From Faecalibacterium langellae (GTDB lineage: Bacteria; Bacillota; Clostridia; Oscillospirales; Ruminococcaceae): a stretch of 64,000 bases of DNA. The stretch lies in NCBI RefSeq assembly GCF_002549775.1, contig NZ_NMTR01000002.1, positions 1 through 64,000 on the forward strand. Reading direction: 5' to 3'. The notes under the pieces were generated by a model, which made no database searches, had not been told where the DNA came from, and saw nothing but the letters and a program-made list of their open reading frames with translations. Each line of letters starts with the position of its first letter. The first letter of the stretch is position 1. Of the stretch, positions 1-64,000 are shown in pieces. The translations under genes were made by a program, and so were the position numbers.

Positions 1-123
1 GAGCAGAGCCACAGGAAAATTGCGGAGAAATCGCTTGAAGAGAGGAATTTTGTCTAATTTGATTATAGCATATCTTTTGGAAGAACAAAATACTTTATGT
101 ACGCCGCCCGCAGGCGGCAAAAA

Positions 124-327
124 TCAGTCCAGTGGAAATTCCAGTTCGGCAAACTCAGCATCGGTCAGCAGTTTCAACTTTTCGATAACACCCTCCGACA
201 GTTCCCGCAGGGCGGTTTCATCGGGCATCAGATAGCACTGCATCAGCCGCAACTCGTGTACCAGCCCCAGCCGGGTGCCGGTGTTGTAGAGCATCATCAG
301 GGTCAATTCCTCGTGGTCAAAGTTCAT
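124..327 (-). CDS. TTRAP family protein (transposon-transfer assisting protein)
   Basis: A 67-aa protein starting MNFDHEELTLMMLYNTGTR. The N-terminal NF..EEL.L..iYNTGTR pattern, the central acidic helix (PDETALRELSEGVIEKL) and the ending LTDAEFAELEFP match the TTRAP family found at this place in Tn1549-like ICEs. The start at 327 is chosen because family homology begins there; longer upstream reading lies inside the YodL gene, which it overlaps by 11 bp. The family name refers to a presumed role in transposon transfer; no biochemical activity is known to me. It is the last gene of the transfer operon visible here and is followed by a GC-rich hairpin near 105-120. Confidence 0.8.
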   Translation of the reverse strand: MNFDHEELTLMMLYNTGTRLGLVHELRLMQCYLMPDETALRELSEGVIEKLKLLTDAEFAELEFPLD

Positions 328-832
328 GTTCAGCCCTCGCTTTCCGGCATCCAGTTGGGTTGCACTCCGGGGCATCGCACTTCTCCTTGAGCATTTGCAG
401 AACAGAAGAGTGCTCCGGCTTTTTATCCAGAAACCCCGGCAGCTCCTTGAAGCCGATGCTGTCCACATAATGCACAGACACTTTGCCATTGCGTTTGAGT
501 GCGATCACATCGCTGACCGACAGGCTGTGCCCCTCAAAATCCTGCGGACGGGAGAGGTTGAACATCTGAAACAGTTCTTCCAGAACCTCGTTGTCCGGCA
601 CATCCTGCCACATGACGGGCAAATCAGCATAGTAGGTGACCTCGTAATGCTCCGGGTCGGGCGTTTTGCCCCAACGATGCAGTTCCCGCATGGAAGCAAA
701 TCTTTCGTCGAGGATTTTTTCGTCATGCCGCAGCTGCATCACCATATAAACATCGCACCCTGCGTTCAGAAATTTCTGCGGGATGTCCGCCATGGGTTCG
801 CCGTCAAAATTCTGGTTCCATTTTTGCTGCAT
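317..832 (-). CDS. YodL domain-containing protein
   Basis: A 171-aa protein beginning MQQKWNQNFDGEPMADIPQ. The middle (VYMVMQLRHDEKILDERFAS then a YYADLP motif) matches the YodL domain seen in polyvalent proteins of conjugative elements; the following segment (FNLSRPQDFEGHSLSVSDVI) is the usual second conserved block. The start at 832 has GAGG six bases upstream; an upstream in-frame GTG is less well placed. The C-terminus has several Cys residues (CDAPECNPTGC). Domain function is unknown but it is typical of the tail of ICE transfer operons, next to TTRAP. Confidence 0.75.
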   Translation of the reverse strand: MQQKWNQNFDGEPMADIPQKFLNAGCDVYMVMQLRHDEKILDERFASMRELHRWGKTPDPEHYEVTYYADLPVMWQDVPDNEVLEELFQMFNLSRPQDFEGHSLSVSDVIALKRNGKVSVHYVDSIGFKELPGFLDKKPEHSSVLQMLKEKCDAPECNPTGCRKARAEHEL

Positions 833-840
833 CGTCCACC

Positions 841-1728
841 TCACAGTTCTGGCGCAGAACGTGCAGAGGATTTTGGCGCAGACGTATCACTTGCCAGTGC
901 TGCCAGCTTTTCCAATGTGGAAGGGCGGTGATCTGCACTCAGTTCCTCGGCTTCCGCAACTTTGTCCATGACGGCATCGTAGTCCTGCAACAGCCGCCGG
1001 CCCTTTTCCAAGTGGTGCGCTTCCAGAATCTGCTCACGGGCTTCCTGAATGGTCAGTTCCGGGGCATTCAGCTGCCCGCCGTCCATCACAGAATAATCGC
1101 TGTGGTAAATGGTGTAGTCCCATCCATCCTCATAGGACTGGATGGCAAGATAGCCTTTGCCGCCCAGTTCCCATGCGGCCTGCTCGTCCTGTGTCTGAAT
1201 TTCGGGGTAGAAGTCGGCATGGTTCCGCTCCATGACCTCGGCAAACTGGCAGATGTGGAACACATTGCCCAGACCGCCCATGTCAAAGTGATAATCATCC
1301 AGATGTTCCACCCGTGCCGTAAAACTGCGCCCATCCGGGTAATCCACCTGAATCACGCCGCCATCTGGAATGCGATAGAGGTCATCATAGTGGCTGTTGA
1401 TGAGACGAATATCCTTCGGCAGCGTTTCCGGCTCCCAGATGCGCCGTCTGCCGATGCCCGCCTGCGGGATGTTTTCGAGGATCTTTACGCTTTCCTGTTG
1501 GATGACCTTGCGGTCATCGTCCGAAAGTTCAAACAGATACCAGTTCCGGGCGGCAGGGATGGTGTTTTGTCCATCTGGCGGCAGGTTCTTTTCGGAGATT
1601 TGCCCGCTTTCCAGCGGCTCACCAGTTACCTTGTTGTAGGTGGCAAAGCCGACTCCTGTACCGTTTTCCCGGAGATGCAGATAGCGTTCATCGTTGATAA
1701 GGTAAACCGCTTCTTTTATCTGCTCCAT
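841..1728 (-). CDS. LPD/DUF4316-like ICE accessory protein
   Basis: A 295-aa protein (MEQIKEAVYLINDERYLHL...). It carries a repeated fold-like motif: the N-terminal YLHLRENGTGVGFATYNK block and the block near residues 200-225 (GYLAIQSYEDGWDYTIYHS, then D.GQLN.PE), which resembles the large-polyvalent-protein-associated / DUF4316 segments found after topoisomerase genes in Tn1549-like ICEs. Exact family assignment is uncertain. The start codon overlaps the topoisomerase stop (TGATG), implying translational coupling, with AAGGTGG as ribosome-binding site. A cytoplasmic accessory role is inferred only from context. Confidence 0.6.
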   Translation of the reverse strand: MEQIKEAVYLINDERYLHLRENGTGVGFATYNKVTGEPLESGQISEKNLPPDGQNTIPAARNWYLFELSDDDRKVIQQESVKILENIPQAGIGRRRIWEPETLPKDIRLINSHYDDLYRIPDGGVIQVDYPDGRSFTARVEHLDDYHFDMGGLGNVFHICQFAEVMERNHADFYPEIQTQDEQAAWELGGKGYLAIQSYEDGWDYTIYHSDYSVMDGGQLNAPELTIQEAREQILEAHHLEKGRRLLQDYDAVMDKVAEAEELSADHRPSTLEKLAALASDTSAPKSSARSAPEL

Positions 1729-3797
1729 CAGCACCCACCTTCAAATTCCAGCGAAAACTTGCTGCGGCCATCAGCTTCACAGGACAGCAGCACGGTGGCA
1801 TTGTAGGTCTTGCCCTTGGCGCTCTTGCAGTCCTTCAGCCGGACCCGACCATCCCGCAGCAGCTTGTCTGCCACATGGGCGTCCAGACGCTTGCCCAGAC
1901 GCTTAAAGAAAGCATTGTCCTTCCACAGCACGAAACGGCAAGGGTTGGATTCACAGAACCAGCCTTTTTCACGCTCTACAACATTTGCACCGCAATTCGG
2001 GCAGACACCAATAATTTTGTTTTTCATAAGCGCATTCGCTCCTTTTTTCATTTCCGTGTTCTTTACCAGTTCGGTAATCATCGTATTGATCTCGGTCATA
2101 AATTCGCTCGGCTCCATTTCGCCACGTTCGATTTGCAGCAGCTTTGTTTCCCAATCGGCGGTCATTTCCGGGGATTGGATTTCTTCGGGCATCACAGTGA
2201 TGAGGGCTTTGCCTTTGTCGGTGGGCAGCAGCACCTTGGTTTTCTTGGTGCCCTTGCGCTCCAGAAAGCCTTTCTGCACCAGCTTTTCAATAGTTGCGGC
2301 ACGGGTGGCCGGGGTGCCGATGCCCTGACGTTCCACACCCTCCGGCATACTGTCTGCACTGGCGGTTTCCATTGCATGAAGTAGAAGGTCCTCGGTGAAA
2401 TGCTTCGGCGGTGACGTCTGCCCCTCTTTCAGTTCTGCATTGAGGATGCCGCACTCATTTTCTGCGACATTGGGCAGGGCTGTGAGTTCCTGCTTCCGGT
2501 TCAGGATGTCCGCCAGCACCTTGCGCTCCACCGCTTTCCAGCCTTCCTCCAAAACCTCCTTGCCCTTGGCGGTAAATTCCTCCCCGGCGCAGATGGTGGT
2601 GAGCGTAGTTTCTGCATAGCGGTGCGGTTCACCCACAGCGCAGAGCAGCCGTGCAGCAATCAGCCGCAGGACATTCCACTCCCCGGCAGGGAGGGCGGCA
2701 AGGTCTGCGTTTGCCATGCTTTTCGTAGGCAGCAGCGCATGGTGGTCGGTGACTTTGCTGCCATTGATGACCTGCTGCACATGGATGGGAAACGGTTCCT
2801 CCACGGCAAGCGCCCTGCCCGTGTCTGTCACCAGCCCCGGCAGGGATGCCGCCATATCCTCCGTCAAAAAGCGGCTGTCCGTGCGGGGGTAGGTGATGAG
2901 CCGTTTTTCGTAAAGACTTTGAGCATAATCCAAGGTCTGCTGTGCCGTAAATCCCAGCAGACGGTTGGCATCCCGCTGCAATGCGGTAAGGTCATAGAGC
3001 TGCGGCGGGCTTTCGGATTTCTCCTTGCGTTCCATCTTCTGTACCGTGACGCGCCCCTCCTTTCGGCATTTGGAAAGCAGCAGTTCGGCATCCGCTTTCT
3101 GGGCAAACCGCTTGCTGGATGCGGTGCCGCCGTCTGCAAGGGTCAGAGCCACCGTGTAGAATTTTTCCGGGGTAAAGGCAGCAATGGCGGCTTCCCGCAC
3201 CACGGTCATTGCAAGCACCGGGGTCATAACACGCCCTACCGCCAGCGGTTGACCGTACAGGCACGAAAAAAGCCGGGACGCATTGATGCCGACCATCCAG
3301 TCGGCACGTTCCCGGCAGAGTGCTGCATTGTACAGCGCATCGTATTCAGTTGACGGTTTGAGATGGGCGAAACCCTCCCGGATGGCGTTTTCCTCCATGC
3401 TGGACAGCCACAGGCGGAAAACGGGCTTTTTACAGCCCGCTTGCTGGTAGACCAAGCGGAAGATCAGTTCTCCCTCGCGCCCTGCGTCCGTAGCGCAGAT
3501 CACACTGTCCACATCCGGGCGGTGCATGAGCTTTTGCAGGATGCCAAACTGTTTTTTGGTGGACGCAGAAACCAGATACTGCCACCTTTCCGGCAGAATG
3601 GGCAAATCTGCGATACTCCACTTGACGTATTTGGCATCGTAGATGTTGGGCGGTGCCAGTTCCACCAGATGACCCACACACCAGCTTACGAGATAGCCGT
3701 TGCCCTCCAGATAACCGTCTTTGCGGTTGGTCGCGCCGAGGACTTTGGCGTAGGACATGGCAACGGACGGTTTTTCCGCCACGATCAATTTTGCGAT
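1728..3797 (-). CDS. topB: DNA topoisomerase III (TopB-like), apparent ATC start codon
   Basis: About 689 aa. It has the TOPRIM segment (residues 1-120, with CATDAGREGE near 101-110), the type IA core with catalytic Tyr in ITYPRTDS (about residue 303), and a C-terminal Cys4-like zinc ribbon (GVCPNCGANV...CESNPC). It would relax or decatenate single-stranded DNA during transfer or replication of the ICE. Relatives begin MAKLIVAEKPSV. Here the codon in the M position is ATC, seven bases after a perfect GGAGG; no ATG, GTG or TTG lies in frame nearby except one inside the upstream gene, and the TTG three codons later is too far from the Shine-Dalgarno site. Initiation at ATC is therefore inferred. 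Confidence 0.9.
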   Translation of the reverse strand: MAKLIVAEKPSVAMSYAKVLGATNRKDGYLEGNGYLVSWCVGHLVELAPPNIYDAKYVKWSIADLPILPERWQYLVSASTKKQFGILQKLMHRPDVDSVICATDAGREGELIFRLVYQQAGCKKPVFRLWLSSMEENAIREGFAHLKPSTEYDALYNAALCRERADWMVGINASRLFSCLYGQPLAVGRVMTPVLAMTVVREAAIAAFTPEKFYTVALTLADGGTASSKRFAQKADAELLLSKCRKEGRVTVQKMERKEKSESPPQLYDLTALQRDANRLLGFTAQQTLDYAQSLYEKRLITYPRTDSRFLTEDMAASLPGLVTDTGRALAVEEPFPIHVQQVINGSKVTDHHALLPTKSMANADLAALPAGEWNVLRLIAARLLCAVGEPHRYAETTLTTICAGEEFTAKGKEVLEEGWKAVERKVLADILNRKQELTALPNVAENECGILNAELKEGQTSPPKHFTEDLLLHAMETASADSMPEGVERQGIGTPATRAATIEKLVQKGFLERKGTKKTKVLLPTDKGKALITVMPEEIQSPEMTADWETKLLQIERGEMEPSEFMTEINTMITELVKNTEMKKGANALMKNKIIGVCPNCGANVVEREKGWFCESNPCRFVLWKDNAFFKRLGKRLDAHVADKLLRDGRVRLKDCKSAKGKTYNATVLLSCEADGRSKFSLEFEGGC

Positions 3798-3835
3798 AAG
3801 AATCCCTCCAATCTGTTTTGGATTGCAATATGTAA

Positions 3836-3851
3836 GGCGGCAAACGCCGCC
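3836..3851. repeat. small GC-rich hairpin repeat (copy 1)
   Basis: GGCGGC-AAAC-GCCGCC, a 6-bp stem with a four-base loop, preceded by AATATGTAAG. The same sequence with a 7-bp stem occurs at 10636-10653. It lies between DUF4366 and topB on the transcribed strand and may act as an attenuator or RNA-stability hairpin. Confidence 0.6.
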
Positions 3852-3858
3852 AATAGAA

Positions 3859-4593
3859 TTATTCTTCTGCCTTATCCTCCTCGCCGGTCTCCTCCGGCTC
3901 ATCCTCCACAGGGATTTCAAAGTTGCCCTTGTCCTCAGTGTAGTTTGCATCGGGGTCAAGGGCTTCTTTTTCTGCCTGCTTTTTCTGCTTCTGCTTCATA
4001 AAGGTGTAAATGCCGCCGCCAGCAGCCAGACCGACCAGAGCCAGAACGCCTAAGAATGTGGCAGCATACTTCGTAACTTTGTTGCCACCAGTCTGTTCCG
4101 TGCCGGATGCCGCCGCTTCTTCCGCAGCCTTTTTCGCATCCTCTTCGGCCTGTTTGCGCTCCTGCTCTGCCTGCGCCGCCGCTTCTTTTTCAGCGGTATA
4201 GGCATCGGTGGCATCTTCCTCCATCAGGGAAAGAAGGTCGGATTCATCCACAAGATTCATGAAATGAACGGTGTTTTCCCCCTTGTCGTTGCGGTCGATG
4301 ACAAGATAGAATGTGTTGCCAGACTTCGACACCAGCGTAATGAACTGCTGACCACTGCCATCGGAATAATTGGTGTGGTAATCGTCCACCAGTGTCAGGT
4401 TGCCCTCCGGGGTCAGAGCACCGGTTTCCTCATCGGTCACGGTGACTACATCTTCTTCATCGGTGGTAGAAGTCAGGACAGGCTGTTCCACTTCCTCCGT
4501 AGGCTCACCGCCATAGGCAAAAGCAGGAGCCGCCATACCAGCGCACAGTGCCACCGACAACATCAGGGCACAGAACTTATTCATCATCTTCAT
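3859..4593 (-). CDS. DUF4366 domain protein (CD1107-like), exported membrane-anchored
   Basis: A 244-aa protein with a Sec signal peptide (MKMMNKFCALMLSVALCAGMAAPAFA), a small extracellular domain (residues about 65-120, including NTFYLVIDRNDKGENTVHFMNLVDE), an alanine/glutamate-rich coiled stretch (about 130-165), one C-terminal transmembrane segment (AATFLGVLALVGLAAGGGIYTFM) and an acidic cytoplasmic tail. This layout is that of the DUF4366/CD1107 mobile-element proteins, presumed cell-surface parts of the mating apparatus. The start at 4593 is supported by AAGGAGG with good spacing and the signal peptide. The first 17 bp overlap the end of DUF4315. Confidence 0.85.
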   Translation of the reverse strand: MKMMNKFCALMLSVALCAGMAAPAFAYGGEPTEEVEQPVLTSTTDEEDVVTVTDEETGALTPEGNLTLVDDYHTNYSDGSGQQFITLVSKSGNTFYLVIDRNDKGENTVHFMNLVDESDLLSLMEEDATDAYTAEKEAAAQAEQERKQAEEDAKKAAEEAAASGTEQTGGNKVTKYAATFLGVLALVGLAAGGGIYTFMKQKQKKQAEKEALDPDANYTEDKGNFEIPVEDEPEETGEEDKAEE

Positions 4594-4849
4594 TGGAATC
4601 GTCCTCCTTATTAAAGGTAGCGCCGACCGCGGACAGCGCAGCCGGGGTCGGGGTGGAAGTTGCAGACTGGCGCAGCAGGGCGGCAAGCTGTTCCGGCGTG
4701 ACCTTGGCGGTGCGCACCATCTCGTTGACCTCGGCAGCTTCTGCTTCCTGAATCCTCCGTTCAAGGCTTTCAATGCGAGTGTTGATCTTAATGCGACGCT
4801 CCCTTTCCTTTTCCAGAGAAGCGCGCAGCTTATCGAGTTTTTCGCTCAT
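4577..4849 (-). CDS. DUF4315 family protein
   Basis: A 90-aa charged coiled-coil protein (MSEKLDKLRASLEKERERRIKIN...), with a helical EMVRTAKVTPEQLAALL segment after the coil, as in DUF4315 proteins that always sit between NlpC/P60 and DUF4366 genes in these ICEs. The start at 4849 has GGAGG five bases upstream; a TTG four codons earlier sits inside that site and is unlikely. Function unknown. Confidence 0.85.
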   Translation of the reverse strand: MSEKLDKLRASLEKERERRIKINTRIESLERRIQEAEAAEVNEMVRTAKVTPEQLAALLRQSATSTPTPAALSAVGATFNKEDDSNEDDE

Positions 4850-5020
4850 TTCTTCCTCCAATCATTTTGAGAGCCGCCCAAAACCGGACAAATATTTCTG
4901 CCAGTAGGACGAATGAATATTGGCATACTTTATGGGGTCGCCGGCGGACACCATCATGCCGTTTCCAAGGTGGATGCCCACATGACTTTTCCCCGGCGTA
5001 TCATACGTTCCTTCAAAGAG

Positions 5021-5150
5021 TCAAAACCACCGGCTGAGCCGGTGGCTTGAGTAAGCCCTAGAAGGGCACTTTACTAGCAAAGCCCCTGCAAGGGGCCACG
5101 AGCAAGCTTCTTTCATCTGCATTACCTGCCCTACCGCTCTAACGAGCTAT
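5021..5150 (-). ncRNA. omega-RNA-like right end of the IS200/IS605 element
   Basis: On the minus strand the last 130 bases form three successive hairpins: GCCCCTTGCAGGGGC, GCCCTTCTAGGGC and the terminal CCACCGGC-TCA-GCCGGTGG, then TTTTGA and directly the host sequence. This is the layout of TnpB guide (omega) RNAs, in which the scaffold is the element's right end and the guide is the adjoining flank. Here the guide would be NlpC/P60 sequence beginning CTCTTTGAAGGAACG. Transcription is not shown; the call rests on recall of similar right ends. Confidence 0.4.
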
Positions 5151-5272
5151 GTTGCAAAATGCATCTTCTAGGATGACAATTTCTTTGTCATCTCGCTTCG
5201 CTCGAATCTTATAGCTAAAGCATTTTCTACTCCACCAGCGGAGCTGGTGGTTGTCGCTCGCTCAAGCTACCC
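5021..5272 (-). mobile_element. IS200/IS605-derived non-autonomous element (PATE/MITE-like)
   Basis: A 250-bp insertion in the NlpC/P60 gene without an evident target duplication. One end has the hairpin CCACCAGC-GGA-GCTGGTGG (5232-5250), the other CCACCGGC-TGA-GCCGGTGG (5027-5045). Subterminal imperfect palindromes, lack of target duplication and insertion behind a TTTT run are the hallmarks of IS200/IS605 elements. No tnpA or tnpB is present, so it must depend on a transposase in trans. Precise excision would restore the hydrolase gene. Confidence 0.75.
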
Positions 5273-6847
5273 AAAACAAGGTCGCCGGGCTTTGCTTCGG
5301 CTTCGGAAATGTGCTGGCTCTTGTTCCACAGACCGTTGGCGGTGGTGCGCCCCACATTGTAGCCGTTCTGGTTGTAGACCCAGCAAACGTAGCCGGAGCA
5401 ATCAAACCCGGTTTCCGGGGTAGAACCGCCCCAGACGTAGGGCGTGCCCACATACTTTTGCGCCTCCTTATAGATAGCGGCAAACTCGCTGTCCGTCAGG
5501 GCTTCCGCAGGAACCTGATAGTCGATGCCGGGTGTGCCGGAGCCATCGGAGCCACCGGGCGGCAGACCGCCGTTGAACAGATAAGGCCGACCACCCAGCG
5601 TATCCTGAAAGATCTCATAGCGTTTCCACTGGTCGTTGTCCAGTTCCTCCCGGATAACCACTTCCAGCCCTTTATTCACCAATTTGGTGTGGAAGATGCG
5701 GTACTCATAGGGCACCTGCGTAGGGACTGGGATTCCTGCCGGACTGATGACCCAGACGGTCTTATACCGTATCTGCACCTCCACCCATGTGGTCAGCTTG
5801 TACTGCTTTTTGAAGGTCTCCTTCAACTTGCCCTGCACCTCTGACCGGGTGTAATCGTCATAGAGAGTCGTGAGAAAAGAGGTCAACTGCCATGGGTCAT
5901 GCTCGATGGGGTCAAGGTGATACTGGTACTCGTTGTAGCCGGGGTGGTCGGTGGGGGTGCGCTTGATCTTTTTGTCCAGCTCCTTTTCCAGCTTCTTGTA
6001 GTCGGTTTCGGCTCCCCGGATGTCCCGGTCCTCTGCGGTGTAAATGGTCTGACCGGATACCTGCGTGGTGCCTGAAAACAGAATGGAACAGGACGAAAAT
6101 GCCGACATGACCAGCAGCAAGAGCAAAAGAAAAACGCCCACGATCAAAAGAACGTGCGCGTTACTTTTTGCAAAATTGGCAATGCCGTTGACTGCGGTAC
6201 TGACCACCGATTTTCCTTTGTCGATGACCTGTTCCATGCCAGACTTCGCAGCAGTGGTGCCATTGGATACCGCTTTGCCGCCTGCGGTCTGTGCCGCTGT
6301 ACCCGAATGGGCGGTGGCATAGTGACTTTTACGGATTTCTTGCCGCTGTTTCCAGCGTGAAAGCCAGTTGGAACTGCCCTCGCCGGTGCCGGATGCGCCT
6401 GCATCTTGTGCCGCAGGCGGCTTCTGCACGGAAGATTTTGCGGTTCGGGCCCTTTTCTTGCCCTGCATCTTGGCTTTCTTTTTCAGCTTTCTGGCGTAAC
6501 GGCTCTTGGAAATATCGTGGGTAGTCTCGGCAGCTTTTTCGCCCTCGCTTAAAGCCTGCGTGCCCACATTGTCGTCCTCGTACTGATCAATCTCTCGATG
6601 TGCCGCAGACCGGGCGGCAGCAGCGGCATACATAGCACGTTTCTGCTGCTTTGTCATGCGGGATGCTTCATCCGGGGTTATCTCGGCTTTGCCAAAACGC
6701 AAATGCTGGGATTTCTCCGCAGCTTTGTCTGCATCCTGTTTCAGTTTCTGCTTTTTGGGCACCGACTGCTCCACTTTAGACTTTTTCGGAGGGGAGCGCG
6801 TAGCCGTGCGCTCCTTTTCCTCCTCGAATTTCAGCTTCGGCTGTTTC

Positions 6848-9217
6848 TCACTCATGCTTTTGCGCCTCCGCAACTTCGGAAAGGCGGGTCGTAAGGATGC
6901 GGTAGAGTTCAAGGTCTTTCGGGAAGTGGTCAACAAAGGGCAGGATCACGTTGCCGAAGAACAGCAGCCCTTCACCCTCACCGGAGTGAGTGACGTAGGA
7001 AAGCTGATGGGGCGAAATGTTCAGCTGCTTCGCCAAAATCTGCCGGTCTCCGTTCGCTTGATTGAGCATATAAACGAAGTCCGAGTTCTCAAAAATATTT
7101 GATACTTCGGGGCTTGCCAGCAGATCTTTGACGTTCTGCGTTAGGGCTGTCGGGATGCCGCCCCACTTGCGGAAACGCTTCCAGATCTCCACGGAATAAG
7201 CGGCAGTCTGCTCCTCTTTCAGCAAAAGGTGGAACTCGTCTGCATAGTACCGGGTGGATTTTCCGGCACTGCGGTTGGCGGTCACACGCCCCCACACGGC
7301 ATCCTGCACGATGAGCATACCCAGCTTTTTGAGCTGCTTGCCCAGCTGCTTGATGTCAAAACAGACGATTCGGTTATTGATATCCACGTTGGTGTGGTGG
7401 TTAAAGATGTTCAGACTGCCCTTGACGTAGATTTCCAGCGCAGCCGCCACATGGCGTGCTTCCGGTTCATCTTGCGTCAGCAGGGCGTTGTACAGATCTT
7501 CCAACAGCGGCATATTTTCCGGGATGGGATTCTCGAAATACTTGCGATAGATCACATGGACGCAGCGGTCAATGACCGTCTTTTCCACCGGCTGCAAGCC
7601 CTCTTTGCCGCCCACCACCAGTTCGCACAGGGACAGCACAAAGTCGGCTTTCAAAGCCAGCGGGTTGTCCTCCTCCGAGTAGTTGCTGTTGATGTCCATC
7701 GGGTTGATATACTGGGTGCTGGCAGGGCTGATGTGGATGACCTGCCCATGCAGACGCTCCACCAGCGGAGCGTACTCACATTCCGGGTCGCAGATGATAA
7801 TATCATCATCTGTCACGAGGAATGCATTGCAGATCTCACGCTTTGCGCTGAAGGACTTGCCGGAACCGGGAGTGCCCAGAATCAGACCGTTGGGGTTCTT
7901 CAGCTTTTTGCGATCAACCATAATCAGGTTGTTGGACAGGGCGTTCAAGCCATAATACAGGCTTTCCTTGCCGTTGTCGAACAGTTCCTGCGTGGTAAAC
8001 GGCACAAAAATCGCCGTGCTGCTGGTGGTCAGTCCCCGCTGAATTTCGATCTGGCAATCTGCCAGCGGCAGGCTGCTCATCAGCCCCTGCTCCTGCTGGA
8101 AGTCAAGACGGCACAGTTCGCAGTTGTGCTTCTGCGCAATGCTGACCGCCTGAAACACGTTGGTTTCCAGTTCCTGCTCGGTCTTTCCGGTGTTCAACAC
8201 CAAAAAGGTGACAAGGAACATACGCTCGTTTTGCGACTGCAATTCTTTCAGCAGGGCTTTTGCATCCCGCCCATAAGTCGCCAAGTCTGACGGCAACACG
8301 TCCATATCATATCCGGCGCGAACAGCTTTTTTCTGATCTTCGATCTTGCTGCGGTCGAGTTCGGTGATGGTGTGCTTGATGGTTTTGATGGCCTTGTTCT
8401 GGTCAACAGACTGGATGTGCATGGTAACGATCTGGCTGGAATCCATGTCCAGAAAATCCTTCAGCAACTGGTCACTCAGGTCAGAAGCCGTGATATTCAG
8501 GAAGCTGACCGCCCCGAAGATGCCGCCCATCTGAAAGGTACGGCTGTTCTTAAACGCCAGTGCAGTGGGTGCAATGGCATCCTTTACGGAAAGGCCGCTT
8601 TTTACAAGGTCTTTCCAGTTGAAGTGGAACTTGTTGGCACCGTCCATGTTCAGCATCCCGTGCATCAGCCGCAGGCGCTCCGTACCGTCCAGCGGCTTTG
8701 CCAGAACGCCCAACCTGTGAAAGTTGTTCATCAGGTCGTTCTGGATGTGCTCCAGCCGCGGCTTGACCTGCGCCATGCTGTCTCCCTCGATGCCGTAGGT
8801 CAGGAATTTGGTCTTGGTCAGACCATTGTTGCCCTTGGAAAGCTGCTGCCGCAACATCTGGGAATACTCAGCGCGCACATCGTCAAAGCCGTCCTGCTGG
8901 TAAGGGATACGGATGGACTTTTCAAAGTCTGCGCTGTCTGTGGCAGTGTTCACAAAGGACAGTTCAAAGTGGATAGAGCTGTCGAAAAAGTTGAGAAAAC
9001 TGCACCATTCCTCAAAAATGGCGGTCTTGTCCTCCTGCTGGGCGAGCTGATAATTGATGTCCTGATACTGGATGGTGCGGGTGTAGTAGCCGGGACGGAC
9101 ACGGCAGGTGCCGTCCTCAAACATCCGCTGGAACGGAATGCTCTCCTGTGCCGTGCGGGGCACCGTGGACTTGGGCGGCTTTTTGCCGTCCTTATTCTTT
9201 TTCAGAAACGGAATCAT
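6848..9217 (-). CDS. virB4: VirB4-family conjugation ATPase
   Basis: A 789-aa cytoplasmic ATPase of the type IV secretion-like mating channel. The C-terminal RecA-like domain has Walker A GTPGSGKS (448-455) and Walker B RYYADEFHLLL (Asp-Glu at 660-661), followed by a TALTQN sensor segment; the N-terminal half is the VirB4 (CagE/TraE) region. Length is normal. The start at 9217 (MIPFLKKNKD) is preferred because GGGAG is nine bases upstream; an ATG three codons earlier directly abuts that site. It overlaps PrgI upstream and NlpC/P60 downstream, so the genes are probably coupled. Confidence 0.93.
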   Translation of the reverse strand: MIPFLKKNKDGKKPPKSTVPRTAQESIPFQRMFEDGTCRVRPGYYTRTIQYQDINYQLAQQEDKTAIFEEWCSFLNFFDSSIHFELSFVNTATDSADFEKSIRIPYQQDGFDDVRAEYSQMLRQQLSKGNNGLTKTKFLTYGIEGDSMAQVKPRLEHIQNDLMNNFHRLGVLAKPLDGTERLRLMHGMLNMDGANKFHFNWKDLVKSGLSVKDAIAPTALAFKNSRTFQMGGIFGAVSFLNITASDLSDQLLKDFLDMDSSQIVTMHIQSVDQNKAIKTIKHTITELDRSKIEDQKKAVRAGYDMDVLPSDLATYGRDAKALLKELQSQNERMFLVTFLVLNTGKTEQELETNVFQAVSIAQKHNCELCRLDFQQEQGLMSSLPLADCQIEIQRGLTTSSTAIFVPFTTQELFDNGKESLYYGLNALSNNLIMVDRKKLKNPNGLILGTPGSGKSFSAKREICNAFLVTDDDIIICDPECEYAPLVERLHGQVIHISPASTQYINPMDINSNYSEEDNPLALKADFVLSLCELVVGGKEGLQPVEKTVIDRCVHVIYRKYFENPIPENMPLLEDLYNALLTQDEPEARHVAAALEIYVKGSLNIFNHHTNVDINNRIVCFDIKQLGKQLKKLGMLIVQDAVWGRVTANRSAGKSTRYYADEFHLLLKEEQTAAYSVEIWKRFRKWGGIPTALTQNVKDLLASPEVSNIFENSDFVYMLNQANGDRQILAKQLNISPHQLSYVTHSGEGEGLLFFGNVILPFVDHFPKDLELYRILTTRLSEVAEAQKHE

Positions 9218-9554
9218 GGGCGTCATCTCCCTTCATAAGCAGTGCATAGTAATTGCGGGTCTGGTACGGACGCACCTTCGGGCGAACAAAGCGCGCCTGA
9301 AGGTAGTACCGCAGGATCTTTTCAGCCGGCTGACCGTTCTTCTGATACATGGCCAGAAAGAACATGGGCAGCATGACCGCCATCATGCCGAGGGTAGCAC
9401 CGGAATTGCCAGCGGTGTCCCGCAGAACAAAGAACAGCGGCACGCCTACGACTGCCGCTGCACCAAAACAGATAAGTTGCCGGGCGGTCAGGTTGAAGGC
9501 TACTTTGGACTTCACCTTGCTGAAATCGCGCGGCACGGAAATATAAGCTGCCAA
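9192..9554 (-). CDS. PrgI family membrane protein
   Basis: A 120-aa protein with two adjacent transmembrane helices (about residues 25-65: ICFGAAAVVGVPLFFVL and GATLGMMAVMLPMFFLAMY) and the family N-terminus AAYISVPRDFSKVKSKVAFNLT. It starts at a TTG, seven bases after GGAGG, where homology begins. PrgI proteins are VirB3-like inner-membrane parts of Gram-positive conjugation channels, always beside VirB4, as here. The end overlaps virB4 by 26 bp. Confidence 0.88.
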   Translation of the reverse strand: MAAYISVPRDFSKVKSKVAFNLTARQLICFGAAAVVGVPLFFVLRDTAGNSGATLGMMAVMLPMFFLAMYQKNGQPAEKILRYYLQARFVRPKVRPYQTRNYYALLMKGDDAHDSVSEKE

Positions 9555-9568
9555 AATTTCACCTCCAA

Positions 9569-10435
9569 TCAATGTGCACTCAGAATGCTCCGGGCAACAG
9601 AACCAGTCTTGAACAGCGTAAAGCACAGCAGCACCGTGTACCCCACGATGCTCCAGATCGAGTTGATGGCATCCCCGGAAATGGCAACATTCTGAAGCAG
9701 AACAGCGTAGATCGCCACGCAGATCAGGATCAGAAAGCCCTGAAATCCCAGCGCAAACAGAGAACGAAGGTAGTTCTGTCCCACATGGGATTGCTCGTGG
9801 TTACCCCATGTGGCCATGGGCACCGGAGCCAGACTGACCATCATGTAGATCTCAATCATTCTTCCGTAGACGATGACGAAAATCACAATGGACAGTATGC
9901 GCATGGTGATGCCGATAAAGAAGGACTGCAAGAACAGCCCGAACAGGGGTCCTACGTCCATCTGCATCATGCTGGATTGCAACATGGAAAGCCCGATGTC
10001 GTTCACCCGTGTGTTGCCGCTGATGATGCCGCTGGAATTTGCCACCACCTGCTGCGTCACATCGAACACCGCCATGATGATGTCGAAAGTGTTGGAGATC
10101 ATCCAGACCGAAATGGCAGTTTTGAAGATCCATTTCATCAGCAGCGCAGGTTCAAATTGTGCCATGTTGTTATGCTGGGTGATCATCTCAATCAATTCAT
10201 AACAGGCAATGAAGGTCAAAATCACGCCTGCAATGGGCAGCACCACATTTCGAGAGAGGGCTTCAATCATGGCAAAAACTCTCGGTTCAAAACTGGATGG
10301 TTTGGTGCCGACCTGTTGTGCGATGTTGCCCACTTGGGTGTTCACATCATCAAACAAGCCGGAAAGATTGGACATGATCGCCGCTGTCAGCAGCGACTTG
10401 ATCCAATCGGAGATTGCTTTGAGAACTGTTTCCAC
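9569..10435 (-). CDS. VirB6/TrbL-like conjugal transfer membrane protein
   Basis: A 288-aa polytopic membrane protein with about five to six transmembrane segments (for example NVVLPIAGVILTFIACYEL, IFVIVYGRMIEIYMMVSLAPV, FQGFLILICVAIYAVLL). The conserved EIYMMVSLAPVPMATW block is typical of the CD1112-like/TrbL proteins of this ICE family. Initiation is at GTG (GTG GAA ACA). It would form the inner-membrane pore together with PrgI, VirB4 and Maff2. Confidence 0.88.
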   Translation of the reverse strand: METVLKAISDWIKSLLTAAIMSNLSGLFDDVNTQVGNIAQQVGTKPSSFEPRVFAMIEALSRNVVLPIAGVILTFIACYELIEMITQHNNMAQFEPALLMKWIFKTAISVWMISNTFDIIMAVFDVTQQVVANSSGIISGNTRVNDIGLSMLQSSMMQMDVGPLFGLFLQSFFIGITMRILSIVIFVIVYGRMIEIYMMVSLAPVPMATWGNHEQSHVGQNYLRSLFALGFQGFLILICVAIYAVLLQNVAISGDAINSIWSIVGYTVLLCFTLFKTGSVARSILSAH

Positions 10436-10451
10436 TCAGTGCCACCACCCA

Positions 10452-10520
10452 TCAAGAAAAATGATTGATCAGGGTCTTGAGCAGGTTGAGCAAAAAGATA
10501 ATGTGCGTCAGAAACTGCAT
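10452..10520 (-). CDS. 22-aa hydrophobic microprotein
   Basis: The reading frame MQFLTHIIFLLNLLKTLINHFS has GGGAGG eight bases before its ATG and lies in the 230-bp gap between Maff2 and VirB6. It is almost wholly a hydrophobic helix. Strong ribosome-binding site and position suggest a real translated peptide, possibly a small membrane component; too short for a family call. Confidence 0.45.
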   Translation of the reverse strand: MQFLTHIIFLLNLLKTLINHFS

Positions 10521-10635
10521 AAAAATCGCCTCCCTTTCAAGTAACAGTGAATATTCGTTTTGCAATGAGCTTCCTTTGTAATAAAGAATCCGTTTGCCAC
10601 GGTGGGGCTGAAAGCTGCTTGCAAGTAATATGTAA

Positions 10636-10653
10636 GGGCGGCAAACGCCGCCC
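10636..10653. repeat. small GC-rich hairpin repeat (copy 2)
   Basis: GGGCGGC-AAAC-GCCGCCC preceded by TAATATGTAAG, matching the hairpin at 3836-3851. It follows the maff2 stop codon directly on the transcribed strand and may be an intercistronic stem-loop or weak terminator. Confidence 0.6.
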
Positions 10654-10661
10654 GGAAAAGA

Positions 10662-10742
10662 TCAGCCGAACAGACCGCTCAGCAGGGGCACCAGAGTGAT
10701 ACCGATGAGTGCAACGCCGCCGCCAGCCATGAGCTGTTTTAT
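10662..10742 (-). pseudogene. Maff2 protein, copy 2, C-terminal fragment
   Basis: Encodes KQLMAGGGVALIGITLVPLL then SGLFG and stop, the C-terminal half of the 71-aa Maff2 family, a small two-helix membrane protein of the ICE mating module. The reading frame is cut at 10743 by element A. Its N-terminus is at 30450-30570 and 12 bases of its middle lie at 21305-21316. The three pieces join in frame to a full protein. Confidence 0.85.
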
Positions 10743-10745
10743 CCC
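10725..10745. repeat. imperfect direct repeat flanking element A (left copy)
   Basis: AGCCATGAGCTGTTTTATCCC at the left junction resembles AGCCATGAACTGCTTCATGC plus CC at 21284-21305 on the right. Both read as Maff2 (G-[IM]-K-Q-[LF]-M-A) on the minus strand, so the attachment site of the element itself seems to carry maff2-like sequence. Confidence 0.65.
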
Positions 10746-10835
10746 CAATTAGGTGTAAAACTCTGCTCGATGGCGGGCGGCGGCGTACAAAAAATCTATA
10801 TGGTGTTGTTAAGAGAACCGTCCCGGCGGGACAGG

Positions 10836-12506
10836 TCAGGCAGTGACCTGTTCCACCTCCGGGATGGGTTTGAGATTAAAATGAATTTCGATAGAAATGT
10901 GTCTTGTTTTATCTTCGTCAATGCGCTCATGCACGACGATTTCTTTGATTAAGCGGTTGAGGGTGGCTGCGTCCAGCTCTGTGATGTTGGCGTATTCCTG
11001 AATGGCTTCCACCCATTGTTTTGCGTCATTGGCAAGCTGGACTTCATCGGACAGCCGCTTTCTGCCCTCGGACACTTTTGCTTTAAGCTCCGTCTGCTCG
11101 GTCTGTGTCTTTTCCAGCATGGTGTTGAAATTCTGCTCACTGATACGCCCTGCAATCATATCCTCATAAAGCCGCATGACCATTTTGTCCAGAACCTCAA
11201 TCCGTTCCTCGTCCCTTGTAAGGGAGCGTTCCATTGCTTCCCGCTGTTCCCGCTGCTCGGCTTCACAGGTATTGGTCAGGCGGTCAGCAACCGCTTCCCC
11301 GTCCATCAGGGCAGCTCTGGCACATTCCCGGATTTTCCGCAGCACATGGCTGTAAAGGGTGTCATAGTCAATCCGGTGCTGGGTGCAGTGGTTCTTTCCA
11401 AAGGCATTGTAGGTCTTGCAGGAATAAATCTGCTGGGGATGTTTTGCGTTTGTGTAGCGTACCGTCAGCGACTTCCCACACTCGCCGCATTTTATCAGTC
11501 CGGCAAACAGGCTGATTTCATTGGTCTGCCCCGGACGCTGGCGGGATTTCAGCTTATTCTGCACAATGTCAAAGCTCATGCGGTCAATCAGCGGTTCATG
11601 CTGCCCCTCCACCACAATCCAGTCCTCCGGCTTCTTTTCCCCAATCGTGCCGATTTTGAAACGGTAGTCCTTTTTCTGGGAAGCAATCGCCCCGGTGTAG
11701 ACGGGATTCATCAAAAGGTCTTTGATAACGGAGAAGTCCCACATATACCGCCCGTTTTCCGGGTCTTTCTTTTCCCATTTGGTGCGGATATTGCGAAGCC
11801 CCCGTTCCCGGTTCCACCATGTGGGGCAGGGGATTTTTTCTTCCTCCAGCCGTCTGCGGATATAGTTCGGACCATGACCGTTCAGGGCATATCCGAAAAT
11901 CAGCCGCACAATCGGGGCGGTTTCCTCGTCAATGAGCAGATGGTTTTTGTCCTCCGGGTCTTTCCGATACCCAAACGGGGCAAGACACCCGGTAAACTGT
12001 CCTTTCTGTGCTTTCAGAAGATAAGAGGAATGGACTTTCTTGGAAATATCCTTACTGTACATCTCGTTCAGGATATTCTTGAACGGGGCAATATCGTTGT
12101 TATCACGCAGGGTGTCGATACCGTCATTCATGGCGATATAGCGGACACCGTTTCTTGGGAAAAAGTCCTCAATCAAATGCCCGGTTTGCAGATAGTTCCG
12201 CCCCAGTCGGCTGAGGTCTTTCGTGATGACAAGGTTGATTTGCCTGCGCTCAATGGCTCTCAACATTCTCTGTAAATCAGGACGCTCCATATTAAGACCT
12301 GTGAAACCATCGTCCTGATAGACTGCCACAACCTCCCATCCCTGCTTTTCGCAGTATTTTTCCAGCATATCCCGCTGGTTGGCGATACTGGCACTTTCGC
12401 CTTGCAGGTCATCGTCCTTTGACAGCCTGCAATAGACCGCTGCACGATAGCCCCCGGCAAGTGCCGAACCGATTGTTCTGTATTCCATTTCGTTCATCAT
12501 AGCCAT
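10836..12506 (-). CDS. large serine recombinase of element A
   Basis: A 556-aa site-specific recombinase. The N-terminal resolvase domain (about residues 20-165) has the catalytic Ser in VYCRLSKDD (Ser29) and the [13 protein letters not shown] block; then a recombinase domain, a zinc ribbon (CGECGK...SCKTYNAFGKNHC, about 338-383), a long coiled coil, and a C-terminal IVVHERIDEDKTR block of the DUF4368 type. It lies about 90 bp from the left end, as is usual for TnpX/TndX-like transposases, and presumably excises and inserts element A at maff2. Its ATG directly follows the stop of the preceding small gene. Confidence 0.93.
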   Translation of the reverse strand: MAMMNEMEYRTIGSALAGGYRAAVYCRLSKDDDLQGESASIANQRDMLEKYCEKQGWEVVAVYQDDGFTGLNMERPDLQRMLRAIERRQINLVITKDLSRLGRNYLQTGHLIEDFFPRNGVRYIAMNDGIDTLRDNNDIAPFKNILNEMYSKDISKKVHSSYLLKAQKGQFTGCLAPFGYRKDPEDKNHLLIDEETAPIVRLIFGYALNGHGPNYIRRRLEEEKIPCPTWWNRERGLRNIRTKWEKKDPENGRYMWDFSVIKDLLMNPVYTGAIASQKKDYRFKIGTIGEKKPEDWIVVEGQHEPLIDRMSFDIVQNKLKSRQRPGQTNEISLFAGLIKCGECGKSLTVRYTNAKHPQQIYSCKTYNAFGKNHCTQHRIDYDTLYSHVLRKIRECARAALMDGEAVADRLTNTCEAEQREQREAMERSLTRDEERIEVLDKMVMRLYEDMIAGRISEQNFNTMLEKTQTEQTELKAKVSEGRKRLSDEVQLANDAKQWVEAIQEYANITELDAATLNRLIKEIVVHERIDEDKTRHISIEIHFNLKPIPEVEQVTA

Positions 12507-12704
12507 TTACCCACACAATCCAGACGGTATCTGGCTCTTTTGAACCTCATCTTCATTATAGCTCATATCTTTCCTTTTAGCAAGATATTCTTTCGTATTT
12601 GTCTTACCGTATTTCTGGGAAATCAGGCTGACGAACACATCGGTTGCGTCCAGCTCCCCGTCAAACACCGTTGTAACATGAATCTCTGTTTTGTTTTTTG
12701 CCAT
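12507..12704 (-). CDS. small protein upstream of recombinase A (candidate directionality factor)
   Basis: A 65-aa protein (MAKNKTEIHVTTVFDGELDATDVFVSLISQKYG...), with GGAGG before the ATG. Its core, V..V.[EF]F.G...A.D.F..LI, resembles the 55-aa protein in the same place in element E2 (43994-44161). Both end immediately or closely before a recombinase gene, so a role in controlling the recombinase is plausible but unproven. No known domain recognised. Confidence 0.65.
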   Translation of the reverse strand: MAKNKTEIHVTTVFDGELDATDVFVSLISQKYGKTNTKEYLAKRKDMSYNEDEVQKSQIPSGLCG

Positions 12705-12748
12705 AGGCAGTTATCCTCCATACATGAAAATAGCCAGACAGAGGGTGT

Positions 12749-12950
12749 CGGCAACGAAGTCCGGCAACGGGCTTCAAAAGACCTTGCAAACAATCTCAAT
12801 CTGGCGATGGTTACTATTTATACTTTTCTTTTATTTTTCTGTTGTTTTGGTTGTTATAAGGGAGAAAAGCCCGGAAATAAGGGGTTTTCCCGGGCTAATG
12901 CCCTGCAACCGGCTCGGCAACGGGATAGCAACAGGGGGTGCAACGGGCGG
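12749..12950. repeat. GGCAAC repeat cluster (candidate iterons/origin) in element A
   Basis: The 250-bp gap between the virE-like gene and the small gene holds GGCAACGAAGTCCGGCAAC (12750-12768) and, after an AT-rich stretch rich in T runs, CGGCAACGGGATAGCAACAG and two more GCAAC copies (12905-12943). A hairpin CCCGG...CCGGG lies between. Element E2 has the same 19-bp core at 44203-44221. Short repeats flanking AT-rich DNA beside primase and helicase genes look like a replication origin. Confidence 0.5.
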
Positions 12951-12956
12951 TCATTT

Positions 12957-14351
12957 TCAGAATGGAAGCTCCATCTGTTCTGTGACCTCCACAAAACCAT
13001 CCATCGTTTTTTCAGACGGGTTGCCGGAGTCCGTTGCCGGGTTTTCACGCTCCCAGCCCTTTTGTCTGCCATATTTGGAAAACATTCTTGGGTTCGGGAA
13101 GTACCGCCAGCCGGTAATGCACTGGTTCATAATCTCGTTGATTTCCCGGATTTCCCATTGCTTCGGCTCGTCAAAGGTATGGTTCAAGGCTTCCTTGTAA
13201 AGCTGCTTGGAACAGACCATGCTCCCGGTGTACTTATCAAGATACGCCTGTATCATTCCGGCTTTGGTGTCCTCCGGCATAAAATCCCGCTGGTGTTCTT
13301 TGAGATACCGTTGCATGGTGGGGCTGAAAGCCAGCTTGAACCTGCCGCTTCGGTAAATCTCCATAGCTTCTGCCCACATCTGCTCGATATAGGCTCTGGA
13401 AGCAGCTTCGTCCTCCAAAATGTGAACCTCGGCTTGCTCCGGGTACACCATGACGGGGATAAAGCGGCGGTTGCCGGAACGGTCAAGGGGCAGGAAGTCA
13501 AGGGCATTGGAAGTGCCGCCAAACACGCACTGACGGGGGCGGTCTGCCGGGTGGGTTTCATAGGGTATCTTGTAAACTTCTTTCTGCCGGCTTAAAAATG
13601 ACTTGATTTCCTCAATGCTCTTGGCGTTGGCGGTTGCCATCATTTCCGACATTTCGATAATCCAGTGACCTTGCAGCTTGCGGTACACATTGTCATCGTC
13701 CAGCTTCCGCAAATCATCGGAGAACCACTCGTCCCGGACTGCCAGCAGACGGAAGAAGGTGGACTTGCCAGCCCCCTGACCGCCTACCAGACAGAGCATG
13801 ATTTCAAACTTACACCCCGGCTGAAAGGCTCGTGAGATTGCACCCAGCAGGAACAGCTTCAACGCTTCATAGGTGTAATCGTCTGCGTCAGCCCCCAGAA
13901 AGTGCCGCAGACAGAAACGGATTCGTTCTGTCCCGTCCCACACAAGGGCACTTAGGTAGTCCCGGATGGGATGGTACTTGTTTTCATTCGCCACAATCCC
14001 GATGGCGTTATCAATCTTTTTCTCATTGGTAAGCCCGTAGGTTTCTTCCAGATAGAGAAGCAGATACTTCATGTCCGTATCGTTCAGGGCGGTGCTTTCT
14101 CTGTGGAAGCCGATGGGCTTTATGATGTCCTTGCGGTCAGTTAGGATGTTGTATGCGATAGCCCCGGAAAGCAGAGGGTCACGCTGGAATACGGTCAGGC
14201 AGTTCCGGATGCTCTGACGGACACCGCCTTTCTCGGTGGTTTCCAGCCCCGCCTTGATTTCCTCAATGCTCTGGGGCGGCTGCATGGCGTTCATGGTGTT
14301 TTTTAGTTCTTGCTGCGTCTGCGGCTGCAAGCTCTGCCATTCGCTGTTCAA
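12957..14351 (-). CDS. VirE/VapE-family P-loop helicase-like replication protein
   Basis: A 464-aa protein with the virulence-associated E domain: Walker A GGQGAGKS (190-197), Walker B-like WIIEMSEM, and the conserved FGGTSNALDFLPLDRSGNRRF block. Such proteins act as superfamily 3-like helicases with CHC2 primases in plasmid and phage satellites. The start is a TTG 89 bp inside the primase gene, so the two are translationally coupled. The homologue in E2 (44417-45823) is about two-thirds identical by eye. Confidence 0.85.
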   Translation of the reverse strand: MNSEWQSLQPQTQQELKNTMNAMQPPQSIEEIKAGLETTEKGGVRQSIRNCLTVFQRDPLLSGAIAYNILTDRKDIIKPIGFHRESTALNDTDMKYLLLYLEETYGLTNEKKIDNAIGIVANENKYHPIRDYLSALVWDGTERIRFCLRHFLGADADDYTYEALKLFLLGAISRAFQPGCKFEIMLCLVGGQGAGKSTFFRLLAVRDEWFSDDLRKLDDDNVYRKLQGHWIIEMSEMMATANAKSIEEIKSFLSRQKEVYKIPYETHPADRPRQCVFGGTSNALDFLPLDRSGNRRFIPVMVYPEQAEVHILEDEAASRAYIEQMWAEAMEIYRSGRFKLAFSPTMQRYLKEHQRDFMPEDTKAGMIQAYLDKYTGSMVCSKQLYKEALNHTFDEPKQWEIREINEIMNQCITGWRYFPNPRMFSKYGRQKGWERENPATDSGNPSEKTMDGFVEVTEQMELPF

Positions 14352-14907
14352 GCTGTATCACATCCTTTCCGTAGTCCGTAATCAAAGCCGCTTTTTCCTC
14401 TGTCTCCCCGAACAGCAGCACATCCAGCAGATATTCCACTTGGTCTTGCTTCTGTAAGGCTTCCACAAACCGGGGATGAAAGGCTTCCTCCGGGGAGTGC
14501 GGGGCGTAGTCCGTTCTCCATGCCATAAGCAAGTGAAGATAATCGGTAAGAATACGGAAGCAACGGTTTTTTGCTTCCTGAAACTGTTCCTCCGGGGATT
14601 TCTGCCGGGGCTTGGGCTTTTTTGCCTTTCCCGGCGGTTTCCAGTCCTCATAGGAAAGCCCGAAGTCCTGTGCCAGCTGTACGGCGGCTTCTTTCTTTCC
14701 CAGCCCATACAGGGCGGCGGCAAAATCAATCACATCCCCATCCGCACCGCAGCCGAAGCAGTGGTAACGCCGATCCAGCTTCATGCTTGGGGTTTTATCG
14801 TTATGGAACGGGCAGCAAGCCATCCCGTTCCGACCTACATGGATTCCATAATGCTCCGCAGCCTGTCTTGTTGTGACGGACTGCTTCACAGCTTCAAATA
14901 CATTCAA
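14263..14907 (-). CDS. CHC2 zinc-finger DNA primase-like protein
   Basis: A 214-aa protein. The N-terminal zinc finger (CCPFHNDKTPSMKLD then YHCFGCGADGDVIDF, about residues 31-63) is that of DnaG-type primases; the TOPRIM catalytic domain is absent, as in other mobile-element primase-helicase pairs. The start is TTG with AAGGAGG seven bases upstream. It probably works with the overlapping VirE-like protein in replication of the excised element. Confidence 0.85.
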   Translation of the reverse strand: MNVFEAVKQSVTTRQAAEHYGIHVGRNGMACCPFHNDKTPSMKLDRRYHCFGCGADGDVIDFAAALYGLGKKEAAVQLAQDFGLSYEDWKPPGKAKKPKPRQKSPEEQFQEAKNRCFRILTDYLHLLMAWRTDYAPHSPEEAFHPRFVEALQKQDQVEYLLDVLLFGETEEKAALITDYGKDVIQLEQRMAELAAADAARTKKHHERHAAAPEH

Positions 14908-14972
14908 ATCTATCCCTCCTTGAAAATAAGAAAAGCACCTGACATTCTCTGATTGAAAATGGCAAGTGCCTG

Positions 14973-16553
14973 TTAAAGTTCCATATCCTGTTGTTTGTGT
15001 TTCGTCTGTGCCGGGACAGTTCTTTGTGCTTTTTTCTCGTCAGCCTTATCCTGCAAGACTTCTTTGATAGGCTGTTTCTTGGGCGGCTCTTTGCTTTCTT
15101 CTGTGCCGGGGGTGGCTTTCCGTACCCAGTAGCGAATGTCCCGCAGCTTCTTCAAATCCTCCTGTACCTCGGTCAGCGGTGTTTTCAGGGCTGCAATTTC
15201 TTCCAGAAGCGTTTCCTGCTCCTCTTGCAGCTCCTTTTGGGTACTGTCCTTATCGTCCGGGTGCTTGGCAAGGTAGGCGGCGGCTTTCGCATACCGGGCA
15301 ACCTCCGGGTGTTCCTGTTTGAATTTCTCCTTTGTTTTCTTGAAAAATATCTTCTGGTACTTCTCATAGACAGGCTTACATTCCTTGCAGTCTGTCCGGC
15401 TGGCAAGAATCCCGTCAATCACTTTGCTGCGGGCTTCCTTTGGCTTCATCTGATTGCGGTAATCTGCGGCTGATTTCTCGGAGGATTCCAGAAATGCTTC
15501 TAAGTCCTCCACAGTGGAAAGCCCCTTTTGCCGGAGATAGGACAGGGCTTCGCTGACTGCCTTTAAGTCCTGTGAAGTCCCCCGGTTCTGTCCAGCCCTT
15601 GTCCAGTCCTTCCGTTCTTCCTTTCGTATCTCCATATACTTCATCAGCAGATTGGGAAGAAGTGTCGCTTCCTCCGCCGCTTTTTGTGCAAGCAGCTCTT
15701 TCCGTTTTTCGCCCAGCTCGGTAATCCAGCCTTTGAGGTTTTGGATGAGCTGACGGATAGACTTCATCAGGCGGTTGGCGGCTCTGATTTCCCGGTTCAG
15801 GTTGCCGATGTTCGTCTGGATACCCCGCTTTTCCATCTGCCGGACAGCAGCTCCCTCATGGACAGTAGGGATAATATCAAGCCCCTGTCTGGCATAAGAA
15901 CGCAAGTCCACTCGCTCCGGGCGGTTATTAGCTTCCAGATAGCGGTTCTGGATAACCTCCCATTCATGCCGCCAGATTTCACAATACTTCTGGTCGTTCC
16001 AGTCAACCGTATCCTCCTTGTGGCTTTTCCACCTGCCGGACGGCAGCTTTATCCGTTCCCCGTTTTCGTCAAGGTCATAAACCTTGCGGCTCTTTGGAAG
16101 CCATTTTCCATGTTCGTCCATTGCCCTCATGGTCAGCAGGACATGGGCGTGGGGGTTGTGTCCCGGCGGATGGGGGTCATGGATGGCAAAGTCAGCAATC
16201 ATGCCTTTGGAAACAAACTGCTGCTGGCAAAACTCCCGGACAAGGACAGCGTACTGGTCGGGTGGTATCTCTCTTGGGATGGTAAGCACCCACCGCCTTG
16301 CAAGCTGGGAGTTCCATTGCTTTTCCACCGCTTCGGCGGCGTTCCATAGGGTATTGCGTTCTGCATATTTCTGTGGGGCATTTGCCGGGAGCAGGATTTC
16401 ATTGTGGACGATACCACGCTTTTCCGGGTAGTGCTTCACTTGCTGGTCGTATTCACAGAACAGCTTTTCACCGCTCTGGTAAGCAGCGGCGGCAACCGCA
16501 GACTGTCGCTGGCTGCGCTGAACAATCGTGATTTCGTTGTGTGGGCAGGGCAT
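14973..16553 (-). CDS. mobA: MobA/MobL (MobQ) family relaxase
   Basis: A 526-aa relaxase. The N-terminus has SAVAAAAYQSGEKL with the likely catalytic Tyr25 and the metal-binding HDPHPPGHNPHAHVLLT motif (His125-137), as in MobA of RSF1010 and TraA of pIP501. The second half is a long coiled coil with an inserted CKECKPVYEKY segment. It would nick oriT and pilot the element through a mating channel supplied by the ICE. A matching nic-like site lies at 17710-17725. Confidence 0.92.
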   Translation of the reverse strand: MPCPHNEITIVQRSQRQSAVAAAAYQSGEKLFCEYDQQVKHYPEKRGIVHNEILLPANAPQKYAERNTLWNAAEAVEKQWNSQLARRWVLTIPREIPPDQYAVLVREFCQQQFVSKGMIADFAIHDPHPPGHNPHAHVLLTMRAMDEHGKWLPKSRKVYDLDENGERIKLPSGRWKSHKEDTVDWNDQKYCEIWRHEWEVIQNRYLEANNRPERVDLRSYARQGLDIIPTVHEGAAVRQMEKRGIQTNIGNLNREIRAANRLMKSIRQLIQNLKGWITELGEKRKELLAQKAAEEATLLPNLLMKYMEIRKEERKDWTRAGQNRGTSQDLKAVSEALSYLRQKGLSTVEDLEAFLESSEKSAADYRNQMKPKEARSKVIDGILASRTDCKECKPVYEKYQKIFFKKTKEKFKQEHPEVARYAKAAAYLAKHPDDKDSTQKELQEEQETLLEEIAALKTPLTEVQEDLKKLRDIRYWVRKATPGTEESKEPPKKQPIKEVLQDKADEKKAQRTVPAQTKHKQQDMEL

Positions 16554-16616
16554 TTCGTGTCCCTCCTTTCGGTAATTGGTGGATGGGGTGGTGCTTTACC
16601 ACCTCATTTTGGGCAG

Positions 16617-16690
16617 AAAAAAAGCAGGAGACCTTTCTCAGATTTCCTGCTCGGTGTGCCGCTGTGTAGGCGGCGGGTATTTAGTTGTAA
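16617..16690 (-). terminator. conserved double-hairpin terminator (element A copy)
   Basis: On the minus strand a GC-rich stem (CCGCC...GCGGC) is followed by GCAGGAAATC...TCTCCTGC and seven T residues. Elements Y (27622-27692) and X (34513-34584) have nearly the same block, each just after the last gene of the preceding minus-strand operon and before the mobilization genes. Confidence 0.65.
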
Positions 16691-16736
16691 AAGTTCGGGA
16701 CAAGTTGACCCGATGGGTAGATGGTACACTTAAAAA

Positions 16737-17141
16737 TTATGGTTCTCTTGTCATTAGCTCATTAGCATAATGATTAAGAGCTTCACAAGGTTCATATTTG
16801 CATTTATAACCAATACCGTCAATTATAATAAATGGATTGTATGCTATAATCTCCACTTGAGAACCATCTGCCAAAGACAGAGTGAAAATAACTGCTTGTC
16901 CGGCATATTCTGTATATGAGTTGTCCTTATTATAAATAACTACTTCATTGAGATATGATGCCAATTCCTCTGTTTCTGATATTTGTATTGTTGTATCAGG
17001 AGGCGATAAGCGAACATTTGCCGAAGTAATGTCTTCTGCTGTTAAATTTTTGAATGGTCTATGACCAGAGAACAAGAGAACGCTAATACCTATGCCGATT
17101 AGACATATCAGAGCAATTAACAAAATCTTTTTATGCTTCAT
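16737..17141 (-). CDS. membrane-anchored hypothetical protein
   Basis: A 134-aa protein with one N-terminal transmembrane helix (KKILLIALICLIGIGISVLLF) and an extracellular domain ending with GIGYKCKYEPCEALNHYANEL. No lipobox is visible. The ATG at 17141 follows AAGGAG at good spacing. AT-rich compared with neighbours, so it is probably later-acquired cargo of element A together with the CPCC protein. Function unknown. Confidence 0.7.
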   Translation of the reverse strand: MKHKKILLIALICLIGIGISVLLFSGHRPFKNLTAEDITSANVRLSPPDTTIQISETEELASYLNEVVIYNKDNSYTEYAGQAVIFTLSLADGSQVEIIAYNPFIIIDGIGYKCKYEPCEALNHYANELMTREP

Positions 17142-17164
17142 TTGATTCTCTCCTTTACACATTA

Positions 17165-17419
17165 CTATAAAGTTTTCTTTTCATCATTTCTTGGTGGTCG
17201 GACATGACATAACATTTCTTTTTCACAAGCACCAAATTTTGAGAAATTGAATTTCGCTTCTTTTAGTGTTATTCCATGATTAGAGTCGCTTGGTTCGTTA
17301 TCAGAAGCAATAAACGGGTCATTCTCCCAAAAACAAACGGGGCAGATATACCCACAATCTTCATTTGCCGGAACATTGTAGGTAAAATATCCGCAGCAAG
17401 GACATTGGTATTTTTTCAT
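17165..17419 (-). CDS. CPCC-family cysteine-rich protein
   Basis: An 84-aa protein starting MKKYQCPCCGYFTYN, with a second CPVCFWEND pair, so Cys-x2-Cys motifs form a rubredoxin-like zinc site. The motif CPCC...C..CPVC.WE.D is diagnostic of the CPCC family, of unknown function and common in cargo regions. It lies 23 bp upstream of the membrane protein gene and is probably co-transcribed. Confidence 0.8.
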   Translation of the reverse strand: MKKYQCPCCGYFTYNVPANEDCGYICPVCFWENDPFIASDNEPSDSNHGITLKEAKFNFSKFGACEKEMLCHVRPPRNDEKKTL

Positions 17420-17690
17420 ATAAACCTCCCGTTTAAGCCTTGACCTCAAATTCCTGATTTATTACTGACTTCATTATACTTTATTGCTTATCGAAAAGAT
17501 AGCATATTTTATGAAACTTGTCGGCTGGGAACAGCTTGCAACGCAAGGTGTCCCCAGATGGCAAGTCCACAAAAGGGTAGCTGGCGGCAGCCAGCGCAGG
17601 GGAAGCGTAGCGTCTCCTGTATGATTTGGAGCAGACCATGACTGCGGAAAATCACAGCCCTCCGGCGAGGAGCCTTCGGAGAACGCAATG
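17420..17690. other. non-coding stretch before candidate oriT of element A
   Basis: About 270 bp without a convincing gene. It includes an AT-rich promoter-like part (17455-17515) for the CPCC operon on the minus strand and a GC-rich part with short inverted motifs such as GCTGGCGGCAGCCAGC (17581-17596) leading into the oriT candidate. Confidence 0.5.
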
Positions 17691-17725
17691 CACCAACCTT
17701 TGGGTGGTGTATAATTGCGCCCTTA
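17691..17725 (+). other. oriT: candidate MobQ-type oriT of element A
   Basis: An inverted repeat CACCAACC-TTT-GGGTGGTG (one mismatch, 17691-17709) is followed at once by TATAATTGCGCCCTTA (17710-17725). MobQ nic sites (RSF1010, pIP501) have the same design: an inverted repeat, then [A]TAAGTGCGCCCT. The relaxase gene of this element is of the same class and lies about 1.1 kb away. Confidence 0.65.
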
Positions 17726-17730
17726 GTAAA

Positions 17731-18027
17731 CTAAGGGGTTTCCGGCTTCTCCCGTTCCAGCAGTTTTTTCAATAGTTCCTGCGTGTCCTGCCTGTGAAAA
17801 ATGAGTTTCAACAACAGCATGACATCATCATCTGTCAGGCGTTCCGGCTCTTGCAGAAAACTTTCCAGCATACCGCCACGAGTACAGAGCCGGTGCGTCC
17901 GTTCCTTTCGGGTAAGCTGCTTTAACTGGTGCTGCAATGCCTTTTCATCATTGATGGCTTTCCGCAGTTTCTTTTCGCTTTTCTCCAACTCCCGATTGAG
18001 TTTTTCCAGCTTTGAGGTATCAGGCAA
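17731..18027 (-). CDS. DUF3847 family protein
   Basis: A 98-aa charged coiled-coil protein with the signature RKERTHRLCTRGGMLESFL, which defines DUF3847. Common in mobilizable elements near relaxases; function unknown. It ends directly beside the oriT candidate and overlaps the next upstream gene by 8 bp. Confidence 0.85.
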   Translation of the reverse strand: MPDTSKLEKLNRELEKSEKKLRKAINDEKALQHQLKQLTRKERTHRLCTRGGMLESFLQEPERLTDDDVMLLLKLIFHRQDTQELLKKLLEREKPETP

Positions 18028-18361
18028 GGGCAGCGTCCTCCTTTCCCGGTATCAGCACATAAATCCTGTTTGGTTCTCCAACGCCCTGACGCACCCGCAT
18101 GATAAGTCCGGCGTTTTCCAGTTCATTCAAAGAACGCTTGACCGTCATAGAGCTGCGGGACAGGACTGCGGCAATGGCTGTGACAGGGAAGCAGACAAAC
18201 AGGATTCCGTTCTCGTCCTCCTGCCCATTGGAGAGCATAGCGTCCAACATCCGGCAGTACATGACCTTTGCGGTGCTGCTGACTGGAAACCCTGTCAACG
18301 CTCTTGGAAAAGCCATACAGGGCGGCAATGGTGTGTCTATCGTCATAAATTCAAAATTCAT
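18020..18361 (-). CDS. replication-initiator-like winged-helix protein (RepA N-terminal type)
   Basis: A 113-aa protein (MNFEFMTIDTPLPPCMAFPRAL...). The segment AKVMYCRMLDAMLSNG and the winged-helix part SRSSMTVKRSLNELENAGLIMRVRQGVGEPNRIYV match the DNA-binding N-terminus of RepA-type initiators, without the C-terminal half. It could bind the element's origin or regulate it. Overlaps both neighbours by a few bases, forming a tight operon. Confidence 0.7.
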   Translation of the reverse strand: MNFEFMTIDTPLPPCMAFPRALTGFPVSSTAKVMYCRMLDAMLSNGQEDENGILFVCFPVTAIAAVLSRSSMTVKRSLNELENAGLIMRVRQGVGEPNRIYVLIPGKEDAALA

Positions 18362-18546
18362 TCGGTGTGTTCCTCCTTTTTCTTTGCTCGTTTGGATAAA
18401 TAACGGGGGCAGTCAATCACAACCGCCCGGAAGCTCTGCTTGCACCCGTGCTGGCATTTCCGGCATAATTCGTTGTAAGTGACACGCCCCCGGTCATTGA
18501 GGTAAAAAGAAAGCTCATGCTTCCTCTTTTTGCTCATTCTCGGCAT
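18358..18546 (-). CDS. small conserved four-cysteine protein (element A copy)
   Basis: A 62-aa basic protein, MPRMSKKRKHELSFYLNDRG then RVTYNELCRKCQHGCKQSFR and VVIDCPRYLSKR. The Cys-x2-Cys-x3-Cys-x10-Cys-Pro pattern suggests metal binding. Close homologues sit in the same position in elements Y (24916-25110) and X (31594-31869), always first in the replication operon. No known domain recognised; nucleic-acid binding is a guess from charge and cysteines. Confidence 0.75.
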   Translation of the reverse strand: MPRMSKKRKHELSFYLNDRGRVTYNELCRKCQHGCKQSFRAVVIDCPRYLSKRAKKKEEHTE

Positions 18547-19029
18547 ATTGCGCTTCCTCCCGTTTTCGTGTATGGTTTCGGGGCGATTTTCGGCAAAATT
18601 ACAGCCATAGAGCCGCCTAAAATCTCCCGAAGTATCAGCGATAGGGTAGACTATCCCCCTATCAGATTGTCGTGTTTCGGTATCATTTCGGTGTCAGTTC
18701 GCCAGTTCTCCCCGGTGTCGTTCCTCCCCTGAATCTCACAGCGGCGTATCGCTCCCTTTGGTATGCTCGTTTCGGTCAGGGTTCCTCCACATCCCTGCCA
18801 AAAGTCATGGCACTACATCGCCGGGGAAGCATATCCCACACAGGCTGGTCATTCGATTGGAATAATCCATCGATGAACTACCTGTATCATAGAACATTTT
18901 TGTGCCCTATGCCGTATGTCCACAAAGTAGGAATTAGGGGTAAAAATCAGAAATTTCCACGATTGCGGAATTGATATGGTATAATCAATTCAACGGTTAT
19001 AAATGTTGTCAGAAGGGGGAACTGCTTCA
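18547..19029. promoter_or_regulatory. divergent regulatory region of element A
   Basis: Between the minus-strand replication operon and the plus-strand XRE gene. It contains GATAGGGTAGACTATCCCCC (18641-18660), repeated TTTCGG/GGTATCATTTCGG motifs, an inverted repeat TTTCCACGATTGCGGAA (18954-18970) and a TATAAT box (18980-18985) before the XRE gene. The same inverted repeat and TATAAT arrangement precedes the homologous XRE gene in E2 (49053-49081), so it is a likely operator-promoter. Confidence 0.6.
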
Positions 19030-19836
19030 ATGAACGGAGCTACTACAATACAGGAACGGCTAAAAGATTTACGATTAAACAAAGGATTAAAACTGGAAGA
19101 ACTGGCAGAGCAAACGGGTATTTCAAAATCGGCTCTTGGCAGTTATGAAAAAGATGACTATAAGGAAATCAATCATGGCAACCTTATCCTGCTGGCAGAT
19201 TTTTATGGGGTGTCCCTCGATTATCTCTTTTGCCGGACAGAGAACCGGGCGGAGATCAACACGCCATTAAGGGAGCTGCATTTGAGTGATGAGATGGTAG
19301 CACTTCTGAAAAGCGGTCGGATTAACAACCGTCTGCTGTGCGAACTTGCCACCCATAAGGACTTTATCAAGTTTCTTGCGGACATTGAGATTTATGTGGA
19401 TGGGATTGCCACCATGCAGATTCAAAACCTCAACGCCCTTGTCGATACCGTCCGGCATGAAATCATTGAACGGTATCGCCCCGGCGAAGATGACCCCCAT
19501 TTGAAAGTGTTGCAAGCCGCCCATATCAGTGATGATGAATATTTCAGTCACATGGTACGGGATGACCTCAACCTGATTATCCGGGATATTCGGGAAGCCC
19601 ATAAAAAGGACAGCGAGAGTGCACCTCAGACCACCGTTGCCGATGAACTGAAAGAAAATCTGGAAGCGGTTGAAAATTTCAAGGGCAGCCGTGATGAAAA
19701 GCTGGTTGTCCTTTACTGTAAGCAGCTTGGTATCAACTATAAAAATCTGTCAGATGAAGAATTTCGCTGGCTGATTCGGATTCTCAAAAAATCAAAGAAA
19801 ATGGGAACGCCTATCAGCCAGAGGAAAAAACGATAA
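19030..19836 (+). CDS. XRE-family transcriptional regulator of element A
   Basis: A 268-aa protein. The N-terminal HTH (TIQERLKDLRLNKGLKLEELAEQTGISKSALGSYE) is followed by a long C-terminal regulatory region (ELHLSDEMVALLKSGRINNRLLCELATHKDF...). The start at 19030 has GGGGGA upstream. E2 carries a homologue of the same layout in the same place (49123-49974). It is the only rightward gene of the element core and probably controls the divergent replication and mobilization operon. Confidence 0.85.
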   Translation: MNGATTIQERLKDLRLNKGLKLEELAEQTGISKSALGSYEKDDYKEINHGNLILLADFYGVSLDYLFCRTENRAEINTPLRELHLSDEMVALLKSGRINNRLLCELATHKDFIKFLADIEIYVDGIATMQIQNLNALVDTVRHEIIERYRPGEDDPHLKVLQAAHISDDEYFSHMVRDDLNLIIRDIREAHKKDSESAPQTTVADELKENLEAVENFKGSRDEKLVVLYCKQLGINYKNLSDEEFRWLIRILKKSKKMGTPISQRKKR

Positions 19837-19837
19837 A

Positions 19838-19887
19838 GAAAAACCGCTGTTGCATGGTTTGTTGGCTTCCATGTAGCAGCGGTTTTT
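19838..19887. terminator. bidirectional rho-independent terminator
   Basis: AAAAACCGCTGTTGCATGG and its near-complement CCATGTAGCAGCGGTTTTT form a strong stem with A/T tracts on both sides, between the XRE gene and the convergent minus-strand gene. Confidence 0.85.
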
Positions 19888-19933
19888 GCTGGGATTATTC
19901 AGTTGAATTTTTAGCACGACAAACTGGAATTTG

Positions 19934-20500
19934 TCAAAGAGGATTATTCCAATATTCCACAGTATTTCTATTTACATCATAAAAAGTAATATTACCCGCA
20001 TTTATAGGCAAGACAATCGCAAAAGGTTTATTGCGGTCAATATCAACCACTTGAATTGTGTTGCCATCATCTATTTCAAGTTGTTGCACCTGCTGTTGAT
20101 TCATAGAAATAAATGCTCGTTCATTATATCCCTCTACAGTAAACTCCACAATTCCTCTTTGAATCCCCGAAAGAGTTCCACCTCCACGGAAAAAATATCC
20201 GAAGGAAAGTCCTGGACGATTGACATAGACGGAAAAAGAATGGTCACTCAAATCCTGAGGGTAAGAAATATATGCAGCCATCGTGCTGGAAACGCTTCCA
20301 TCGACCGTCCAATCATCCTTAATCTTCTGCGACGAACGAATATCTGCCTCCAGCTTAGATGAAGTCACGCCGATCTCATTGTTCGTATAAAGAAAACAAA
20401 CAAATAAAATACAAGCAAGAACAACCCCTATCACAATTTTAAGAAATATTTTTTTCACGCTATCAAAACTCCTTGTCAACTTTCGATTTGTCATAATCAT
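19934..20500 (-). CDS. membrane-anchored hypothetical protein
   Basis: A 188-aa protein with a basic N-terminus, one transmembrane helix (IFLKIVIGVVLACILFVCFLY) and an extracellular beta-rich domain (SFSVYVNRPGLSFGYFFRGGG...VEFTVEGYNERAFISMN). No family recognised. AT-rich cargo of element A. An ATG two codons later is equally possible as start; the ribosome-binding site is weak (GGTA). Confidence 0.65.
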   Translation of the reverse strand: MIMTNRKLTRSFDSVKKIFLKIVIGVVLACILFVCFLYTNNEIGVTSSKLEADIRSSQKIKDDWTVDGSVSSTMAAYISYPQDLSDHSFSVYVNRPGLSFGYFFRGGGTLSGIQRGIVEFTVEGYNERAFISMNQQQVQQLEIDDGNTIQVVDIDRNKPFAIVLPINAGNITFYDVNRNTVEYWNNPL

Positions 20501-20512
20501 TCTACCATACCG

Positions 20513-20890
20513 TTATGAATAAATCATCTCATGCAAAACAATTTCTTCTGCCCGGTTGTGGATATTATTGCACCGCTGCACCCATTCCATTTGACGGGTA
20601 CGCTTCAAGTCCTCGGTCACGCCCTCGGCAGCTTTCATTTGCTCCATGATAGTGTCTAACCGTTCCTGTGCCTGTTCGTTCAGGTCTGCAAGATATGTCC
20701 ACAATTCTCCGGTCAGTACCAATGTGTTCAATCTGGCTGGGTGGACTTCTCTTAAATATTCCCGGTGCATCCGTCCATACTTTCCGATGGGGCGGCGTTC
20801 TTCCGACAGTTTCAAGTCCGGGATGTAGTAATCTCCGACAAGGATATAATCAATTCCGTTTTCCGTTATTCTTGGTTTCAATTCGCTCAT
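20513..20890 (-). CDS. tnpV: TnpV family transposon-encoded protein
   Basis: A 125-aa protein matching TnpV: YILVGDYYIPDLKLSEERRP, then IGKYGRMHREYLREVHPARL and a C-terminal helical part ending HNRAEEIVLHEMIYS. TnpV accompanies TnpX-type recombinases in Tn4451-like elements; its function is unknown. It overlaps the upstream XRE gene by 41 bp. Confidence 0.9.
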   Translation of the reverse strand: MSELKPRITENGIDYILVGDYYIPDLKLSEERRPIGKYGRMHREYLREVHPARLNTLVLTGELWTYLADLNEQAQERLDTIMEQMKAAEGVTEDLKRTRQMEWVQRCNNIHNRAEEIVLHEMIYS

Positions 20891-21122
20891 GTTTCTTACC
20901 TCCTGTGGAAGCAGGCTCGTCTGGTACTAACTCAATCACATCGGTAATCTCACAATTCAGCGTTTCACAGATACGGGCTAATGTGTCCATGCTGATGTGC
21001 TTTCCCTCTTTGCTCATGTTGGCAATCATATTCGTTGTCATACCAGCGGCAAGCCTTAAATCCTCTTTCCTCATATCACGCTCTAACAGTGTGTGCCAGA
21101 GTGGTTTATAGCTGATGTGCAT
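20850..21122 (-). CDS. small XRE/Cro-type helix-turn-helix regulator
   Basis: A 90-aa protein (MHISYKPLWHTLLERDMRKEDLRLAAGMTTNMIANMSKEGKHISMDTLARICETLNCEITDVIEL...), a complete HTH of the YozG/Cro type. AGGAAA precedes the ATG. It heads the tnpV operon near the right end of element A and probably regulates it. Confidence 0.85.
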   Translation of the reverse strand: MHISYKPLWHTLLERDMRKEDLRLAAGMTTNMIANMSKEGKHISMDTLARICETLNCEITDVIELVPDEPASTGGKKHERIETKNNGKRN

Positions 21123-21283
21123 ATTGTTTTCCTGCCTTTCTATCCATACCACCGGGACGACTGCCCCGGCAGGAACTTTTCTCTTATTATAACACCAATC
21201 TTGTGAAATCACAATTTATTCTTGTAGCCTGCCGCTGATACCGTCTGGATTGTGCTTTTCCTTTCTTTTTGTTCCCTTTAATT

Positions 21284-21305
21284 AGCCATGAACTGCTTCA
21301 TGCCC
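21284..21305. repeat. imperfect direct repeat flanking element A (right copy)
   Basis: Partner of 10725-10745. It differs at several positions, so it is not a fresh duplication of target DNA but probably the element's own attachment arm. Beyond it the sequence reads TAATTAAAGGG and is unlike maff2. Confidence 0.65.
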
Positions 21306-21354
21306 TGACTCTTTGCTTATGTGTGATAAAGAAGTAATAGAAGTGTAAAAAATT

Positions 21355-21400
21355 TTGCCTTTCCTATCCGGTACTTGTCTTTGGTATCGGATAGGGCAGG
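21355..21400 (-). terminator. terminator of recombinase Y
   Basis: CCTATCCGGTACTTG...GGTATCGGATAGGG forms a stem-loop just downstream of the recombinase stop, next to a T/A-rich run. Element X keeps the same hairpin at 30845-30885. Confidence 0.65.
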
Positions 21401-21403
21401 CGG

Positions 21404-23041
<1,638 letters not shown>

Positions 23042-23145
23042 CTATTCCGTATTTCGATTATACCACATGGGGCGGCTGTCTGTATAGCGGCTTCTGCTTC
23101 TTTACCGCCCGGTAAAATGACGATTTTTCTGTGCGGCTTGTAGCG

Positions 23146-23337
23146 TTAGGGCGAAAGCTGGGCTTTGTGTCCTGCGGCGGCTTCCGCCTCCAGCACTTTC
23201 ATCATCTTATCGGCTGCTGTGTCGGTGGTATCTTTTTTGAAAAAGCCGGAAACGACAAGGACGGTGTTGCCCATGCGGATCTCTGTCACGCAGTCCGGGC
23301 GGCGTTCCGGGGTGGTGTTCTGCTTGTTCTCTGCCAT
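23146..23337 (-). CDS. TnpW-like transposon-encoded protein
   Basis: A 63-aa protein (MAENKQNTTPERRPDCVTEIRMGNTVLVVSGFFKKDTTDTAADK...). The core [VT]EI[RK]MGNT.LVVSGFFK..TTDTAADKM is shared by small TnpW-type proteins encoded upstream of mobile-element recombinases. AAGGAG precedes the ATG at 23337. Possible recombination accessory factor. Confidence 0.7.
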   Translation of the reverse strand: MAENKQNTTPERRPDCVTEIRMGNTVLVVSGFFKKDTTDTAADKMMKVLEAEAAAGHKAQLSP

Positions 23338-23349
23338 AGGCAACTCCTT

Positions 23350-24189
23350 TCATTTCATCAATTCTTTTAGTCTGTTCAGCTTGGCTTGCGCCGTTTCACG
23401 GCGGAAGTTCTCTCCCGTAAAGAGGATAGGGGCGCACATTTCCAAAAGGCGGTCATAAATCCGGGCATGGGCGGTGTCCAGCGGATTTTGCAGGCTGTCC
23501 AATGTCAGATTGGTGGTAACGATTAAGGGCTTGCGGCTGCGGTAGCGGCTGTCAATCACATTGTAGACCTGTTCTAAACCGTACTCTGTGCCGCGCTCCA
23601 TTCCAAAATCATCAATGATAAGCAGAGGAAAACGGCAAAGACGCTCGATATACTCGTTGCGCCCCTCAAAGCTGGCGGTCAGGTCATTCAAAATCGCAGA
23701 GAAGTTCGTCATGCGGACAGCGACTTCCTGCTCCATGAGGGCATTAGCGATACAACCGGCAAAATAGCTTTTTCCTGTGCCGACCTTGCCCCATAGCAGA
23801 TAGCCGATATTTTCCTCGCGCATGATTTCCCAATGCTCCACATAGAAGTGTGCAATCTCCATTTGCGGGCATTTCCCGTTGTCGTTGGCGAAAGTCCATT
23901 CCTGCATGGTAGGATTGGTAAATCCCCGGCGTTTCAAGTCCTCCACGGTGTCAAGGTGCTTTCTGCGCTGTTCGGCGGCTTCACGCTCCAAACGCTGGGC
24001 TTTCTGGCAGTCACATTCTGCCGGGTGGCGGTCACGCCCAAACAAGGCGGCTTGCTTTTCCGGGAAGTAGGCTTCTTTCGGAGTGTGACACTTGCCGCAG
24101 TAAAGCAGTCCGTCCTCGCCCATGTAGTCCTCCGGCTGTGGGGTAACAGCCGTCATATTCAAAACTCGTTCTGTAAACAGATTACTCAT
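23350..24189 (-). CDS. DnaC-like helicase loader ATPase
   Basis: A 279-aa AAA+ protein. N-terminal zinc-like segment (YCGKCHTPKEA...CDCQK), Walker A WGKVGTGKSYFAGCIANAL, Walker B LLIIDDFGMER and sensor TTNLTLDSL, the pattern of DnaC/IstB-type loaders. The start MSNLFTERV at 24189 overlaps the stop of the replisome organizer (ATGA). With that gene it likely starts replication of the excised element. Confidence 0.88.
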   Translation of the reverse strand: MSNLFTERVLNMTAVTPQPEDYMGEDGLLYCGKCHTPKEAYFPEKQAALFGRDRHPAECDCQKAQRLEREAAEQRRKHLDTVEDLKRRGFTNPTMQEWTFANDNGKCPQMEIAHFYVEHWEIMREENIGYLLWGKVGTGKSYFAGCIANALMEQEVAVRMTNFSAILNDLTASFEGRNEYIERLCRFPLLIIDDFGMERGTEYGLEQVYNVIDSRYRSRKPLIVTTNLTLDSLQNPLDTAHARIYDRLLEMCAPILFTGENFRRETAQAKLNRLKELMK

Positions 24190-24926
24190 AAGCTCTCGCC
24201 CTCCTTGCAGGTGTATTCGGGTATGCCCTGTTTCGGGGCAGCCTTTGCGGTATCGTCTGCCGCCCATCTGCGAATAGTGGCGGCGTGGTTTTTATATTTC
24301 TTGCCCGTGGACGCGATATAGCCGGAAAGCCGCTCAATATAGTACGCCCATTTTTCGGGCAGCTCCGCTTGCAGTTCGGAAAGCTCCGTATCAGTCAGAA
24401 ATACATTCTCATATCTGCCATAGCTGCGGGCGAGGGCTTGTCCCTTTAACTCTTCCTCTTTTTCTAACTCTATATCTATCTCTTTCTTTATCTCTATCTC
24501 TGGTGGACGAATGTCGGACAAATGTCCGCCATTTGTCCGCGGCGGCAAAAGTGCCTTATTTTCAAGCCTTGCGGCGCGTTTCCGTTCCGCTTCGGTAGAG
24601 GATTGACCGATCATCAGCTCGATGTCGGTCATATAAAGTAGCCCGCAGTCAAGCTGCTCCACAAGCCCTAACTGCTGGAAGATGGCTAATGCCCGTTCCA
24701 CCGTCCCGATTTGGTGACGGGTCAGCGTGGCTATCATCTGGGCGGTATAGGGGATATGCTCGTCAAGCTGCAATCTGCCGCCATTTTTCAGCGATTTTAA
24801 GTACAGCTTCAAGAGGATATTGGAATACAAAATCCCGTCTTTCATGTCCTCCAACAGCACAATGGAATCGCTGTCGAAGAAGTTTTCTTTCAGTTTGAGG
24901 TAGTAATATTTGCGGTTATCTGCCAT
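24186..24926 (-). CDS. phage-type replisome organizer protein
   Basis: A 246-aa protein (MADNRKYYYLKLKENFFDSDSIVLLEDMKDG...YSNILLKLYLKSL). This N-terminal winged-helix domain is the replisome-organizer family, followed by a charged linker and a C-terminal domain ending GYIASTGKKYKNHAATIRRW, the usual DnaB/DnaD-like tail. It would bind the origin and recruit DnaC. The start is within the last bases of the four-Cys protein gene. Confidence 0.85.
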   Translation of the reverse strand: MADNRKYYYLKLKENFFDSDSIVLLEDMKDGILYSNILLKLYLKSLKNGGRLQLDEHIPYTAQMIATLTRHQIGTVERALAIFQQLGLVEQLDCGLLYMTDIELMIGQSSTEAERKRAARLENKALLPPRTNGGHLSDIRPPEIEIKKEIDIELEKEEELKGQALARSYGRYENVFLTDTELSELQAELPEKWAYYIERLSGYIASTGKKYKNHAATIRRWAADDTAKAAPKQGIPEYTCKEGESL

Positions 24927-25110
24927 TGGCGGTGTCCTCCCTGTGTTTCCATCTCTTAGAGAAATACCGGGGGCAGAGGACGATAATCGCCCGGAAGCTC
25001 TGCTTGCAGCCGTGTGTGCAGCCCCGGCAAAGGTCATTGTAGGTAATACGGTTTCGGTGGTTGAGGAAAAAGCTCCATTCCAACCGCCGCTTTTTGCTCA
25101 TACGTGGCAT
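24916..25110 (-). CDS. small conserved four-cysteine protein (element Y copy)
   Basis: A 64-aa protein, MPRMSKKRRLEWSFFLNHRN then RITYNDLCRGCTHGCKQSFR and IVLCPRYFSKR, homologous to 18358-18546. First gene of the replication operon of Y. Unknown function; four invariant cysteines suggest metal binding. Confidence 0.75.
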   Translation of the reverse strand: MPRMSKKRRLEWSFFLNHRNRITYNDLCRGCTHGCKQSFRAIIVLCPRYFSKRWKHREDTANGR

Positions 25111-25284
25111 TTCTCGCTCCTTTCTGCCGTTTCCGCTGGTATAAGCGGATAGGTCGGTAAAAATGTAGTTTCTCGGTGTCATTTTCGGGGATTTCCTGCG
25201 CTGTGCGCCCCGTTTCAAAGGTGGGCAGTATTGCGGATAGGGTGCAGGGCATATCCCTGTTTTGGTATCGTTTCGGGGCGGTTT
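25111..25284. promoter_or_regulatory. intergenic region with GATAGGGT stem motif (element Y)
   Basis: Contains GCGGATAGGGTGCAGGGCAT then ATCCC (25233-25257) and TTTCGG-type motifs. Equivalent regions in A (18600-18720) and X (31915-32050) have the same items, always upstream of the four-Cys gene, so it is a shared control region or origin. Confidence 0.5.
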
Positions 25285-26913
25285 TTAACGCTCATGTTCG
25301 TGCTTTTTCTCTCTGTCTTTCTCGCCTTGCAGGATTTGAGAAAGATTGCTTTTCACGGTATGCAGCTCCTTGACACGGGCTTTTTTCTCCCGGTATTCGT
25401 TGTAATGGGCGTTCTTTTCGGCGGTAAGCTGCTCGATTTCCGCTTGCAGGGCTTTATGGCTTGGCAGCTTGGAAACGCCATGCGCCCGGAAATAACGGGT
25501 GGCTGCGTCCGCTATGATAAAATCGCTTTCGTGCCGTTCCCGATAGGTGCTGCGGGCTTTCTCCGTTTTCTGTGCTTTCAGACCGTCACGGGCAGGCTTG
25601 GTCTTGGCATAGGCAAGCACCTGTGTCTGAAGCTCCTTTTTCTCCCGGATAGCAGCGTCCAGGGCTTTCAGCTTGGCGGTGCTGTCCTGTAAATCCGCAT
25701 TGGCAGATACCAGGGCTGCGTCCAGCTCCTCCGGCGAATAGCCGTACTGCCCGTAGGCGGCAACGGTAGCCGCCATTTGTTTCAGATTGTGGACTGCCGC
25801 CCAGCGGTCATAGCCCGCGCCCTTTCCCTCCGCTCGCTTCGCTGCCCGGTCAACCATGCGCTGAATACCGTCCTTTTCCGGGGTGGTTTGGACAGCTTTT
25901 TTGCCCTGCAAACGCTCCCTTATGTTGCGGGGGTATTCGGGTACGGTTGCGGTCTGCTCGGCGGCTCTGTGGGCGTTCTGTTCCAAAAGGGCAAGAACGG
26001 CAGCGCGGTCAAAATCATCTCCCAGCTTGCGGGCGGTAATGGGCTTTGTCCTGTCCGGCGTGAGGTAGGATAGCCGCCCTCGGCTCTCCTTGACAGTCAC
26101 GCCCTGTTGCAAGAGAACGGCGGCGAACTCGCCATAGCTTGTGGCAGAGGACAGCGCGGTGCGTATGGCCTGCCGCAATTTTTCCTTGTCTGTTTCAAAC
26201 TTCGTGGGCTTGGCTGGCTGCTCCTCGGCTGGCAAGGCGGCAACTTCCTTGTCCAGCTTTGCCTGCCCTTTCCGCTGCGCCCAATACTCACGCTCGGTAA
26301 TGCGGTTTTTGCTGCCATGCAAAAGGTCGATTTGATAGAGATTTTCCCGGTGGCACAGCTCCATGACTTCGGCTTTGAAGTATTCCATCGCCGCGTCTGT
26401 GCAGCGGTGTTTGCACCCGGCGCGGGTGTCTGCCGGTCTGTCCATGTAAGGCAGGAACGGAACTTCCTCTATCCGCAGAGAATTGATAACGATATGCACA
26501 TGGATATTGCCGCTGTGGTTGTGTCCGTCCGGGTGGGTGCAGACAATGGCTTGGTGTCCGGGAAACTGCTTCCGGCAAAATTCCTCGCCCAACGCCTGCG
26601 CCCGGTCTACGGTCAAACCGTTGTCCACCGCGTCCCGTGGGTCAAAGCTGATAATGTAGTGGTGGCTTTTTACATCTTCCCGCTTCTGGTTCTTCCCATA
26701 GCGGAGATTGGAGCGCATACAGGCAACGGCAAAATCCTCGTCGCCGCAGTTCAGCGTGGCTATTCGATAGTCCTCTCTGAGCATGAGCCGCCCGTTTTCA
26801 TCAAGGGTGGGCTTCATGGTAAACTCGTCATGTTCAAAGGTGAGGTACTGCTCGGCTGCGCCATAATCCGCATTTTTAGAGCTGATATGTTTGAATGTTG
26901 CCAACAGCGTCAC
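25285..26913 (-). CDS. MobP-type relaxase/mobilization nuclease
   Basis: A 542-aa relaxase starting at GTG. The N-terminal nuclease domain has ISSKNADYGAAEQYLTFEHD, the VKSHHYIISFDPRD block and the metal-binding HPDGHNHSGNIHVHIVINS motif (His131-140). The C-terminal half is coiled-coil. It overlaps mobC by 38 bp. With MobC it would nick the candidate oriT at 27311-27410. Confidence 0.92.
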   Translation of the reverse strand: MTLLATFKHISSKNADYGAAEQYLTFEHDEFTMKPTLDENGRLMLREDYRIATLNCGDEDFAVACMRSNLRYGKNQKREDVKSHHYIISFDPRDAVDNGLTVDRAQALGEEFCRKQFPGHQAIVCTHPDGHNHSGNIHVHIVINSLRIEEVPFLPYMDRPADTRAGCKHRCTDAAMEYFKAEVMELCHRENLYQIDLLHGSKNRITEREYWAQRKGQAKLDKEVAALPAEEQPAKPTKFETDKEKLRQAIRTALSSATSYGEFAAVLLQQGVTVKESRGRLSYLTPDRTKPITARKLGDDFDRAAVLALLEQNAHRAAEQTATVPEYPRNIRERLQGKKAVQTTPEKDGIQRMVDRAAKRAEGKGAGYDRWAAVHNLKQMAATVAAYGQYGYSPEELDAALVSANADLQDSTAKLKALDAAIREKKELQTQVLAYAKTKPARDGLKAQKTEKARSTYRERHESDFIIADAATRYFRAHGVSKLPSHKALQAEIEQLTAEKNAHYNEYREKKARVKELHTVKSNLSQILQGEKDREKKHEHER

Positions 26914-27274
26914 CTACCTTTCGCAGGACTTCAAACTTCAAGGCAGCAAGGTCAGAAATGGCGGCGCGGACTTCAACGGACAGGGCGTTGTATGGTGTGC
27001 CGTACTCGTTGAGGGCGCGGGCAATCTGATTGAGGTTGCCACCGATTTTTCCGTATTCGGCGGTCAGCCTGCCAACGGCGGACAACAGTTCATCATTGAC
27101 CGGGGAAACGGTAACGATGGGACGAATGGTCGCCCGTGTAATGGCTTGCCGGATAAATTCGGATTGGCTCATGTCATAGTGTTTCAGCCGCTCGGTAAAG
27201 TCGGCGTATTCTTCCTCGGTCATGCGGGTTTTGACCACATGGCAGCGGTGGGGTGTGTTATATTTTTTCTTCAA
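26876..27274 (-). CDS. mobC: MobC-type mobilization accessory protein
   Basis: A 132-aa protein with a ribbon-helix-helix-like N-terminus (RMTEEEYADFTERLKHYDMSQSEFIRQAI) and the MobC signature IGGNLNQIARALNEYG. The start is TTG with AAGGAGG nine bases upstream; homology begins there. It assists the relaxase at oriT. Confidence 0.9.
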   Translation of the reverse strand: MKKKYNTPHRCHVVKTRMTEEEYADFTERLKHYDMSQSEFIRQAITRATIRPIVTVSPVNDELLSAVGRLTAEYGKIGGNLNQIARALNEYGTPYNALSVEVRAAISDLAALKFEVLRKVGDAVGNIQTYQL

Positions 27275-27310
27275 GCGTTGACCTCCTTTCTCGCCCGACA
27301 GGGCGCATGA

Positions 27311-27410
27311 GCAGGGTTTGGGGAAGGCACTCCCCAACAAGATTTACCAAAGGGGGCAAAACCGCAGATATGCGGATTTTGGCACCGTGGTAGAATCTTG
27401 CTCTAAAAAA
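27311..27410. other. oriT: candidate oriT of element Y
   Basis: A 100-bp non-coding block directly upstream of mobC, almost identical to 34135-34233 in element X. It contains TTGGGGA-AGGCAC-TCCCCAA (27318-27337) followed by CAAG, and the palindrome CCGCAGATATGCGG (27362-27375). Strong conservation where flanking DNA has diverged, and its place beside mobC, make it the best oriT candidate. Confidence 0.7.
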
Positions 27411-27621
27411 CTACCGCTTTCCTCGGCGGCTCTGGTTTGCGGATATACTGGCTTGCTCCACCAATATAGCGATTGCGGCGGCGTGTTCTGCCCGCTGTTC
27501 ACCACTACAACGGTGAAAAGGGGGCGTTTTGGCAAACGCAGCGAAAATTTTTTTATTTTCCCTGTCTGCTCCCTACAACAATCCGGCGGTGTGGTTTGCC
27601 AAAGATTTTTGAAAATGGGCG

Positions 27622-27692
27622 CAAAAAAAGCAGTAAACCTTTTCAAGATTTACTGCTTATCTGCCGCTGTGATGGGCGGCGGTATTAAATTG
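27622..27692 (-). terminator. conserved double-hairpin terminator (element Y copy)
   Basis: Same block as 16617-16690: GC-rich stem, then GCAGTAAATC...GATTTACTGC reading with seven T on the minus strand. Located just after the stop of the gene at 27715. Confidence 0.65.
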
Positions 27693-27714
27693 TCAGCCGT
27701 TTTTCAAATGGAAT

Positions 27715-28125
27715 TTATCTGCAATCGCTTTCTTTCCGCTTTCCAATTCCTTTTCTGTAATCTTCCATAATCCTAACGCAATGATCTGCTATCTTTTGCA
27801 TTCCGAGTTCTTCAAAAAAGGCAATTTGTATTTTCATCAGTTCTTCACAAACAGTCAACTTCTGCTCATCCATATTGCTAATAGCAAGCCATGGGAACGC
27901 TTTATATTTCTTAGTGTCCCCAATGAGAAAATTGTACCCTATCAACTCATTTTCACGGAAAACGAAATAGAATTGTGGGCCTGAACCTGGAACTGACTTT
28001 TCCATAATTTGCTGCATTGTTCTCACGCCGCCGTATGCCGGAAAAAAACCTATTCGCTCAAGAGCATTTAATATGTCAATCCTTTTATCTGTGGGTATGT
28101 CTCTATAATTGATAATCTGTTCCAT
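27715..28125 (-). CDS. hypothetical protein, possibly GNAT-like
   Basis: A 136-aa protein starting MEQIINYRDIPTDKRIDILN. The central FYFVFRENELIGYNFLIGD strand-turn-strand is reminiscent of the early part of a GNAT fold, but no acetyl-CoA loop is visible. AT-rich, so probably acquired cargo. Starts at 28125 with GAGGG upstream. Confidence 0.6.
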   Translation of the reverse strand: MEQIINYRDIPTDKRIDILNALERIGFFPAYGGVRTMQQIMEKSVPGSGPQFYFVFRENELIGYNFLIGDTKKYKAFPWLAISNMDEQKLTVCEELMKIQIAFFEELGMQKIADHCVRIMEDYRKGIGKRKESDCR

Positions 28126-28182
28126 TTGCTCTACCCTCATTGAAGTTTAATTTGTCAGGCTCTAATTATACAACTTTTCTGT

Positions 28183-28380
28183 TTAGCGGTCAAAGCGGAA
28201 CTTCAACAGGCTTTCTATCAGTTGCCTGACGATATGCTCCTGCATATCCGTGTTAATCTGTCCGTCCATTTTCGCACAAGAGCGGACATATCCCGCATAA
28301 TGGGATAGGACGGCGGCAACAGCTTCCGGGTCGCCCTCGCTTGCCTTAACGATTGTCTCATAGGGAAGTAGCTGGCTCAT
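28183..28380 (-). CDS. helix-turn-helix domain protein (conjugative-transposon type)
   Basis: A 65-aa protein: MSQLLPYETIVKASEGDPEA...VLSHYAGYVRSCAKMDGQIN...LLKFRFDR. This is the short HTH domain family found next to sigma-like genes in Tn916-like and related elements; X has a homologue (34590-34790). It overlaps the sigma-like gene by 23 bp. Confidence 0.82.
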   Translation of the reverse strand: MSQLLPYETIVKASEGDPEAVAAVLSHYAGYVRSCAKMDGQINTDMQEHIVRQLIESLLKFRFDR

Positions 28381-28816
28381 AGGACAAACCCTCCAACTCT
28401 GCCCGTAGCCGCCGTAAAATCATCTGAATACGCCGCCCGGTTGTGTTGCCAGCCCGTCCATATCTCCGTCCAATCTCCCTATGCGTCAATCGTTGGAAGT
28501 AGTACAAGAAAATGATTTCCTGTTCCATCTGTGATAGTGCGGACAGGGCTGCGGCAAGCTCTGGACTTTCCAAAAGCACCATCTGACCACAGACGAAAAG
28601 CGGATAGCTGGTCATGCCGGATTGCTCCGCAAAGTATTTATCTGTGGTACTGAATGGATAGTGTTTTTCTTCTATCAGATATTCAAGCGAGATTTCCCGC
28701 TTGCGGCGGCTCCGTATGCTCCGGGCTGCGTCTATGGCAGCGTGGCGAATAACAGTCTTGCAAAAGGCATCGTGTGTATGCCGGATATGTTCTTGATACT
28801 TTTCGTGTTCGGTCAT
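28358..28816 (-). CDS. sigma-70-like regulatory protein
   Basis: A 152-aa protein (MTEHEKYQEHIRHTHDAFCKTVIRHAAIDAARSIRSRRKRE...). The C-terminal region-4-like HTH (LSQMEQEIIFLYYFQRLTHREIGRRYGRAGNTTGRRIQ) matches the sigma-like proteins of Tn916-type elements. Homologue in X at 34783-35226. The start at 28816 has AAAGGGGG upstream. Confidence 0.85.
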   Translation of the reverse strand: MTEHEKYQEHIRHTHDAFCKTVIRHAAIDAARSIRSRRKREISLEYLIEEKHYPFSTTDKYFAEQSGMTSYPLFVCGQMVLLESPELAAALSALSQMEQEIIFLYYFQRLTHREIGRRYGRAGNTTGRRIQMILRRLRAELEGLSYEPATSL

Positions 28817-28974
28817 GGAAAATCCCCCTTTCTGAATAATGGCAGAGGGCGGCAGCATCTTGTGCTGTCGCCCTCTTGATTACCGAACAGCAAAGACGGG
28901 CGGGGCTGTCAACGGCGGCGCATTTGCGCCGTTCATCTTGACCGTTGACAGGCTCGGCTGGGTTTGCTATCTGC

Positions 28975-29679
28975 TCACGGCAATTCACTCTCATTGATAG
29001 GAATTGCCTCAAGTTCCGTATTCAAATTGTTCCAATAAGAGCCGATATCCGCACTTGTGAAATACTTAAAACCGCCTGCTGCTGACTTCAATTCGCCGTT
29101 TTTAACCCCATAGCAGGCGTAAATCAAATCGTAGCTTGTTCCATCTGAGAGGTTAAATCTAAAGCTGGTCACATCTGCTCCGGCAGTTTCCTCAGTCGTT
29201 TTGTCTTTTAGGGATAAGCCCTTGAACTTATCATACAGGGTCTTTATATCATTTTCAGCAACAACTACTTTCTTTTCTGCTGATGCAGGCACTCCGTCAT
29301 AGTGGTACATTTCAACGTTTTCGACATCTTCAACCTCAAATGGGAAGTCGATTTTGACAGGCTCATAAGCAATGTTTATAGGTAACAGAAAGAGAGCTGT
29401 AAAAATTGCAATGATACAAAGAGCGATGGAAACGAGAACAGCAATCGTTATCTTTTTTCTGCCTCTCTGCTTTTCTTTTGCCTCATGGCGCATAATAACG
29501 CTTTCGCTTTCTTCGTGAAGAACATCTTCGCTCGTGTGAGAAAGCAATTTCTGATAAATTGCGTTACAGTCAGCACAGGCGTTCAAATGCTCTTTTACCA
29601 TCTCTGCGCTTGCTTCGCTGCAAGCATCGTCAACATACAGCGGAAGAATATCTCGAACAATATCGCATTGTTTACTCAT
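28975..29679 (-). CDS. zinc-finger anti-sigma factor (membrane)
   Basis: A 234-aa protein. The N-terminal zf-HC2 domain (H-L-N-A-CADC, motif VKEHLNACADC about residues 29-39) binds an ECF sigma; then one transmembrane helix (ITIAVLVSIALCIIAIFTALFLL) and an extracellular sensor domain. It overlaps the sigma gene by 8 bp, a classical sigma/anti-sigma pair. The signal sensed is unknown. Confidence 0.85.
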   Translation of the reverse strand: MSKQCDIVRDILPLYVDDACSEASAEMVKEHLNACADCNAIYQKLLSHTSEDVLHEESESVIMRHEAKEKQRGRKKITIAVLVSIALCIIAIFTALFLLPINIAYEPVKIDFPFEVEDVENVEMYHYDGVPASAEKKVVVAENDIKTLYDKFKGLSLKDKTTEETAGADVTSFRFNLSDGTSYDLIYACYGVKNGELKSAAGGFKYFTSADIGSYWNNLNTELEAIPINESELP

Positions 29680-30157
29680 GCTTTTCATCCATCCTTTCTT
29701 GAATTTTTAGCTTTGCACGATGATAAGTAACTCTCGCCCATGATTCTGTTTTTCCAAAAATTGCAGCGATTTGTGAAAAAGATAGTTCCCCGAATACGCG
29801 AAGCTGAAAGACTTCTTTGTATGGTTCTTCCAAACGGTGAAGAACGAGGTGTATGCGGAACGCCATGTCAGAATCTGCAACTGAGTTCTCAACATTTTCA
29901 TTTGATGGCAAGTCATTGATTTCACTCACATCAGCTACTCGCTGACGGCTTCGCATTTCATCATGGTAAAGATTTTTTGCTATGGAGCAGAGCCATGTCA
30001 ATTCATCTGACTTACCTTTGAATTGTGATGTTGTAGAAACAGCCTTATAGAATGTGTTCTGCGTGATTTCCTCTGCTATCTCACGATTTTTGGCAAGAGA
30101 AATAGTATACGAGTATACCTGTAAATAGTAGGCTTTATAGAGTTTTTCATAGTCCAT
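29672..30157 (-). CDS. ECF-type RNA polymerase sigma factor
   Basis: A 161-aa sigma-70 factor: region 2 (LYKAYYLQVYSYTISLAKNREIAEEITQNTFYKA...TWLCSIAKNLYHDEMR) and region 4 (EVFQLRVFGELSFSQIAAIFGKTESWARVTYHRAK). The start at 30157 (MDYEKLYKAYY) is chosen from homology and a GGAGG 11 bases upstream; ATG codons slightly upstream are possible. With the anti-sigma it forms cargo at the right end of Y, unlike anything in X. Confidence 0.88.
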   Translation of the reverse strand: MDYEKLYKAYYLQVYSYTISLAKNREIAEEITQNTFYKAVSTTSQFKGKSDELTWLCSIAKNLYHDEMRSRQRVADVSEINDLPSNENVENSVADSDMAFRIHLVLHRLEEPYKEVFQLRVFGELSFSQIAAIFGKTESWARVTYHRAKLKIQERMDEKHE

Positions 30158-30448
30158 ACTTGTCATCACCTCCTTCAGCTTCATAGGTTAGACGGAGAAA
30201 TCGGAATTTCGTTACAAAGAAGTTTGAAATTTTTATACCTTTACGCTACTCTTGCTTTGTGCGGACTATTGGTAGACGCGCATTAACGGCAAGTAAAGAG
30301 ATTGCTGTGTCAGCTTGATATGTTCAAATGCTAATTAAGTATAGCATACAGCTATGAATTTTTCTATTGCGTTCCCCTGACTTCGGAATAGTGGCAGGGC
30401 TGGCTATCCTTGTTTTGCTTTGTGCTTCTCTACCGTACATGAGCATTG
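30158..30448. other. right end of element Y, no gene seen
   Basis: About 290 bp of AT-rich DNA. It presumably holds the promoter of the sigma operon and the right recombination end, which reads CTTCTCTACCGTACATGAGC (30425-30444) followed by ATTGG. X ends with CTTCTTTACCGCACATGAGC at 36461-36480. Confidence 0.6.
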
Positions 30449-30449
30449 G

Positions 30450-30570
30450 CAGAGGGGTTATCACCGCCGTAACCTTCCATGAGGTTCACAGCACCCCACA
30501 CGCCCAGACCGGCACCCAGTGCCACGACCAGAGTCTTCAGAACGTCAACTGCACTGTTAAAGAATTCCAT
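30450..30570 (-). pseudogene. Maff2 protein, copy 2, N-terminal fragment
   Basis: Encodes MEFFNSAVDVLKTLVVALGA then GLGVWGAVNLMEGYGGDNPS and is cut after NPS-A by the right end of element Y, running into a short foreign tail. The start at 30570 has AAGGAG upstream. The rest of the gene lies at 21305-21316 and 10662-10742. Confidence 0.85.
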
Positions 30571-30706
30571 AGAAAAAATCTCCTTTGTTTTGAAAAAAGC
30601 GACCCTGCACACACCTGAAATCCGTTTGTTACTGTGCCGAAAGCTGCGGCGAGAGTTAATTTACTGGTGTACTTATGGGTCAAACGGTGTTTATTGTGAG
30701 AGCGAA

Positions 30707-30800
30707 TTAGCCGAACAGACCGGACAGCAGGGGCACCAGAGTGATACCGATCAGGGCAACGCCACCGCCAGCTATCAGCTGCTTCATACCCTGACTTTTT
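30707..30800 (-). pseudogene. Maff2 protein, copy 1, C-terminal fragment
   Basis: Encodes AKSQGMKQLIAGGGVALIGI then TLVPLLSGLFG and stop, C-terminal part of the first Maff2 copy, cut by element X at 30801. Partner fragment: 36487-36606. The two join to an intact 71-aa frame. Confidence 0.85.
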
Positions 30801-30889
30801 GCTTATGTGTGATAAAGAAGTAATAGAAGCGTAAAAAATTTTGCCGTTCCTATCCGGCACTTAGCTCTTGTGTCGGATAGGTCGGGCGG

Positions 30890-31680
30890 TTATTCGGGCA
30901 AGTCCACCTTGCCAACAAAAGAATAATAAATCTCAATGTCCTGTCTGCGGGTCTTGTTCTCGTCATAGCTACACTCATGCACAACGATTTTCTCTACAAA
31001 CTCCCGCAGCAGAGTAGGGGTAAGTTCTTCAAAGCTGGTATGCCGCCGGACAACATTCATAAACTTTTCTGCGTTCACGGTAGCTTCCTGTGCTTTGGAA
31101 AGCTCCGCTTGGATAGCGGCGGCTCTTTCTTTCAGTTCCCGTTGCTCTGCTTCATAGTCTGCCGACAGTTCTGTGAAACGCTCGTCTGATATGCGCCCGG
31201 TCACACTGTCCTCATACAGCCGCTTGAAGATAGCAGATAACTCGGCTATGCGTTTCTCGGCGGCTTCCAGCTCCTTTTTCTTGGCGGCGTTCCTGCGCTT
31301 GCCCCCGTCCTCGTTCTGCTCAATCAAGAGCTTCATAAACCGGGCTTCATGCTTTGCCGCATAGCTGGTCACTTTCCGCAGATTGGAGAGTACACCAGCG
31401 GTCAAAAGGTCGGTGCGGATAAAGTGCGCCGTACAGTCATGGGTGCGTTTCTTGTAGTTGCCGCAGATATAACAGTCCTGCTTGCGCTTGTCCGTCTGCT
31501 TTGATTTTCTTGCTCGTATCTCTCACCAGCCATTCGTTAAAGATATTCCGCAGCGGGGCAAAGTCATTGTCGCCCTGTGCGCTGTCCACTCCATCATTGA
31601 TAGCGATGAAGCGGACACCTTTCTGTGGGAAAATCATTTCCGTGTACATTCCCACTTGCAGGTAGTTTCGCCCTATCCTC
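30890..31680 (-). pseudogene. serine recombinase remnant of element X
   Basis: The C-terminal 171 residues (from [14 protein letters not shown]-type sequence) match the Y recombinase closely. Upstream, a piece from [12 protein letters not shown] to DTSKKIKA is joined out of frame to the [10 protein letters not shown] zinc-ribbon region, an internal deletion of about 190 codons. The catalytic N-terminus with the active-site Ser is missing, replaced by the end of the four-Cys gene. It cannot be active. Confidence 0.9.
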
Positions 31681-31869
31681 CTTTTTCCGGCGTTTGGAGT
31701 AGTAGCGGGGGCAGAGTATGATAACCGCCCGGAAGCTCTGCTTGCAGCTATGGGTACAGCCCCGGCAGAGGTCGTTGTATGTGATACGGTCGCAGGTGGT
31801 ATTCCCGACTTTCACTTGCCGCAGGAAAAAAGACCATTCCAGCCGCCGTTTCTTGCTCATTCTTGGCAT
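31594..31869 (-). pseudogene. four-cysteine protein of element X fused to recombinase remnant
   Basis: Starts MPRMSKKRRLEWSFFLRQ and keeps LCRGCTHSCKQSFR and ILCPRYYSKR, as in A and Y, with an eleven-residue insertion after the first 17 residues. After RRKKED it runs into recombinase DNA in another frame. The fusion marks the left edge of a deletion that removed dnaC, the replisome organizer and the recombinase N-terminus. Confidence 0.75.
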
Positions 31870-32054
31870 GGGTGCGCTCCTTTCTGCCGTTTCCGCTGGT
31901 ATGACGGTATCGGCGGTAATTCTGTATCATCTCGGTATCATTTTCGGGGGTTTTCTGCCCTGTAAGCCCGTTAAAAAATCCTTTAGTATTGCGGATAGGG
32001 TACGGGGCAGCCCCCTTGTTCTGTATGGGTTCGGGTACATTTTGGGGGCGGTTT

Positions 32055-33686
32055 TTATCGCTCCTGTTCCTGCCTTTTCACAGGCTTGCGCTCCCGGCGT
32101 AAAATCTGGTCGATATTGCCCTTGACAGTCTGTAAGCGGCGGTATTCCTCCCGTTTTGCCCGGTAATCGTTGTAGCCGCTGTTTTTCTCTTTGATAAGGC
32201 TTTCAATCTCTGCTTGCAGGGATTTATAGCTCGGCAGCTTGGAAATGCCGTTCTCTCTGAAATAACGGGCGGCTGCGTCTGCTATGGTAAAGTCGCTTTC
32301 GTGCTTCTGACGGTAGGCTGCTTTTGCTTTGGCGTTTTTCTGCTGTTTCAGCCCGTCCCGGACAGGGCGGGTCTTGGAATAGGCAAGCACCTGCCGTTGC
32401 AGCTCCTTTTTCCCGTTTAGCGTCTTTTCCACCTGCTTTAGCTCTGCAAGGCTTTCCTGCATGGCGGTATAAGTGGCAGAACAGGCTTCGTCCAGTTCCT
32501 CCGGGGAAGAAAATCCATACTGCTGATAGGCGGTAACGGTAGCTGCCATTTGCTTTAGGTTGTGCTTTGCCGCCCAGCGGTCATAGCCCACGCCCTTTCC
32601 CTCGGCTCGCTTTGCTTCCCGGTCAACCATGCGCTGCAAGGTGTTGTCTGCCGGGGTGGTTTTTGTGGCTTTTTCCTCCCGCAAGCGTCCCTTTTGGGTG
32701 TGGGGGTATTCCGGTATGGCTTTGCTCTGTTCGGCGGCTCTGTGGGCGTTCTGCGTGAGCAGGGCAAGGACAGCAGCCTTGTCAAAATCGTCCCCCAGCT
32801 TCCGGGCTGTGATAGGCTTTGTCCTGTCCGGCGTGAGGTAGGAAAGCCGCCCCCGGCTCTCCTTGACGGTCACACCCTCCCGCAGCAAAAGGGAAGAAAA
32901 CTCGTCAAAGCTGGTAGCTTGGGAAAGTGCCTGCCGTATCGTCCGGCGCAGCTTCGCCTTGTCCGTTTCAAACTTGGTGGGCTTGGTTGGCTGTCCGGCG
33001 GCTTCTCTGGCGGCGTTCTCTTTATCAAGGGCAAGCTGCCCTTTCTTTGCCGCCCAGTATTCCCGTTCCGTTATCCGTTCCTTGCTGCCGTTCAAAAGGT
33101 CGATTTGGTAAAGCCCCTCCCGGTGGCACATCTCCATGACTTCACTCTTGAAATATTCCATAGCGGCGTTGGTGCAGCGGTGCTTGCAGCCCTCCCGTGT
33201 ATCGGCTGGTCTGTCCATGTAGGGCAGAAGCGGGACTTCGTAAATCCGCAGGGAGTTGATGACGATATGCACATGGATATTGCCGCTGTGGTTATGCCCG
33301 TCCGGGTGGGTGCATACAAGGGCTTGGTGTCCGGGGAAATGCTCTTTACAGAACTGCTCGCCCAGCTTCTGCGCCCGGTCTGTGGTCAAGCCGTTGTCTG
33401 TCCCGTCCCGTGGGTCAAAGCTGATGATATAGTGGTGGCTTTTCACATCTTCCCGTTTTTGGTTTTTCTCATAGCGGAGATTGGCTCGCATACAGGCAAC
33501 AGCAAAATCTTCCTCGCCGCAGTTCAGCGTGGCTATCCGATAATCCTCCCGGAGTATGAGCCGCCCGGTTTCGTCAAGGGTGGGCTTCATGGTAAACTCG
33601 TCATGCTCAAATGTGAGGTAGGCTTCCGCTGCGCCATAGTCGGCATTTTTAGAGCTGATATGTTTGAATGTTGCCAACAGCGTCAC
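32055..33686 (-). CDS. MobP-type relaxase of element X
   Basis: A 543-aa relaxase, close homologue of 25285-26913. GTG start by alignment with Y. It has the same VKSHHYIISFDPRD and HPDGHNHSGNIHVHIVIN motifs and an intact length, so X may still be mobilizable although it lacks a recombinase. Overlaps mobC by 38 bp, as in Y. Confidence 0.92.
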   Translation of the reverse strand: MTLLATFKHISSKNADYGAAEAYLTFEHDEFTMKPTLDETGRLILREDYRIATLNCGEEDFAVACMRANLRYEKNQKREDVKSHHYIISFDPRDGTDNGLTTDRAQKLGEQFCKEHFPGHQALVCTHPDGHNHSGNIHVHIVINSLRIYEVPLLPYMDRPADTREGCKHRCTNAAMEYFKSEVMEMCHREGLYQIDLLNGSKERITEREYWAAKKGQLALDKENAAREAAGQPTKPTKFETDKAKLRRTIRQALSQATSFDEFSSLLLREGVTVKESRGRLSYLTPDRTKPITARKLGDDFDKAAVLALLTQNAHRAAEQSKAIPEYPHTQKGRLREEKATKTTPADNTLQRMVDREAKRAEGKGVGYDRWAAKHNLKQMAATVTAYQQYGFSSPEELDEACSATYTAMQESLAELKQVEKTLNGKKELQRQVLAYSKTRPVRDGLKQQKNAKAKAAYRQKHESDFTIADAAARYFRENGISKLPSYKSLQAEIESLIKEKNSGYNDYRAKREEYRRLQTVKGNIDQILRRERKPVKRQEQER

Positions 33687-34056
33687 CCACTTTCTGCAAG
33701 ACTTCAAACTTTAGGGCAGCAAGGTCGGAAACCGCCGCCCGTATTTCCCCGACAAGCTGCGGATAGGGAGTGTGCCACTCGTTCAGCGTCCGGGCTATCT
33801 GGTTTAAGTTGCCGCCGATCCTGCCGTATTCGGCGGTCAGCTTCCCGACAGTGGCAAGCAGCTCGTCATTGACGGGGGAAACAGTTATGATGGGGCGTAT
33901 GGCTGCCCCGGTTATGGCTTGCCGGATAAACTCGGCTTGGCTCATGTCATAGTGTTTCAGCCGCTCGGTGAAGTCGGCATATTCTTCTTCGGTCATGCGT
34001 GTCTTGACTACATGGCTTCGGTGGGGCGTATTGTATCGCTTTCCTATGGGTATCAA
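33649..34056 (-). CDS. mobC: MobC-type mobilization accessory protein of element X
   Basis: A 135-aa protein with RMTEEEYADFTERLKHYDMSQAEFIRQAI and IGGNLNQIARTLNEW, the same MobC family as in Y. ATG start with AAAGGAG upstream. Works with the downstream relaxase. Confidence 0.9.
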   Translation of the reverse strand: MIPIGKRYNTPHRSHVVKTRMTEEEYADFTERLKHYDMSQAEFIRQAITGAAIRPIITVSPVNDELLATVGKLTAEYGRIGGNLNQIARTLNEWHTPYPQLVGEIRAAVSDLAALKFEVLQKVGDAVGNIQTYQL

Positions 34057-34134
34057 CTCCTTTCACTTACCGCCGTTTTGTGGGCGATTTTTTAAGTATT
34101 TTTGGTGGGATTTTCAAGCGGCACAAGCCGCATA

Positions 34135-34233
34135 GCAGGGTTTGGGGAAGGCACTCCCCAACAAGATTTACCAAAGGGGCAAAACCGCAGATATGCGGAT
34201 TTTGGCACCGTGGTAGAATCTTGCTCTAAGAAA
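34135..34233. other. oriT: candidate oriT of element X
   Basis: Nearly identical to 27311-27410: stem TTGGGGA-AGGCAC-TCCCCAA (34142-34161), then CAAG and the palindrome CCGCAGATATGCGG. Sequence to the right (34240-34510) is much less conserved and shows no gene. Confidence 0.7.
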
Positions 34234-34239
34234 CTGCCG

Positions 34240-34512
34240 GACTGCCGTTCACTTGCTACTGCCACTTTTTCGGGAAATCTATAACCAGCTTTTTTATAAA
34301 AGGCTGCGGGCGGCGTTCTCCCCTTACTCCCTACAACACCGCAAAAAGCAAAAATGACGGACTTTCCGGCAAGAACTTTTCCTGCGGCGTGGTCTTTCCC
34401 GACAATAAGGCGTTTTGGAAACTGTGTTTTGCTCGCCGTCTGAAAAAAACGGCAATCTTTTTTGGCTTCACTGTCTAATACGGAACATTTGGAAATTTGC
34501 CAAAAATAGGCG
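34240..34512. other. non-coding stretch, nothing recognised
   Basis: About 270 bp between the oriT candidate and the conserved terminator, without a credible gene on either strand. The same slot in Y (27411-27621) is also non-coding. Confidence 0.5.
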
Positions 34513-34584
34513 CAAAAAAAGCAGCAAATCTTTTTCGGATTTACTGCTTCATGTGCCGCTGCGGGGCGGCGGGATATTCAGTTT
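34513..34584 (-). terminator. conserved double-hairpin terminator (element X copy)
   Basis: GC-rich stem followed by GCAGTAAATCC...GATTTGCTGC and seven T on the minus strand, like 16617-16690 and 27622-27692, just after the stop of the HTH gene. Confidence 0.65.
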
Positions 34585-34589
34585 TTATG

Positions 34590-34790
34590 TTATCGGTCAA
34601 GCCGAAACTTGAACAGGCTTTCAATCAGCTTTGTTCTGATGTAGTCCTCCATATCAGAGTTATAATAGCCGTTCATCTTGGAGAAGTAGCGGATATATCC
34701 GGCGTATCGGTCAAGGACAGCTTGTATCGCTATGGGGTCGCCCTCATGTGCCTTTATAATCGTGTCATAGGGGAGAAGTCGGTCACTCAT
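34590..34790 (-). CDS. helix-turn-helix domain protein of element X
   Basis: A 66-aa protein (MSDRLLPYDTIIKAHEGDPIAIQAVLDRYAGYIRYFSKMNG...LFKFRLDR), same family as 28183-28380. Overlaps the sigma-like gene by 8 bp. Confidence 0.82.
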   Translation of the reverse strand: MSDRLLPYDTIIKAHEGDPIAIQAVLDRYAGYIRYFSKMNGYYNSDMEDYIRTKLIESLFKFRLDR

Positions 34791-35226
34791 GGGGCAGCAC
34801 CTCCATTTCCTCTTTCAGCCGCTTCAAGGCAAGCTGGATATGCCGTCCGATTGTGCTGCGTGTCCAGCCGCTTTGTTCTCCGATTTCTTTCTGCGTCAAG
34901 TGCTGGAAGTAATACAAAAAGATTTCCTCCTGCGTCTGTTCCGGAAGTCCGGCAAGAGCCGCCGCAAGGGAGCAGCTATCTAAAAGTATCGTCTGACCTC
35001 GGACAGAAAACGGATATGTTTCGCCATAGTCTGGCACTTGAAAATACTCGTCCGTGGTGCTTAGTGGGACAAACTTTTCCTCGGTCAAATATTCAAGGGA
35101 GATTTCCCGTTTCCACCTCGCTGCCAGCATACGGGCAGCGTCAAAGGACGCATGACGAATAACAATCCGGCAGTAGGTATCATGGGTATAGCGGATATGT
35201 TCTTGATAGGCTTCGTATTCAGTCAT
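34783..35226 (-). CDS. sigma-70-like regulatory protein of element X
   Basis: A 147-aa protein (MTEYEAYQEHIRYTHDTYCR...), with C-terminal HTH EQTQEEIFLYYFQHLTQKEIGEQSGWTRSTIGRHIQ. Homologue of 28358-28816. Pairs with the small HTH protein downstream, as in other conjugative elements. Confidence 0.85.
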   Translation of the reverse strand: MTEYEAYQEHIRYTHDTYCRIVIRHASFDAARMLAARWKREISLEYLTEEKFVPLSTTDEYFQVPDYGETYPFSVRGQTILLDSCSLAAALAGLPEQTQEEIFLYYFQHLTQKEIGEQSGWTRSTIGRHIQLALKRLKEEMEVLPHE

Positions 35227-35383
35227 GTAAAATCCCCCTTTCTTCGATTATGGGAAAGGGCGGCAGCACTTTTTGCTGTCGCCCCTTGATTACCCACCAG
35301 CAAGGACAGTCGGGGCTGTCAACGGTGGGCGTAGCCCATTTACTTGCCGTTGACTGGCTCGGCTGGATTTGCTATTTATATTA

Positions 35384-35968
35384 TCATTCTTGTGTTTTTG
35401 CTTCTTGTCTGTTGTGCATGATTTGTATTTGATATACAAGAACGGGAATCAGAGAAATCAAAGCAAGCACACCAAAAACAATCGAATGATTTATAACTGC
35501 AAATATTGCAAACATAAGCAGTATCAACAACCATGGATTACGCAGATTTCTGTAATAGTTTTCCTTGTCCTCATAGGAAGTATGAAGTTCAAACGGCTTT
35601 CCATCATTCTCTTTTTCTACAATCAACAATTCACGGTTGAAGGTTGTAGTGTTGGTCGCAATGCGTCCGCCTTTTTCAGCCCATGGACGCCAACGCACCT
35701 TACCGACAGAATAGTTAAGATTGATATTTTTGAAAAATACCTTATAGCCCATATCTTCCAAAAAGAGGGAATAGTCTTTTGCATTCTCTTTCGATTTTTC
35801 TCCGATAAATTCTACACAGTATTTTACTTCATTAGGTTTACATTCTTCAAACTCATATAACATTTTCCCCGCTCGAATAAGACGATAGCCCTTCTCCGAC
35901 ATTTTATTCAGCCAATTCGCCTGTGCATTCAACAGACCACCAAAAAAATGATAACATTTTTTTCTCAT
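35384..35968 (-). CDS. DUF2812 domain membrane protein
   Basis: A 194-aa protein. The N-terminal DUF2812 part (AQANWLNKMSEKGYRLIRAGKMLYEFEECKPNEVKY) is followed by two transmembrane helices near the C-terminus (PWLLILLMFAIFAVI and IVFGVLALISLIPVLVY). DUF2812 proteins regularly follow PadR regulators, as here (4-bp overlap). AT-rich cargo. Confidence 0.85.
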   Translation of the reverse strand: MRKKCYHFFGGLLNAQANWLNKMSEKGYRLIRAGKMLYEFEECKPNEVKYCVEFIGEKSKENAKDYSLFLEDMGYKVFFKNINLNYSVGKVRWRPWAEKGGRIATNTTTFNRELLIVEKENDGKPFELHTSYEDKENYYRNLRNPWLLILLMFAIFAVINHSIVFGVLALISLIPVLVYQIQIMHNRQEAKTQE

Positions 35969-36288
35969 ACTGTACCTCCAATAATTCCACTTGCAACCTC
36001 TACAAGTTCATTAAGCCTTACAAGTTCTTTTTTCGCAACTTCTTTTCCCAGTGAGGTAATGATGTATTCTTTTTTTCTACCTTCACAATCTCCGCAAGGC
36101 TTAATCCATTTCTTTTCCTGCAAAGAGTTTAGCGCACCATACAAAGTGCCTGCTCCCAATGAAAGCCGCCCACCTGTTTTTTCTTCGATAAATTGCATGA
36201 CAGCATATCCATGTTTTGGAGCATAGAGAGAAAGTAAAATGTAAAATGTCACTTCTGTAAGCGCACCACCTTTCATATTATCACGCAT
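35965..36288 (-). CDS. PadR family transcriptional regulator
   Basis: A 107-aa winged-helix regulator (LTEVTFYILLSLYAPKHGYAVMQFIEEKTGGRLSLGAGTLYGALNSLQEKKWI...). The GAGTLYGALN.L block is the PadR signature. Start after AAGGAGG. A strong promoter with an overlapping inverted repeat lies just upstream, so autoregulation of the PadR-DUF2812 operon is likely. Confidence 0.92.
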   Translation of the reverse strand: MRDNMKGGALTEVTFYILLSLYAPKHGYAVMQFIEEKTGGRLSLGAGTLYGALNSLQEKKWIKPCGDCEGRKKEYIITSLGKEVAKKELVRLNELVEVASGIIGGTV

Positions 36289-36303
36289 TGTTTATCCTCC
36301 TTG

Positions 36304-36349
36304 TTACGGTTACTGTAATAAATATATCACTAACCGTAATAGAAGTCAA
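36304..36349 (-). promoter_or_regulatory. padR promoter and inverted-repeat operator
   Basis: On the minus strand TTGACT (36344-36349), 17 bases, TATATT (36321-36326). The perfect 9-bp inverted repeat TTACGGTTA (36304-36312) / TAACCGTAA (36331-36339) brackets the -10 box, a fitting PadR operator. Confidence 0.8.
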
Positions 36350-36486
36350 CAGCGTTCAAAGAAATTTGGAAATATGAAAATGAAGCAGCAACATCTTGGT
36401 GTTACTGCTCCATTCTTATACGGTATAGCGGTAGCCTTGGCTGCCTTTGTCTTGTTTTAGCTTCTTTACCGCACATGAGCATTTGC

Positions 36487-36606
36487 GGAGGGGTTATCGC
36501 CGCCGTAACCCTCCATCAGGTTGACGGCACCCCACACGCCCAGACCGGCACCCAATGCCACAACCAGAGTCTTCAGAACGTCCACTGCGCTGTTAAAGAA
36601 TTCCAT
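36487..36606 (-). pseudogene. Maff2 protein, copy 1, N-terminal fragment
   Basis: Encodes MEFFNSAVDVLKTLVVALGA then GLGVWGAVNLMEGYGGDNPS-A and is cut by the right end of element X. It is nearly identical to the copy 2 fragment at 30450-30570, and the DNA upstream of both is alike too, so the gene pair arose by tandem duplication. AAGGAG precedes the start. Confidence 0.85.
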
Positions 36607-36743
36607 AGAAAAATCTCCTTTGTTTTGAAAAAGTGACCCTGCACACACCTGAAATCCGTTTGCAAAAAGCCGAAAACCACGGCGAAGGCTGATTTTCCGG
36701 TGTACCTGTTGGGTCAATGGGTAAAAAATAACCGCTCGTCTTA

Positions 36744-36990
36744 TCAGGCGGGCGGGAGTGAATCAGCATCCACCATGATGAAGGTATCATCCGGGTGGAT
36801 TTTTTCTTTTCGATTCAAGAACTTCTCGATATCGAGGGCGTTCTTGGGGTCATAATCGGAGGTGTACTTATAGTTCGGGTGCTGGGTCAGGTCGTACTTG
36901 TCGCTCAAAAACGGGCGCACACCCCGCAGTTGCAGGATGCACTTGCCGCCATCCAGCACCGCCAGTTCATCCCGGCTCATAAGTTCTTTG
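36744..36990 (-). pseudogene. virD4: VirD4 coupling protein, C-terminal fragment
   Basis: Encodes KELMSRDELAVLDGGKCILQ then LRGVRPFLSDKYDLTQHPNY and so on, the C-terminal 80 residues of the VirD4/TraG protein of this ICE family. The frame is cut at 36991 by element E2; the N-terminal 506 residues are at 50139-51656. Joined, QKLG-KELMSRDE reads through. Confidence 0.9.
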
Positions 36991-37014
36991 CCACAATGTC
37001 AAGTGGTAAATTCA

Positions 37015-37067
37015 AAAAAGGACAAGCACTATCAAAGAAAGCAGTCTTTCATAGTGCTTGTCCTTTT
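37015..37067. terminator. strong bidirectional terminator at left end of E2
   Basis: AAGGACAAGCACTAT ... ATAGTGCTTGTCCTT, a perfect 15-bp stem with A and T tracts on either side, 23 bp inside the element. It insulates the cargo promoter from the virD4 transcript. Confidence 0.85.
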
Positions 37068-37086
37068 CTTATTCATGTTTTCTGCC

Positions 37087-37115
37087 TTGCATTGTTCGAA
37101 ACGCAGAACTATAAT
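37087..37115 (+). promoter_or_regulatory. promoter of the E2 cargo operon
   Basis: TTGCAT (37087-37092), 17 bases, TATAAT (37110-37115), 20 bp before the first gene's start. Confidence 0.7.
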
Positions 37116-37135
37116 ATACTCGATGGAGGTGCGAA

Positions 37136-37324
37136 ATGGATTATATGACATTGAAAGAGGCCGCTGAGAAATGGAGCGTGTCACCTCGTAGGGTAAATTA
37201 TTATTGCGCTGGTGGTCGTATCCCCAGCGCTGTAAAGATGGCCGGTGTTTGGCTGATTCCCAAAACTGCGGAAAAGCCGATTGATGGCCGGACGAAACAG
37301 GGAAAGGAACAGAAGCATGAGTAA
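37136..37324 (+). CDS. small helix-turn-helix (MerR/excisionase-type) protein
   Basis: A 62-aa protein, MDYMTLKEAAEKWSVSPRRVNYYCAGGRIPSAVKMAGVWLIPKTAEKP. The pattern TLKEAA..W.VS.R.V...C..GRI..A...G.W.IP is the DNA-binding domain used by excisionases and MerR-like proteins. GGAGG precedes the ATG. It overlaps the response regulator by 8 bp, so a regulatory role in the cargo operon is more likely than excision. Confidence 0.8.
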   Translation: MDYMTLKEAAEKWSVSPRRVNYYCAGGRIPSAVKMAGVWLIPKTAEKPIDGRTKQGKEQKHE

Positions 37325-38003
37325 GATATTACTTTTGGAAGATGATTTGAGCCTGATCAACGGGCTTTCCTTTGCGTTCAAGAAGCAGGGATTTGAATTG
37401 AATATTGCCAGAACGTTGAAAGAAGCGGATGCGCTGTGGGCGGATGGCAGGTATGATTTGTTGGTACTGGATGTATCCCTGCCGGACGGCACCGGCTTTG
37501 AATTTTGCAAACGGGTGCGGCAGGTTTCCAAGGTGCCGATCATCTTTCTGACCGCTTCGGACGAAGAAACGAGTATCATTATGGGGCTGGATATGGGCGG
37601 CGACGACTATATCACCAAGCCCTTCAAGCTTGGAGTCCTGGTTTCACGGGTCAATGCCCTGCTTCGCCGTGCAAAGGATTTCAGCGCAACGGACACAGAA
37701 CTGCAATCGAACGGAATCAAGGTTCTTTTGCTGCAGGGTCAGGCTTTCAAAAATGGGGAGCTGTTGGATTTGACCGCTGCTGAATACAAGCTGCTGTGCC
37801 TGTTTATGCGAAACCCCAATACGGTGCTTACCAAGGAGCAGATATTAGATAAACTGTGGGACTGCGACGGAAATTATATCGACAGCAGCACCCTCACCGT
37901 GTATATGCGGCGGCTTCGCATGAAGATTGAGGATAACCCCAGTGACCCGCAGATGCTCCTGACCGTCCGTCGCATGGGCTATAAATGGAATGTAGTAGGG
38001 TGA
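37317..38003 (+). CDS. OmpR-family response regulator
   Basis: A 228-aa protein. Receiver domain with acidic pair Glu8-Asp9/Asp10, phosphoacceptor Asp52 (LLVLDVSLPDG), Thr79 and Lys101 (DDYITKPFKLG); C-terminal winged helix (LTAAEYKLLCLFMRNPNTVLTKEQIL...VYMRRLRMKIE). The start MSKILLLED at 37317 follows GGAAAGGAA. It probably controls the downstream transporter, as in antimicrobial-peptide sensing systems. Confidence 0.93.
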   Translation: MSKILLLEDDLSLINGLSFAFKKQGFELNIARTLKEADALWADGRYDLLVLDVSLPDGTGFEFCKRVRQVSKVPIIFLTASDEETSIIMGLDMGGDDYITKPFKLGVLVSRVNALLRRAKDFSATDTELQSNGIKVLLLQGQAFKNGELLDLTAAEYKLLCLFMRNPNTVLTKEQILDKLWDCDGNYIDSSTLTVYMRRLRMKIEDNPSDPQMLLTVRRMGYKWNVVG

Positions 38004-38011
38004 GGCAGCCT

Positions 38012-39049
38012 ATGAAAATACTTGCAAATAAGGATATCAGAAATCTGTTTCTTGCGGTATCGGTTATCTGGGCAGCATCCCTCCTGCTGGCACAGGGCTT
38101 TTTATGGCTGCGCTATCAAAGGCTTTCTTTGTGCCTGCTGCTTATTTTTTTGTTGGCAGCGGCGGCTATATGGGTGGTTTGCTGCTCCTATTTCAAAAAG
38201 CAGAATAAGATCATGGAACAGGCGGTATCCCAGATCAATGTGTATCTTGACGGGGATAGCAACGCACGTATTGAATGCGACAGTGAGGGGGAGCTATATC
38301 GGCTGTTCCATTCCGTCAATTCCCTGGCGGCGGTTTTGAACGCCCACGCAGATAACGAGCTTCGGGAAAAGGAATTTTTGAAAAATACGATCTCCGATAT
38401 TTCCCACCAGCTGAAAACACCGCTGGCGGCACTGAATATTTATAATGGCCTGCTTCAGGAGGAAGATATAGAAGCGTCCTCCGTAAAAGAATTCGCCGGC
38501 CTGTCCGAACAGGAGCTTGACCGCATTGAAACGCTGGTACAGAGCCTGCTCAAGATCACCAAGCTGGACGCCGGTTCTGTCATACTGGAAAAGGCGACCG
38601 AGAATGTGGCGGATATGCTGCGGGACGTTGAGCTGCATTTCGCATACCGGGCCAAACAGGAGCAGAAAGAACTTATCCTGTCCGGTTCGGAGGAGGTCTC
38701 CCTATTCTGCGACCGTGACTGGCTGACAGAGGCCATCGACAACATCGTGAAAAACGCCCTCGACCATACGGAGAGCGGCGACACGGTTCATATTACATGG
38801 AAAGCTCTGCCCAACGCCGTTCAGATCGCCGTAAAGGACAACGGCTGTGGCATCCATCCGGAGGATCTGCACCATATTTTCAAGCGGTTCTACCGCAGCC
38901 GCTTTTCCCAGGACAAGCAGGGCATCGGGCTGGGCCTGCCGCTGGCAAAGACCATTGTGGAAGCCCATAGCGGCACGATTGAGGTGGACAGTGAACTTGG
39001 AAAAGGCACGACCTTCACCATGAATTTTTTAATTCCTACAAAATTGTAG
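38012..39049 (+). CDS. intramembrane-sensing histidine kinase
   Basis: A 345-aa kinase with two adjacent transmembrane helices (about 12-31 and 38-58) and a loop of only about six residues, so it lacks an extracellular sensor domain. HisKA with His132 (DISHQLKTPLAAL), N-box DNIVKNALDH, G-boxes DNGCGI and GIGLGLPLAK. Kinases of this type usually sense drug flux through a partner ABC transporter, which is encoded next. Confidence 0.92.
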   Translation: MKILANKDIRNLFLAVSVIWAASLLLAQGFLWLRYQRLSLCLLLIFLLAAAAIWVVCCSYFKKQNKIMEQAVSQINVYLDGDSNARIECDSEGELYRLFHSVNSLAAVLNAHADNELREKEFLKNTISDISHQLKTPLAALNIYNGLLQEEDIEASSVKEFAGLSEQELDRIETLVQSLLKITKLDAGSVILEKATENVADMLRDVELHFAYRAKQEQKELILSGSEEVSLFCDRDWLTEAIDNIVKNALDHTESGDTVHITWKALPNAVQIAVKDNGCGIHPEDLHHIFKRFYRSRFSQDKQGIGLGLPLAKTIVEAHSGTIEVDSELGKGTTFTMNFLIPTKL

Positions 39050-39159
39050 GCTGAGTGTAGGGTTACAGTAATATTTCGGTGCTATCCTTTCCTCATAGGC
39101 AGGAAAAACAAAAGCAGCCCGCCTATTTCGCAAAACATGAAGAAAGAGGTATATGCACG

Positions 39160-39843
39160 ATGAATTTATTAGAGGTCAAAAACATTTGTAAGACCTATGG
39201 CAGCGGAGAAACCGCAGTCAAGGCTTTGAAGGATGTCAGTTTTTCCGTTCCCAAGGGGGAATATGTGGCCGTCGTGGGGGAATCCGGTTCCGGCAAAAGT
39301 ACGCTGCTGAACATGATCGGCGCGCTGGACACGCCCACGACCGGCAAGGTGCTGATCGACGGTAAGGACATTTTTGCCATGGACGAGCGCAAGCTGACGG
39401 TATTCCGCCGCAGGAACATTGGCTTTATCTTTCAGGCGTTTAACCTTGTGCCGGAGTTAACGGTGGAGCAGAACATCATCTTCCCGGTGCTGCTGGACTA
39501 CCAGAAGCCGGATAAGAAATATCTGGAAGAACTTCTTGCGGTACTGAACCTGAAAGAGCGCCGGAACCATCTGCCCAGCCAGCTCTCCGGCGGACAGCAG
39601 CAGCGTGTGGCGATTGGCCGTGCGCTCATTACCCGGCCAGCCCTGATCCTGGCTGACGAGCCGACCGGCAATCTGGACACCCAGAACAGCAGCGAGGTCA
39701 TTGCCCTGCTGAAAGAAGCATCCAAAAAGTATGAGCAGACGATTATTATGATTACCCACAACCGTAGTATCGCGCAAACGGCTGACCGGGTATTGCAGGT
39801 ATCGGACGGTAACCTCACCGATTTTGGGAGGTGCCGGGAATGA
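39160..39843 (+). CDS. ABC transporter ATP-binding protein (FtsE/LolD type)
   Basis: A 227-aa ATPase: Walker A GESGSGKS (40-47), Q-loop [14 protein letters not shown], signature [15 protein letters not shown], Walker [14 protein letters not shown]-loop ITHN. The start at 39160 follows AAAGAGG. The stop overlaps the permease start (ATGA), so they form one transporter. Confidence 0.93.
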
Positions 39844-42173
39844 AAAGCTATTTAAGCCTTGTGCCGATCTCTGCAAAGGTGCGGAAACGGCAGAATCGGA
39901 TGACCATTCTGTGTGTCATTATTTCGATATTTCTGGTGACAGCAATTTTTAGCGTGGCGGATATGATGATTCGAACCCAAAGCGACCGAATGACCGGCAA
40001 AAACGGAAGTTGGCACATAGAGTTGGACGGCATTTCTCAAGAAACAGCCCTGAAAATTGCGGAGCGGGATGATGTGGTTTCGATTGGTGCAGTTACGATA
40101 TTTAACCCGGACGGAGAACTGCCCTACCGCATGGACGGAAAAAGGGTTGTACTTTATGGTATTGATGAATCCTATCTGACAATGAATTCAACTGGTGCCG
40201 CCGAAGGACGCTTTCCGCAGGGAATGGGCGAAATCATGCTCAGCAGCAATGCAGCGCGTGTCCTTCAAGTTGCAGTTGGGGACACTGTTACACTACGTAC
40301 GCCGTCCGGAGACTGGGATTTTACAGTGTCCGGTTTGGGCGGTGTGGAGGAAAGCTACTATTCCGGGCAATATTCTTTGATGGATGCCTACCTGCCGCGC
40401 ACAGCATTTGCAGCGCTGATGGAGCAGAACAACGTCCATAATCTTCAAACGTCATATTATGTCCAGTTTACCAGCGCGTCTAAGGCAGCTAAAGCAATCC
40501 CGGAACTGACGGCACAGCATAACCTGCCGGAAAATGCTGTCTCAGAAAACACCGGTGTGATGGCTATCGCCGGACAAAGCGATAGCAGCGCCGCAAAAAA
40601 TGTTTACAGCCTTGCCGCAGTTCTGTTTGTGCTGGTTCTTCTGGCAGGTGTACTGATGATCTCCGGCAGCATGAACAGCAATCTGGCACAACGAATCCAG
40701 TTCTTCGGAATGATGCGCTGTATCGGCATGAGCAAATCTCAAATTATCCGATTTGTCCGTTTAGAAGCGCTTAACTGGTGCAAAACGGCTGTGCCCGTAG
40801 GCGTTCTGCTTGGCACACTTGCCAGCTGGAGCATTTGCGCGGCGCTGCATTATGGCATCGGTGGCGAGTTTTCCACAACACCGGTTTTTCAAATCAGTCC
40901 TGTAGGTTTAGTCAGTGGCATCGTGGTCGGTATCGTGACCGTCCTGCTGGCGGCAGAGTCACCGGCGCGACGGGCGGCACGGGTCTCACCTGTGGCGGCG
41001 GTCTCCGGCACGGGAGAGAATCTTTCCGCTTCGCGTCATGCTTCAAACTATAGCTTTGGAAAAATCGAGTTGTCGTTGGGAGCCCATCACGCCATTGCCG
41101 GTAAAAAGAACCTGTTTTTAATGACATCTTCTTTTGCACTCAGTATTGTTTTGGTGCTCTGCTTTTCTGTACTGCTTAAATTTGCCGGCTTGCTTTTGCC
41201 CGGTCAAGCTCCGTGGCAGCCGGATATTCTCTTGAACGGGTACGGAAACGAACAGGTATTGTCCCGCAGTATGGCAGAACAGCTGCGTGCGATTCCGGGT
41301 GTTGGGTATGTCTGGGGCGCAACCGGTCTTACCAACACTCCTGCCAGCAGTCCGCAGAAAGAGGTAGAGCATGTGGTGCTGGGTTCCTACGATGATTTTA
41401 TGATGGAAAAAAGCAGGGATCTCGTTGTAGCAGGCAGGATGGCCGATCAGGCAGCCAGCAGCAACGAAGTCATGACGATCTATAATAAAAACAACCCGTT
41501 GAAGGTTGGAGATACCGTTTATATAAGCGGAAGATACCTTACCATTGTGGGGGCTTTTTCGGAGGGAATGTTCCCGGATGATGTTACAGTCATCTGCCCA
41601 CAGGCGCTATTTGACCGTCTGGTCGGAGCGCAGAACTATAATATGATCGGCGTTTTGCTGAACGATTCAGCAACAGAGCAGACTGTAATGCAAATTGCCC
41701 ACCTTGCAACAGACGAGATCATTGTATCGGATGTGCGAGAGCGTAATTCGCAGGAAGCTGCTACCTATCTGGCTTCCAGAATTGTCGTATATGGTTTTCT
41801 GGCGATTATTGGACTGATTTCTCTTTTTAACATTGTCAACAGCATTTCGATGAGCGTTTCTGCCCGTACAAAGCAGTATGGCGTCATGCGTGCAATTGGA
41901 ATGGATGGCAGTCAGCTTACTCGGATGGTTGCTGCGGAAGCCTTTACCTATGCTGTTTCCGGGCTGATTGTCGGCTGTATTGCCGGTCTGCTGCTGAGCC
42001 GTATGCTGTACGCTCGACTCATTACACGCTATTTTGGCATGACATGGCATCTGCCAGGAATGACGCTCTGCCTTATCATTCTATTCGTATTTGCTGCCGC
42101 AGCTCTTGCGGTTCATGCCCCAGCGAAGCGGATTCGAAACATGGCAATTACTGAAACAATCAATGAATTATAA
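39840..42173 (+). CDS. FtsX-type ABC transporter permease
   Basis: A 777-aa permease with two FtsX domains: transmembrane helix 1 near residues 23-45, a large extracellular domain, three helices about 255-365, a second N-terminal helix ([22 protein letters not shown]), a second extracellular domain, then three C-terminal helices. This duplicated layout is found in MacB/BceB-like exporters for peptides and lipids. GGGAGG precedes the ATG at 39840. With the kinase pair it probably gives resistance to an antimicrobial peptide; the substrate is unknown. Confidence 0.85.
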
Positions 42174-42230
42174 TTGCAATCCACTTTGGAAAATTTAATG
42201 TAACATCTGCCGGACGACGGCAAAGAAAAA

Positions 42231-42263
42231 ATCCCCATCCCTCATTGATTGAGAGATGGGGAT
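42231..42263. terminator. bidirectional terminator between permease and recombinase
   Basis: ATCCCCATCCCTC ... GAGAGATGGGGAT with A-rich DNA before it, placed between the convergent permease and recombinase genes. Confidence 0.8.
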
Positions 42264-42269
42264 CACTGA

Positions 42270-43922
42270 TTATTCTGTAATCTCCGGGATTTCTCCGACA
42301 AAGTTATAAATGATCCTGACTTCCTGCACTTTCTGTCCGTCAATCTTCTTGACTTCACCCACCAGAATCTTGCTGATGAGCCGGTTCAGCACCGCCTCGT
42401 CCAGTTCTTCAATGGCGGCGTAGCGCCGGATTTCCCGGATAAAGGTGCGGACTTCGCTTTCCTGTTCGTCAGAGTGTCGCATCATCAACATCAGGTCTTG
42501 CAGGCGCTTCTGGTTGGCTTCCTGCTCCTGTTCCAGCGCCGCCGTCAGCTTCATAAAACGCTGCTCGGTCAGTATCCCTTTAGCCTTATCGGTGTAAAGG
42601 CTCAGGAACATCCCGTCAATCTCCTGATTTCTGGCTTCCAGCCGCTGGCGTTCTTTCTGCGTCTGGGAAGCGTCTATCAGATACCGGCGCTCCATCCGGC
42701 TGCTCAGTCGCTGATAAAATGCGTCGGCATCTTTGAGAGCCTGTGCCGCCAGTTCCTGAATGTCCTTCAGAACAAGGTCATACAAATCCCTTGCCTCGAT
42801 CTTATGGCTGGTGCAGGCGTTCTTGCCCAGCCGGTTGTAGGTCTGGCAGATATAATACGCCTTGTCAATCGGCTCCCGCATCTCGCCGGTAAAACGGTTT
42901 TTTCCGGTTCTGCCCACCTTTTCATACCGCACCTGCATGGACTTTCCGCAGGTAGCACAGTAAATGATACCGTGGAACAGGTTATAGAAGGGACAGGAGT
43001 TGCCTTTCATAATGGTAGGTCTGCGGTCAATGATTGACTGCACCTGCTCCCATTCTTCCGGGGAAACGATTGCTTCATGGCAATCCTCAATGATTTCCCA
43101 GTCCTCACGGGGGATAATGTCATAGGTGTTGGAACGAATCCCTTTCTGATGTGTCCGGCAGACCAGATGTGCGCCCTTATAGAATGGGTTTCGCAGGATA
43201 TGACTGATCCTTGCACCGCCCCACGCATAATAGTTGACGTCACATTCCGTATTGCTCTTTACCCTCGTGATAGGAACCTTGTCATCCATGAGCTGCTTTG
43301 CGATCCGCATACAGCCCCAGCCGTCCAGCGCCATGTCATAGATTTTTCGGATCACCGGCGCCGTCTCCGGGTCAAGGATCAAATGCCCCCGGTCATCCGG
43401 GTCACGCATCAATCCGAGAGGCGGCTGCCCACCACAAAACTTTCCCTGCCGGGAACGGGTCATACGCCCCGCCAGCACCTTTTTGGAAATATCCCGGCTG
43501 TACATATCATTCAGGATATTCTTAAAGGGCGTGATGTCCATTTCCTGGCGGGTCAGGCTGTCAACTCCGTCTGTAATGGCGATATATCGTACATTGTGTT
43601 TGGGGAAAAAGATTTCGATATAGCTGCCGGCCTCGATATAATTTCTGCCCAGTCTGGACAGGTCTTTTGTGATGACACAGCCAATCTTTCCCGCCTCAAT
43701 ATCAGCAATCATACGCTGAAAGGAAGGGCGGTTGAAGTTGCGGCCTGTATAACCGTCATCCACATAATACTCATACTGGAACATCCCGTTTTTTTCGGCA
43801 AAGTCCCGGAGCATAAGTTTCTGGTTGCTAATGCTCATGCTCTCATTATCGCTGCCATCGTCCAGAGAGATACGGCAGTAAAGCGCTGTGATTTTTTGAT
43901 TGACTTGTTTTTTCCTGCTCAT
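42270..43922 (-). CDS. large serine recombinase of element E2
   Basis: A 550-aa recombinase, catalytic Ser19 (ALYCRISLDDG), DLSRLGRNYIEAGSYIE block, zinc ribbon (CATCGKSMQVRY...CQTYNRLGKNAC), coiled coil and C-terminal ILVGEVKKIDGQKVQEVRIIYNFVG. AAGGAG before the ATG. Related to recombinase A in overall layout. It should target the QKLG-KEL codons of virD4, but it is 5 kb from the nearest end. Confidence 0.93.
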   Translation of the reverse strand: MSRKKQVNQKITALYCRISLDDGSDNESMSISNQKLMLRDFAEKNGMFQYEYYVDDGYTGRNFNRPSFQRMIADIEAGKIGCVITKDLSRLGRNYIEAGSYIEIFFPKHNVRYIAITDGVDSLTRQEMDITPFKNILNDMYSRDISKKVLAGRMTRSRQGKFCGGQPPLGLMRDPDDRGHLILDPETAPVIRKIYDMALDGWGCMRIAKQLMDDKVPITRVKSNTECDVNYYAWGGARISHILRNPFYKGAHLVCRTHQKGIRSNTYDIIPREDWEIIEDCHEAIVSPEEWEQVQSIIDRRPTIMKGNSCPFYNLFHGIIYCATCGKSMQVRYEKVGRTGKNRFTGEMREPIDKAYYICQTYNRLGKNACTSHKIEARDLYDLVLKDIQELAAQALKDADAFYQRLSSRMERRYLIDASQTQKERQRLEARNQEIDGMFLSLYTDKAKGILTEQRFMKLTAALEQEQEANQKRLQDLMLMMRHSDEQESEVRTFIREIRRYAAIEELDEAVLNRLISKILVGEVKKIDGQKVQEVRIIYNFVGEIPEITE

Positions 43923-43993
43923 AGTGTTCTCCTTCTATGGACAGGGACACGATACCATTATAATACCATGTCCCCGTTCCTGATTCAACCGCT

Positions 43994-44161
43994 TTACGCC
44001 GCTTTTTGTGCCATTTCCCGATGTTCTAACCATTCCTCGAAGTGTTCGCAGGTCTGGCGCTCGATCAGCTGTTCAAAGGCTTCCCGCATGGTTTTGTCCC
44101 CGGAAAACTCCCGAACCACCACGAACCGGACTTTTTTATTCTGCTTCTTGTTTTTCTCCAT
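43994..44161 (-). CDS. small protein upstream of recombinase E2 (candidate directionality factor)
   Basis: A 55-aa protein: MEKNKKQNKKVRFVVVREFS then GDKTMREAFEQLIERQTCEH and FEEWLEHREMAQKAA. GGAGG six bases before the ATG. Resembles the 65-aa protein of element A at 12507-12704 in charge pattern and the V..V..[EF]F.G....[AD]..F..LI core. Function unknown. Confidence 0.65.
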   Translation of the reverse strand: MEKNKKQNKKVRFVVVREFSGDKTMREAFEQLIERQTCEHFEEWLEHREMAQKAA

Positions 44162-44199
44162 AGGCTACCTCCATAGTGTGACAGTCCAGATAACCGTGT

Positions 44200-44406
44200 G
44201 CCGGCAACGAAGTCCGGCAACCAGCCTATAAAAACCTGTAAATGAATATCTGACTGTCAATCTTTGCTTGATAAGTTTTCTTGTAAAATCTCGTTGCTTT
44301 CGTTGCCGGACAGAAAATACTTGTGAAAAATCCTTTATTTATGGGCTTTTTCTATATCAAAACCATAGATTTGCCAGCAACGAACCCGGCAACCAACTGG
44401 CAACAG
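44200..44406. repeat. GGCAAC repeat cluster (candidate iterons/origin) in E2
   Basis: Contains GGCAACGAAGTCCGGCAAC (44203-44221), the same 19 bp as in element A, then an AT-rich centre, inverted CGTTGCCGG (44301-44309) and three direct copies near 44376-44404 (AGCAACGAACCCGGCAACCA and TGGCAAC). Same position between the virE-like gene and the small gene as in A. Confidence 0.5.
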
Positions 44407-44416
44407 ACCATCATTC

Positions 44417-45823
44417 TCAGGCAATCCACTCCTTCGGAAGTTCCAGCTGGCGGCATTCTTCCTCGCTCAGTTCCACAAATCCGCCTTCGTTGTCGGACAG
44501 TTCGTTGTCGAAATTGTCACATTCCCAACCCTTTTGCCTGCCGTACCCGGCGAACATCCTCGGATTGGAGAACGGCTTCCAGCCTGTCACCACCGTATTC
44601 ATGATCTCGTTGATATTGTGAAGCTGCCACCGCTTCGGCTCGTCATAAGTGTGGCCCAGCGCCTCCTTGAAAAGCTGTTTGGAGCAGACCATGCTGCCGG
44701 TGTAGTGTTCCAGAAAGCCCTGTATCTGCCCGGCCTCAGTGTCCTCCGGCATGAAATCCTTCTGCACCTCCACCAGCTGACGCTGGATGCTCTTGCTGAA
44801 TTTCATGGAATACTGTCCGCTGCGGTAAATGGTCATGGCTTCTGCCCACACCTGCAAAAGATAGGCTCTGGAAGCATCCTCGTCCTCCAAAATATGAACC
44901 TCCGCATTCTCCGAGTAAATCATGATTGGGAGAAAGCGCCGGTTCCCGGCCCGATCCAGCGGCAGGAAGTCCAATGTGTTGGAAGAACCGCCGAACACAC
45001 ACTGCCGCAGCCGGTCTTTGGGCTGGGATTCATAAGGCGTTCGGTAGGTTTCCTTCTGTCGGCTGATAAAGGAGCGAATTTCTTCAATGCTCTTTGCGCT
45101 GCTGGTGGCAAGCATTTCCGACATCTCGATGATCCAGTGGCCTTGCAGCTTCTGGAACACCCGGTCATCGTCCAGCTTTTTCAGGTCATCGGAAAACCAC
45201 TCGTCCCGGATTGCCAGCAGGCGGAAGAAAGTGGACTTCCCGGCACCTTGGCCGCCTACCAGACAGAGCATTTCCTCATATTTGGAACCGGGACGGCATA
45301 CCCGGCGGATAGCGCCCAGCAGGAAGTGTTTCAGCATTTCTTCCACATAGTCGCTTTCATCAGCGCCAAGAAAGTGGTGCAGGCAGGAACGGATGCGGGG
45401 TGTCCCGTCCCAGACAAGGCTGTTCAGCACATCCTGAATCGGGTGATAGCAATTTTCGTTTGCTACAATGGAAAGTGCAGCTGTGATCTTTTTCTCACTG
45501 GTCAGCTCGTAGTTCTGCTCAAAATAGAGGAGAAGATATTTCACATCGGTATCTGTTAAGGCGCTGGTGTTCCTGCGCCAGCCCAAATCCCGTACAATGT
45601 CCACCCGGTCGGTCAGGAGATTTAACCGGATAGCATCCCGCAGGAGCGGATCACAGCAGAACACGATCCGGCAGTTGTCGATGGTATTGGCGGTTTTTCC
45701 CTTATCGGTGACAGAAAGGCTCTCCCGCACATCTTGGGCGCTCTGTTCCGGCGCTATGGCCTCGGCTGCGCTCATCACAGCCTGCCGGGTGGCTGGCGGT
45801 AAATTCTGATATTCGCTGCTCAA
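44417..45823 (-). CDS. VirE/VapE-family P-loop helicase-like replication protein of E2
   Basis: A 468-aa homologue of 12957-14351 with Walker A GGQGAGKS, WIIEMSEM and FGGSSNTLDFLPLDRAGNRRF. Starts at TTG after GAGGTG, inside the primase gene. Expected to unwind DNA with the CHC2 protein during replication of E2. Confidence 0.85.
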   Translation of the reverse strand: MSSEYQNLPPATRQAVMSAAEAIAPEQSAQDVRESLSVTDKGKTANTIDNCRIVFCCDPLLRDAIRLNLLTDRVDIVRDLGWRRNTSALTDTDVKYLLLYFEQNYELTSEKKITAALSIVANENCYHPIQDVLNSLVWDGTPRIRSCLHHFLGADESDYVEEMLKHFLLGAIRRVCRPGSKYEEMLCLVGGQGAGKSTFFRLLAIRDEWFSDDLKKLDDDRVFQKLQGHWIIEMSEMLATSSAKSIEEIRSFISRQKETYRTPYESQPKDRLRQCVFGGSSNTLDFLPLDRAGNRRFLPIMIYSENAEVHILEDEDASRAYLLQVWAEAMTIYRSGQYSMKFSKSIQRQLVEVQKDFMPEDTEAGQIQGFLEHYTGSMVCSKQLFKEALGHTYDEPKRWQLHNINEIMNTVVTGWKPFSNPRMFAGYGRQKGWECDNFDNELSDNEGGFVELSEEECRQLELPKEWIA

Positions 45824-46388
45824 TTTTCTTCACCTCTTTTCCATACTCAGCAACCACGGAAGCACGTTCTTCTATGCTGTCAGACAGGAGAATATCCAGC
45901 AGATATTCGATATATGGCTGCCTGTGCAGAGCCTCCACAAACAGGGGATGCCAGTCATCCTCCGGCTGTTTGGGAGCATATTCTTCTTTCCAGCGTTCCA
46001 GCAGACACAGGTAATCGCACAGCACCCGAAAACATTTCTGCTCTGCCTGCCGGTATCGCACTTCCTCGCTGATTTTTCTTTTGATGATTGTCTTTCGTGG
46101 CGGACCATGACCTTTGCTGTCAAGACTGACAGAGAAATCCTCTGCCAGCTTCAAGGCAGCTTCCTTACTGCCCAGTCCAAAGAGGCGGGAAGTGAAATCA
46201 ATCACATCTCCGTCCCCCTGACAGGCAAAGCAATGGAACCGCCTGTCCACCTTCATGCTGGGATGTCTGTCATCGTGAAAAGGACAACAGGCCATCCCGT
46301 TCCGTCCTACTGGAATCCCATAAAATTCCGCAGCCTGTCTTGTCGTGACAGACTGCTTTACTGTTTCAAATACATTCGATTTCCCCAC
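45702..46388 (-). CDS. CHC2 zinc-finger primase-like protein of E2, uncertain start
   Basis: About 225-228 aa. Zinc finger CCPFHDDRHPSMKVD...FHCFACQGDGDVIDF as in 14263-14907. The element A homologue starts at TTG-AAT-GTA-TTT; the matching codons here are TCG-AAT-GTA-TTT, eight bases after GGAGG, so the normal start codon is mutated. The in-frame GTG at 46388 is given as start but it overlaps the Shine-Dalgarno site. Translation may be poor. Confidence 0.75.
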   Translation of the reverse strand: MGKSNVFETVKQSVTTRQAAEFYGIPVGRNGMACCPFHDDRHPSMKVDRRFHCFACQGDGDVIDFTSRLFGLGSKEAALKLAEDFSVSLDSKGHGPPRKTIIKRKISEEVRYRQAEQKCFRVLCDYLCLLERWKEEYAPKQPEDDWHPLFVEALHRQPYIEYLLDILLSDSIEERASVVAEYGKEVKKIEQRISEFTASHPAGCDERSRGHSAGTERPRCAGEPFCHR

Positions 46389-46436
46389 CTCCAAACAAAA
46401 CAAAAGGCACCCGGTTTCCTCAGAAAATCAGATGCC

Positions 46437-47681
46437 TTACAACTCCATATCCTGTTTTTTTGTCGGGGCGATCCGCCCCTCACGTTCCCATCGCTCCCGG
46501 TTCTTCCGGTCAGCGTCCAATTTGCCTTTCGCCAGCTTCTCTTTGATGGATTCTCTGGCTTTTTTCTTAATCTGCTCTTTGCCAGCCTGCTTGACCTCCG
46601 GCTTCAGCAGCACAGCCTGCACCTTTTTGAGAATCTTTTCTGCGGACTGCTGTAATTTTTCCCGTGCCCTTCCCAGTAGGGTATTTGCAATCTTCACCAC
46701 TTCCGGCGAATTTTTTGCATTGGGGGATACCACGCTCTTTCGGTATTTCTCGATCACTTCCAAATCCTCAAGCTGGGTCTGTTCCCGTACCTTGTCTGTC
46801 ACGACCTCCACTGCCTTGTCATAGGCCACATCGGAAACATCCTCCAACAGCGTCTCCACATCCTCGATTTTGAGCGTCAGTTCTTCCAGCTTTTGCTCCT
46901 GCGCCGCCATCTGTTCTTTCTGCTTCATCAGGATATAATCCTGCTTTTCCAGATAGTCACGCCCACCATAGGACGGCTCCTGTTCCAGATGAAGTCCATG
47001 CCGTTTGGCAATGTCAAACAGGATTGTCCGGCAGACTGCATCGAAAGTCTGTTTCCGGTTATTGTGCTTTCCTTTGGGCTGCTCCGGTTTTGGGAGAGGG
47101 ATACCCAGTTCCTCCAGCGCCTTTTCCTGCTGGGGACACAATTCTCCATACCGATTTTCACAGTCGAACACATGGCGCTCGTGAATATGCGGTGTTCCCT
47201 CATCCAGATGGAGCGCCCAGTCTAAAATGTGGATATGAGAACCGAAACGGCGCTCAAATTCTTCATAAAATTCACTGACGATGAGCGCCAGCGTTTCCGG
47301 TGAGACGGATTCCTCTATCGTGCCGATCTGGTAGATGCTTTCTTCCGGACAGGTCTTGTTATTTTTCAAGAGGTCATCCACAGTACGGTTGCGCTCAATA
47401 TGCCGGGTTTTCTCATTCCGGGCGTTCTGGGCATTTACATGGTCGGCATAATGCTCGTAGTAATACATCCGCTCAATTTCCTCAAAGCTGAAATCCGGCT
47501 GCTCCGGGTTATCCCGAAAGTCGTGGGTGGTAAATCCCCGGTAGCAGTCCCAGTACACATTTTGTCTGGCACGCTCAGCGTCAATGTGTTCGCTGTTTTC
47601 TACATCGAACCGGCGGTCATTGTGACGGGGATTGTAAGTGCCATGCTTCCCGGAGCGCCCATTGTGCCTTGTTAATTTCAA
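46437..47681 (-). CDS. MobV/Pre-like relaxase of E2
   Basis: A 414-aa protein starting at TTG (KLTRHNGRSGKHGTYNPRHN), eight bases after AAGGAGG. The motif ALHLDEGTPHIHERHVFD (about 157-174) is the HxDE.TPHxH metal site of plasmid Mob/Pre relaxases, and HIDAERARQNVYWD corresponds to the family's N-terminal block. The C-terminal half is coiled coil. The replication core otherwise resembles A, whose relaxase is MobQ, so the mobilization module has been exchanged. Confidence 0.8.
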   Translation of the reverse strand: MKLTRHNGRSGKHGTYNPRHNDRRFDVENSEHIDAERARQNVYWDCYRGFTTHDFRDNPEQPDFSFEEIERMYYYEHYADHVNAQNARNEKTRHIERNRTVDDLLKNNKTCPEESIYQIGTIEESVSPETLALIVSEFYEEFERRFGSHIHILDWALHLDEGTPHIHERHVFDCENRYGELCPQQEKALEELGIPLPKPEQPKGKHNNRKQTFDAVCRTILFDIAKRHGLHLEQEPSYGGRDYLEKQDYILMKQKEQMAAQEQKLEELTLKIEDVETLLEDVSDVAYDKAVEVVTDKVREQTQLEDLEVIEKYRKSVVSPNAKNSPEVVKIANTLLGRAREKLQQSAEKILKKVQAVLLKPEVKQAGKEQIKKKARESIKEKLAKGKLDADRKNRERWEREGRIAPTKKQDMEL

Positions 47682-47778
47682 ACATTTTTCCTCCTTCCTG
47701 CAAAGCTGTTCCGGGCTGGGGAGGGCGGCGAAGCCGCCAAACCTGCGGAATTTTGCGTCAGGTAATACCCAGTACAAG

Positions 47779-47965
47779 TTGACGCAGGCATCAACTTTCC
47801 CTGGGCAAGGCGTTTCACCCTTGACCCGATGGGACTACCGCCCTCAACCCGCCAAGGCACTTCGTCCTTGACCCGATAATGGCTGCCGCCCTTAACCTGC
47901 CAATGGGCGTTGCCCCTTGACCCCAGCAGTGCGCTGCCGCCCCTGCACCCAGCCACAAAGGGATT
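47779..47965. repeat. degenerate 47-49 bp tandem repeats in E2
   Basis: TTGACCCGAT occurs at 47821 and 47868 and TTGACCCC at 47917, each followed by a CCGCCC..AACC.GCCA block; a further ACAAGTTGAC lies at 47774-47783. Element A has one ACAAGTTGACCCGATGGG near 16703-16720. Located upstream of the relaxase start. Confidence 0.6.
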
Positions 47966-48105
47966 GCATCCCTCTGTACTCCTGCACCGGAAAAACCGGC
48001 ATCCACCGCTGATACGGTGTCCGCCAGCTTTTCCGGCTCCGTATCCATACATCTGCACCAATCGCAGGAAGTGGATACGGAATACGCCTGCGGGGATTAC
48101 CGTTC

Positions 48106-48148
48106 AAAATACTGGGTGCAGACCCGGTATTTTTTGGTAAATCGCCCT
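48106..48148. other. stem-loop upstream of E2 relaxase (terminator or oriT)
   Basis: AAAATACTGGGT-GCAG-ACCCGGTATTTT (48106-48133), 12-bp stem with one mismatch, followed by TTGGTAAATCGCCCTCA. It could be a bidirectional terminator, given the A/T tracts, or the hairpin of an oriT, given the GGTAAAT.CGCCCT sequence that resembles MobQ nic sites. The relaxase here is MobV-like, which argues against the MobQ reading. Confidence 0.5.
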
Positions 48149-48152
48149 CATT

Positions 48153-48458
48153 TCAAGCAATTTTTTCTTCTGTCTGTATGACTTGAAAGCCATGTTCCTT
48201 TGCGTACTCCCTTGCAGCCGCCAGCCGTTCTTCACTGTACGGCGGCACCAGCCGGATAGAAAGGCGGGATTTGTCCAGCACATAGGTCGCGCTGCCTTCC
48301 GGTGTGCTGCGCTCCAACCTACACAATAGCGGATACTTCCTACTGAAATCTTCCAGCCTGCGTTTTAAGCTGGCGTTGAAGGTGTAAATACTGGCAATGT
48401 TCTCGCCCTCGTTCCAGTTGATGATGGTTTCTTTTTCATATTTAGACAGCTTCCTCAT
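48153..48458 (-). CDS. conserved hypothetical element protein
   Basis: A 101-aa protein, MRKLSKYEKETIINWNEGEN then IASIYTFNASLKRRLEDF..., a mixed helical domain that is common in clostridial mobilizable elements. GGAGG before the ATG; the start overlaps the preceding gene by 17 bp. Function unknown. Confidence 0.7.
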   Translation of the reverse strand: MRKLSKYEKETIINWNEGENIASIYTFNASLKRRLEDFSRKYPLLCRLERSTPEGSATYVLDKSRLSIRLVPPYSEERLAAAREYAKEHGFQVIQTEEKIA

Positions 48459-48735
48459 ACAGTTCCTCCTCATAATCGGTGTTTGCTTTCAGCACACGCA
48501 GGCGGTGCTTGATCCGGTAATACTCATCCATCTCCATGCGTAGGCAGTGATAGAAGCTGTCGTACCAGCTTTCGTCTGTCTCTGCCTCAATTTTCCTGGT
48601 CAGATGAAGCATCTGCCCTTTAGCCTCCGGGTCAACGGTCAGCGCTGTCAGCCATTTCAGCCTTGTCACTGTGTTGTGATGGCTGGGGCAGGCGTAAGCG
48701 TAAAGAATTTTCTTTTCCTTCATATTCAGTTTCAT
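48442..48735 (-). CDS. conserved hypothetical element protein
   Basis: A 97-aa helical protein (MKLNMKEKKILYAYACPSHHNTVTRLKWLTAL...). GGAGG nine bases before the ATG. First gene of the minus-strand operon of E2, at the place where A has its four-Cys protein, but not similar to it. Unknown function. Confidence 0.65.
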   Translation of the reverse strand: MKLNMKEKKILYAYACPSHHNTVTRLKWLTALTVDPEAKGQMLHLTRKIEAETDESWYDSFYHCLRMEMDEYYRIKHRLRVLKANTDYEEELYEEAV

Positions 48736-49122
48736 AATGATCTACCTCCATTCATTTGCTGCGGTGCGGTATGCCCCGCATGGTTTACTTTTCTATCTGC
48801 CGGTCTGTCTGCAAGCCGCTCCTGCCCGGATTTTCTCCCGGCGTATTGTCCTCTTTGGTGCGCTCCCGTCGTCACAAAATCCATGATTTTGCGGGAACCC
48901 TTTTATCGCGTCACTTCCCCGGAGGTCATACCCCTTGCAGCCGGTCATTCGATTTTCAAGGTTCTGTGTCTCCTGACAAGAACCAGTTTACCGAAAAAAG
49001 GGGGCTGCTCCCGTATGTCCAAGACGTTGGAATAGCGCACAAAAACCGCATATTTCCACGCTCTCGGAAACGTGCTATAATGAAAAAAATATTGAAAAAT
49101 GTTGACGAGAGGGGGTGCTTTG
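48736..49122. promoter_or_regulatory. divergent regulatory region of E2
   Basis: About 390 bp without a gene. Near its right side lie the inverted repeat TTTCCACGCTCTCGGAAA (49053-49070) and TATAAT (49076-49081) before the XRE gene, the same arrangement as in element A (18954-18985). GGTCATTCGATT (48942-48953) is also shared with A (18848-18859). Confidence 0.6.
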
Positions 49123-49974
49123 ATGTACACAAAACTGTCAATCCCGGAACGGCTCAAAGACCTGCGGGTGGTGGATAAGCACCTGACACTGGAACAGCTG
49201 GCAGAACAAACCGGCCTGTCCAAGTCGGCGCTGGGGAAATATGAGGGCGATGACTACAAGGACATCAGCCCATTTGCGATTGCAACGCTGGCAGAGTTTT
49301 ACGGCGTGTCCACCGACTATCTGATGGGGCTGTCGGAAAATAAGACCATCCCTAATTCTGATCTCCAGTCGCTCCATTTGAGCGATGAAATGATTGAGCT
49401 ATTAAGAAGCGGCAGGATCAACAACCGTCTGCTCTGCGAGCTTGCCACCCATGAAGGTTTTCCCCGGCTCATGACGGACATTACCGTTATCGTTGACCGT
49501 ATCGCCGGTATGCGTGTCAGCCAGATGAATCTGGAACTGGAAGCTGCCCGGCAGAGCGTCATGGAAAGCTATGCGCCGGGAGACGATGACCTTTATATGC
49601 GAACCCTTGAAGTCGCACAGATAGACGGAGAGGATTATTTCAATCACATCGTCCATAAAGACATTGACAAGATCGTAAAAGACATCCAAACAGCACACAC
49701 AAACGACGCTACCACCGCTGATGAACGGCAGGAAACCGTAGCCGAAGTCCGGCAAAAGTTTGAAAAGCTTGTGCAGACGGGAACCAGCGGAGAGGAAGCC
49801 TTTATTCAGGTTTTCTGCGACCAGATGGAAATTCCTTATGAGAAACTGACTTCTGCGGAATTTACTGCCTTTTTGGGAATCCTCAGAAAATCCAAAAAAG
49901 CAAAACGAACTAAAAGTATGCGGGGAAAGGGCAGCCCAATTCCTCCCAACCGGAATGGCAGACAGAAGCGTTAA
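49123..49974 (+). CDS. XRE-family transcriptional regulator of E2
   Basis: A 283-aa protein: HTH (IPERLKDLRVVDKHLTLEQLAEQTGLSKSALGKYE) and long C-terminal region (LHLSDEMIELLRSGRINNRLLCELATHEGF...). Homologue of 19030-19836. GGGGG seven bases before the ATG. Likely represses the divergent operon through the shared inverted repeat. Confidence 0.85.
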   Translation: MYTKLSIPERLKDLRVVDKHLTLEQLAEQTGLSKSALGKYEGDDYKDISPFAIATLAEFYGVSTDYLMGLSENKTIPNSDLQSLHLSDEMIELLRSGRINNRLLCELATHEGFPRLMTDITVIVDRIAGMRVSQMNLELEAARQSVMESYAPGDDDLYMRTLEVAQIDGEDYFNHIVHKDIDKIVKDIQTAHTNDATTADERQETVAEVRQKFEKLVQTGTSGEEAFIQVFCDQMEIPYEKLTSAEFTAFLGILRKSKKAKRTKSMRGKGSPIPPNRNGRQKR

Positions 49975-49980
49975 TAAAAT

Positions 49981-50014
49981 AACCACCCGCTGGGTAATCC
50001 AGTGAGTGGCTCAA
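49981..50014 (+). terminator. terminator after XRE gene of E2
   Basis: CCACCCGCTGGGTAATCCAGTGAGTGG folds into a stem just past the stop codon, followed by an A-rich stretch; modest T run, so strength is uncertain. Confidence 0.5.
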
Positions 50015-50138
50015 AAAAGATATGCTGTTATTTCTGACAGACATCCTACCTTTTTCAGAATCCAGCTGATCGTGTCCCTGTTCATGTAAAATTCAAGGCA
50101 ACTGAACTCTTCATCAACAAGTATGGCATATCGTGGCC

Positions 50139-51656
50139 GAGTTTTTGATAGTTGGTTCCATAGCTTGGGCTATTGCCACGGGTATCAGAATTGTTGTAGC
50201 TGTCGATGGTTTCCTTGCCGAGTGCTTCGGCAAGATCTTTCAGGGTGGTAGGCTCACTGCCGCCGAGGAAAATCTGGCTGTCCATGTTGCCCACGATGGT
50301 ATCCGCATTGTCCTTGTAGATGGCTTTCAACTGGCTGCGGGTCTGCAAGACCAGACACGCCGAGATCTCACGGCTGCGGATAGTGGCCACCAGTTTTTCC
50401 AGTTGTGGAATCTGACCGATGTTAGCACACTCATCAATGAGGCACCGCACATGGATGGGCAGCTTACCGCCGTACACATCATCGGCTTTGTCGCAGAGCA
50501 GATTGAAAAGCTGGGTGTAGATCATAGAGATTAAGAAGTTGAATGTACTGTCGGTATCACTCATAATCAGGAACAATGCCGTTTTCCGGTCGCCCAGCTT
50601 GTCGAGTTCCAGTTCATCATACATGGTGGCATCCCGAACTTCCTGAATGTCGAATGGAGATAAACGGGCACCGCAGGAAATAAGGATCGACTTAGCCGTC
50701 TTGCCGGCAGCTAGCTTGTAAAGTTTGTACTGCCGCACGGCAAAGGATTTTGGCTTCTTCTTGCCCAGATCCTCAAACAGTAGGTCAACTGGATTCTGAT
50801 AAGTTTCATCGTCCTCAGACACCTGCATAGTATTCAACATTTCCAACAGTGTTGCGAAGTTTTGCTCCTCAACCGGGGCTTCATAATGCAGATAGGCAAT
50901 CAATGAAACCAGCAAAAGCCGTTCGGCCTTGTCCCAGAAAGGGTCACCACCTTGACCCTCACCCTTGGTGTTGGTCATCAGTGCGGTGACGAGCTTCAGA
51001 ATGTCCTTTTCACTGTGGATGTACGCCATGGGGTTATAGCGCATACTCTTGGAAAAGTTGATGGTGTTGAAAATCTTTAGCTTGTAGCCCTTTTGTAACA
51101 GGGCATTGCCGCACTCGACTACGATACTGCCTTTCGGATCAGTAATTACATATGAACTATGACATTGTAAAAGATTCGGTTTCAGCCAGAACCTCGTCTT
51201 GCCGCTGCCGGAGCCGCCGACTACCAGCACGTTTTTGTTCCGAGCATTCTTCGGATCAGGTGGGCGGTTGGACATCATCAGCCGTTCTGTTTTGGTCAGG
51301 ATGATATTGTCCTCGAACTTTGGAGCCATAAATGGCTCTATATCCTTCGGAGTGCCCCACCGGGCGGAGCCGTACTCCATGCAGTGACGGTACTTCTTGG
51401 CGTTTTTACCTTTCAGATACACCGCCAGCCGCATCGCGGCACCGCAGCATAAACCCACCAGCAGATCCAGTGGATGCAGGCTGGGCAGCGGATTTGAAAA
51501 TGCAGCCGGGAGCGTATCCATCAGCGATACGATTTTGTCGCCAAGTTCCTTACCCGCAGCCAGCCGCCACGCCTCGCCCAGATTGGTTGCCAGCAAGCCA
51601 ATTACCACATAGGGCAGATAGAGCGCCAGCAGCTTGGAAAGCTTCTTTTTGCTCAT
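50139..51656 (-). pseudogene. virD4: VirD4/TraG coupling protein, N-terminal part (split by E2)
   Basis: 506 residues of the type IV coupling protein: two N-terminal transmembrane helices (about 10-25 and 63-80), Walker A GGSGSGKT (147-154), Walker B RCLIDECANIG, and the SRSQLKAIY-type C-terminal motif region QTRSQLKAIYKDNADTIVGN. It ends at QKLG, then 17 foreign residues from E2 and a stop at 50082. The missing 80-residue tail is at 36744-36990. The protein normally delivers relaxase-DNA to the channel; loss of the tail may block transfer. Confidence 0.92.
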
Positions 51657-52111
51657 AGGCCGCGCTCCTCCTGCTTGTGCCGCACTTTGTCCGGCAGGTT
51701 TGCAACGGACTGCGCCAGATCGTGCAGCTTTGCCAGCACGGAAGGACGCTTGGTTTTATCCAGCACCGATGCCGAATATTCCTTGAACGCTGCGCTCAAG
51801 GCGTCTGTGTCCTGTGCCTTGAAGTAGATCAGATACCGGGGCGGCGTGCAGGACAGGTCTTTCTGGATGGCGTAGTCGATGTGATACCGCTTAGCATAGC
51901 GGTCAAAATCCTTGATGCCGGTTTTCTGGATCTCCACATTGGTCACGCCACGGTTCTGTCGCACTAGCCGCTTCATGGACTGCTTGCCCTGCGAAGCGTG
52001 CTTGTCGTACTGCCGCAGCAGAAACTGCATCCCACGCAGCAGGGTGCGGGCAGACAGTTTTGTGGTCGAGATGGCAAGGTTGGCCGTCTTATGCTCGATT
52101 TCTTCCTGCAT
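51653..52111 (-). CDS. pcfB: PcfB/DUF3801 family protein
   Basis: A 152-aa protein (MQEEIEHKTANLAISTTKLSARTLLRGMQFLL...). The ISTTKLSARTL block and the later VTNVEIQKTGIKDFDRYAKRY are typical of PcfB-like proteins, which assist the coupling protein. Start 52111 follows GGAGG; stop overlaps the virD4 start by 4 bp. Confidence 0.88.
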   Translation of the reverse strand: MQEEIEHKTANLAISTTKLSARTLLRGMQFLLRQYDKHASQGKQSMKRLVRQNRGVTNVEIQKTGIKDFDRYAKRYHIDYAIQKDLSCTPPRYLIYFKAQDTDALSAAFKEYSASVLDKTKRPSVLAKLHDLAQSVANLPDKVRHKQEERGL

Positions 52112-52140
52112 CGTTACCACCTCCTGTGCAGAAAATCGCC

Positions 52141-52587
52141 TTAACGGTCATGTTCCACCGGGGGCTTACTCACAGCCTTTTCTGCATCACTCTGAACTGA
52201 TTCATCCGAAACCGGAATGACCATCAGGCGACGCCCCAGAGGGAGAAAGGCTTCGGGTTGATGGAATTCTTCTTCATACTTCTGCGCCAGCTCCGGGGAG
52301 AGCGATACAAAATCTTCCTCGCCCAGACCTACCACCAGAAAGGTTCCGGCAATAACATCGTACATCAGCCCGTCCTCGTCCCATAAAGCCCGGTTCAGCG
52401 GCAGACCCATAAGCTTGCCGTCATCGTTATAAACGATGGCAACCGGATCTTCAAAAGGGTAGCTTGCGCCGATGGAGCCGCCCACCGCCTGCTGCAAGGC
52501 TTTCAGGTCGTTATCGATCTCGACCTGCTGCGGATACTGCCCCGGTGCAATTTTCAGCACCGACAGAGTGTTCTCGTTCTGTTCCAT
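52141..52587 (-). CDS. DUF3846 family protein
   Basis: A 148-aa protein (MEQNENTLSVLKIAPGQYPQQVEIDNDLKALQQAVGGSIGASYPF...). The LKALQ..VGG.I....PFEDPVAIVYND.GK..GLP.NRAL.DE block defines DUF3846, an accessory protein of conjugative elements and phages with unknown function. The start at 52587 matches homology and follows GAGGAAG. Confidence 0.88.
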   Translation of the reverse strand: MEQNENTLSVLKIAPGQYPQQVEIDNDLKALQQAVGGSIGASYPFEDPVAIVYNDDGKLMGLPLNRALWDEDGLMYDVIAGTFLVVGLGEEDFVSLSPELAQKYEEEFHQPEAFLPLGRRLMVIPVSDESVQSDAEKAVSKPPVEHDR

Positions 52588-52711
52588 TATCTTCCTCCTC
52601 AAATTTGATAGTGATTTCCTGCCCAGCACGGGCGGCGTTCAACAGAGCTGCCACAAAGAAGCCGAAAAAGGCACCAGCTTCAAAAATGATAAACGAATAA
52701 ATATAATTCAT
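52511..52711 (-). CDS. small membrane protein, DUF3789-like
   Basis: A 66-aa protein: MNYIYSFIIFEAGAFFGFFV then AALLNAARAGQEITIKFEEE. One transmembrane helix with G-A-F-F-G-F-F as in DUF3789 small proteins of ICEs. GAGG before the ATG. Its end overlaps the DUF3846 gene by 77 bp in another frame. Confidence 0.55.
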   Translation of the reverse strand: MNYIYSFIIFEAGAFFGFFVAALLNAARAGQEITIKFEEEDNGTEREHSVGAENCTGAVSAAGRDR

Positions 52712-52752
52712 AGCGAACCTCCTGCATTGACTGAACTGTGAGAAGAATCCTC

Positions 52753-52992
52753 TCAGGGAGGACGAGGAGCGCAAGACGCGGTGACGGTATGCTTAGTGGA
52801 AACATTGGCATGAGTATGCGGTGCGGCATCGGTAGAAAAATAGTCGTACAGAGCATCCCGCAGAGAATGGAAGCAACGAGCATGGTAGTCGTGCAGACGG
52901 AGAACCAGAATCTTCAAAACATCAACGGCGGAACAGTAAAAGTCCTCCGTGACTTCTGCGAAACTCTCATAGCAGGTCATTTCAGTATCCAT
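52753..52992 (-). CDS. hypothetical small ICE protein
   Basis: A 79-aa frame starting MDTEMTCYESFAEVTEDFYC with AGAGG six bases upstream, 10 bp after the previous gene. The stretch SAVDVLKILVLRLHDYHARC echoes the start of Maff2 (NSAVDVLKTLVVAL), maybe by chance. Function unknown. Confidence 0.5.
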   Translation of the reverse strand: MDTEMTCYESFAEVTEDFYCSAVDVLKILVLRLHDYHARCFHSLRDALYDYFSTDAAPHTHANVSTKHTVTASCAPRPP

Positions 52993-53002
52993 ACTGCACC
53001 TC

Positions 53003-53473
53003 TCAGTCAATGCAGATGCAGACCATCTTCTCGCGGCCAGCCATAAGAGGGACGCTGTTCTCGGCCAGATAGCACTGGATCAGATACAGGTCACTGGTGG
53101 TAAGGGCAACAAAGCTGCCATTGGTATCGTAGCGTACAAAGACAACGGCACCGGACAGATACCGCTTGCCAGCCAGTGTGATGACCTGACGAGGGTCGTA
53201 ACAGAGAGCCAGCGGCACATCGTCGCTGATGCTGTAGCAGGAATCTGCTTCATCGAAGCAAGGCAGGTAACTGCGGACGTTCGCCAGCGGAGTGATGGTC
53301 AGTTCGATCTCCGGGGCAATCACAGCGGCGTAAACTTCATCATCGCCGAGCTGCCGCTCCAACACATCGCTCATCTTGTTAAAGAAGTCGGTCACGGCAG
53401 TGTCCATGTGGTTGATTTTCTGATTCATGGCTTCGATGGTCTTTGCGGTCTTGAGATCAATGGTAGTGTTCAT
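53003..53473 (-). CDS. conserved hypothetical ICE protein
   Basis: A 156-aa protein: N-terminal helices (IDLKTAKTIEAMNQKINHMDTAVTDFFNKMSDVLE), then a beta-rich domain (GDDEVYAAVIAPEIELTITP...CYDPRQVITLAGKRYLSGAVVFVRYDT). Found after ParB in this ICE family; no function known to me. Confidence 0.65.
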   Translation of the reverse strand: MNTTIDLKTAKTIEAMNQKINHMDTAVTDFFNKMSDVLERQLGDDEVYAAVIAPEIELTITPLANVRSYLPCFDEADSCYSISDDVPLALCYDPRQVITLAGKRYLSGAVVFVRYDTNGSFVALTTSDLYLIQCYLAENSVPLMAGREKMVCICID

Positions 53474-53538
53474 AGTGTTTTTCTCCTAATTTTTGCAAAA
53501 AAGAAAGACCCGGTCGGGTCTTACGTTCAAAAGGTGTA

Positions 53539-54471
53539 TCAGCGTTCATTCTGCCGCTGCTGTTTACGCTGCCACTGATCCAGCAGCTTGATGATGGTGT
53601 CCTCCATCTGTTTCGGGGTGAAGCTGCGCGGGAAATACTTCCGCAGGGTGTCGTTTTTGATGACCACTTTGTCCAGTTCGTCCTTTTTTTCTTCTCCCAT
53701 GACAGCAAAGGCAACATCATACGAAAAGTGCCCTTCCTGTGCCAGCTTTTTGAGCCGTTGCGCTTGGGAAAGGGATGGAGCATTCTGGGTGTCTTGCATC
53801 GCTTCTAAAAAATCCCGCTGTTGGCTTTCGTCCAGATAGGACAACTCCACAGCGGGATTAAAAGCAATTTTCTTTTCGTCTACCATATCCAGCAGTTCCG
53901 GGATGAGGTTGGTCAGGCGGATAAAACGCTGGACTTGCTTATAACTTTCGCCTGTTCCTTCAGCAACAATCTCTGTACTGCGTTTCCCGAAATAATCTGG
54001 GACAACTTGTCCCACATTTTTGGGTCGTCCAACAGTTCGCTCGATTGCTTCCAGCTTCATCTTGTAAGCGAAAGCCCGTTCGCTGGGCAAGATGTTCTCA
54101 CGTTGGAGATTGCTGTCCACCATGAGCAAAACAGCGGCGTCATCATCCATTTGACGGACAATAACCGGCAGGGTGTCCAGCCCGGCAAGCTGTGCAGCGT
54201 GCTGACGGCGGTGCCCGGAGATGATCTCGTAGCCACCTTCCGGGCGTGGGCGGGCAATCAGCGGAGACAGCACGCCGTACTGCTCCACGCTTTCCACCGT
54301 GCGTTGCATGGACTCATCATCCAAAACCTTAAAAGGATGATTCTTGAAAGGAAACAGTTCTCCGATGGGAATCTGCTGAACCTGTTCCCGTTGTTGTTCC
54401 TGTCGGGATTCTTCCGTGGAGAAAATGTCATCTGCCCCTTTCAGCGACACGTTTAAGCTGTTTTTCGGCAT
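53539..54471 (-). CDS. parB: ParB/Spo0J-family partition protein
   Basis: A 310-aa protein with the ParB nuclease-like domain (LIARPRPEGGYEIISGHRRQHAAQLAGL) and central HTH region (RENILPSERAFAYKMKLEAIERTVGR...RSTEIVAEGTGESYKQVQRFIRL). It would bind a parS-like site on the ICE and load with ParA. Overlaps parA by 44 bp. Confidence 0.92.
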   Translation of the reverse strand: MPKNSLNVSLKGADDIFSTEESRQEQQREQVQQIPIGELFPFKNHPFKVLDDESMQRTVESVEQYGVLSPLIARPRPEGGYEIISGHRRQHAAQLAGLDTLPVIVRQMDDDAAVLLMVDSNLQRENILPSERAFAYKMKLEAIERTVGRPKNVGQVVPDYFGKRSTEIVAEGTGESYKQVQRFIRLTNLIPELLDMVDEKKIAFNPAVELSYLDESQQRDFLEAMQDTQNAPSLSQAQRLKKLAQEGHFSYDVAFAVMGEEKKDELDKVVIKNDTLRKYFPRSFTPKQMEDTIIKLLDQWQRKQQRQNER

Positions 54472-55261
54472 TCGCCATCACCTCCTCGGTCAGAGATTTA
54501 TAGGCTTCTGCCACCTTGCCTTTGGGGTCGTGCTGGAAAATGCTTTTGCCCACGGCACTGATTTCCGCAGCACGGACAGACCGGGGAATGGTCTGGTCAA
54601 ACACCTTGATCTTGCTGCCGTAAGCACCCCGAATCAGGTTGTCGATCTGCTGCCCGTAGTTGGTGCGGCTGTCGGTCATGGTGAGCAGGATGCCCTCGAT
54701 TTTCAGCTTCGGGTTGATCTGCCGCCGGACTTTCTGCACCGTCTGCAAAAGCTGTTCCAAGCCTTTTGCAGACAGATACTGCGCCTGCACAGGAATCAGG
54801 GTGGTGTCTGCTGCTGCCAGTGCGTTCACGGTCAGCATCCCAAGGGAAGGAGTGCAGTCCAGCAGAATGAAATCGTATTCATGCTTTGCACCTTCCAACA
54901 CCTGTTTCAGCATCTTTTCCCGGTTCATGCAGTTAACGAGAGACACTTCCATCCCTGCCAGTTCGATGTTGGCTGGAATCAGGTCAACGCCCTCCGCATG
55001 GTGCAGGATACCTTCGCCGGGCGGAATACTTTGGTCGTTCATGGCTTTCTGCATCAGGGTGGAAAGGGTTGTGGGCAATTCATCGGGCTGCTGCCAGCCC
55101 ATGCTGATGGTCAAGCTGCCCTGCGGGTCAGCGTCCACCAACAGGACCTTCTTGCCCTCCATCGCCAGACCGATGCCCAGATTTTCACAGGTCGTGGTCT
55201 TACCGGTGCCGCCTTTCTGGTTGACGATGGCAATCGTAGTTGCTTTCTTTGAAATTTTCAT
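54428..55261 (-). CDS. parA: ParA-family partition ATPase
   Basis: A 277-aa ATPase with the deviant Walker A KGGTGKTT (16-23), VLLVDADPQGSLT and LLDCTPSLGMLTVNAL. It stabilises the circular or replicating ICE. The ATG is only two bases after GGAGG and shares DNA with the repA stop, so its expression is probably coupled to RepA. Confidence 0.92.
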   Translation of the reverse strand: MKISKKATTIAIVNQKGGTGKTTTCENLGIGLAMEGKKVLLVDADPQGSLTISMGWQQPDELPTTLSTLMQKAMNDQSIPPGEGILHHAEGVDLIPANIELAGMEVSLVNCMNREKMLKQVLEGAKHEYDFILLDCTPSLGMLTVNALAAADTTLIPVQAQYLSAKGLEQLLQTVQKVRRQINPKLKIEGILLTMTDSRTNYGQQIDNLIRGAYGSKIKVFDQTIPRSVRAAEISAVGKSIFQHDPKGKVAEAYKSLTEEVMANAEKQLKRVAERGR

Positions 55262-56157
55262 CACCTCCGCATCGCTAAGTCGTGGTTGGTTTGGTTCTGG
55301 TAGGAAAGCTGCATCGTGGTGGGTGCGTTATACAGAGAAGCGAGCAGATATTGTTTCATGTTTCGGATTGGGCTGCTGTTCTCTGCAAGGCACTTCAGCA
55401 CAAAACGGATATGGTCGGCGTTCAGCTTCATAAACCGGCTGCGTACCACCTCGGCGGGCTTATCGTCCCCGGCAATGCGCAGCGTCTTGCGGTTGGTGGC
55501 ACAGGTATCCACCAGCAAATCCACGATTTGGTAGAGGGTATCTTCATCATCCGGGTAAAGCCGGAGAAGAAGGTCCATCTCCAAAGAACGTGAAAAATAT
55601 TCTTCCAGTTGGGCGCGTTTGCTCATCCAGTCGTTTTCATCGGAATAGATAGGATCAGTATCGCTTACCTCTGTGTTATTTCTATCAGTCTTATTACATC
55701 GTAGTTTGGCCGGGTCTTGAAGCGTATTCTGGACGACTCCAGAATCGTCATTATCACGATTCAGAAAGCGTAGTTTTGACGATTCTGACGAAAAATTCTT
55801 CACATAGATGAGATCGGGCTTGCCCAGCCCCCTCCGTTTGCGTTCAATCAGGCCGTACTCTTCCAGTTCTCGCAGCAGCTTGGTCGCCTTTTTATCGGCA
55901 CAGCCCAGTGAATCCTGCACCTCCTGCACAGTATAGATGATGAACACCCGCCCAGCTTTGTCCAACCAACCATTCCGGGCTGAAAGGCTCATGCGGTCCA
56001 GCAGGATACCGTACAGGGTTTTGGCATCTGTGGAAAGCGGTTGGAAGCGGCTGTCATGAAACAACAGCTTGGGAATCCGGTAGAAGGAGAACAGCTCGCT
56101 GGACTGCCCATAGAAGTAATCAAGGTCTGCGGTTCTTGTCGGCTTTCTTTCGGGCAT
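55261..56157 (-). CDS. repA: replication initiator protein A (RepA_N type)
   Basis: A 298-aa protein (MPERKPTRTADLDYFYGQSSELFSFYRIPKLLFHDSRFQPLSTDAKTLYGILLDRM...). The YF.G...E.F.FY.IPK.L....F..LS..AK.LY..LLDRMSLS block is the RepA N-terminal domain, with winged helix GCADKKATKLLRELEEYGLIERKRRGLGKPDLIYV. It likely initiates ICE replication. Clustered with parA-parB. Confidence 0.92.
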   Translation of the reverse strand: MPERKPTRTADLDYFYGQSSELFSFYRIPKLLFHDSRFQPLSTDAKTLYGILLDRMSLSARNGWLDKAGRVFIIYTVQEVQDSLGCADKKATKLLRELEEYGLIERKRRGLGKPDLIYVKNFSSESSKLRFLNRDNDDSGVVQNTLQDPAKLRCNKTDRNNTEVSDTDPIYSDENDWMSKRAQLEEYFSRSLEMDLLLRLYPDDEDTLYQIVDLLVDTCATNRKTLRIAGDDKPAEVVRSRFMKLNADHIRFVLKCLAENSSPIRNMKQYLLASLYNAPTTMQLSYQNQTNHDLAMRR

Positions 56158-56374
56158 AGAGAATATCCCATTTTTCAGGTGTGGAACGGAATACATTGAC
56201 CTGCTTCTTATAAGGGCAGTGGGCATACAGGCAGGTGCGGAACTTGAAATCGGGCCGATAGTACGGACACAGCTTGCAGCTGTCCGGGGCACGGTCAGAA
56301 CCTTCGCCAGCGGCGATCACATGGTGCATGGAGTGCTGAACATGGCGCAGGGCTTCGTTTCGCTTGTGGCTCAC
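56120..56374 (-). CDS. small cysteine-rich ICE protein
   Basis: An 84-aa protein with Cys-x2-Cys and further Cys residues (SCKLCPYYRPDFKFRTCLYAHCPY), suggesting a zinc site. Overlaps repA by 38 bp and the next Cys-rich gene by 4 bp, so all are one operon. Function unknown. Confidence 0.65.
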   Translation of the reverse strand: MSHKRNEALRHVQHSMHHVIAAGEGSDRAPDSCKLCPYYRPDFKFRTCLYAHCPYKKQVNVFRSTPEKWDILYARKKADKNRRP

Positions 56375-56631
56375 TTGGCATCACCTCGTTTCTCCAGCGG
56401 TGTCATCAGGTCTTTGTAACAGGGAACCAGCACACAGGGCTTTGCCCGCTTGTAGGGGCACCCTTCGCACTTGCTGGGGCCTTTGGGCGGCTCAATCAGA
56501 TAGTAGCAGTTCTCTTTGCCGAGAACACAGCCCTTCTTTCGATTCTTCCAGAAGAAGCAGTGCCGGCAATCTGCCGGGCGGGAAGCATGGTAGCGGATAC
56601 CGTCGATCGTGACGGTCAGAACTTTTTTCAT
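56371..56631 (-). CDS. small cysteine-rich ICE protein
   Basis: An 86-aa protein, MKKVLTVTIDGIRYHASRPA then DCRHCFFWKNRKKGCVLGKE, with further CEGCPYKRAKPC. Seven or more cysteines in Cys-x2-Cys pairs. GGAGGG precedes the ATG. First gene of the visible maintenance operon. Function unknown. Confidence 0.65.
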   Translation of the reverse strand: MKKVLTVTIDGIRYHASRPADCRHCFFWKNRKKGCVLGKENCYYLIEPPKGPSKCEGCPYKRAKPCVLVPCYKDLMTPLEKRGDAK

Positions 56632-56681
56632 CGGTAAACCCTCCTTTGGTGGATTCGGGTAGTTCGGCCCGAAAACAAAAA

Positions 56682-56727
56682 AGCGCGTTCCTCTTTCTGT
56701 TCCGAGAGAACAGCGAGTGAACGCGCT
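56682..56727. other. long stem-loop at right end of ICE
   Basis: AGCGCGTTC (56682-56690) and GAACGCGCT (56719-56727) are perfect inverted repeats, with TCTGTTC / GAACAG pairing inside. It lies in the leader of the Cys-rich/repA operon. Could be a terminator facing away, an attenuator or a binding site. Confidence 0.6.
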
Positions 56728-56883
56728 ATGTATGGAGAAAAGTGTTTTGCACGGCTTCCAGCAGAAAGGTGGAAAATAGATTCACACAGATTATCTTGTA
56801 TTTACATGGATTTACAGGAAAGCGTTTACCAATCTTAGCAGAGAGCCAGAAAACAGGGTTCAAAAGGCGCTTTATGAGGCTTC

Positions 56884-56948
56884 ATTAGCTGGAAAGCCGA
56901 TTTTATTAGCTGGAGCTGAAAATTCTGCTAATGGCATTAGCTGGCTAA
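56884..56948. repeat. ATTAGCTGG repeats at right end of ICE
   Basis: ATTAGCTGG occurs at 56884-56892, 56905-56913 and 56936-56944, and GCTAAT at 56927-56932 and 56943-56948. Clustered short repeats close to the ICE end and next to a tRNA gene resemble integrase arm-type sites or a parS/iteron cluster. Confidence 0.55.
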
Positions 56949-56972
56949 TTTTGGTGATAGGTTCAAAATGAA

Positions 56973-57017
56973 AAATGCGAAGATCGTCTTTCACATGGAA
57001 AAATGACCTTCGCATTT
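56973..57017 (-). terminator. terminator downstream of tRNA-Arg
   Basis: AAATGCGAAG ... CTTCGCATTT, 10-bp perfect stem, followed on the minus strand by TTTTTCATTTTG. It directly follows the tRNA 3' end. Confidence 0.75.
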
Positions 57018-57027
57018 CTTAAAAGGA

Positions 57028-57101
57028 TGTCCCTACCCGGGTTCGAACCGGGGGCGTTTCGCTTAGGAGGCGAACCCTCTATCCAGCTGAGGTATAGAGA
57101 C
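57028..57101 (-). tRNA. tRNA-Arg (anticodon CCT)
   Basis: A complete cloverleaf: acceptor GTCTCTA/TAGGGAC, D-stem CCTC/GAGG, anticodon stem TTCGC/GCGAA with loop CTCCTAA (CCT), T-arm CCCGG-TTCGAAC-CCGGG, discriminator A. No encoded CCA. The ICE lies at its 3' side, a common integration place for tyrosine integrases. A 5' half copy is at 57299-57338. Confidence 0.9.
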
Positions 57102-57298
57102 ATATATGTATTATCGTTGATTTTTGACTTTTCTGCACTTTGTATGGAATGCTTTTCACAACGAAGTGACCGACTGCGTTGCAACCGGAACGGTGTTAAA
57201 CTTGTTGCATCAAAAATTGTTGAGAAAACTTCGATTCCCGGTCTTGCTTTTGATTAGAGCAATCACTTCTGCCCCCAAGGTATCAGGTTGACCGAATT

Positions 57299-57338
57299 CT
57301 TAGGAGGCGAACGCTCTATCCAGCTGAGCTATGAAGAC
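57299..57338 (-). pseudogene. 5' half of a second tRNA-Arg(CCT)
   Basis: GTCTTCATAGCTCAGCTGGA then TAGAGCGTTCGCCTCCTAAG is the acceptor, D-arm and anticodon loop of a tRNA-Arg(CCT). It stops right after the loop and continues as AATTCGG, unrelated to a tRNA. A breakpoint in the anticodon arm is what a tyrosine-recombinase crossover or its imprecise repair would leave. The 200 bp between this remnant and the intact tRNA has no gene. Confidence 0.75.
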
Positions 57339-57399
57339 AAAAACACACCGCCGGAGACGGCGCACACTTATAATACCGCATCCGGCGGATAAAATCAAG

Positions 57400-57428
57400 T
57401 TGAACCCGCTGCGCAAAAGGTGTATTCT
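57400..57428 (+). promoter_or_regulatory. promoter of the TrkH gene
   Basis: TTGAAC (57400-57405), 17 bases, TATTCT (57423-57428), 57 bp before the start codon. Confidence 0.65.
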
Positions 57429-57484
57429 ATAAGCAGAGAGAAAATGAAAGCCGCGGCAGCTGTTTGCCGCGTGCGGAGGAGCTT

Positions 57485-58870
57485 ATGGAAAAAAGTAAGA
57501 AAAACAGGCTGTTTGGGCACCCGGCGGGCAAACGCCGCAGCGGGCCGAACCCGACGCAGATCATCTGCGTGAGCTTTCTGGTGGTCATCACGCTGGGCAC
57601 GCTGCTGCTCACCACACCTCTTGCCAGCAAGCAGGGCAGGCTGGGCGTGGTGGATGCGCTGTTCACGGCCACCAGCGCCACCTGCGTCACCGGTTTGATC
57701 GTGCGGGACACCTGGACCCAGTTCTCTTACTTCGGGCAGGCCGTGATCCTGGTGCTCATTCAGGTGGGCGGCCTGGGCCTGGTCACCCTCACCAGCTTTT
57801 TTGCGCTGGCCATGCGGCGGCGCATGGGCTTCCGGGACCTGCGGCTGATGGGCGAGAGCGTCTCGGCGGACGGCTACGCGCAGGCAAAGGAAGTGCTGAA
57901 GACGGTGGTGGGCCTGGCGGCGCTGTTTGAAGGCATCGGCATCCTGCTGCTGCTGTTCGCCTTTGTGCCGCAGTTCGGGCTGGAGGGCATCTGGGTCAGC
58001 GTGTTCACGGCCATTTCGGCCTTCTGCAACGCGGGCTTTGACCTGTTCGGCCGGTTCGGTCAGTATTCCTCACTGGTGCCCTATGTGAGCAACTACTATG
58101 TACAGGCCGTTGTGATGTTCATGATCATTGCGGGCGGCCTGGGCTTTATGGTCTGGGTGGAGATCGGCCAATTCCACAAAAAGCACCGGCTGTCCCTGCA
58201 GGCGAAGGTGGTGCTGAGCTTCTCGGTGATCCTGTGGTTCGGCGGTGCGGCACTCATCGCGCTGATGGAGTGGAACAACCCCGCCAGCATGGGGGGCTTG
58301 AGCGTGCCCGGCAAGCTGATGGCGGCCCTGTTCCAGTCCGTGTCCACCCGTACTGCAGGCATGAACACCATCGACCTTGCCGCCTGCGGTCCCATCACCA
58401 AGCTGCTCATGAGCGTGCTGCAGTTCATCGGCGCGGCCCCCGGCTCCACGGGCGGCGGCGTGAAGGTGACCACCTTTGCGGTCATCATCCTGACCATCCG
58501 CAGTGTGGCCCAGGGCCGCGACGACTGCGTGATCGCGGAACACCACATCGAATCGAAGACCGTGTACCGCGCCATGACCATCATCGTCATCGGTGCGCTG
58601 GCAGCTTTCGGCTCGGCGGTGGTGGTGTATTATAACACCTCGGACGCCGTGTCGGTCATCGACGCCATCTTTGAGTCCTGCTCGGCCTTCGGCACGGTGG
58701 GCCTGTCGGTGGGTGTCACCGGCCAGCTGAATACCGGCGCAAAGATCTTGTATATGCTGGTCATGTTCACCGGCCGCGTGGGCCCGGTGTCGCTGGCCAT
58801 GAGCCTGACGGCAAAGCCGGACGACAACAAGCGGAAGATCATGCCGGTGGGCCACATCAACGTGGGCTGA
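57485..58870 (+). CDS. TrkH/KtrB-family potassium uptake membrane protein
   Basis: A 461-aa integral membrane protein with the four pore-loop repeats of the family: TSATCVTGL, TAISAFCNAGFD, QSVSTRTAGMNT and ESCSAFGTVGLS, each with the filter Gly. It imports K+ (or Na+) together with a TrkA/KtrA-type RCK subunit not seen here. GGAGG five bases before the ATG. GC-rich chromosomal gene with its own promoter and terminator. Confidence 0.93.
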   Translation: MEKSKKNRLFGHPAGKRRSGPNPTQIICVSFLVVITLGTLLLTTPLASKQGRLGVVDALFTATSATCVTGLIVRDTWTQFSYFGQAVILVLIQVGGLGLVTLTSFFALAMRRRMGFRDLRLMGESVSADGYAQAKEVLKTVVGLAALFEGIGILLLLFAFVPQFGLEGIWVSVFTAISAFCNAGFDLFGRFGQYSSLVPYVSNYYVQAVVMFMIIAGGLGFMVWVEIGQFHKKHRLSLQAKVVLSFSVILWFGGAALIALMEWNNPASMGGLSVPGKLMAALFQSVSTRTAGMNTIDLAACGPITKLLMSVLQFIGAAPGSTGGGVKVTTFAVIILTIRSVAQGRDDCVIAEHHIESKTVYRAMTIIVIGALAAFGSAVVVYYNTSDAVSVIDAIFESCSAFGTVGLSVGVTGQLNTGAKILYMLVMFTGRVGPVSLAMSLTAKPDDNKRKIMPVGHINVG

Positions 58871-58896
58871 GGCACTTGCCGCAAAAACAGACAATG

Positions 58897-58943
58897 CAAA
58901 ACCTCCCGGTGCGGGGCGATCGGCCTGCACCGGGAGGTTTTTG
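58897..58943. terminator. terminator after the TrkH gene
   Basis: AAAACCTCCCGGTGC...GCACCGGGAGGTTTTT, long GC stem with A and T tracts on both sides, between the convergent transporter and acetyltransferase genes. Confidence 0.9.
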
Positions 58944-58973
58944 CATATTCGTATGGGAACAGGGGAGAGGCCC

Positions 58974-59516
58974 TTACTCGACCGGGTGATACTCCCGGAA
59001 CAGCAGTACGGCAAACACCGCGCACAGCGCCCCGCCGCCCAGCATCCAGACGGGCAGGGCCGTCCGCTCCATGCACAGCAGCATGACCTTGCGCATGTAG
59101 CCCTGCCCCTGATAGGCTTCCCGCACGCAGACCATGCCCACATAGATGCAGGGCTTCTTCTCCTTTTTCAGCACATCTTCCAGCGAAGGGCCGCCCTGCG
59201 AGATCGCCTTTGCAAAGCGGATGATCTCCCGCAGGTTCATGGAGCGGCGGATCCCCTGCAGCAAAAGCCTTGCGGCGTGGAAGCTCACCTTCTGCCCCGG
59301 CAGCTTATAGGCGATGTACCCTTCGCCGCGCTCACTGGTCGTGTGCAGAAAGCCGTCGGCCAGTACGCAGCGCACGAAACCGCAGATGTATTCTGCAGCG
59401 GTGTCCGGGCTGCGGAAGCAGGCGATCAGGCCCTTTTTCTCCGGGCCGTAGTCATAATAACCGAATGCATGGCCAATGGCCTGGATACTGGCTTCGTCCA
59501 TTTCTTTTACAAGCAT
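58974..59516 (-). CDS. GNAT-type acetyltransferase-like protein
   Basis: A 180-aa protein (MLVKEMDEASIQAIGHAFGYYDYGPEKKGLIACF...). Motif A-like VGMVCVREAYQGQGYMRKVM carries the Q-G-x-G-Y acetyl-CoA loop. The C-terminus is hydrophobic (VWMLGGGALCAVFAVLLF). AGAGG seven bases before the ATG. Substrate unknown. Confidence 0.75.
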   Translation of the reverse strand: MLVKEMDEASIQAIGHAFGYYDYGPEKKGLIACFRSPDTAAEYICGFVRCVLADGFLHTTSERGEGYIAYKLPGQKVSFHAARLLLQGIRRSMNLREIIRFAKAISQGGPSLEDVLKKEKKPCIYVGMVCVREAYQGQGYMRKVMLLCMERTALPVWMLGGGALCAVFAVLLFREYHPVE

Positions 59517-59683
59517 GATTCTGCCTCTTTTCTTTTTCATATTCCGTAGAACGCGGGGGCCTGTGCCGCCGATCCCCGCAGCCGCATGATGGTTATTCAA
59601 AACTAACCATAGCGCAGCACAGAAGTCCGCCCGTTGCAAGGCAAAACGAAAGCCGCCGGGTTCAAATCCCGCTGCATAAAAAG
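59517..59683. other. intergenic DNA with tRNA-like 3' remnant
   Basis: Holds CGGGTTCAAATCCCG (59657-59671), a T-arm sequence on the plus strand followed by CTGCATAAAA. A full cloverleaf could not be drawn. It may be a decayed tRNA or an old att fragment. Confidence 0.35.
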
Positions 59684-59720
59684 AAAAAAGCTCAGCACAC
59701 AAATGTGTGTTGAGCTTTTT
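59684..59720 (-). terminator. terminator of the tRNA-Pro transcript
   Basis: AAAAAGCTCAGCACACA...TGTGTTGAGCTTTTTT directly after the tRNA-Pro 3' end on the minus strand. Confidence 0.8.
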
Positions 59721-59796
59721 TGGTCGGAGCAGCGGGATTTGAACCCACGGCCTCCTCGTCCCGAACGAGGCGCGCTACCAACTGCGCTATGCCCCG
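59721..59796 (-). tRNA. tRNA-Pro (anticodon CGG)
   Basis: 76 bases with encoded CCA: acceptor CGGGGCA/TGCTCCG, anticodon arm CCTCG-TTCGGGA-CGAGG (CGG), T-arm GTGGG-TTCAAAT-CCCGC. Followed by a terminator. Confidence 0.93.
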
Positions 59797-59799
59797 AAA

Positions 59800-59826
59800 A
59801 TACCGCAGCCAGTTGAGACTGCGGTT
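59800..59826 (-). terminator. terminator between tRNA-Gln and tRNA-Pro
   Basis: ACCGCAG-CCAGTTGAGA-CTGCGGT with AAAA/TTTT tracts; on the minus strand it follows tRNA-Gln and precedes tRNA-Pro. Confidence 0.65.
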
Positions 59827-59830
59827 TTCT

Positions 59831-59904
59831 TGGTTGGGGATGAGAGAATCGAACTCCCACAAGTAGAGTCAGAGTCTACCGCACTACCACTATGCAAATC
59901 CCCA
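59831..59904 (-). tRNA. tRNA-Gln (anticodon CTG)
   Basis: 74 bases with encoded CCA: acceptor TGGGGAT/ATCCCCA, anticodon arm GTAGA-CTCTGAC-TCTAC (CTG), T-arm GGGAG-TTCGATT-CTCTC. Confidence 0.92.
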
Positions 59905-60057
59905 TGATTTTGTTCTGCCCTCAGCGCCGTGCGCTGCTGACAAGGGATATTATACCCGAAAGGGTCAGGCTTGTCAACCATTTTTTCGTTTTTTCCGCAA
60001 AAGATTTCTCGGCGCAAAAAACCGGCCGTAAGGGCGTGTAAATTTTCGGTGCTTCTC

Positions 60058-60086
60058 TTGACACCGGCCTTCATCGGGAATACTCT
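60058..60086 (+). promoter_or_regulatory. probable promoter of the phosphofructokinase gene
   Basis: TTGACA (60058-60063), 17 bases, TACTCT (60081-60086); the AT-rich TATATTATAAAAAGG follows. Confidence 0.55.
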
Positions 60087-60172
60087 TATATTATAAAAAG
60101 GCAGCTTCCCGGGCAGACTTTGTTTTGCGCAGCACGCCCGGCGCTGAATACCAGATGAAAGAGGGCTTTTGA

Positions 60173-61252
60173 ATGAAAAAACGTGTTGGAATCCTGACCT
60201 CCGGCGGCGACTGTCCGGGTCTGAACGCCACCATCCGCGGCGTAGCAAAAGCACTGTACGCCCGCATGGGTGAGAATGTGGAGATCGTGGGCATCCTGAA
60301 CGGCTACAGCGGCCTCATCAACGGCGACTATAAGGAAATGTGCGAGGACGACTTCCGCGGCATCCTGACGCTGGGCGGCACCATTCTGGGCACAAAGCGC
60401 ACCCCGTTCAAGATGATGCGCGTGGTGGAGGACGACAACATTGACAAAGTCGCCGCCATGAAAAAGACCTATAAGGATGCCAAGCTGGACTGCCTGCTGT
60501 GCCTGGGCGGCAACGGCACCCACAAGACGGCAAACCTGCTCTCACAGGAGGGCCTGAACATCATTGGTCTGCCCAAGACCATCGACAACGACATCTACGG
60601 CACCGACGTCACCTTCGGCTTTCACACCGCTGTGGACATTGCCACCGACGTCATCGACCGCATCCACACCACCGCCGGCAGCCACAGCCGCGTGATGTGC
60701 ATTGAGATCATGGGCAACAAGGCCGGCTGGCTGACCCTCTATTCCGGCATTGCAGGCGGTGCGGATATCATCCTGCTGCCTGAGATGCCCTACGACATCG
60801 ACCGCGTGTGCGATGCCGTGGAGCGCCGCGCCAAAAAGGGCTCCAACTTCTCCATCATCGCGGTGGCCGAGGGTGCCATGAACTGCGAGGAAGCCCGCAT
60901 GAAGCGCAAGGACTGGATGGCAAAGCGCGCCGAGGCAGGCGTTGGCACCACCGCCACCAACCGCATCGCCCAGGCTGTGCAGAAGAAGACCGGCATGGAG
61001 ACCCGCGTGTGCATCCCGGGCCACATGCAGCGCGGCGGCAGCCCCAGCGCCTACGACCGCGTGCTGGCCACCCAGTTCGGCAGCTACGCGGCAAAGCTGG
61101 TGGAGATCGAGCGCTACGGCGTGACGGTGGCCATGGTGAACCGCCACGTCACCGAGAACCGCCTGGCCGACATTGCCGGCAAGACCCGCAATGTGCCCGA
61201 AGGCTGCGAGCTGCTCACCGTTGCCCGCCGCATGGGCATCAGCCTGGGTTGA
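60173..61252 (+). CDS. pfkA: 6-phosphofructokinase
   Basis: A 359-aa enzyme that phosphorylates fructose 6-phosphate, the committed step of glycolysis. Phosphate-donor loops GGDCPGLNA (11-19) and GGNGTHKTA (112-120), catalytic PKTIDNDIYGTD (134-145), substrate block MGNKAGWLT and late PGHMQRGGSPSA. Gly at the 104-equivalent position points to ATP, while Lys in PKTIDND is shared with the longer group III/PPi-type enzymes; the donor is thus not settled. Clean promoter and start. Confidence 0.92.
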   Translation: MKKRVGILTSGGDCPGLNATIRGVAKALYARMGENVEIVGILNGYSGLINGDYKEMCEDDFRGILTLGGTILGTKRTPFKMMRVVEDDNIDKVAAMKKTYKDAKLDCLLCLGGNGTHKTANLLSQEGLNIIGLPKTIDNDIYGTDVTFGFHTAVDIATDVIDRIHTTAGSHSRVMCIEIMGNKAGWLTLYSGIAGGADIILLPEMPYDIDRVCDAVERRAKKGSNFSIIAVAEGAMNCEEARMKRKDWMAKRAEAGVGTTATNRIAQAVQKKTGMETRVCIPGHMQRGGSPSAYDRVLATQFGSYAAKLVEIERYGVTVAMVNRHVTENRLADIAGKTRNVPEGCELLTVARRMGISLG

Positions 61253-61262
61253 TTTTTATTTG

Positions 61263-61524
61263 AAATGGCCTCCGCGATGCTCTGGCCATATTCAGCGGAA
61301 AATTTATAGTTTTATTTGTAATTCCAGAAAATCTGCGGATTTTCTGGAATTACTTTTTCACGGGAGGAGCCCAAACCGGCAGATGCTTCAAAAACAAAAT
61401 GCCGTTTTTTGTTACGACTTTTCCAGTGAAAATGCAAATCCCGGCAGACCGCAGTCTGCCGGGATTTGCGCTATCAAAAAGAAAAATTCCGCTGAATATG
61501 GCCAGAGTGCAACGGCGGCCATTC
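61263..61524. repeat. 262-bp palindromic MITE-like element with two perfect inner hairpins
   Basis: Ends are 38-bp imperfect inverted repeats (61263-61300 and 61487-61524), with the inner 21 bases CTCTGGCCATATTCAGCGGA(A) perfect. Inside are two perfect hairpins with four-base loops: 15-bp stem 61319-61352 (arm TAATTCCAGAAAATC, loop TGCG) and 16-bp stem 61434-61469 (arm GCAAATCCCGGCAGAC, loop CGCA). No gene. The first hairpin with its T run may serve as pfkA terminator. Confidence 0.8.
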
Positions 61525-61544
61525 AAAATCGTCCGCCTGCCAAA

Positions 61545-62540
61545 TCAAAGATTCGTTACATCGTGCCGGGTGGGCTGGCCTTTCGCAAAGGCGTCCGCGC
61601 TTTCCAGCACGCCGCGCACCATGCTCTCCACATCTTCTTCGGTGTAGAAAGCCGTGTGGTCGGTCAAAATCACGTTGGGCATGCTGCGCAGGGCGGCCAG
61701 CTCCGGGTTCGGGATCACATCGCCCATGCGGTTATAGTAGTACAGGCCGTTCTCGTTTTCCAGCACGTCCAGCGCTGCGCCGCCCAGTTTGCCGCTCTCC
61801 AGCCCGGCGATGAGGGCATCGCTGTCGATCAGCTTGCCGCGGGCCGTGTTGATGATCACTGCGCCCGGCTTCATGGTCTCAATGGCCTTTGCGTCGATGA
61901 GGTGATGGTTCTCTGCGGTGGCGTTGGTGTGCAGGGTGATGACGTCGCACTCTTTCAGCAGGGTTTCCAGCGGCACATACTCCGCGATCTTCTTCACGTC
62001 CTCGTTCGGGTACAGGTCGTAGGCCAGCAGGCGGCAGCCAAAGCCGGACAGGTGCTGCAGCACGGTGCGGCCGATGCGCCCGGTGCCGATGACGCCCACC
62101 GTGCAGCCCGAGATATCCCGGCCGATCTTGCCCTTCAGTGAGTAGTCCTGGGCTTCGCCGCGCTTGAGGATGTGGCCCGCCTTGCGCAGGCTCATCAGCA
62201 TGAGCATGATGGCAAAGTTCGCCACGCCGTTGGGCGGGTAGTCCACATTGGCCACCTTCATGCCCAGGGCCCGGGCCGTCTCGCGGTCCACATGGTCGTA
62301 GCCGATGGAGCGGCAGCAGATGCTCTTGATCCCCAGCTCGTGGAAGCGCTTCACCATGGGGGCGCTCATGTCGCAGGGCGTCACCGACACGGCGTCGTAA
62401 CCCTTTGCCAGCTCTGCGTTTTCCAGCGTGGGGTAGTCCTGCGAGTAACCAAATTCAATGTCCATCTGCGGTGCCAGCCGCTGCGCGATGCCCAGCTCAT
62501 CGTAGGGGCGCAGAGTGTAGAAAAAAACTTTTGTCGCCAT
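61545..62540 (-). CDS. D-lactate dehydrogenase-like 2-hydroxyacid dehydrogenase
   Basis: A 331-aa NAD-dependent enzyme: Rossmann motif GTGRIG (152-157) with Asp175 for NAD binding, catalytic Arg234 (NTARGKLID), Glu near 261-263 and His295 (LTDHTAFYTEE). Family: D-isomer 2-hydroxyacid dehydrogenases, LdhA/VanH branch, reducing pyruvate to D-lactate. Fits a D-lactate-forming gut anaerobe. GGGAGG before the ATG at 62540. Confidence 0.9.
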   Translation of the reverse strand: MATKVFFYTLRPYDELGIAQRLAPQMDIEFGYSQDYPTLENAELAKGYDAVSVTPCDMSAPMVKRFHELGIKSICCRSIGYDHVDRETARALGMKVANVDYPPNGVANFAIMLMLMSLRKAGHILKRGEAQDYSLKGKIGRDISGCTVGVIGTGRIGRTVLQHLSGFGCRLLAYDLYPNEDVKKIAEYVPLETLLKECDVITLHTNATAENHHLIDAKAIETMKPGAVIINTARGKLIDSDALIAGLESGKLGGAALDVLENENGLYYYNRMGDVIPNPELAALRSMPNVILTDHTAFYTEEDVESMVRGVLESADAFAKGQPTRHDVTNL

Positions 62541-62669
62541 AAATTTCCCTCCCAGTCCAGTTTGCCCCATTGTAACACGTTTTGCGCTGCTGCGCGCAGA
62601 TTTCGTCGTGAATTTTGTTCATCTCCGGCGTGAGAACGCATATTTCCATGCAGATGCTGGAAAAAACGG

Positions 62670-62698
62670 TTGTAAATTGTCGGAAAAGAGGGTATGAT
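62670..62698 (+). promoter_or_regulatory. promoter of peptidase T gene
   Basis: TTGTAA (62670-62675), 17 bases, TATGAT (62693-62698). Confidence 0.7.
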
Positions 62699-62746
62699 AA
62701 AAGAACTGGGAAGTATACATCAATAAATCAAAAAGGAGTGTGCCTT

Positions 62747-63964
62747 ATGCGCGCTTATGAACGGCTTTTGAACTATGTCCGGGTGCACACCACCTCGGAC
62801 GAAAACTCCGGCACCCATCCTTCTGCGGCGCGGGAGTTCGACCTCGCCCGTCAGCTGGTGGAGGAGATGAAAGCACTTGGCCTGGAGGATGCCCGTGTGG
62901 ACGAGCACTGCTATGTCTACGGCACTCTGCCCGCCACCCCGGGCTGCGAAGACAAGCATGCCCTGGGCCTGATCGCGCACATGGACACCGCCGACGACGC
63001 CAGCGGTGAGAACGTGCAGCCCATCGTGTGGGAGAACTACAACGGCGGCGAGGTGACCCTGCCCGCCACCGGCATGGTGATGAAGCCCTCGGTCTTCCCC
63101 TTCCTGAGCAGCATGAAGGGCGAGACCCTCATCACCTCGGACGGCACCACCCTGCTGGGTGCCGACGACAAGGCCGGCATCGCCGAAATTCTGACCGCTG
63201 TGGAAACGCTGCAGGAAAAGGGCCTGCCCCACGGCAAGCTGTGCATCGCCTTCACCCCGGACGAGGAGATCGGCGAGGGGGCTGAGCTGTTCGATATCCC
63301 GGGCTTCGGGGCCGACTTTGCCTACACCGTGGACGGCGGCGACGCCGGTTCCATTGAGTATGAGAACTTCAACGCCGCGTCTGCCACCGTGACGGTCCAC
63401 GGCTTCTCGGTGCACCCCGGCACCGCCAAGGGCACCATGATCAACGCTTCCAACGTGGCCATGGAGTTCCACGGTTCGCTGCCCGTCACTGCCCGGCCCG
63501 AGACCACCGAGGGCCGCCAGGGCTTCTACCACCTGTGCCAGATGTACGGAGACGTGACCACCGCCAAGCTGGGTTACATCCTGCGCGACCACGACGCCGC
63601 CAAGCTGCAGTTCAAAAAGGACAACATGCTGGACATTGCCGAGTTTTTGAACGGCAAGTACGGCGAGGGCACCGTGGAGGTGGAGATCAAGGACAGCTAC
63701 CGCAACATGCTGGAAAAGATCAAACCGCATTTCCACCTGGTGGAAACAGCCCGCAAGGCCACCCGCATGGCAGGCCTTGAGCCGGAGGAGATCCCCGTGC
63801 GCGGCGGCACCGACGGTGCCATGCTGAGCTGGAAAGGTCTGCCCTGCCCGAACCTGGGCACCGGCGGCTTCAACTTCCACGGCGTGTGCGAGTGCATCAC
63901 CGCCGAGCGCATGGACCGCTGCACCGAGATCTTGCTGAATATCATCGGGCTGTACGCGGAATAA
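62747..63964 (+). CDS. pepT: peptidase T (tripeptidase)
   Basis: A 405-aa M20 metallopeptidase that removes N-terminal residues from tripeptides. Metal ligands in AHMDTADD (His78, Asp80), LLGADDKAGIAEI, TPDEEIGEGAE, YTVDGGDAG and the late GTGGFNFHGVCE His. Normal length. AAAGGAG before the ATG at 62747. Cytoplasmic housekeeping gene. Confidence 0.95.
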   Translation: MRAYERLLNYVRVHTTSDENSGTHPSAAREFDLARQLVEEMKALGLEDARVDEHCYVYGTLPATPGCEDKHALGLIAHMDTADDASGENVQPIVWENYNGGEVTLPATGMVMKPSVFPFLSSMKGETLITSDGTTLLGADDKAGIAEILTAVETLQEKGLPHGKLCIAFTPDEEIGEGAELFDIPGFGADFAYTVDGGDAGSIEYENFNAASATVTVHGFSVHPGTAKGTMINASNVAMEFHGSLPVTARPETTEGRQGFYHLCQMYGDVTTAKLGYILRDHDAAKLQFKKDNMLDIAEFLNGKYGEGTVEVEIKDSYRNMLEKIKPHFHLVETARKATRMAGLEPEEIPVRGGTDGAMLSWKGLPCPNLGTGGFNFHGVCECITAERMDRCTEILLNIIGLYAE

Positions 63965-64000
63965 AAACAGACGCGGCTCAAAAACAGAAGAAATACCCAA

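Follow-up and report, generated by a model that had tools for sequence, protein, structure and literature searches.

Why are two tandem copies of maff2 interrupted three times within one ICE of Faecalibacterium langellae, and what decides where the inserts land? The window, the whole stretch of DNA analyzed (64,000 nucleotides of contig NZ_NMTR01000002.1), carries what we take to be a Tn5252/Tn1549-like ICE, in which genes for VirB4, a VirB6-like protein, VirD4, NlpC/P60, and a topoisomerase were found. Its two maff2 genes lie on the minus strand and together hold three inserts, X, Y, and A; traG of the same ICE is interrupted as well. The features are as follows, with IME standing for integrative mobilizable element.

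9569..10435, minus strand: TrbL/VirB6-like gene belonging to the host ICE, immediately downstream of maff2 (Pfam)
10662..10736, minus strand: maff2 copy 2, 3′ part including the stop, codons 48–71 (PF12750 positions 45–70)
10737..21295, minus strand: insert A, 10,559 bp, IME at site 2 (codon 48) of copy 2 (ends like those of other site-2 elements)
10836..12506, minus strand: large serine recombinase of A (Pfam)
14973..16553, minus strand: relaxase of A, MobA/MobL (Pfam; above the NCBIfam MobQ cut-off)
21296..21313, minus strand: maff2 copy 2, 18-bp remnant between Y and A, codons 42–47 (uncut genes and insert ends elsewhere)
21314..30447, minus strand: insert Y, 9,134 bp, IME at site 1 (codon 42) of copy 2 (matches over its full length, at 98.5% identity, an element that stands alone at site 1 in locus L043)
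21404..23011, minus strand: large serine recombinase of Y (Pfam)
25285..26913, minus strand: relaxase of Y, PF03432 (Pfam)
30448..30570, minus strand: maff2 copy 2, 5′ part, codons 1–41 (PF12750 positions 1–43)
30707..30799, minus strand: maff2 copy 1, 3′ part including the stop (PF12750 positions 40–70)
30800..36483, minus strand: insert X, 5,684 bp, decayed IME at site 1 (codon 42) of copy 1 (ends like those of other site-1 elements)
30893..31679, minus strand: recombinase remnant of X (tblastn: residues 88–148 and 334–535 of the Y recombinase, two frames)
32055..33707, minus strand: relaxase of X, PF03432, 74% identical to that of Y
36484..36606, minus strand: maff2 copy 1, 5′ part, codons 1–41 (Pfam Maff2, PF12750 positions 1–43; junction motif)
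36987..50130, no strand assigned: element T in traG/VirD4 of the same ICE, adjoining a 2-bp core (uncut traG in L002)
42270–43922: recombinase of T

As the first-pass annotation had proposed, the upstream maff2 copy (copy 1) is cut by X and the downstream copy (copy 2) by both Y and A. The upstream copy survives as pieces of 123 and 93 nt including the stop and the downstream copy as pieces of 123, 18, and 75 nt including the stop, all of them whole codons. Their lengths, taken from the piece coordinates without joining the letters, sum to 71 codons plus stop per copy, in agreement with the two 71-aa frames that the same annotation had read once the inserts were removed. Five maff2 pieces in the window scored above the PF12750 cut-off, the profile also matched all uncut relatives in two sets (18 of 18 and 28 of 28), and the 18-bp remnant is too short for it. 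The limits of this remnant follow from comparison with uncut genes and with copies of these insert ends at other loci, and it replaces the spacing of 12 bp first given between Y and A, which was wrong: the 12-bp string in question occupies 21305–21316, of which bases 21314–21316 belong to the end of Y, and maff2 continues to 21296. The crossover thus falls on the AA of codon 42 for X and Y (site 1; 36482–36483 in copy 1) and on the CA of codon 48 for A (site 2), 18 bp apart.

Y and A each encode a full-length recombinase with Resolvase, Recombinase, Zn ribbon, and DUF4368 domains as well as their own relaxase (PF03432 in Y, MobA/MobL–MobQ in A), and their types have a specific integration site, with exceptions at L197 and L259. 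L235 contains a counterpart to A over its whole length, at 95.8% identity. No mating-pore genes were detected among the insert proteins scanned, which represent part of the ORFs, and when ten window proteins were compared with NCBIfam for resistance cargo, only MobQ exceeded a curated cut-off. The recombinases of Y and A are 35.9% identical, so the earlier notion of two recombinase types holds for this pair but not for X, which has Y's type at the same site. X retains relaxase, NikA, sigma, and PadR genes and a broken recombinase; since tblastn found no functional recombinase of its own but only two stretches in different frames, X was filed as an IME remnant.

We consider it very probable that X, Y, and A are IMEs inserted site-specifically into maff2 by their own large serine recombinases at two overlapping targets. 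The AA of codon 42 would be the crossover point for Y-type recombinases and the CA of codon 48 that for A-type recombinases; the two targets could be filled in one gene copy, one after the other, and stacks would therefore arise wherever both families circulate. X would be a sibling of Y, now dead, that had taken site 1 in the upstream copy. Y and A can probably still excise.

The positions of insertions at other loci were in line with this reading. Among 105 maff2 5′-fragment ends, 98 lay at four positions within 30 nt, namely at codon 42 (68 ends), at codon 48 (19), at a group II intron (10), and at a group I intron (1). Random positions in relatives, named beforehand as a finding that would contradict a hot spot, were not observed, as 98 of 99 insertion junctions fell at these four positions, and codons 42 and 48 recurred in the suggested survey of exact insertion codons. 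Site and recombinase type matched at all 16 loci in which a recombinase relative was found (22 loci searched): nine loci with site 1 alone filled carried only Y-type recombinases (85–99.8% identical in seven, 40–43% in L050 and L051), four with site 2 alone filled carried only A-type recombinases (76–86% identical), and the stacks L037, L038, and L121 carried one of each type. The junction positions and this match support the earlier claim that two recombinase types use neighboring fixed sites. At L197 and L259, the left end of the A-type element lies in non-maff2 sequence, indicating that the site is not absolute or that those loci were rearranged. By pattern, the 3′ part of maff2 was absent in 16 of 80 named A-type loci. 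Target choice by conservation was considered and rejected: site 2 is surrounded by 21 nt that rank with the most conserved of maff2 (majority identity 0.906, compared with a gene mean of 0.788), while the nucleotides around site 1 are average (0.793), so conservation alone does not account for both sites.

Stacking of the two types was frequent. A Y-type element also occupied codon 42 in 20 of the 47 readable A-type insertions of named records. All 20 stacks end in the C terminus of a Y-type recombinase, of which only 19–61 residues were in range in nine. There was no sign of mutual exclusion between the two sites in this count, in which the samples with filled and with empty site 2 differ, and the half-sites do not show whether Y or A arrived first. 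The side-by-side arrangement, seen in 20 named and 3 unnamed loci, might suggest that Y and A form one composite element moving as a unit. This is extremely improbable, because either type is also found by itself at its usual site (25 named loci have an A-type element next to an empty site 1, and L043 has Y alone), because the 18 bp separating them are host gene sequence that varies with the gene, and because the site-1 partner differs from stack to stack (80–95% recombinase identity to that of Y). Indeed, 18 different 18-mers separate the sites among the 20 stacks, indicating that many separate genes were involved.

Recurrence at other loci also shows that the Y–A arrangement is neither chance nor an assembly chimera, which the first-pass annotation had named as a possible refutation. 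The tandem copies with X, however, are known from one assembly, a draft of 78 contigs. The 5′ part of copy 1 and its upstream flank are 97–99% identical to a second ICE of the same genome (G000:C22), and the flank of copy 2 is nearer to another ICE (L229, 92%), as might be expected had two related ICEs been joined during assembly. We nevertheless regard such a chimera as very unlikely, given that full-length tandem maff2 pairs about 90–100 bp apart are present in six other genomes (G236, G137, G382, G546, G604, and G446), that X and the C22 element are distinct (75.8% identity where alignable), and that the Y–A stack is found again elsewhere.

Tandem copies are thus not rare, and the duplicate had been suggested to buffer the loss of the first copy. 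In L281 (G791), a full-length maff2 copy comes after a cut one. Both copies in the window are cut, however, and for 19 cut genes (L037–L055) no full-length maff2 lay within 3 kb among the matches listed, making buffering unlikely; L281 stands as a counter-example.

Might the stack instead be a selected switch, with IMEs keeping a conjugation gene off and leaving when it is needed, as one review proposes, in the part available, for IMEs in ICEs (PMC5357655)? The insertions do cut a conserved gene adjoining the VirB6-like gene, and each insert end adds an in-frame stop at most six codons from the junction. Yet X has no recombinase of its own able to excise it, two or three excisions would have to occur independently, and the decay of X is consistent with simple accumulation; we find a selected switch rather doubtful. 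Returning to site-specific insertion at two overlapping targets, an interrupted maff2 would block conjugation until the IMEs leave.

In a structure model of the two-helix Maff2 protein, the 30 nt of codons 38–48 correspond to the turn and to the first part of the second helix. This helical hairpin matched many unrelated hairpins in the PDB, none of them telling, and a sequence search of the PDB found no relative (best E 0.14). A VirB2-like pilin identity was tried and set aside: PF18895 (T4SS pilin, VirB2-like) matched 9 of 18 and 11 of 28 Maff2 relatives weakly (best E 4.3e-5), other ORFs genome-wide scored equally, and among the 43 matches listed for 20 genomes there were two maff2 genes (G140:C6:1216318 and G145:C1:64027), neither above the cut-off. 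Patescibacterial systems excepted, Gram-positive T4SSs are described as lacking VirB2 in the available parts of two papers (PMC12102498, PMC12857230). That codons 38–48 form a common landing strip for two IME families, group II introns, and a group I intron, some sharing one copy, in a gene that may encode a pilin-like mating-pore subunit of Gram-positive bacteria, is in our judgment an evenly balanced proposal. The introns should leave the maff2 product intact via splicing; the IMEs would switch it off until their departure.

The earlier claim that maff2 is an insertion hot spot is supported here and has precedents in print; the following comparisons draw on the available parts of the sources. 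In streptococcal ICEs of the Tn5252 superfamily, two serine-integrase families likewise use two maff2 sites (PMC5357655, PMC5704250), exemplified by IME_ScoC232_maff2_site1 and IMESp2907 (maff2 site S2). Unlike here, a stack in one maff2 copy is not mentioned for them, and their S1/S2 and our codons 42/48 can be set side by side by description only. IME_Sco1050_traG_site1 and _site2 also occupy two sites in one ICE gene, but that gene is traG (PMC5704250). In gut bacteria, 116 of 256 sites of IME_Rho_tet, a serine-recombinase IME that bears tetracycline resistance, are in maff2, its commonest reported target (PMC12904643). A group II intron gene of Faecalibacterium is described near a PrgI gene and is not placed in maff2 (PMC9674144), and the available text of PMC6907783 held nothing on maff2. 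ICESp2905, with two IMEs, resembles our ICE in that several IMEs sit in its conserved genes, maff2 among them, with one to three IMEs per ICE given in review (PMC5357655, PMC5704250) against four serine-recombinase inserts here (T, X, Y, and A). For T, the uncut traG of L002 aligns to 50131–50705 and 36600–36986 with a 2-bp overlap, and its two-component and MacB/FtsX ABC genes (37136–42173) possibly specify a peptide transporter. Searches of open-licence full texts returned no paper on stacking in one maff2 copy or on introns in maff2; as far as they show, the frequent stacking, the clustering of insertions including introns within 30 nt, and the four-element ICE are new.

Together, these results turn a known hot spot, located in a gene with a presumed role in conjugation, into a base-resolved map of two overlapping targets 18 bp apart that are filled independently, along with two intron classes. 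With this map it becomes testable how ICE parasites divide or contest a single target, whether an attB site still works when the one overlapping it is occupied, and whether stacks disable ICE transfer.

The ICE in the window encodes a topoisomerase, an NlpC/P60 protein, VirB4, a VirB6-like protein and VirD4, mostly on the minus strand, with two tandem maff2 genes directly upstream of its VirB6-like gene. Both copies are cut by inserts (X, Y and A) of the integrative mobilizable element (IME) type, and a fourth element, T, lies in traG/VirD4:

36987-50130: T, serine-recombinase element in traG/VirD4 of the same ICE
36606-36484, minus: maff2 copy 1, codons 1-41
36483-30800, minus: insert X, in copy 1
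30799-30707, minus: maff2 copy 1, rest
30570-30448, minus: maff2 copy 2, codons 1-41
30447-21314, minus: insert Y, in copy 2
21313-21296, minus: maff2 remnant between Y and A, 18 bp
21295-10737, minus: insert A, in copy 2
10736-10662, minus: maff2 copy 2, rest

The summed lengths of the separate pieces give 71 codons plus a stop per copy. The first-pass annotation had separated Y and A by 12 bp; its 12-bp string was located at 21305-21316, but three of its bases belong to Y's end and it stops before A. Relatives in named genomes showed that 18 nt are gene-derived, from the AA of codon 42 (site 1) to the CA of codon 48 (site 2). These crossover dinucleotides were found by comparing uncut genes with the 5′ and 3′ junctions: at site 1, the sequence varies with the gene as far as AA on the 5′ side, and again from AA onward on the 3′ side, and the same pattern was seen at the CA of site 2.

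A PF12750 profile search covered overlapping samples of 297 genomes from the family, 394 from the order and 391 from the class, with matches in 60, at least 70 (among the matches listed) and 53, respectively. We read 105 maff2 5′-fragment ends (34 + 54 + 17, the window's two included; L282 duplicates L118), leaving out two family-sample pieces below the cut-off and taking the order sample among the matches listed. Codon 42 was the end in 68 and codon 48 in 19, where worn or unlike ends (L050, L051, L115, L116, L118, L136 and L267-L271) were assigned by position or resemblance. Ten more lay at group II introns that follow codon 38, and one at a group I intron separating codon 45 from codon 46. 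The remainder comprised a break at codon 23 (L278), a frameshift (L084), three contig ends and two paralogues with another C-terminus (L272, L273). Thus, the earlier view of maff2 as an insertion hot spot, already known, holds: 98 of 99 insertions with ends read fall within 30 nt. Loci L267-L270 and L051 carry further codon-42 inserts with different ends, the L051 recombinase being 40% identical to Y's.

All ten group II intron junctions, from several genera, lie at the same base. Nine introns were identified by Rfam match (RF02004 and RF00029 in L046-L049; also L105, L124, L125, L129 and L130), and the one in L104 was assigned solely from its identical 5′ end; the L105 intron is reduced to ~0.8 kb. 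The group I intron (RF00028, L056:430-840) reached 64.1 bits, above the gathering score of 50. At L221 and L227, an A-type IME sits in one maff2 copy together with the 3′ end of a group II intron.

Among 22 loci searched with rY and rA, the large serine recombinases of Y and A, recombinase type agreed with site in all 16 that had a relative; the six lacking one were the intron loci L046-L049, L118, and L122, the other half of L121's stretch. An A-recombinase search in named genomes, mostly Clostridia judging by their titles, was restricted to the best 80 of 342 relatives. Within this set, the maff2 3′ part lay directly behind the recombinase, judged by sequence pattern, in 64 loci; a 5′ junction was seen within range at 49, and none at the other 31. 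Site 1 was empty at 25 of the 49 and filled at 20 (L195 included); two others had a group II intron end upstream, one was masked (L236) and one lay outside maff2 (L259). All 20 filled loci terminate in a Y-type recombinase C-terminus, nine showing only its last 19-61 residues. Together with the window, G137, G140 and G793, these 20 from the best 80 of 342 make 24 stacks, indicating that the proposed joint occupation of one maff2 copy by Y- and A-type elements is real and recurrent. Non-maff2 sequence at the A-type left ends L197:1623 and L259:1101 represents either a secondary target or a rearrangement.

Close full-length maff2 pairs appeared in the PF12750 census (G236, G137, G382, G546, G604 and G446), so the duplication need not be tied to insertions. 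The 5′ part and upstream flank of copy 1 are 97-99% identical to a second ICE, G000:C22, found in this genome, and the copy 2 flank is 92% identical to L229, suggesting that the window ICE may be a mosaic. That second ICE has a further Y-type IME interrupting its own maff2 at site 1 (G000:C22:10431-20499, L039). A full-length maff2 is present on contig C78 of the same genome, which probably belongs to Faecalibacterium as GTDB defines it. In L281 (G791:C3:295700-296309), a tandem pair combines a first copy interrupted at site 2 with a full-length second copy.

Y encodes a recombinase, an IstB-like protein, a replisome organiser, a relaxase and sigma factors; A, a recombinase, VapE, a MobQ relaxase and a TnpV-like protein; and X, NikA, sigma, PadR and a relaxase that shares 74% identity with that of Y, its recombinase being wrecked. 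Y occurs alone at codon 42 in L043, a genome of another genus (98.5% identical over Y's length), and the full extent of A is matched at 95.8% identity in L235, which is also a stack. The recombinases rY and rA are 35.9% identical, below the 40% level at which recombinases are clustered in PMC5357655, where IME excision upon induction of transfer is put forward as a proposal. The T recombinase is 34-37% identical to both, and genes for VapE, for a two-component system and for an ABC transporter of the MacB/FtsX type lie within T; the uncut traG of L002 aligns on both sides of T with a 2-bp overlap. The window ICE holds four serine-recombinase elements, in contrast to the one to three IMEs per ICE given in PMC5704250.

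Large serine recombinases integrate at fixed attB sites, the probable route of entry of X, Y and A. Since attB sites span 35-50 bp and the two centres are 18 bp apart, sites 1 and 2 must overlap; nonetheless, both get filled. A's end repeats some maff2-like sequence beyond its crossover, which may leave site 1 usable after A's landing. Maff2 was modeled as a hairpin of helices 2-36 and 39-68 (mean pLDDT 93.2), and the junctions predict truncated products of ~46 (site 1) and ~52 (site 2) residues, which by this model lack most of the second helix. Compared with the literature searched, the base-resolved map, the stacking frequency, the presence of introns in the same place and the occurrence of four elements in one ICE are new.
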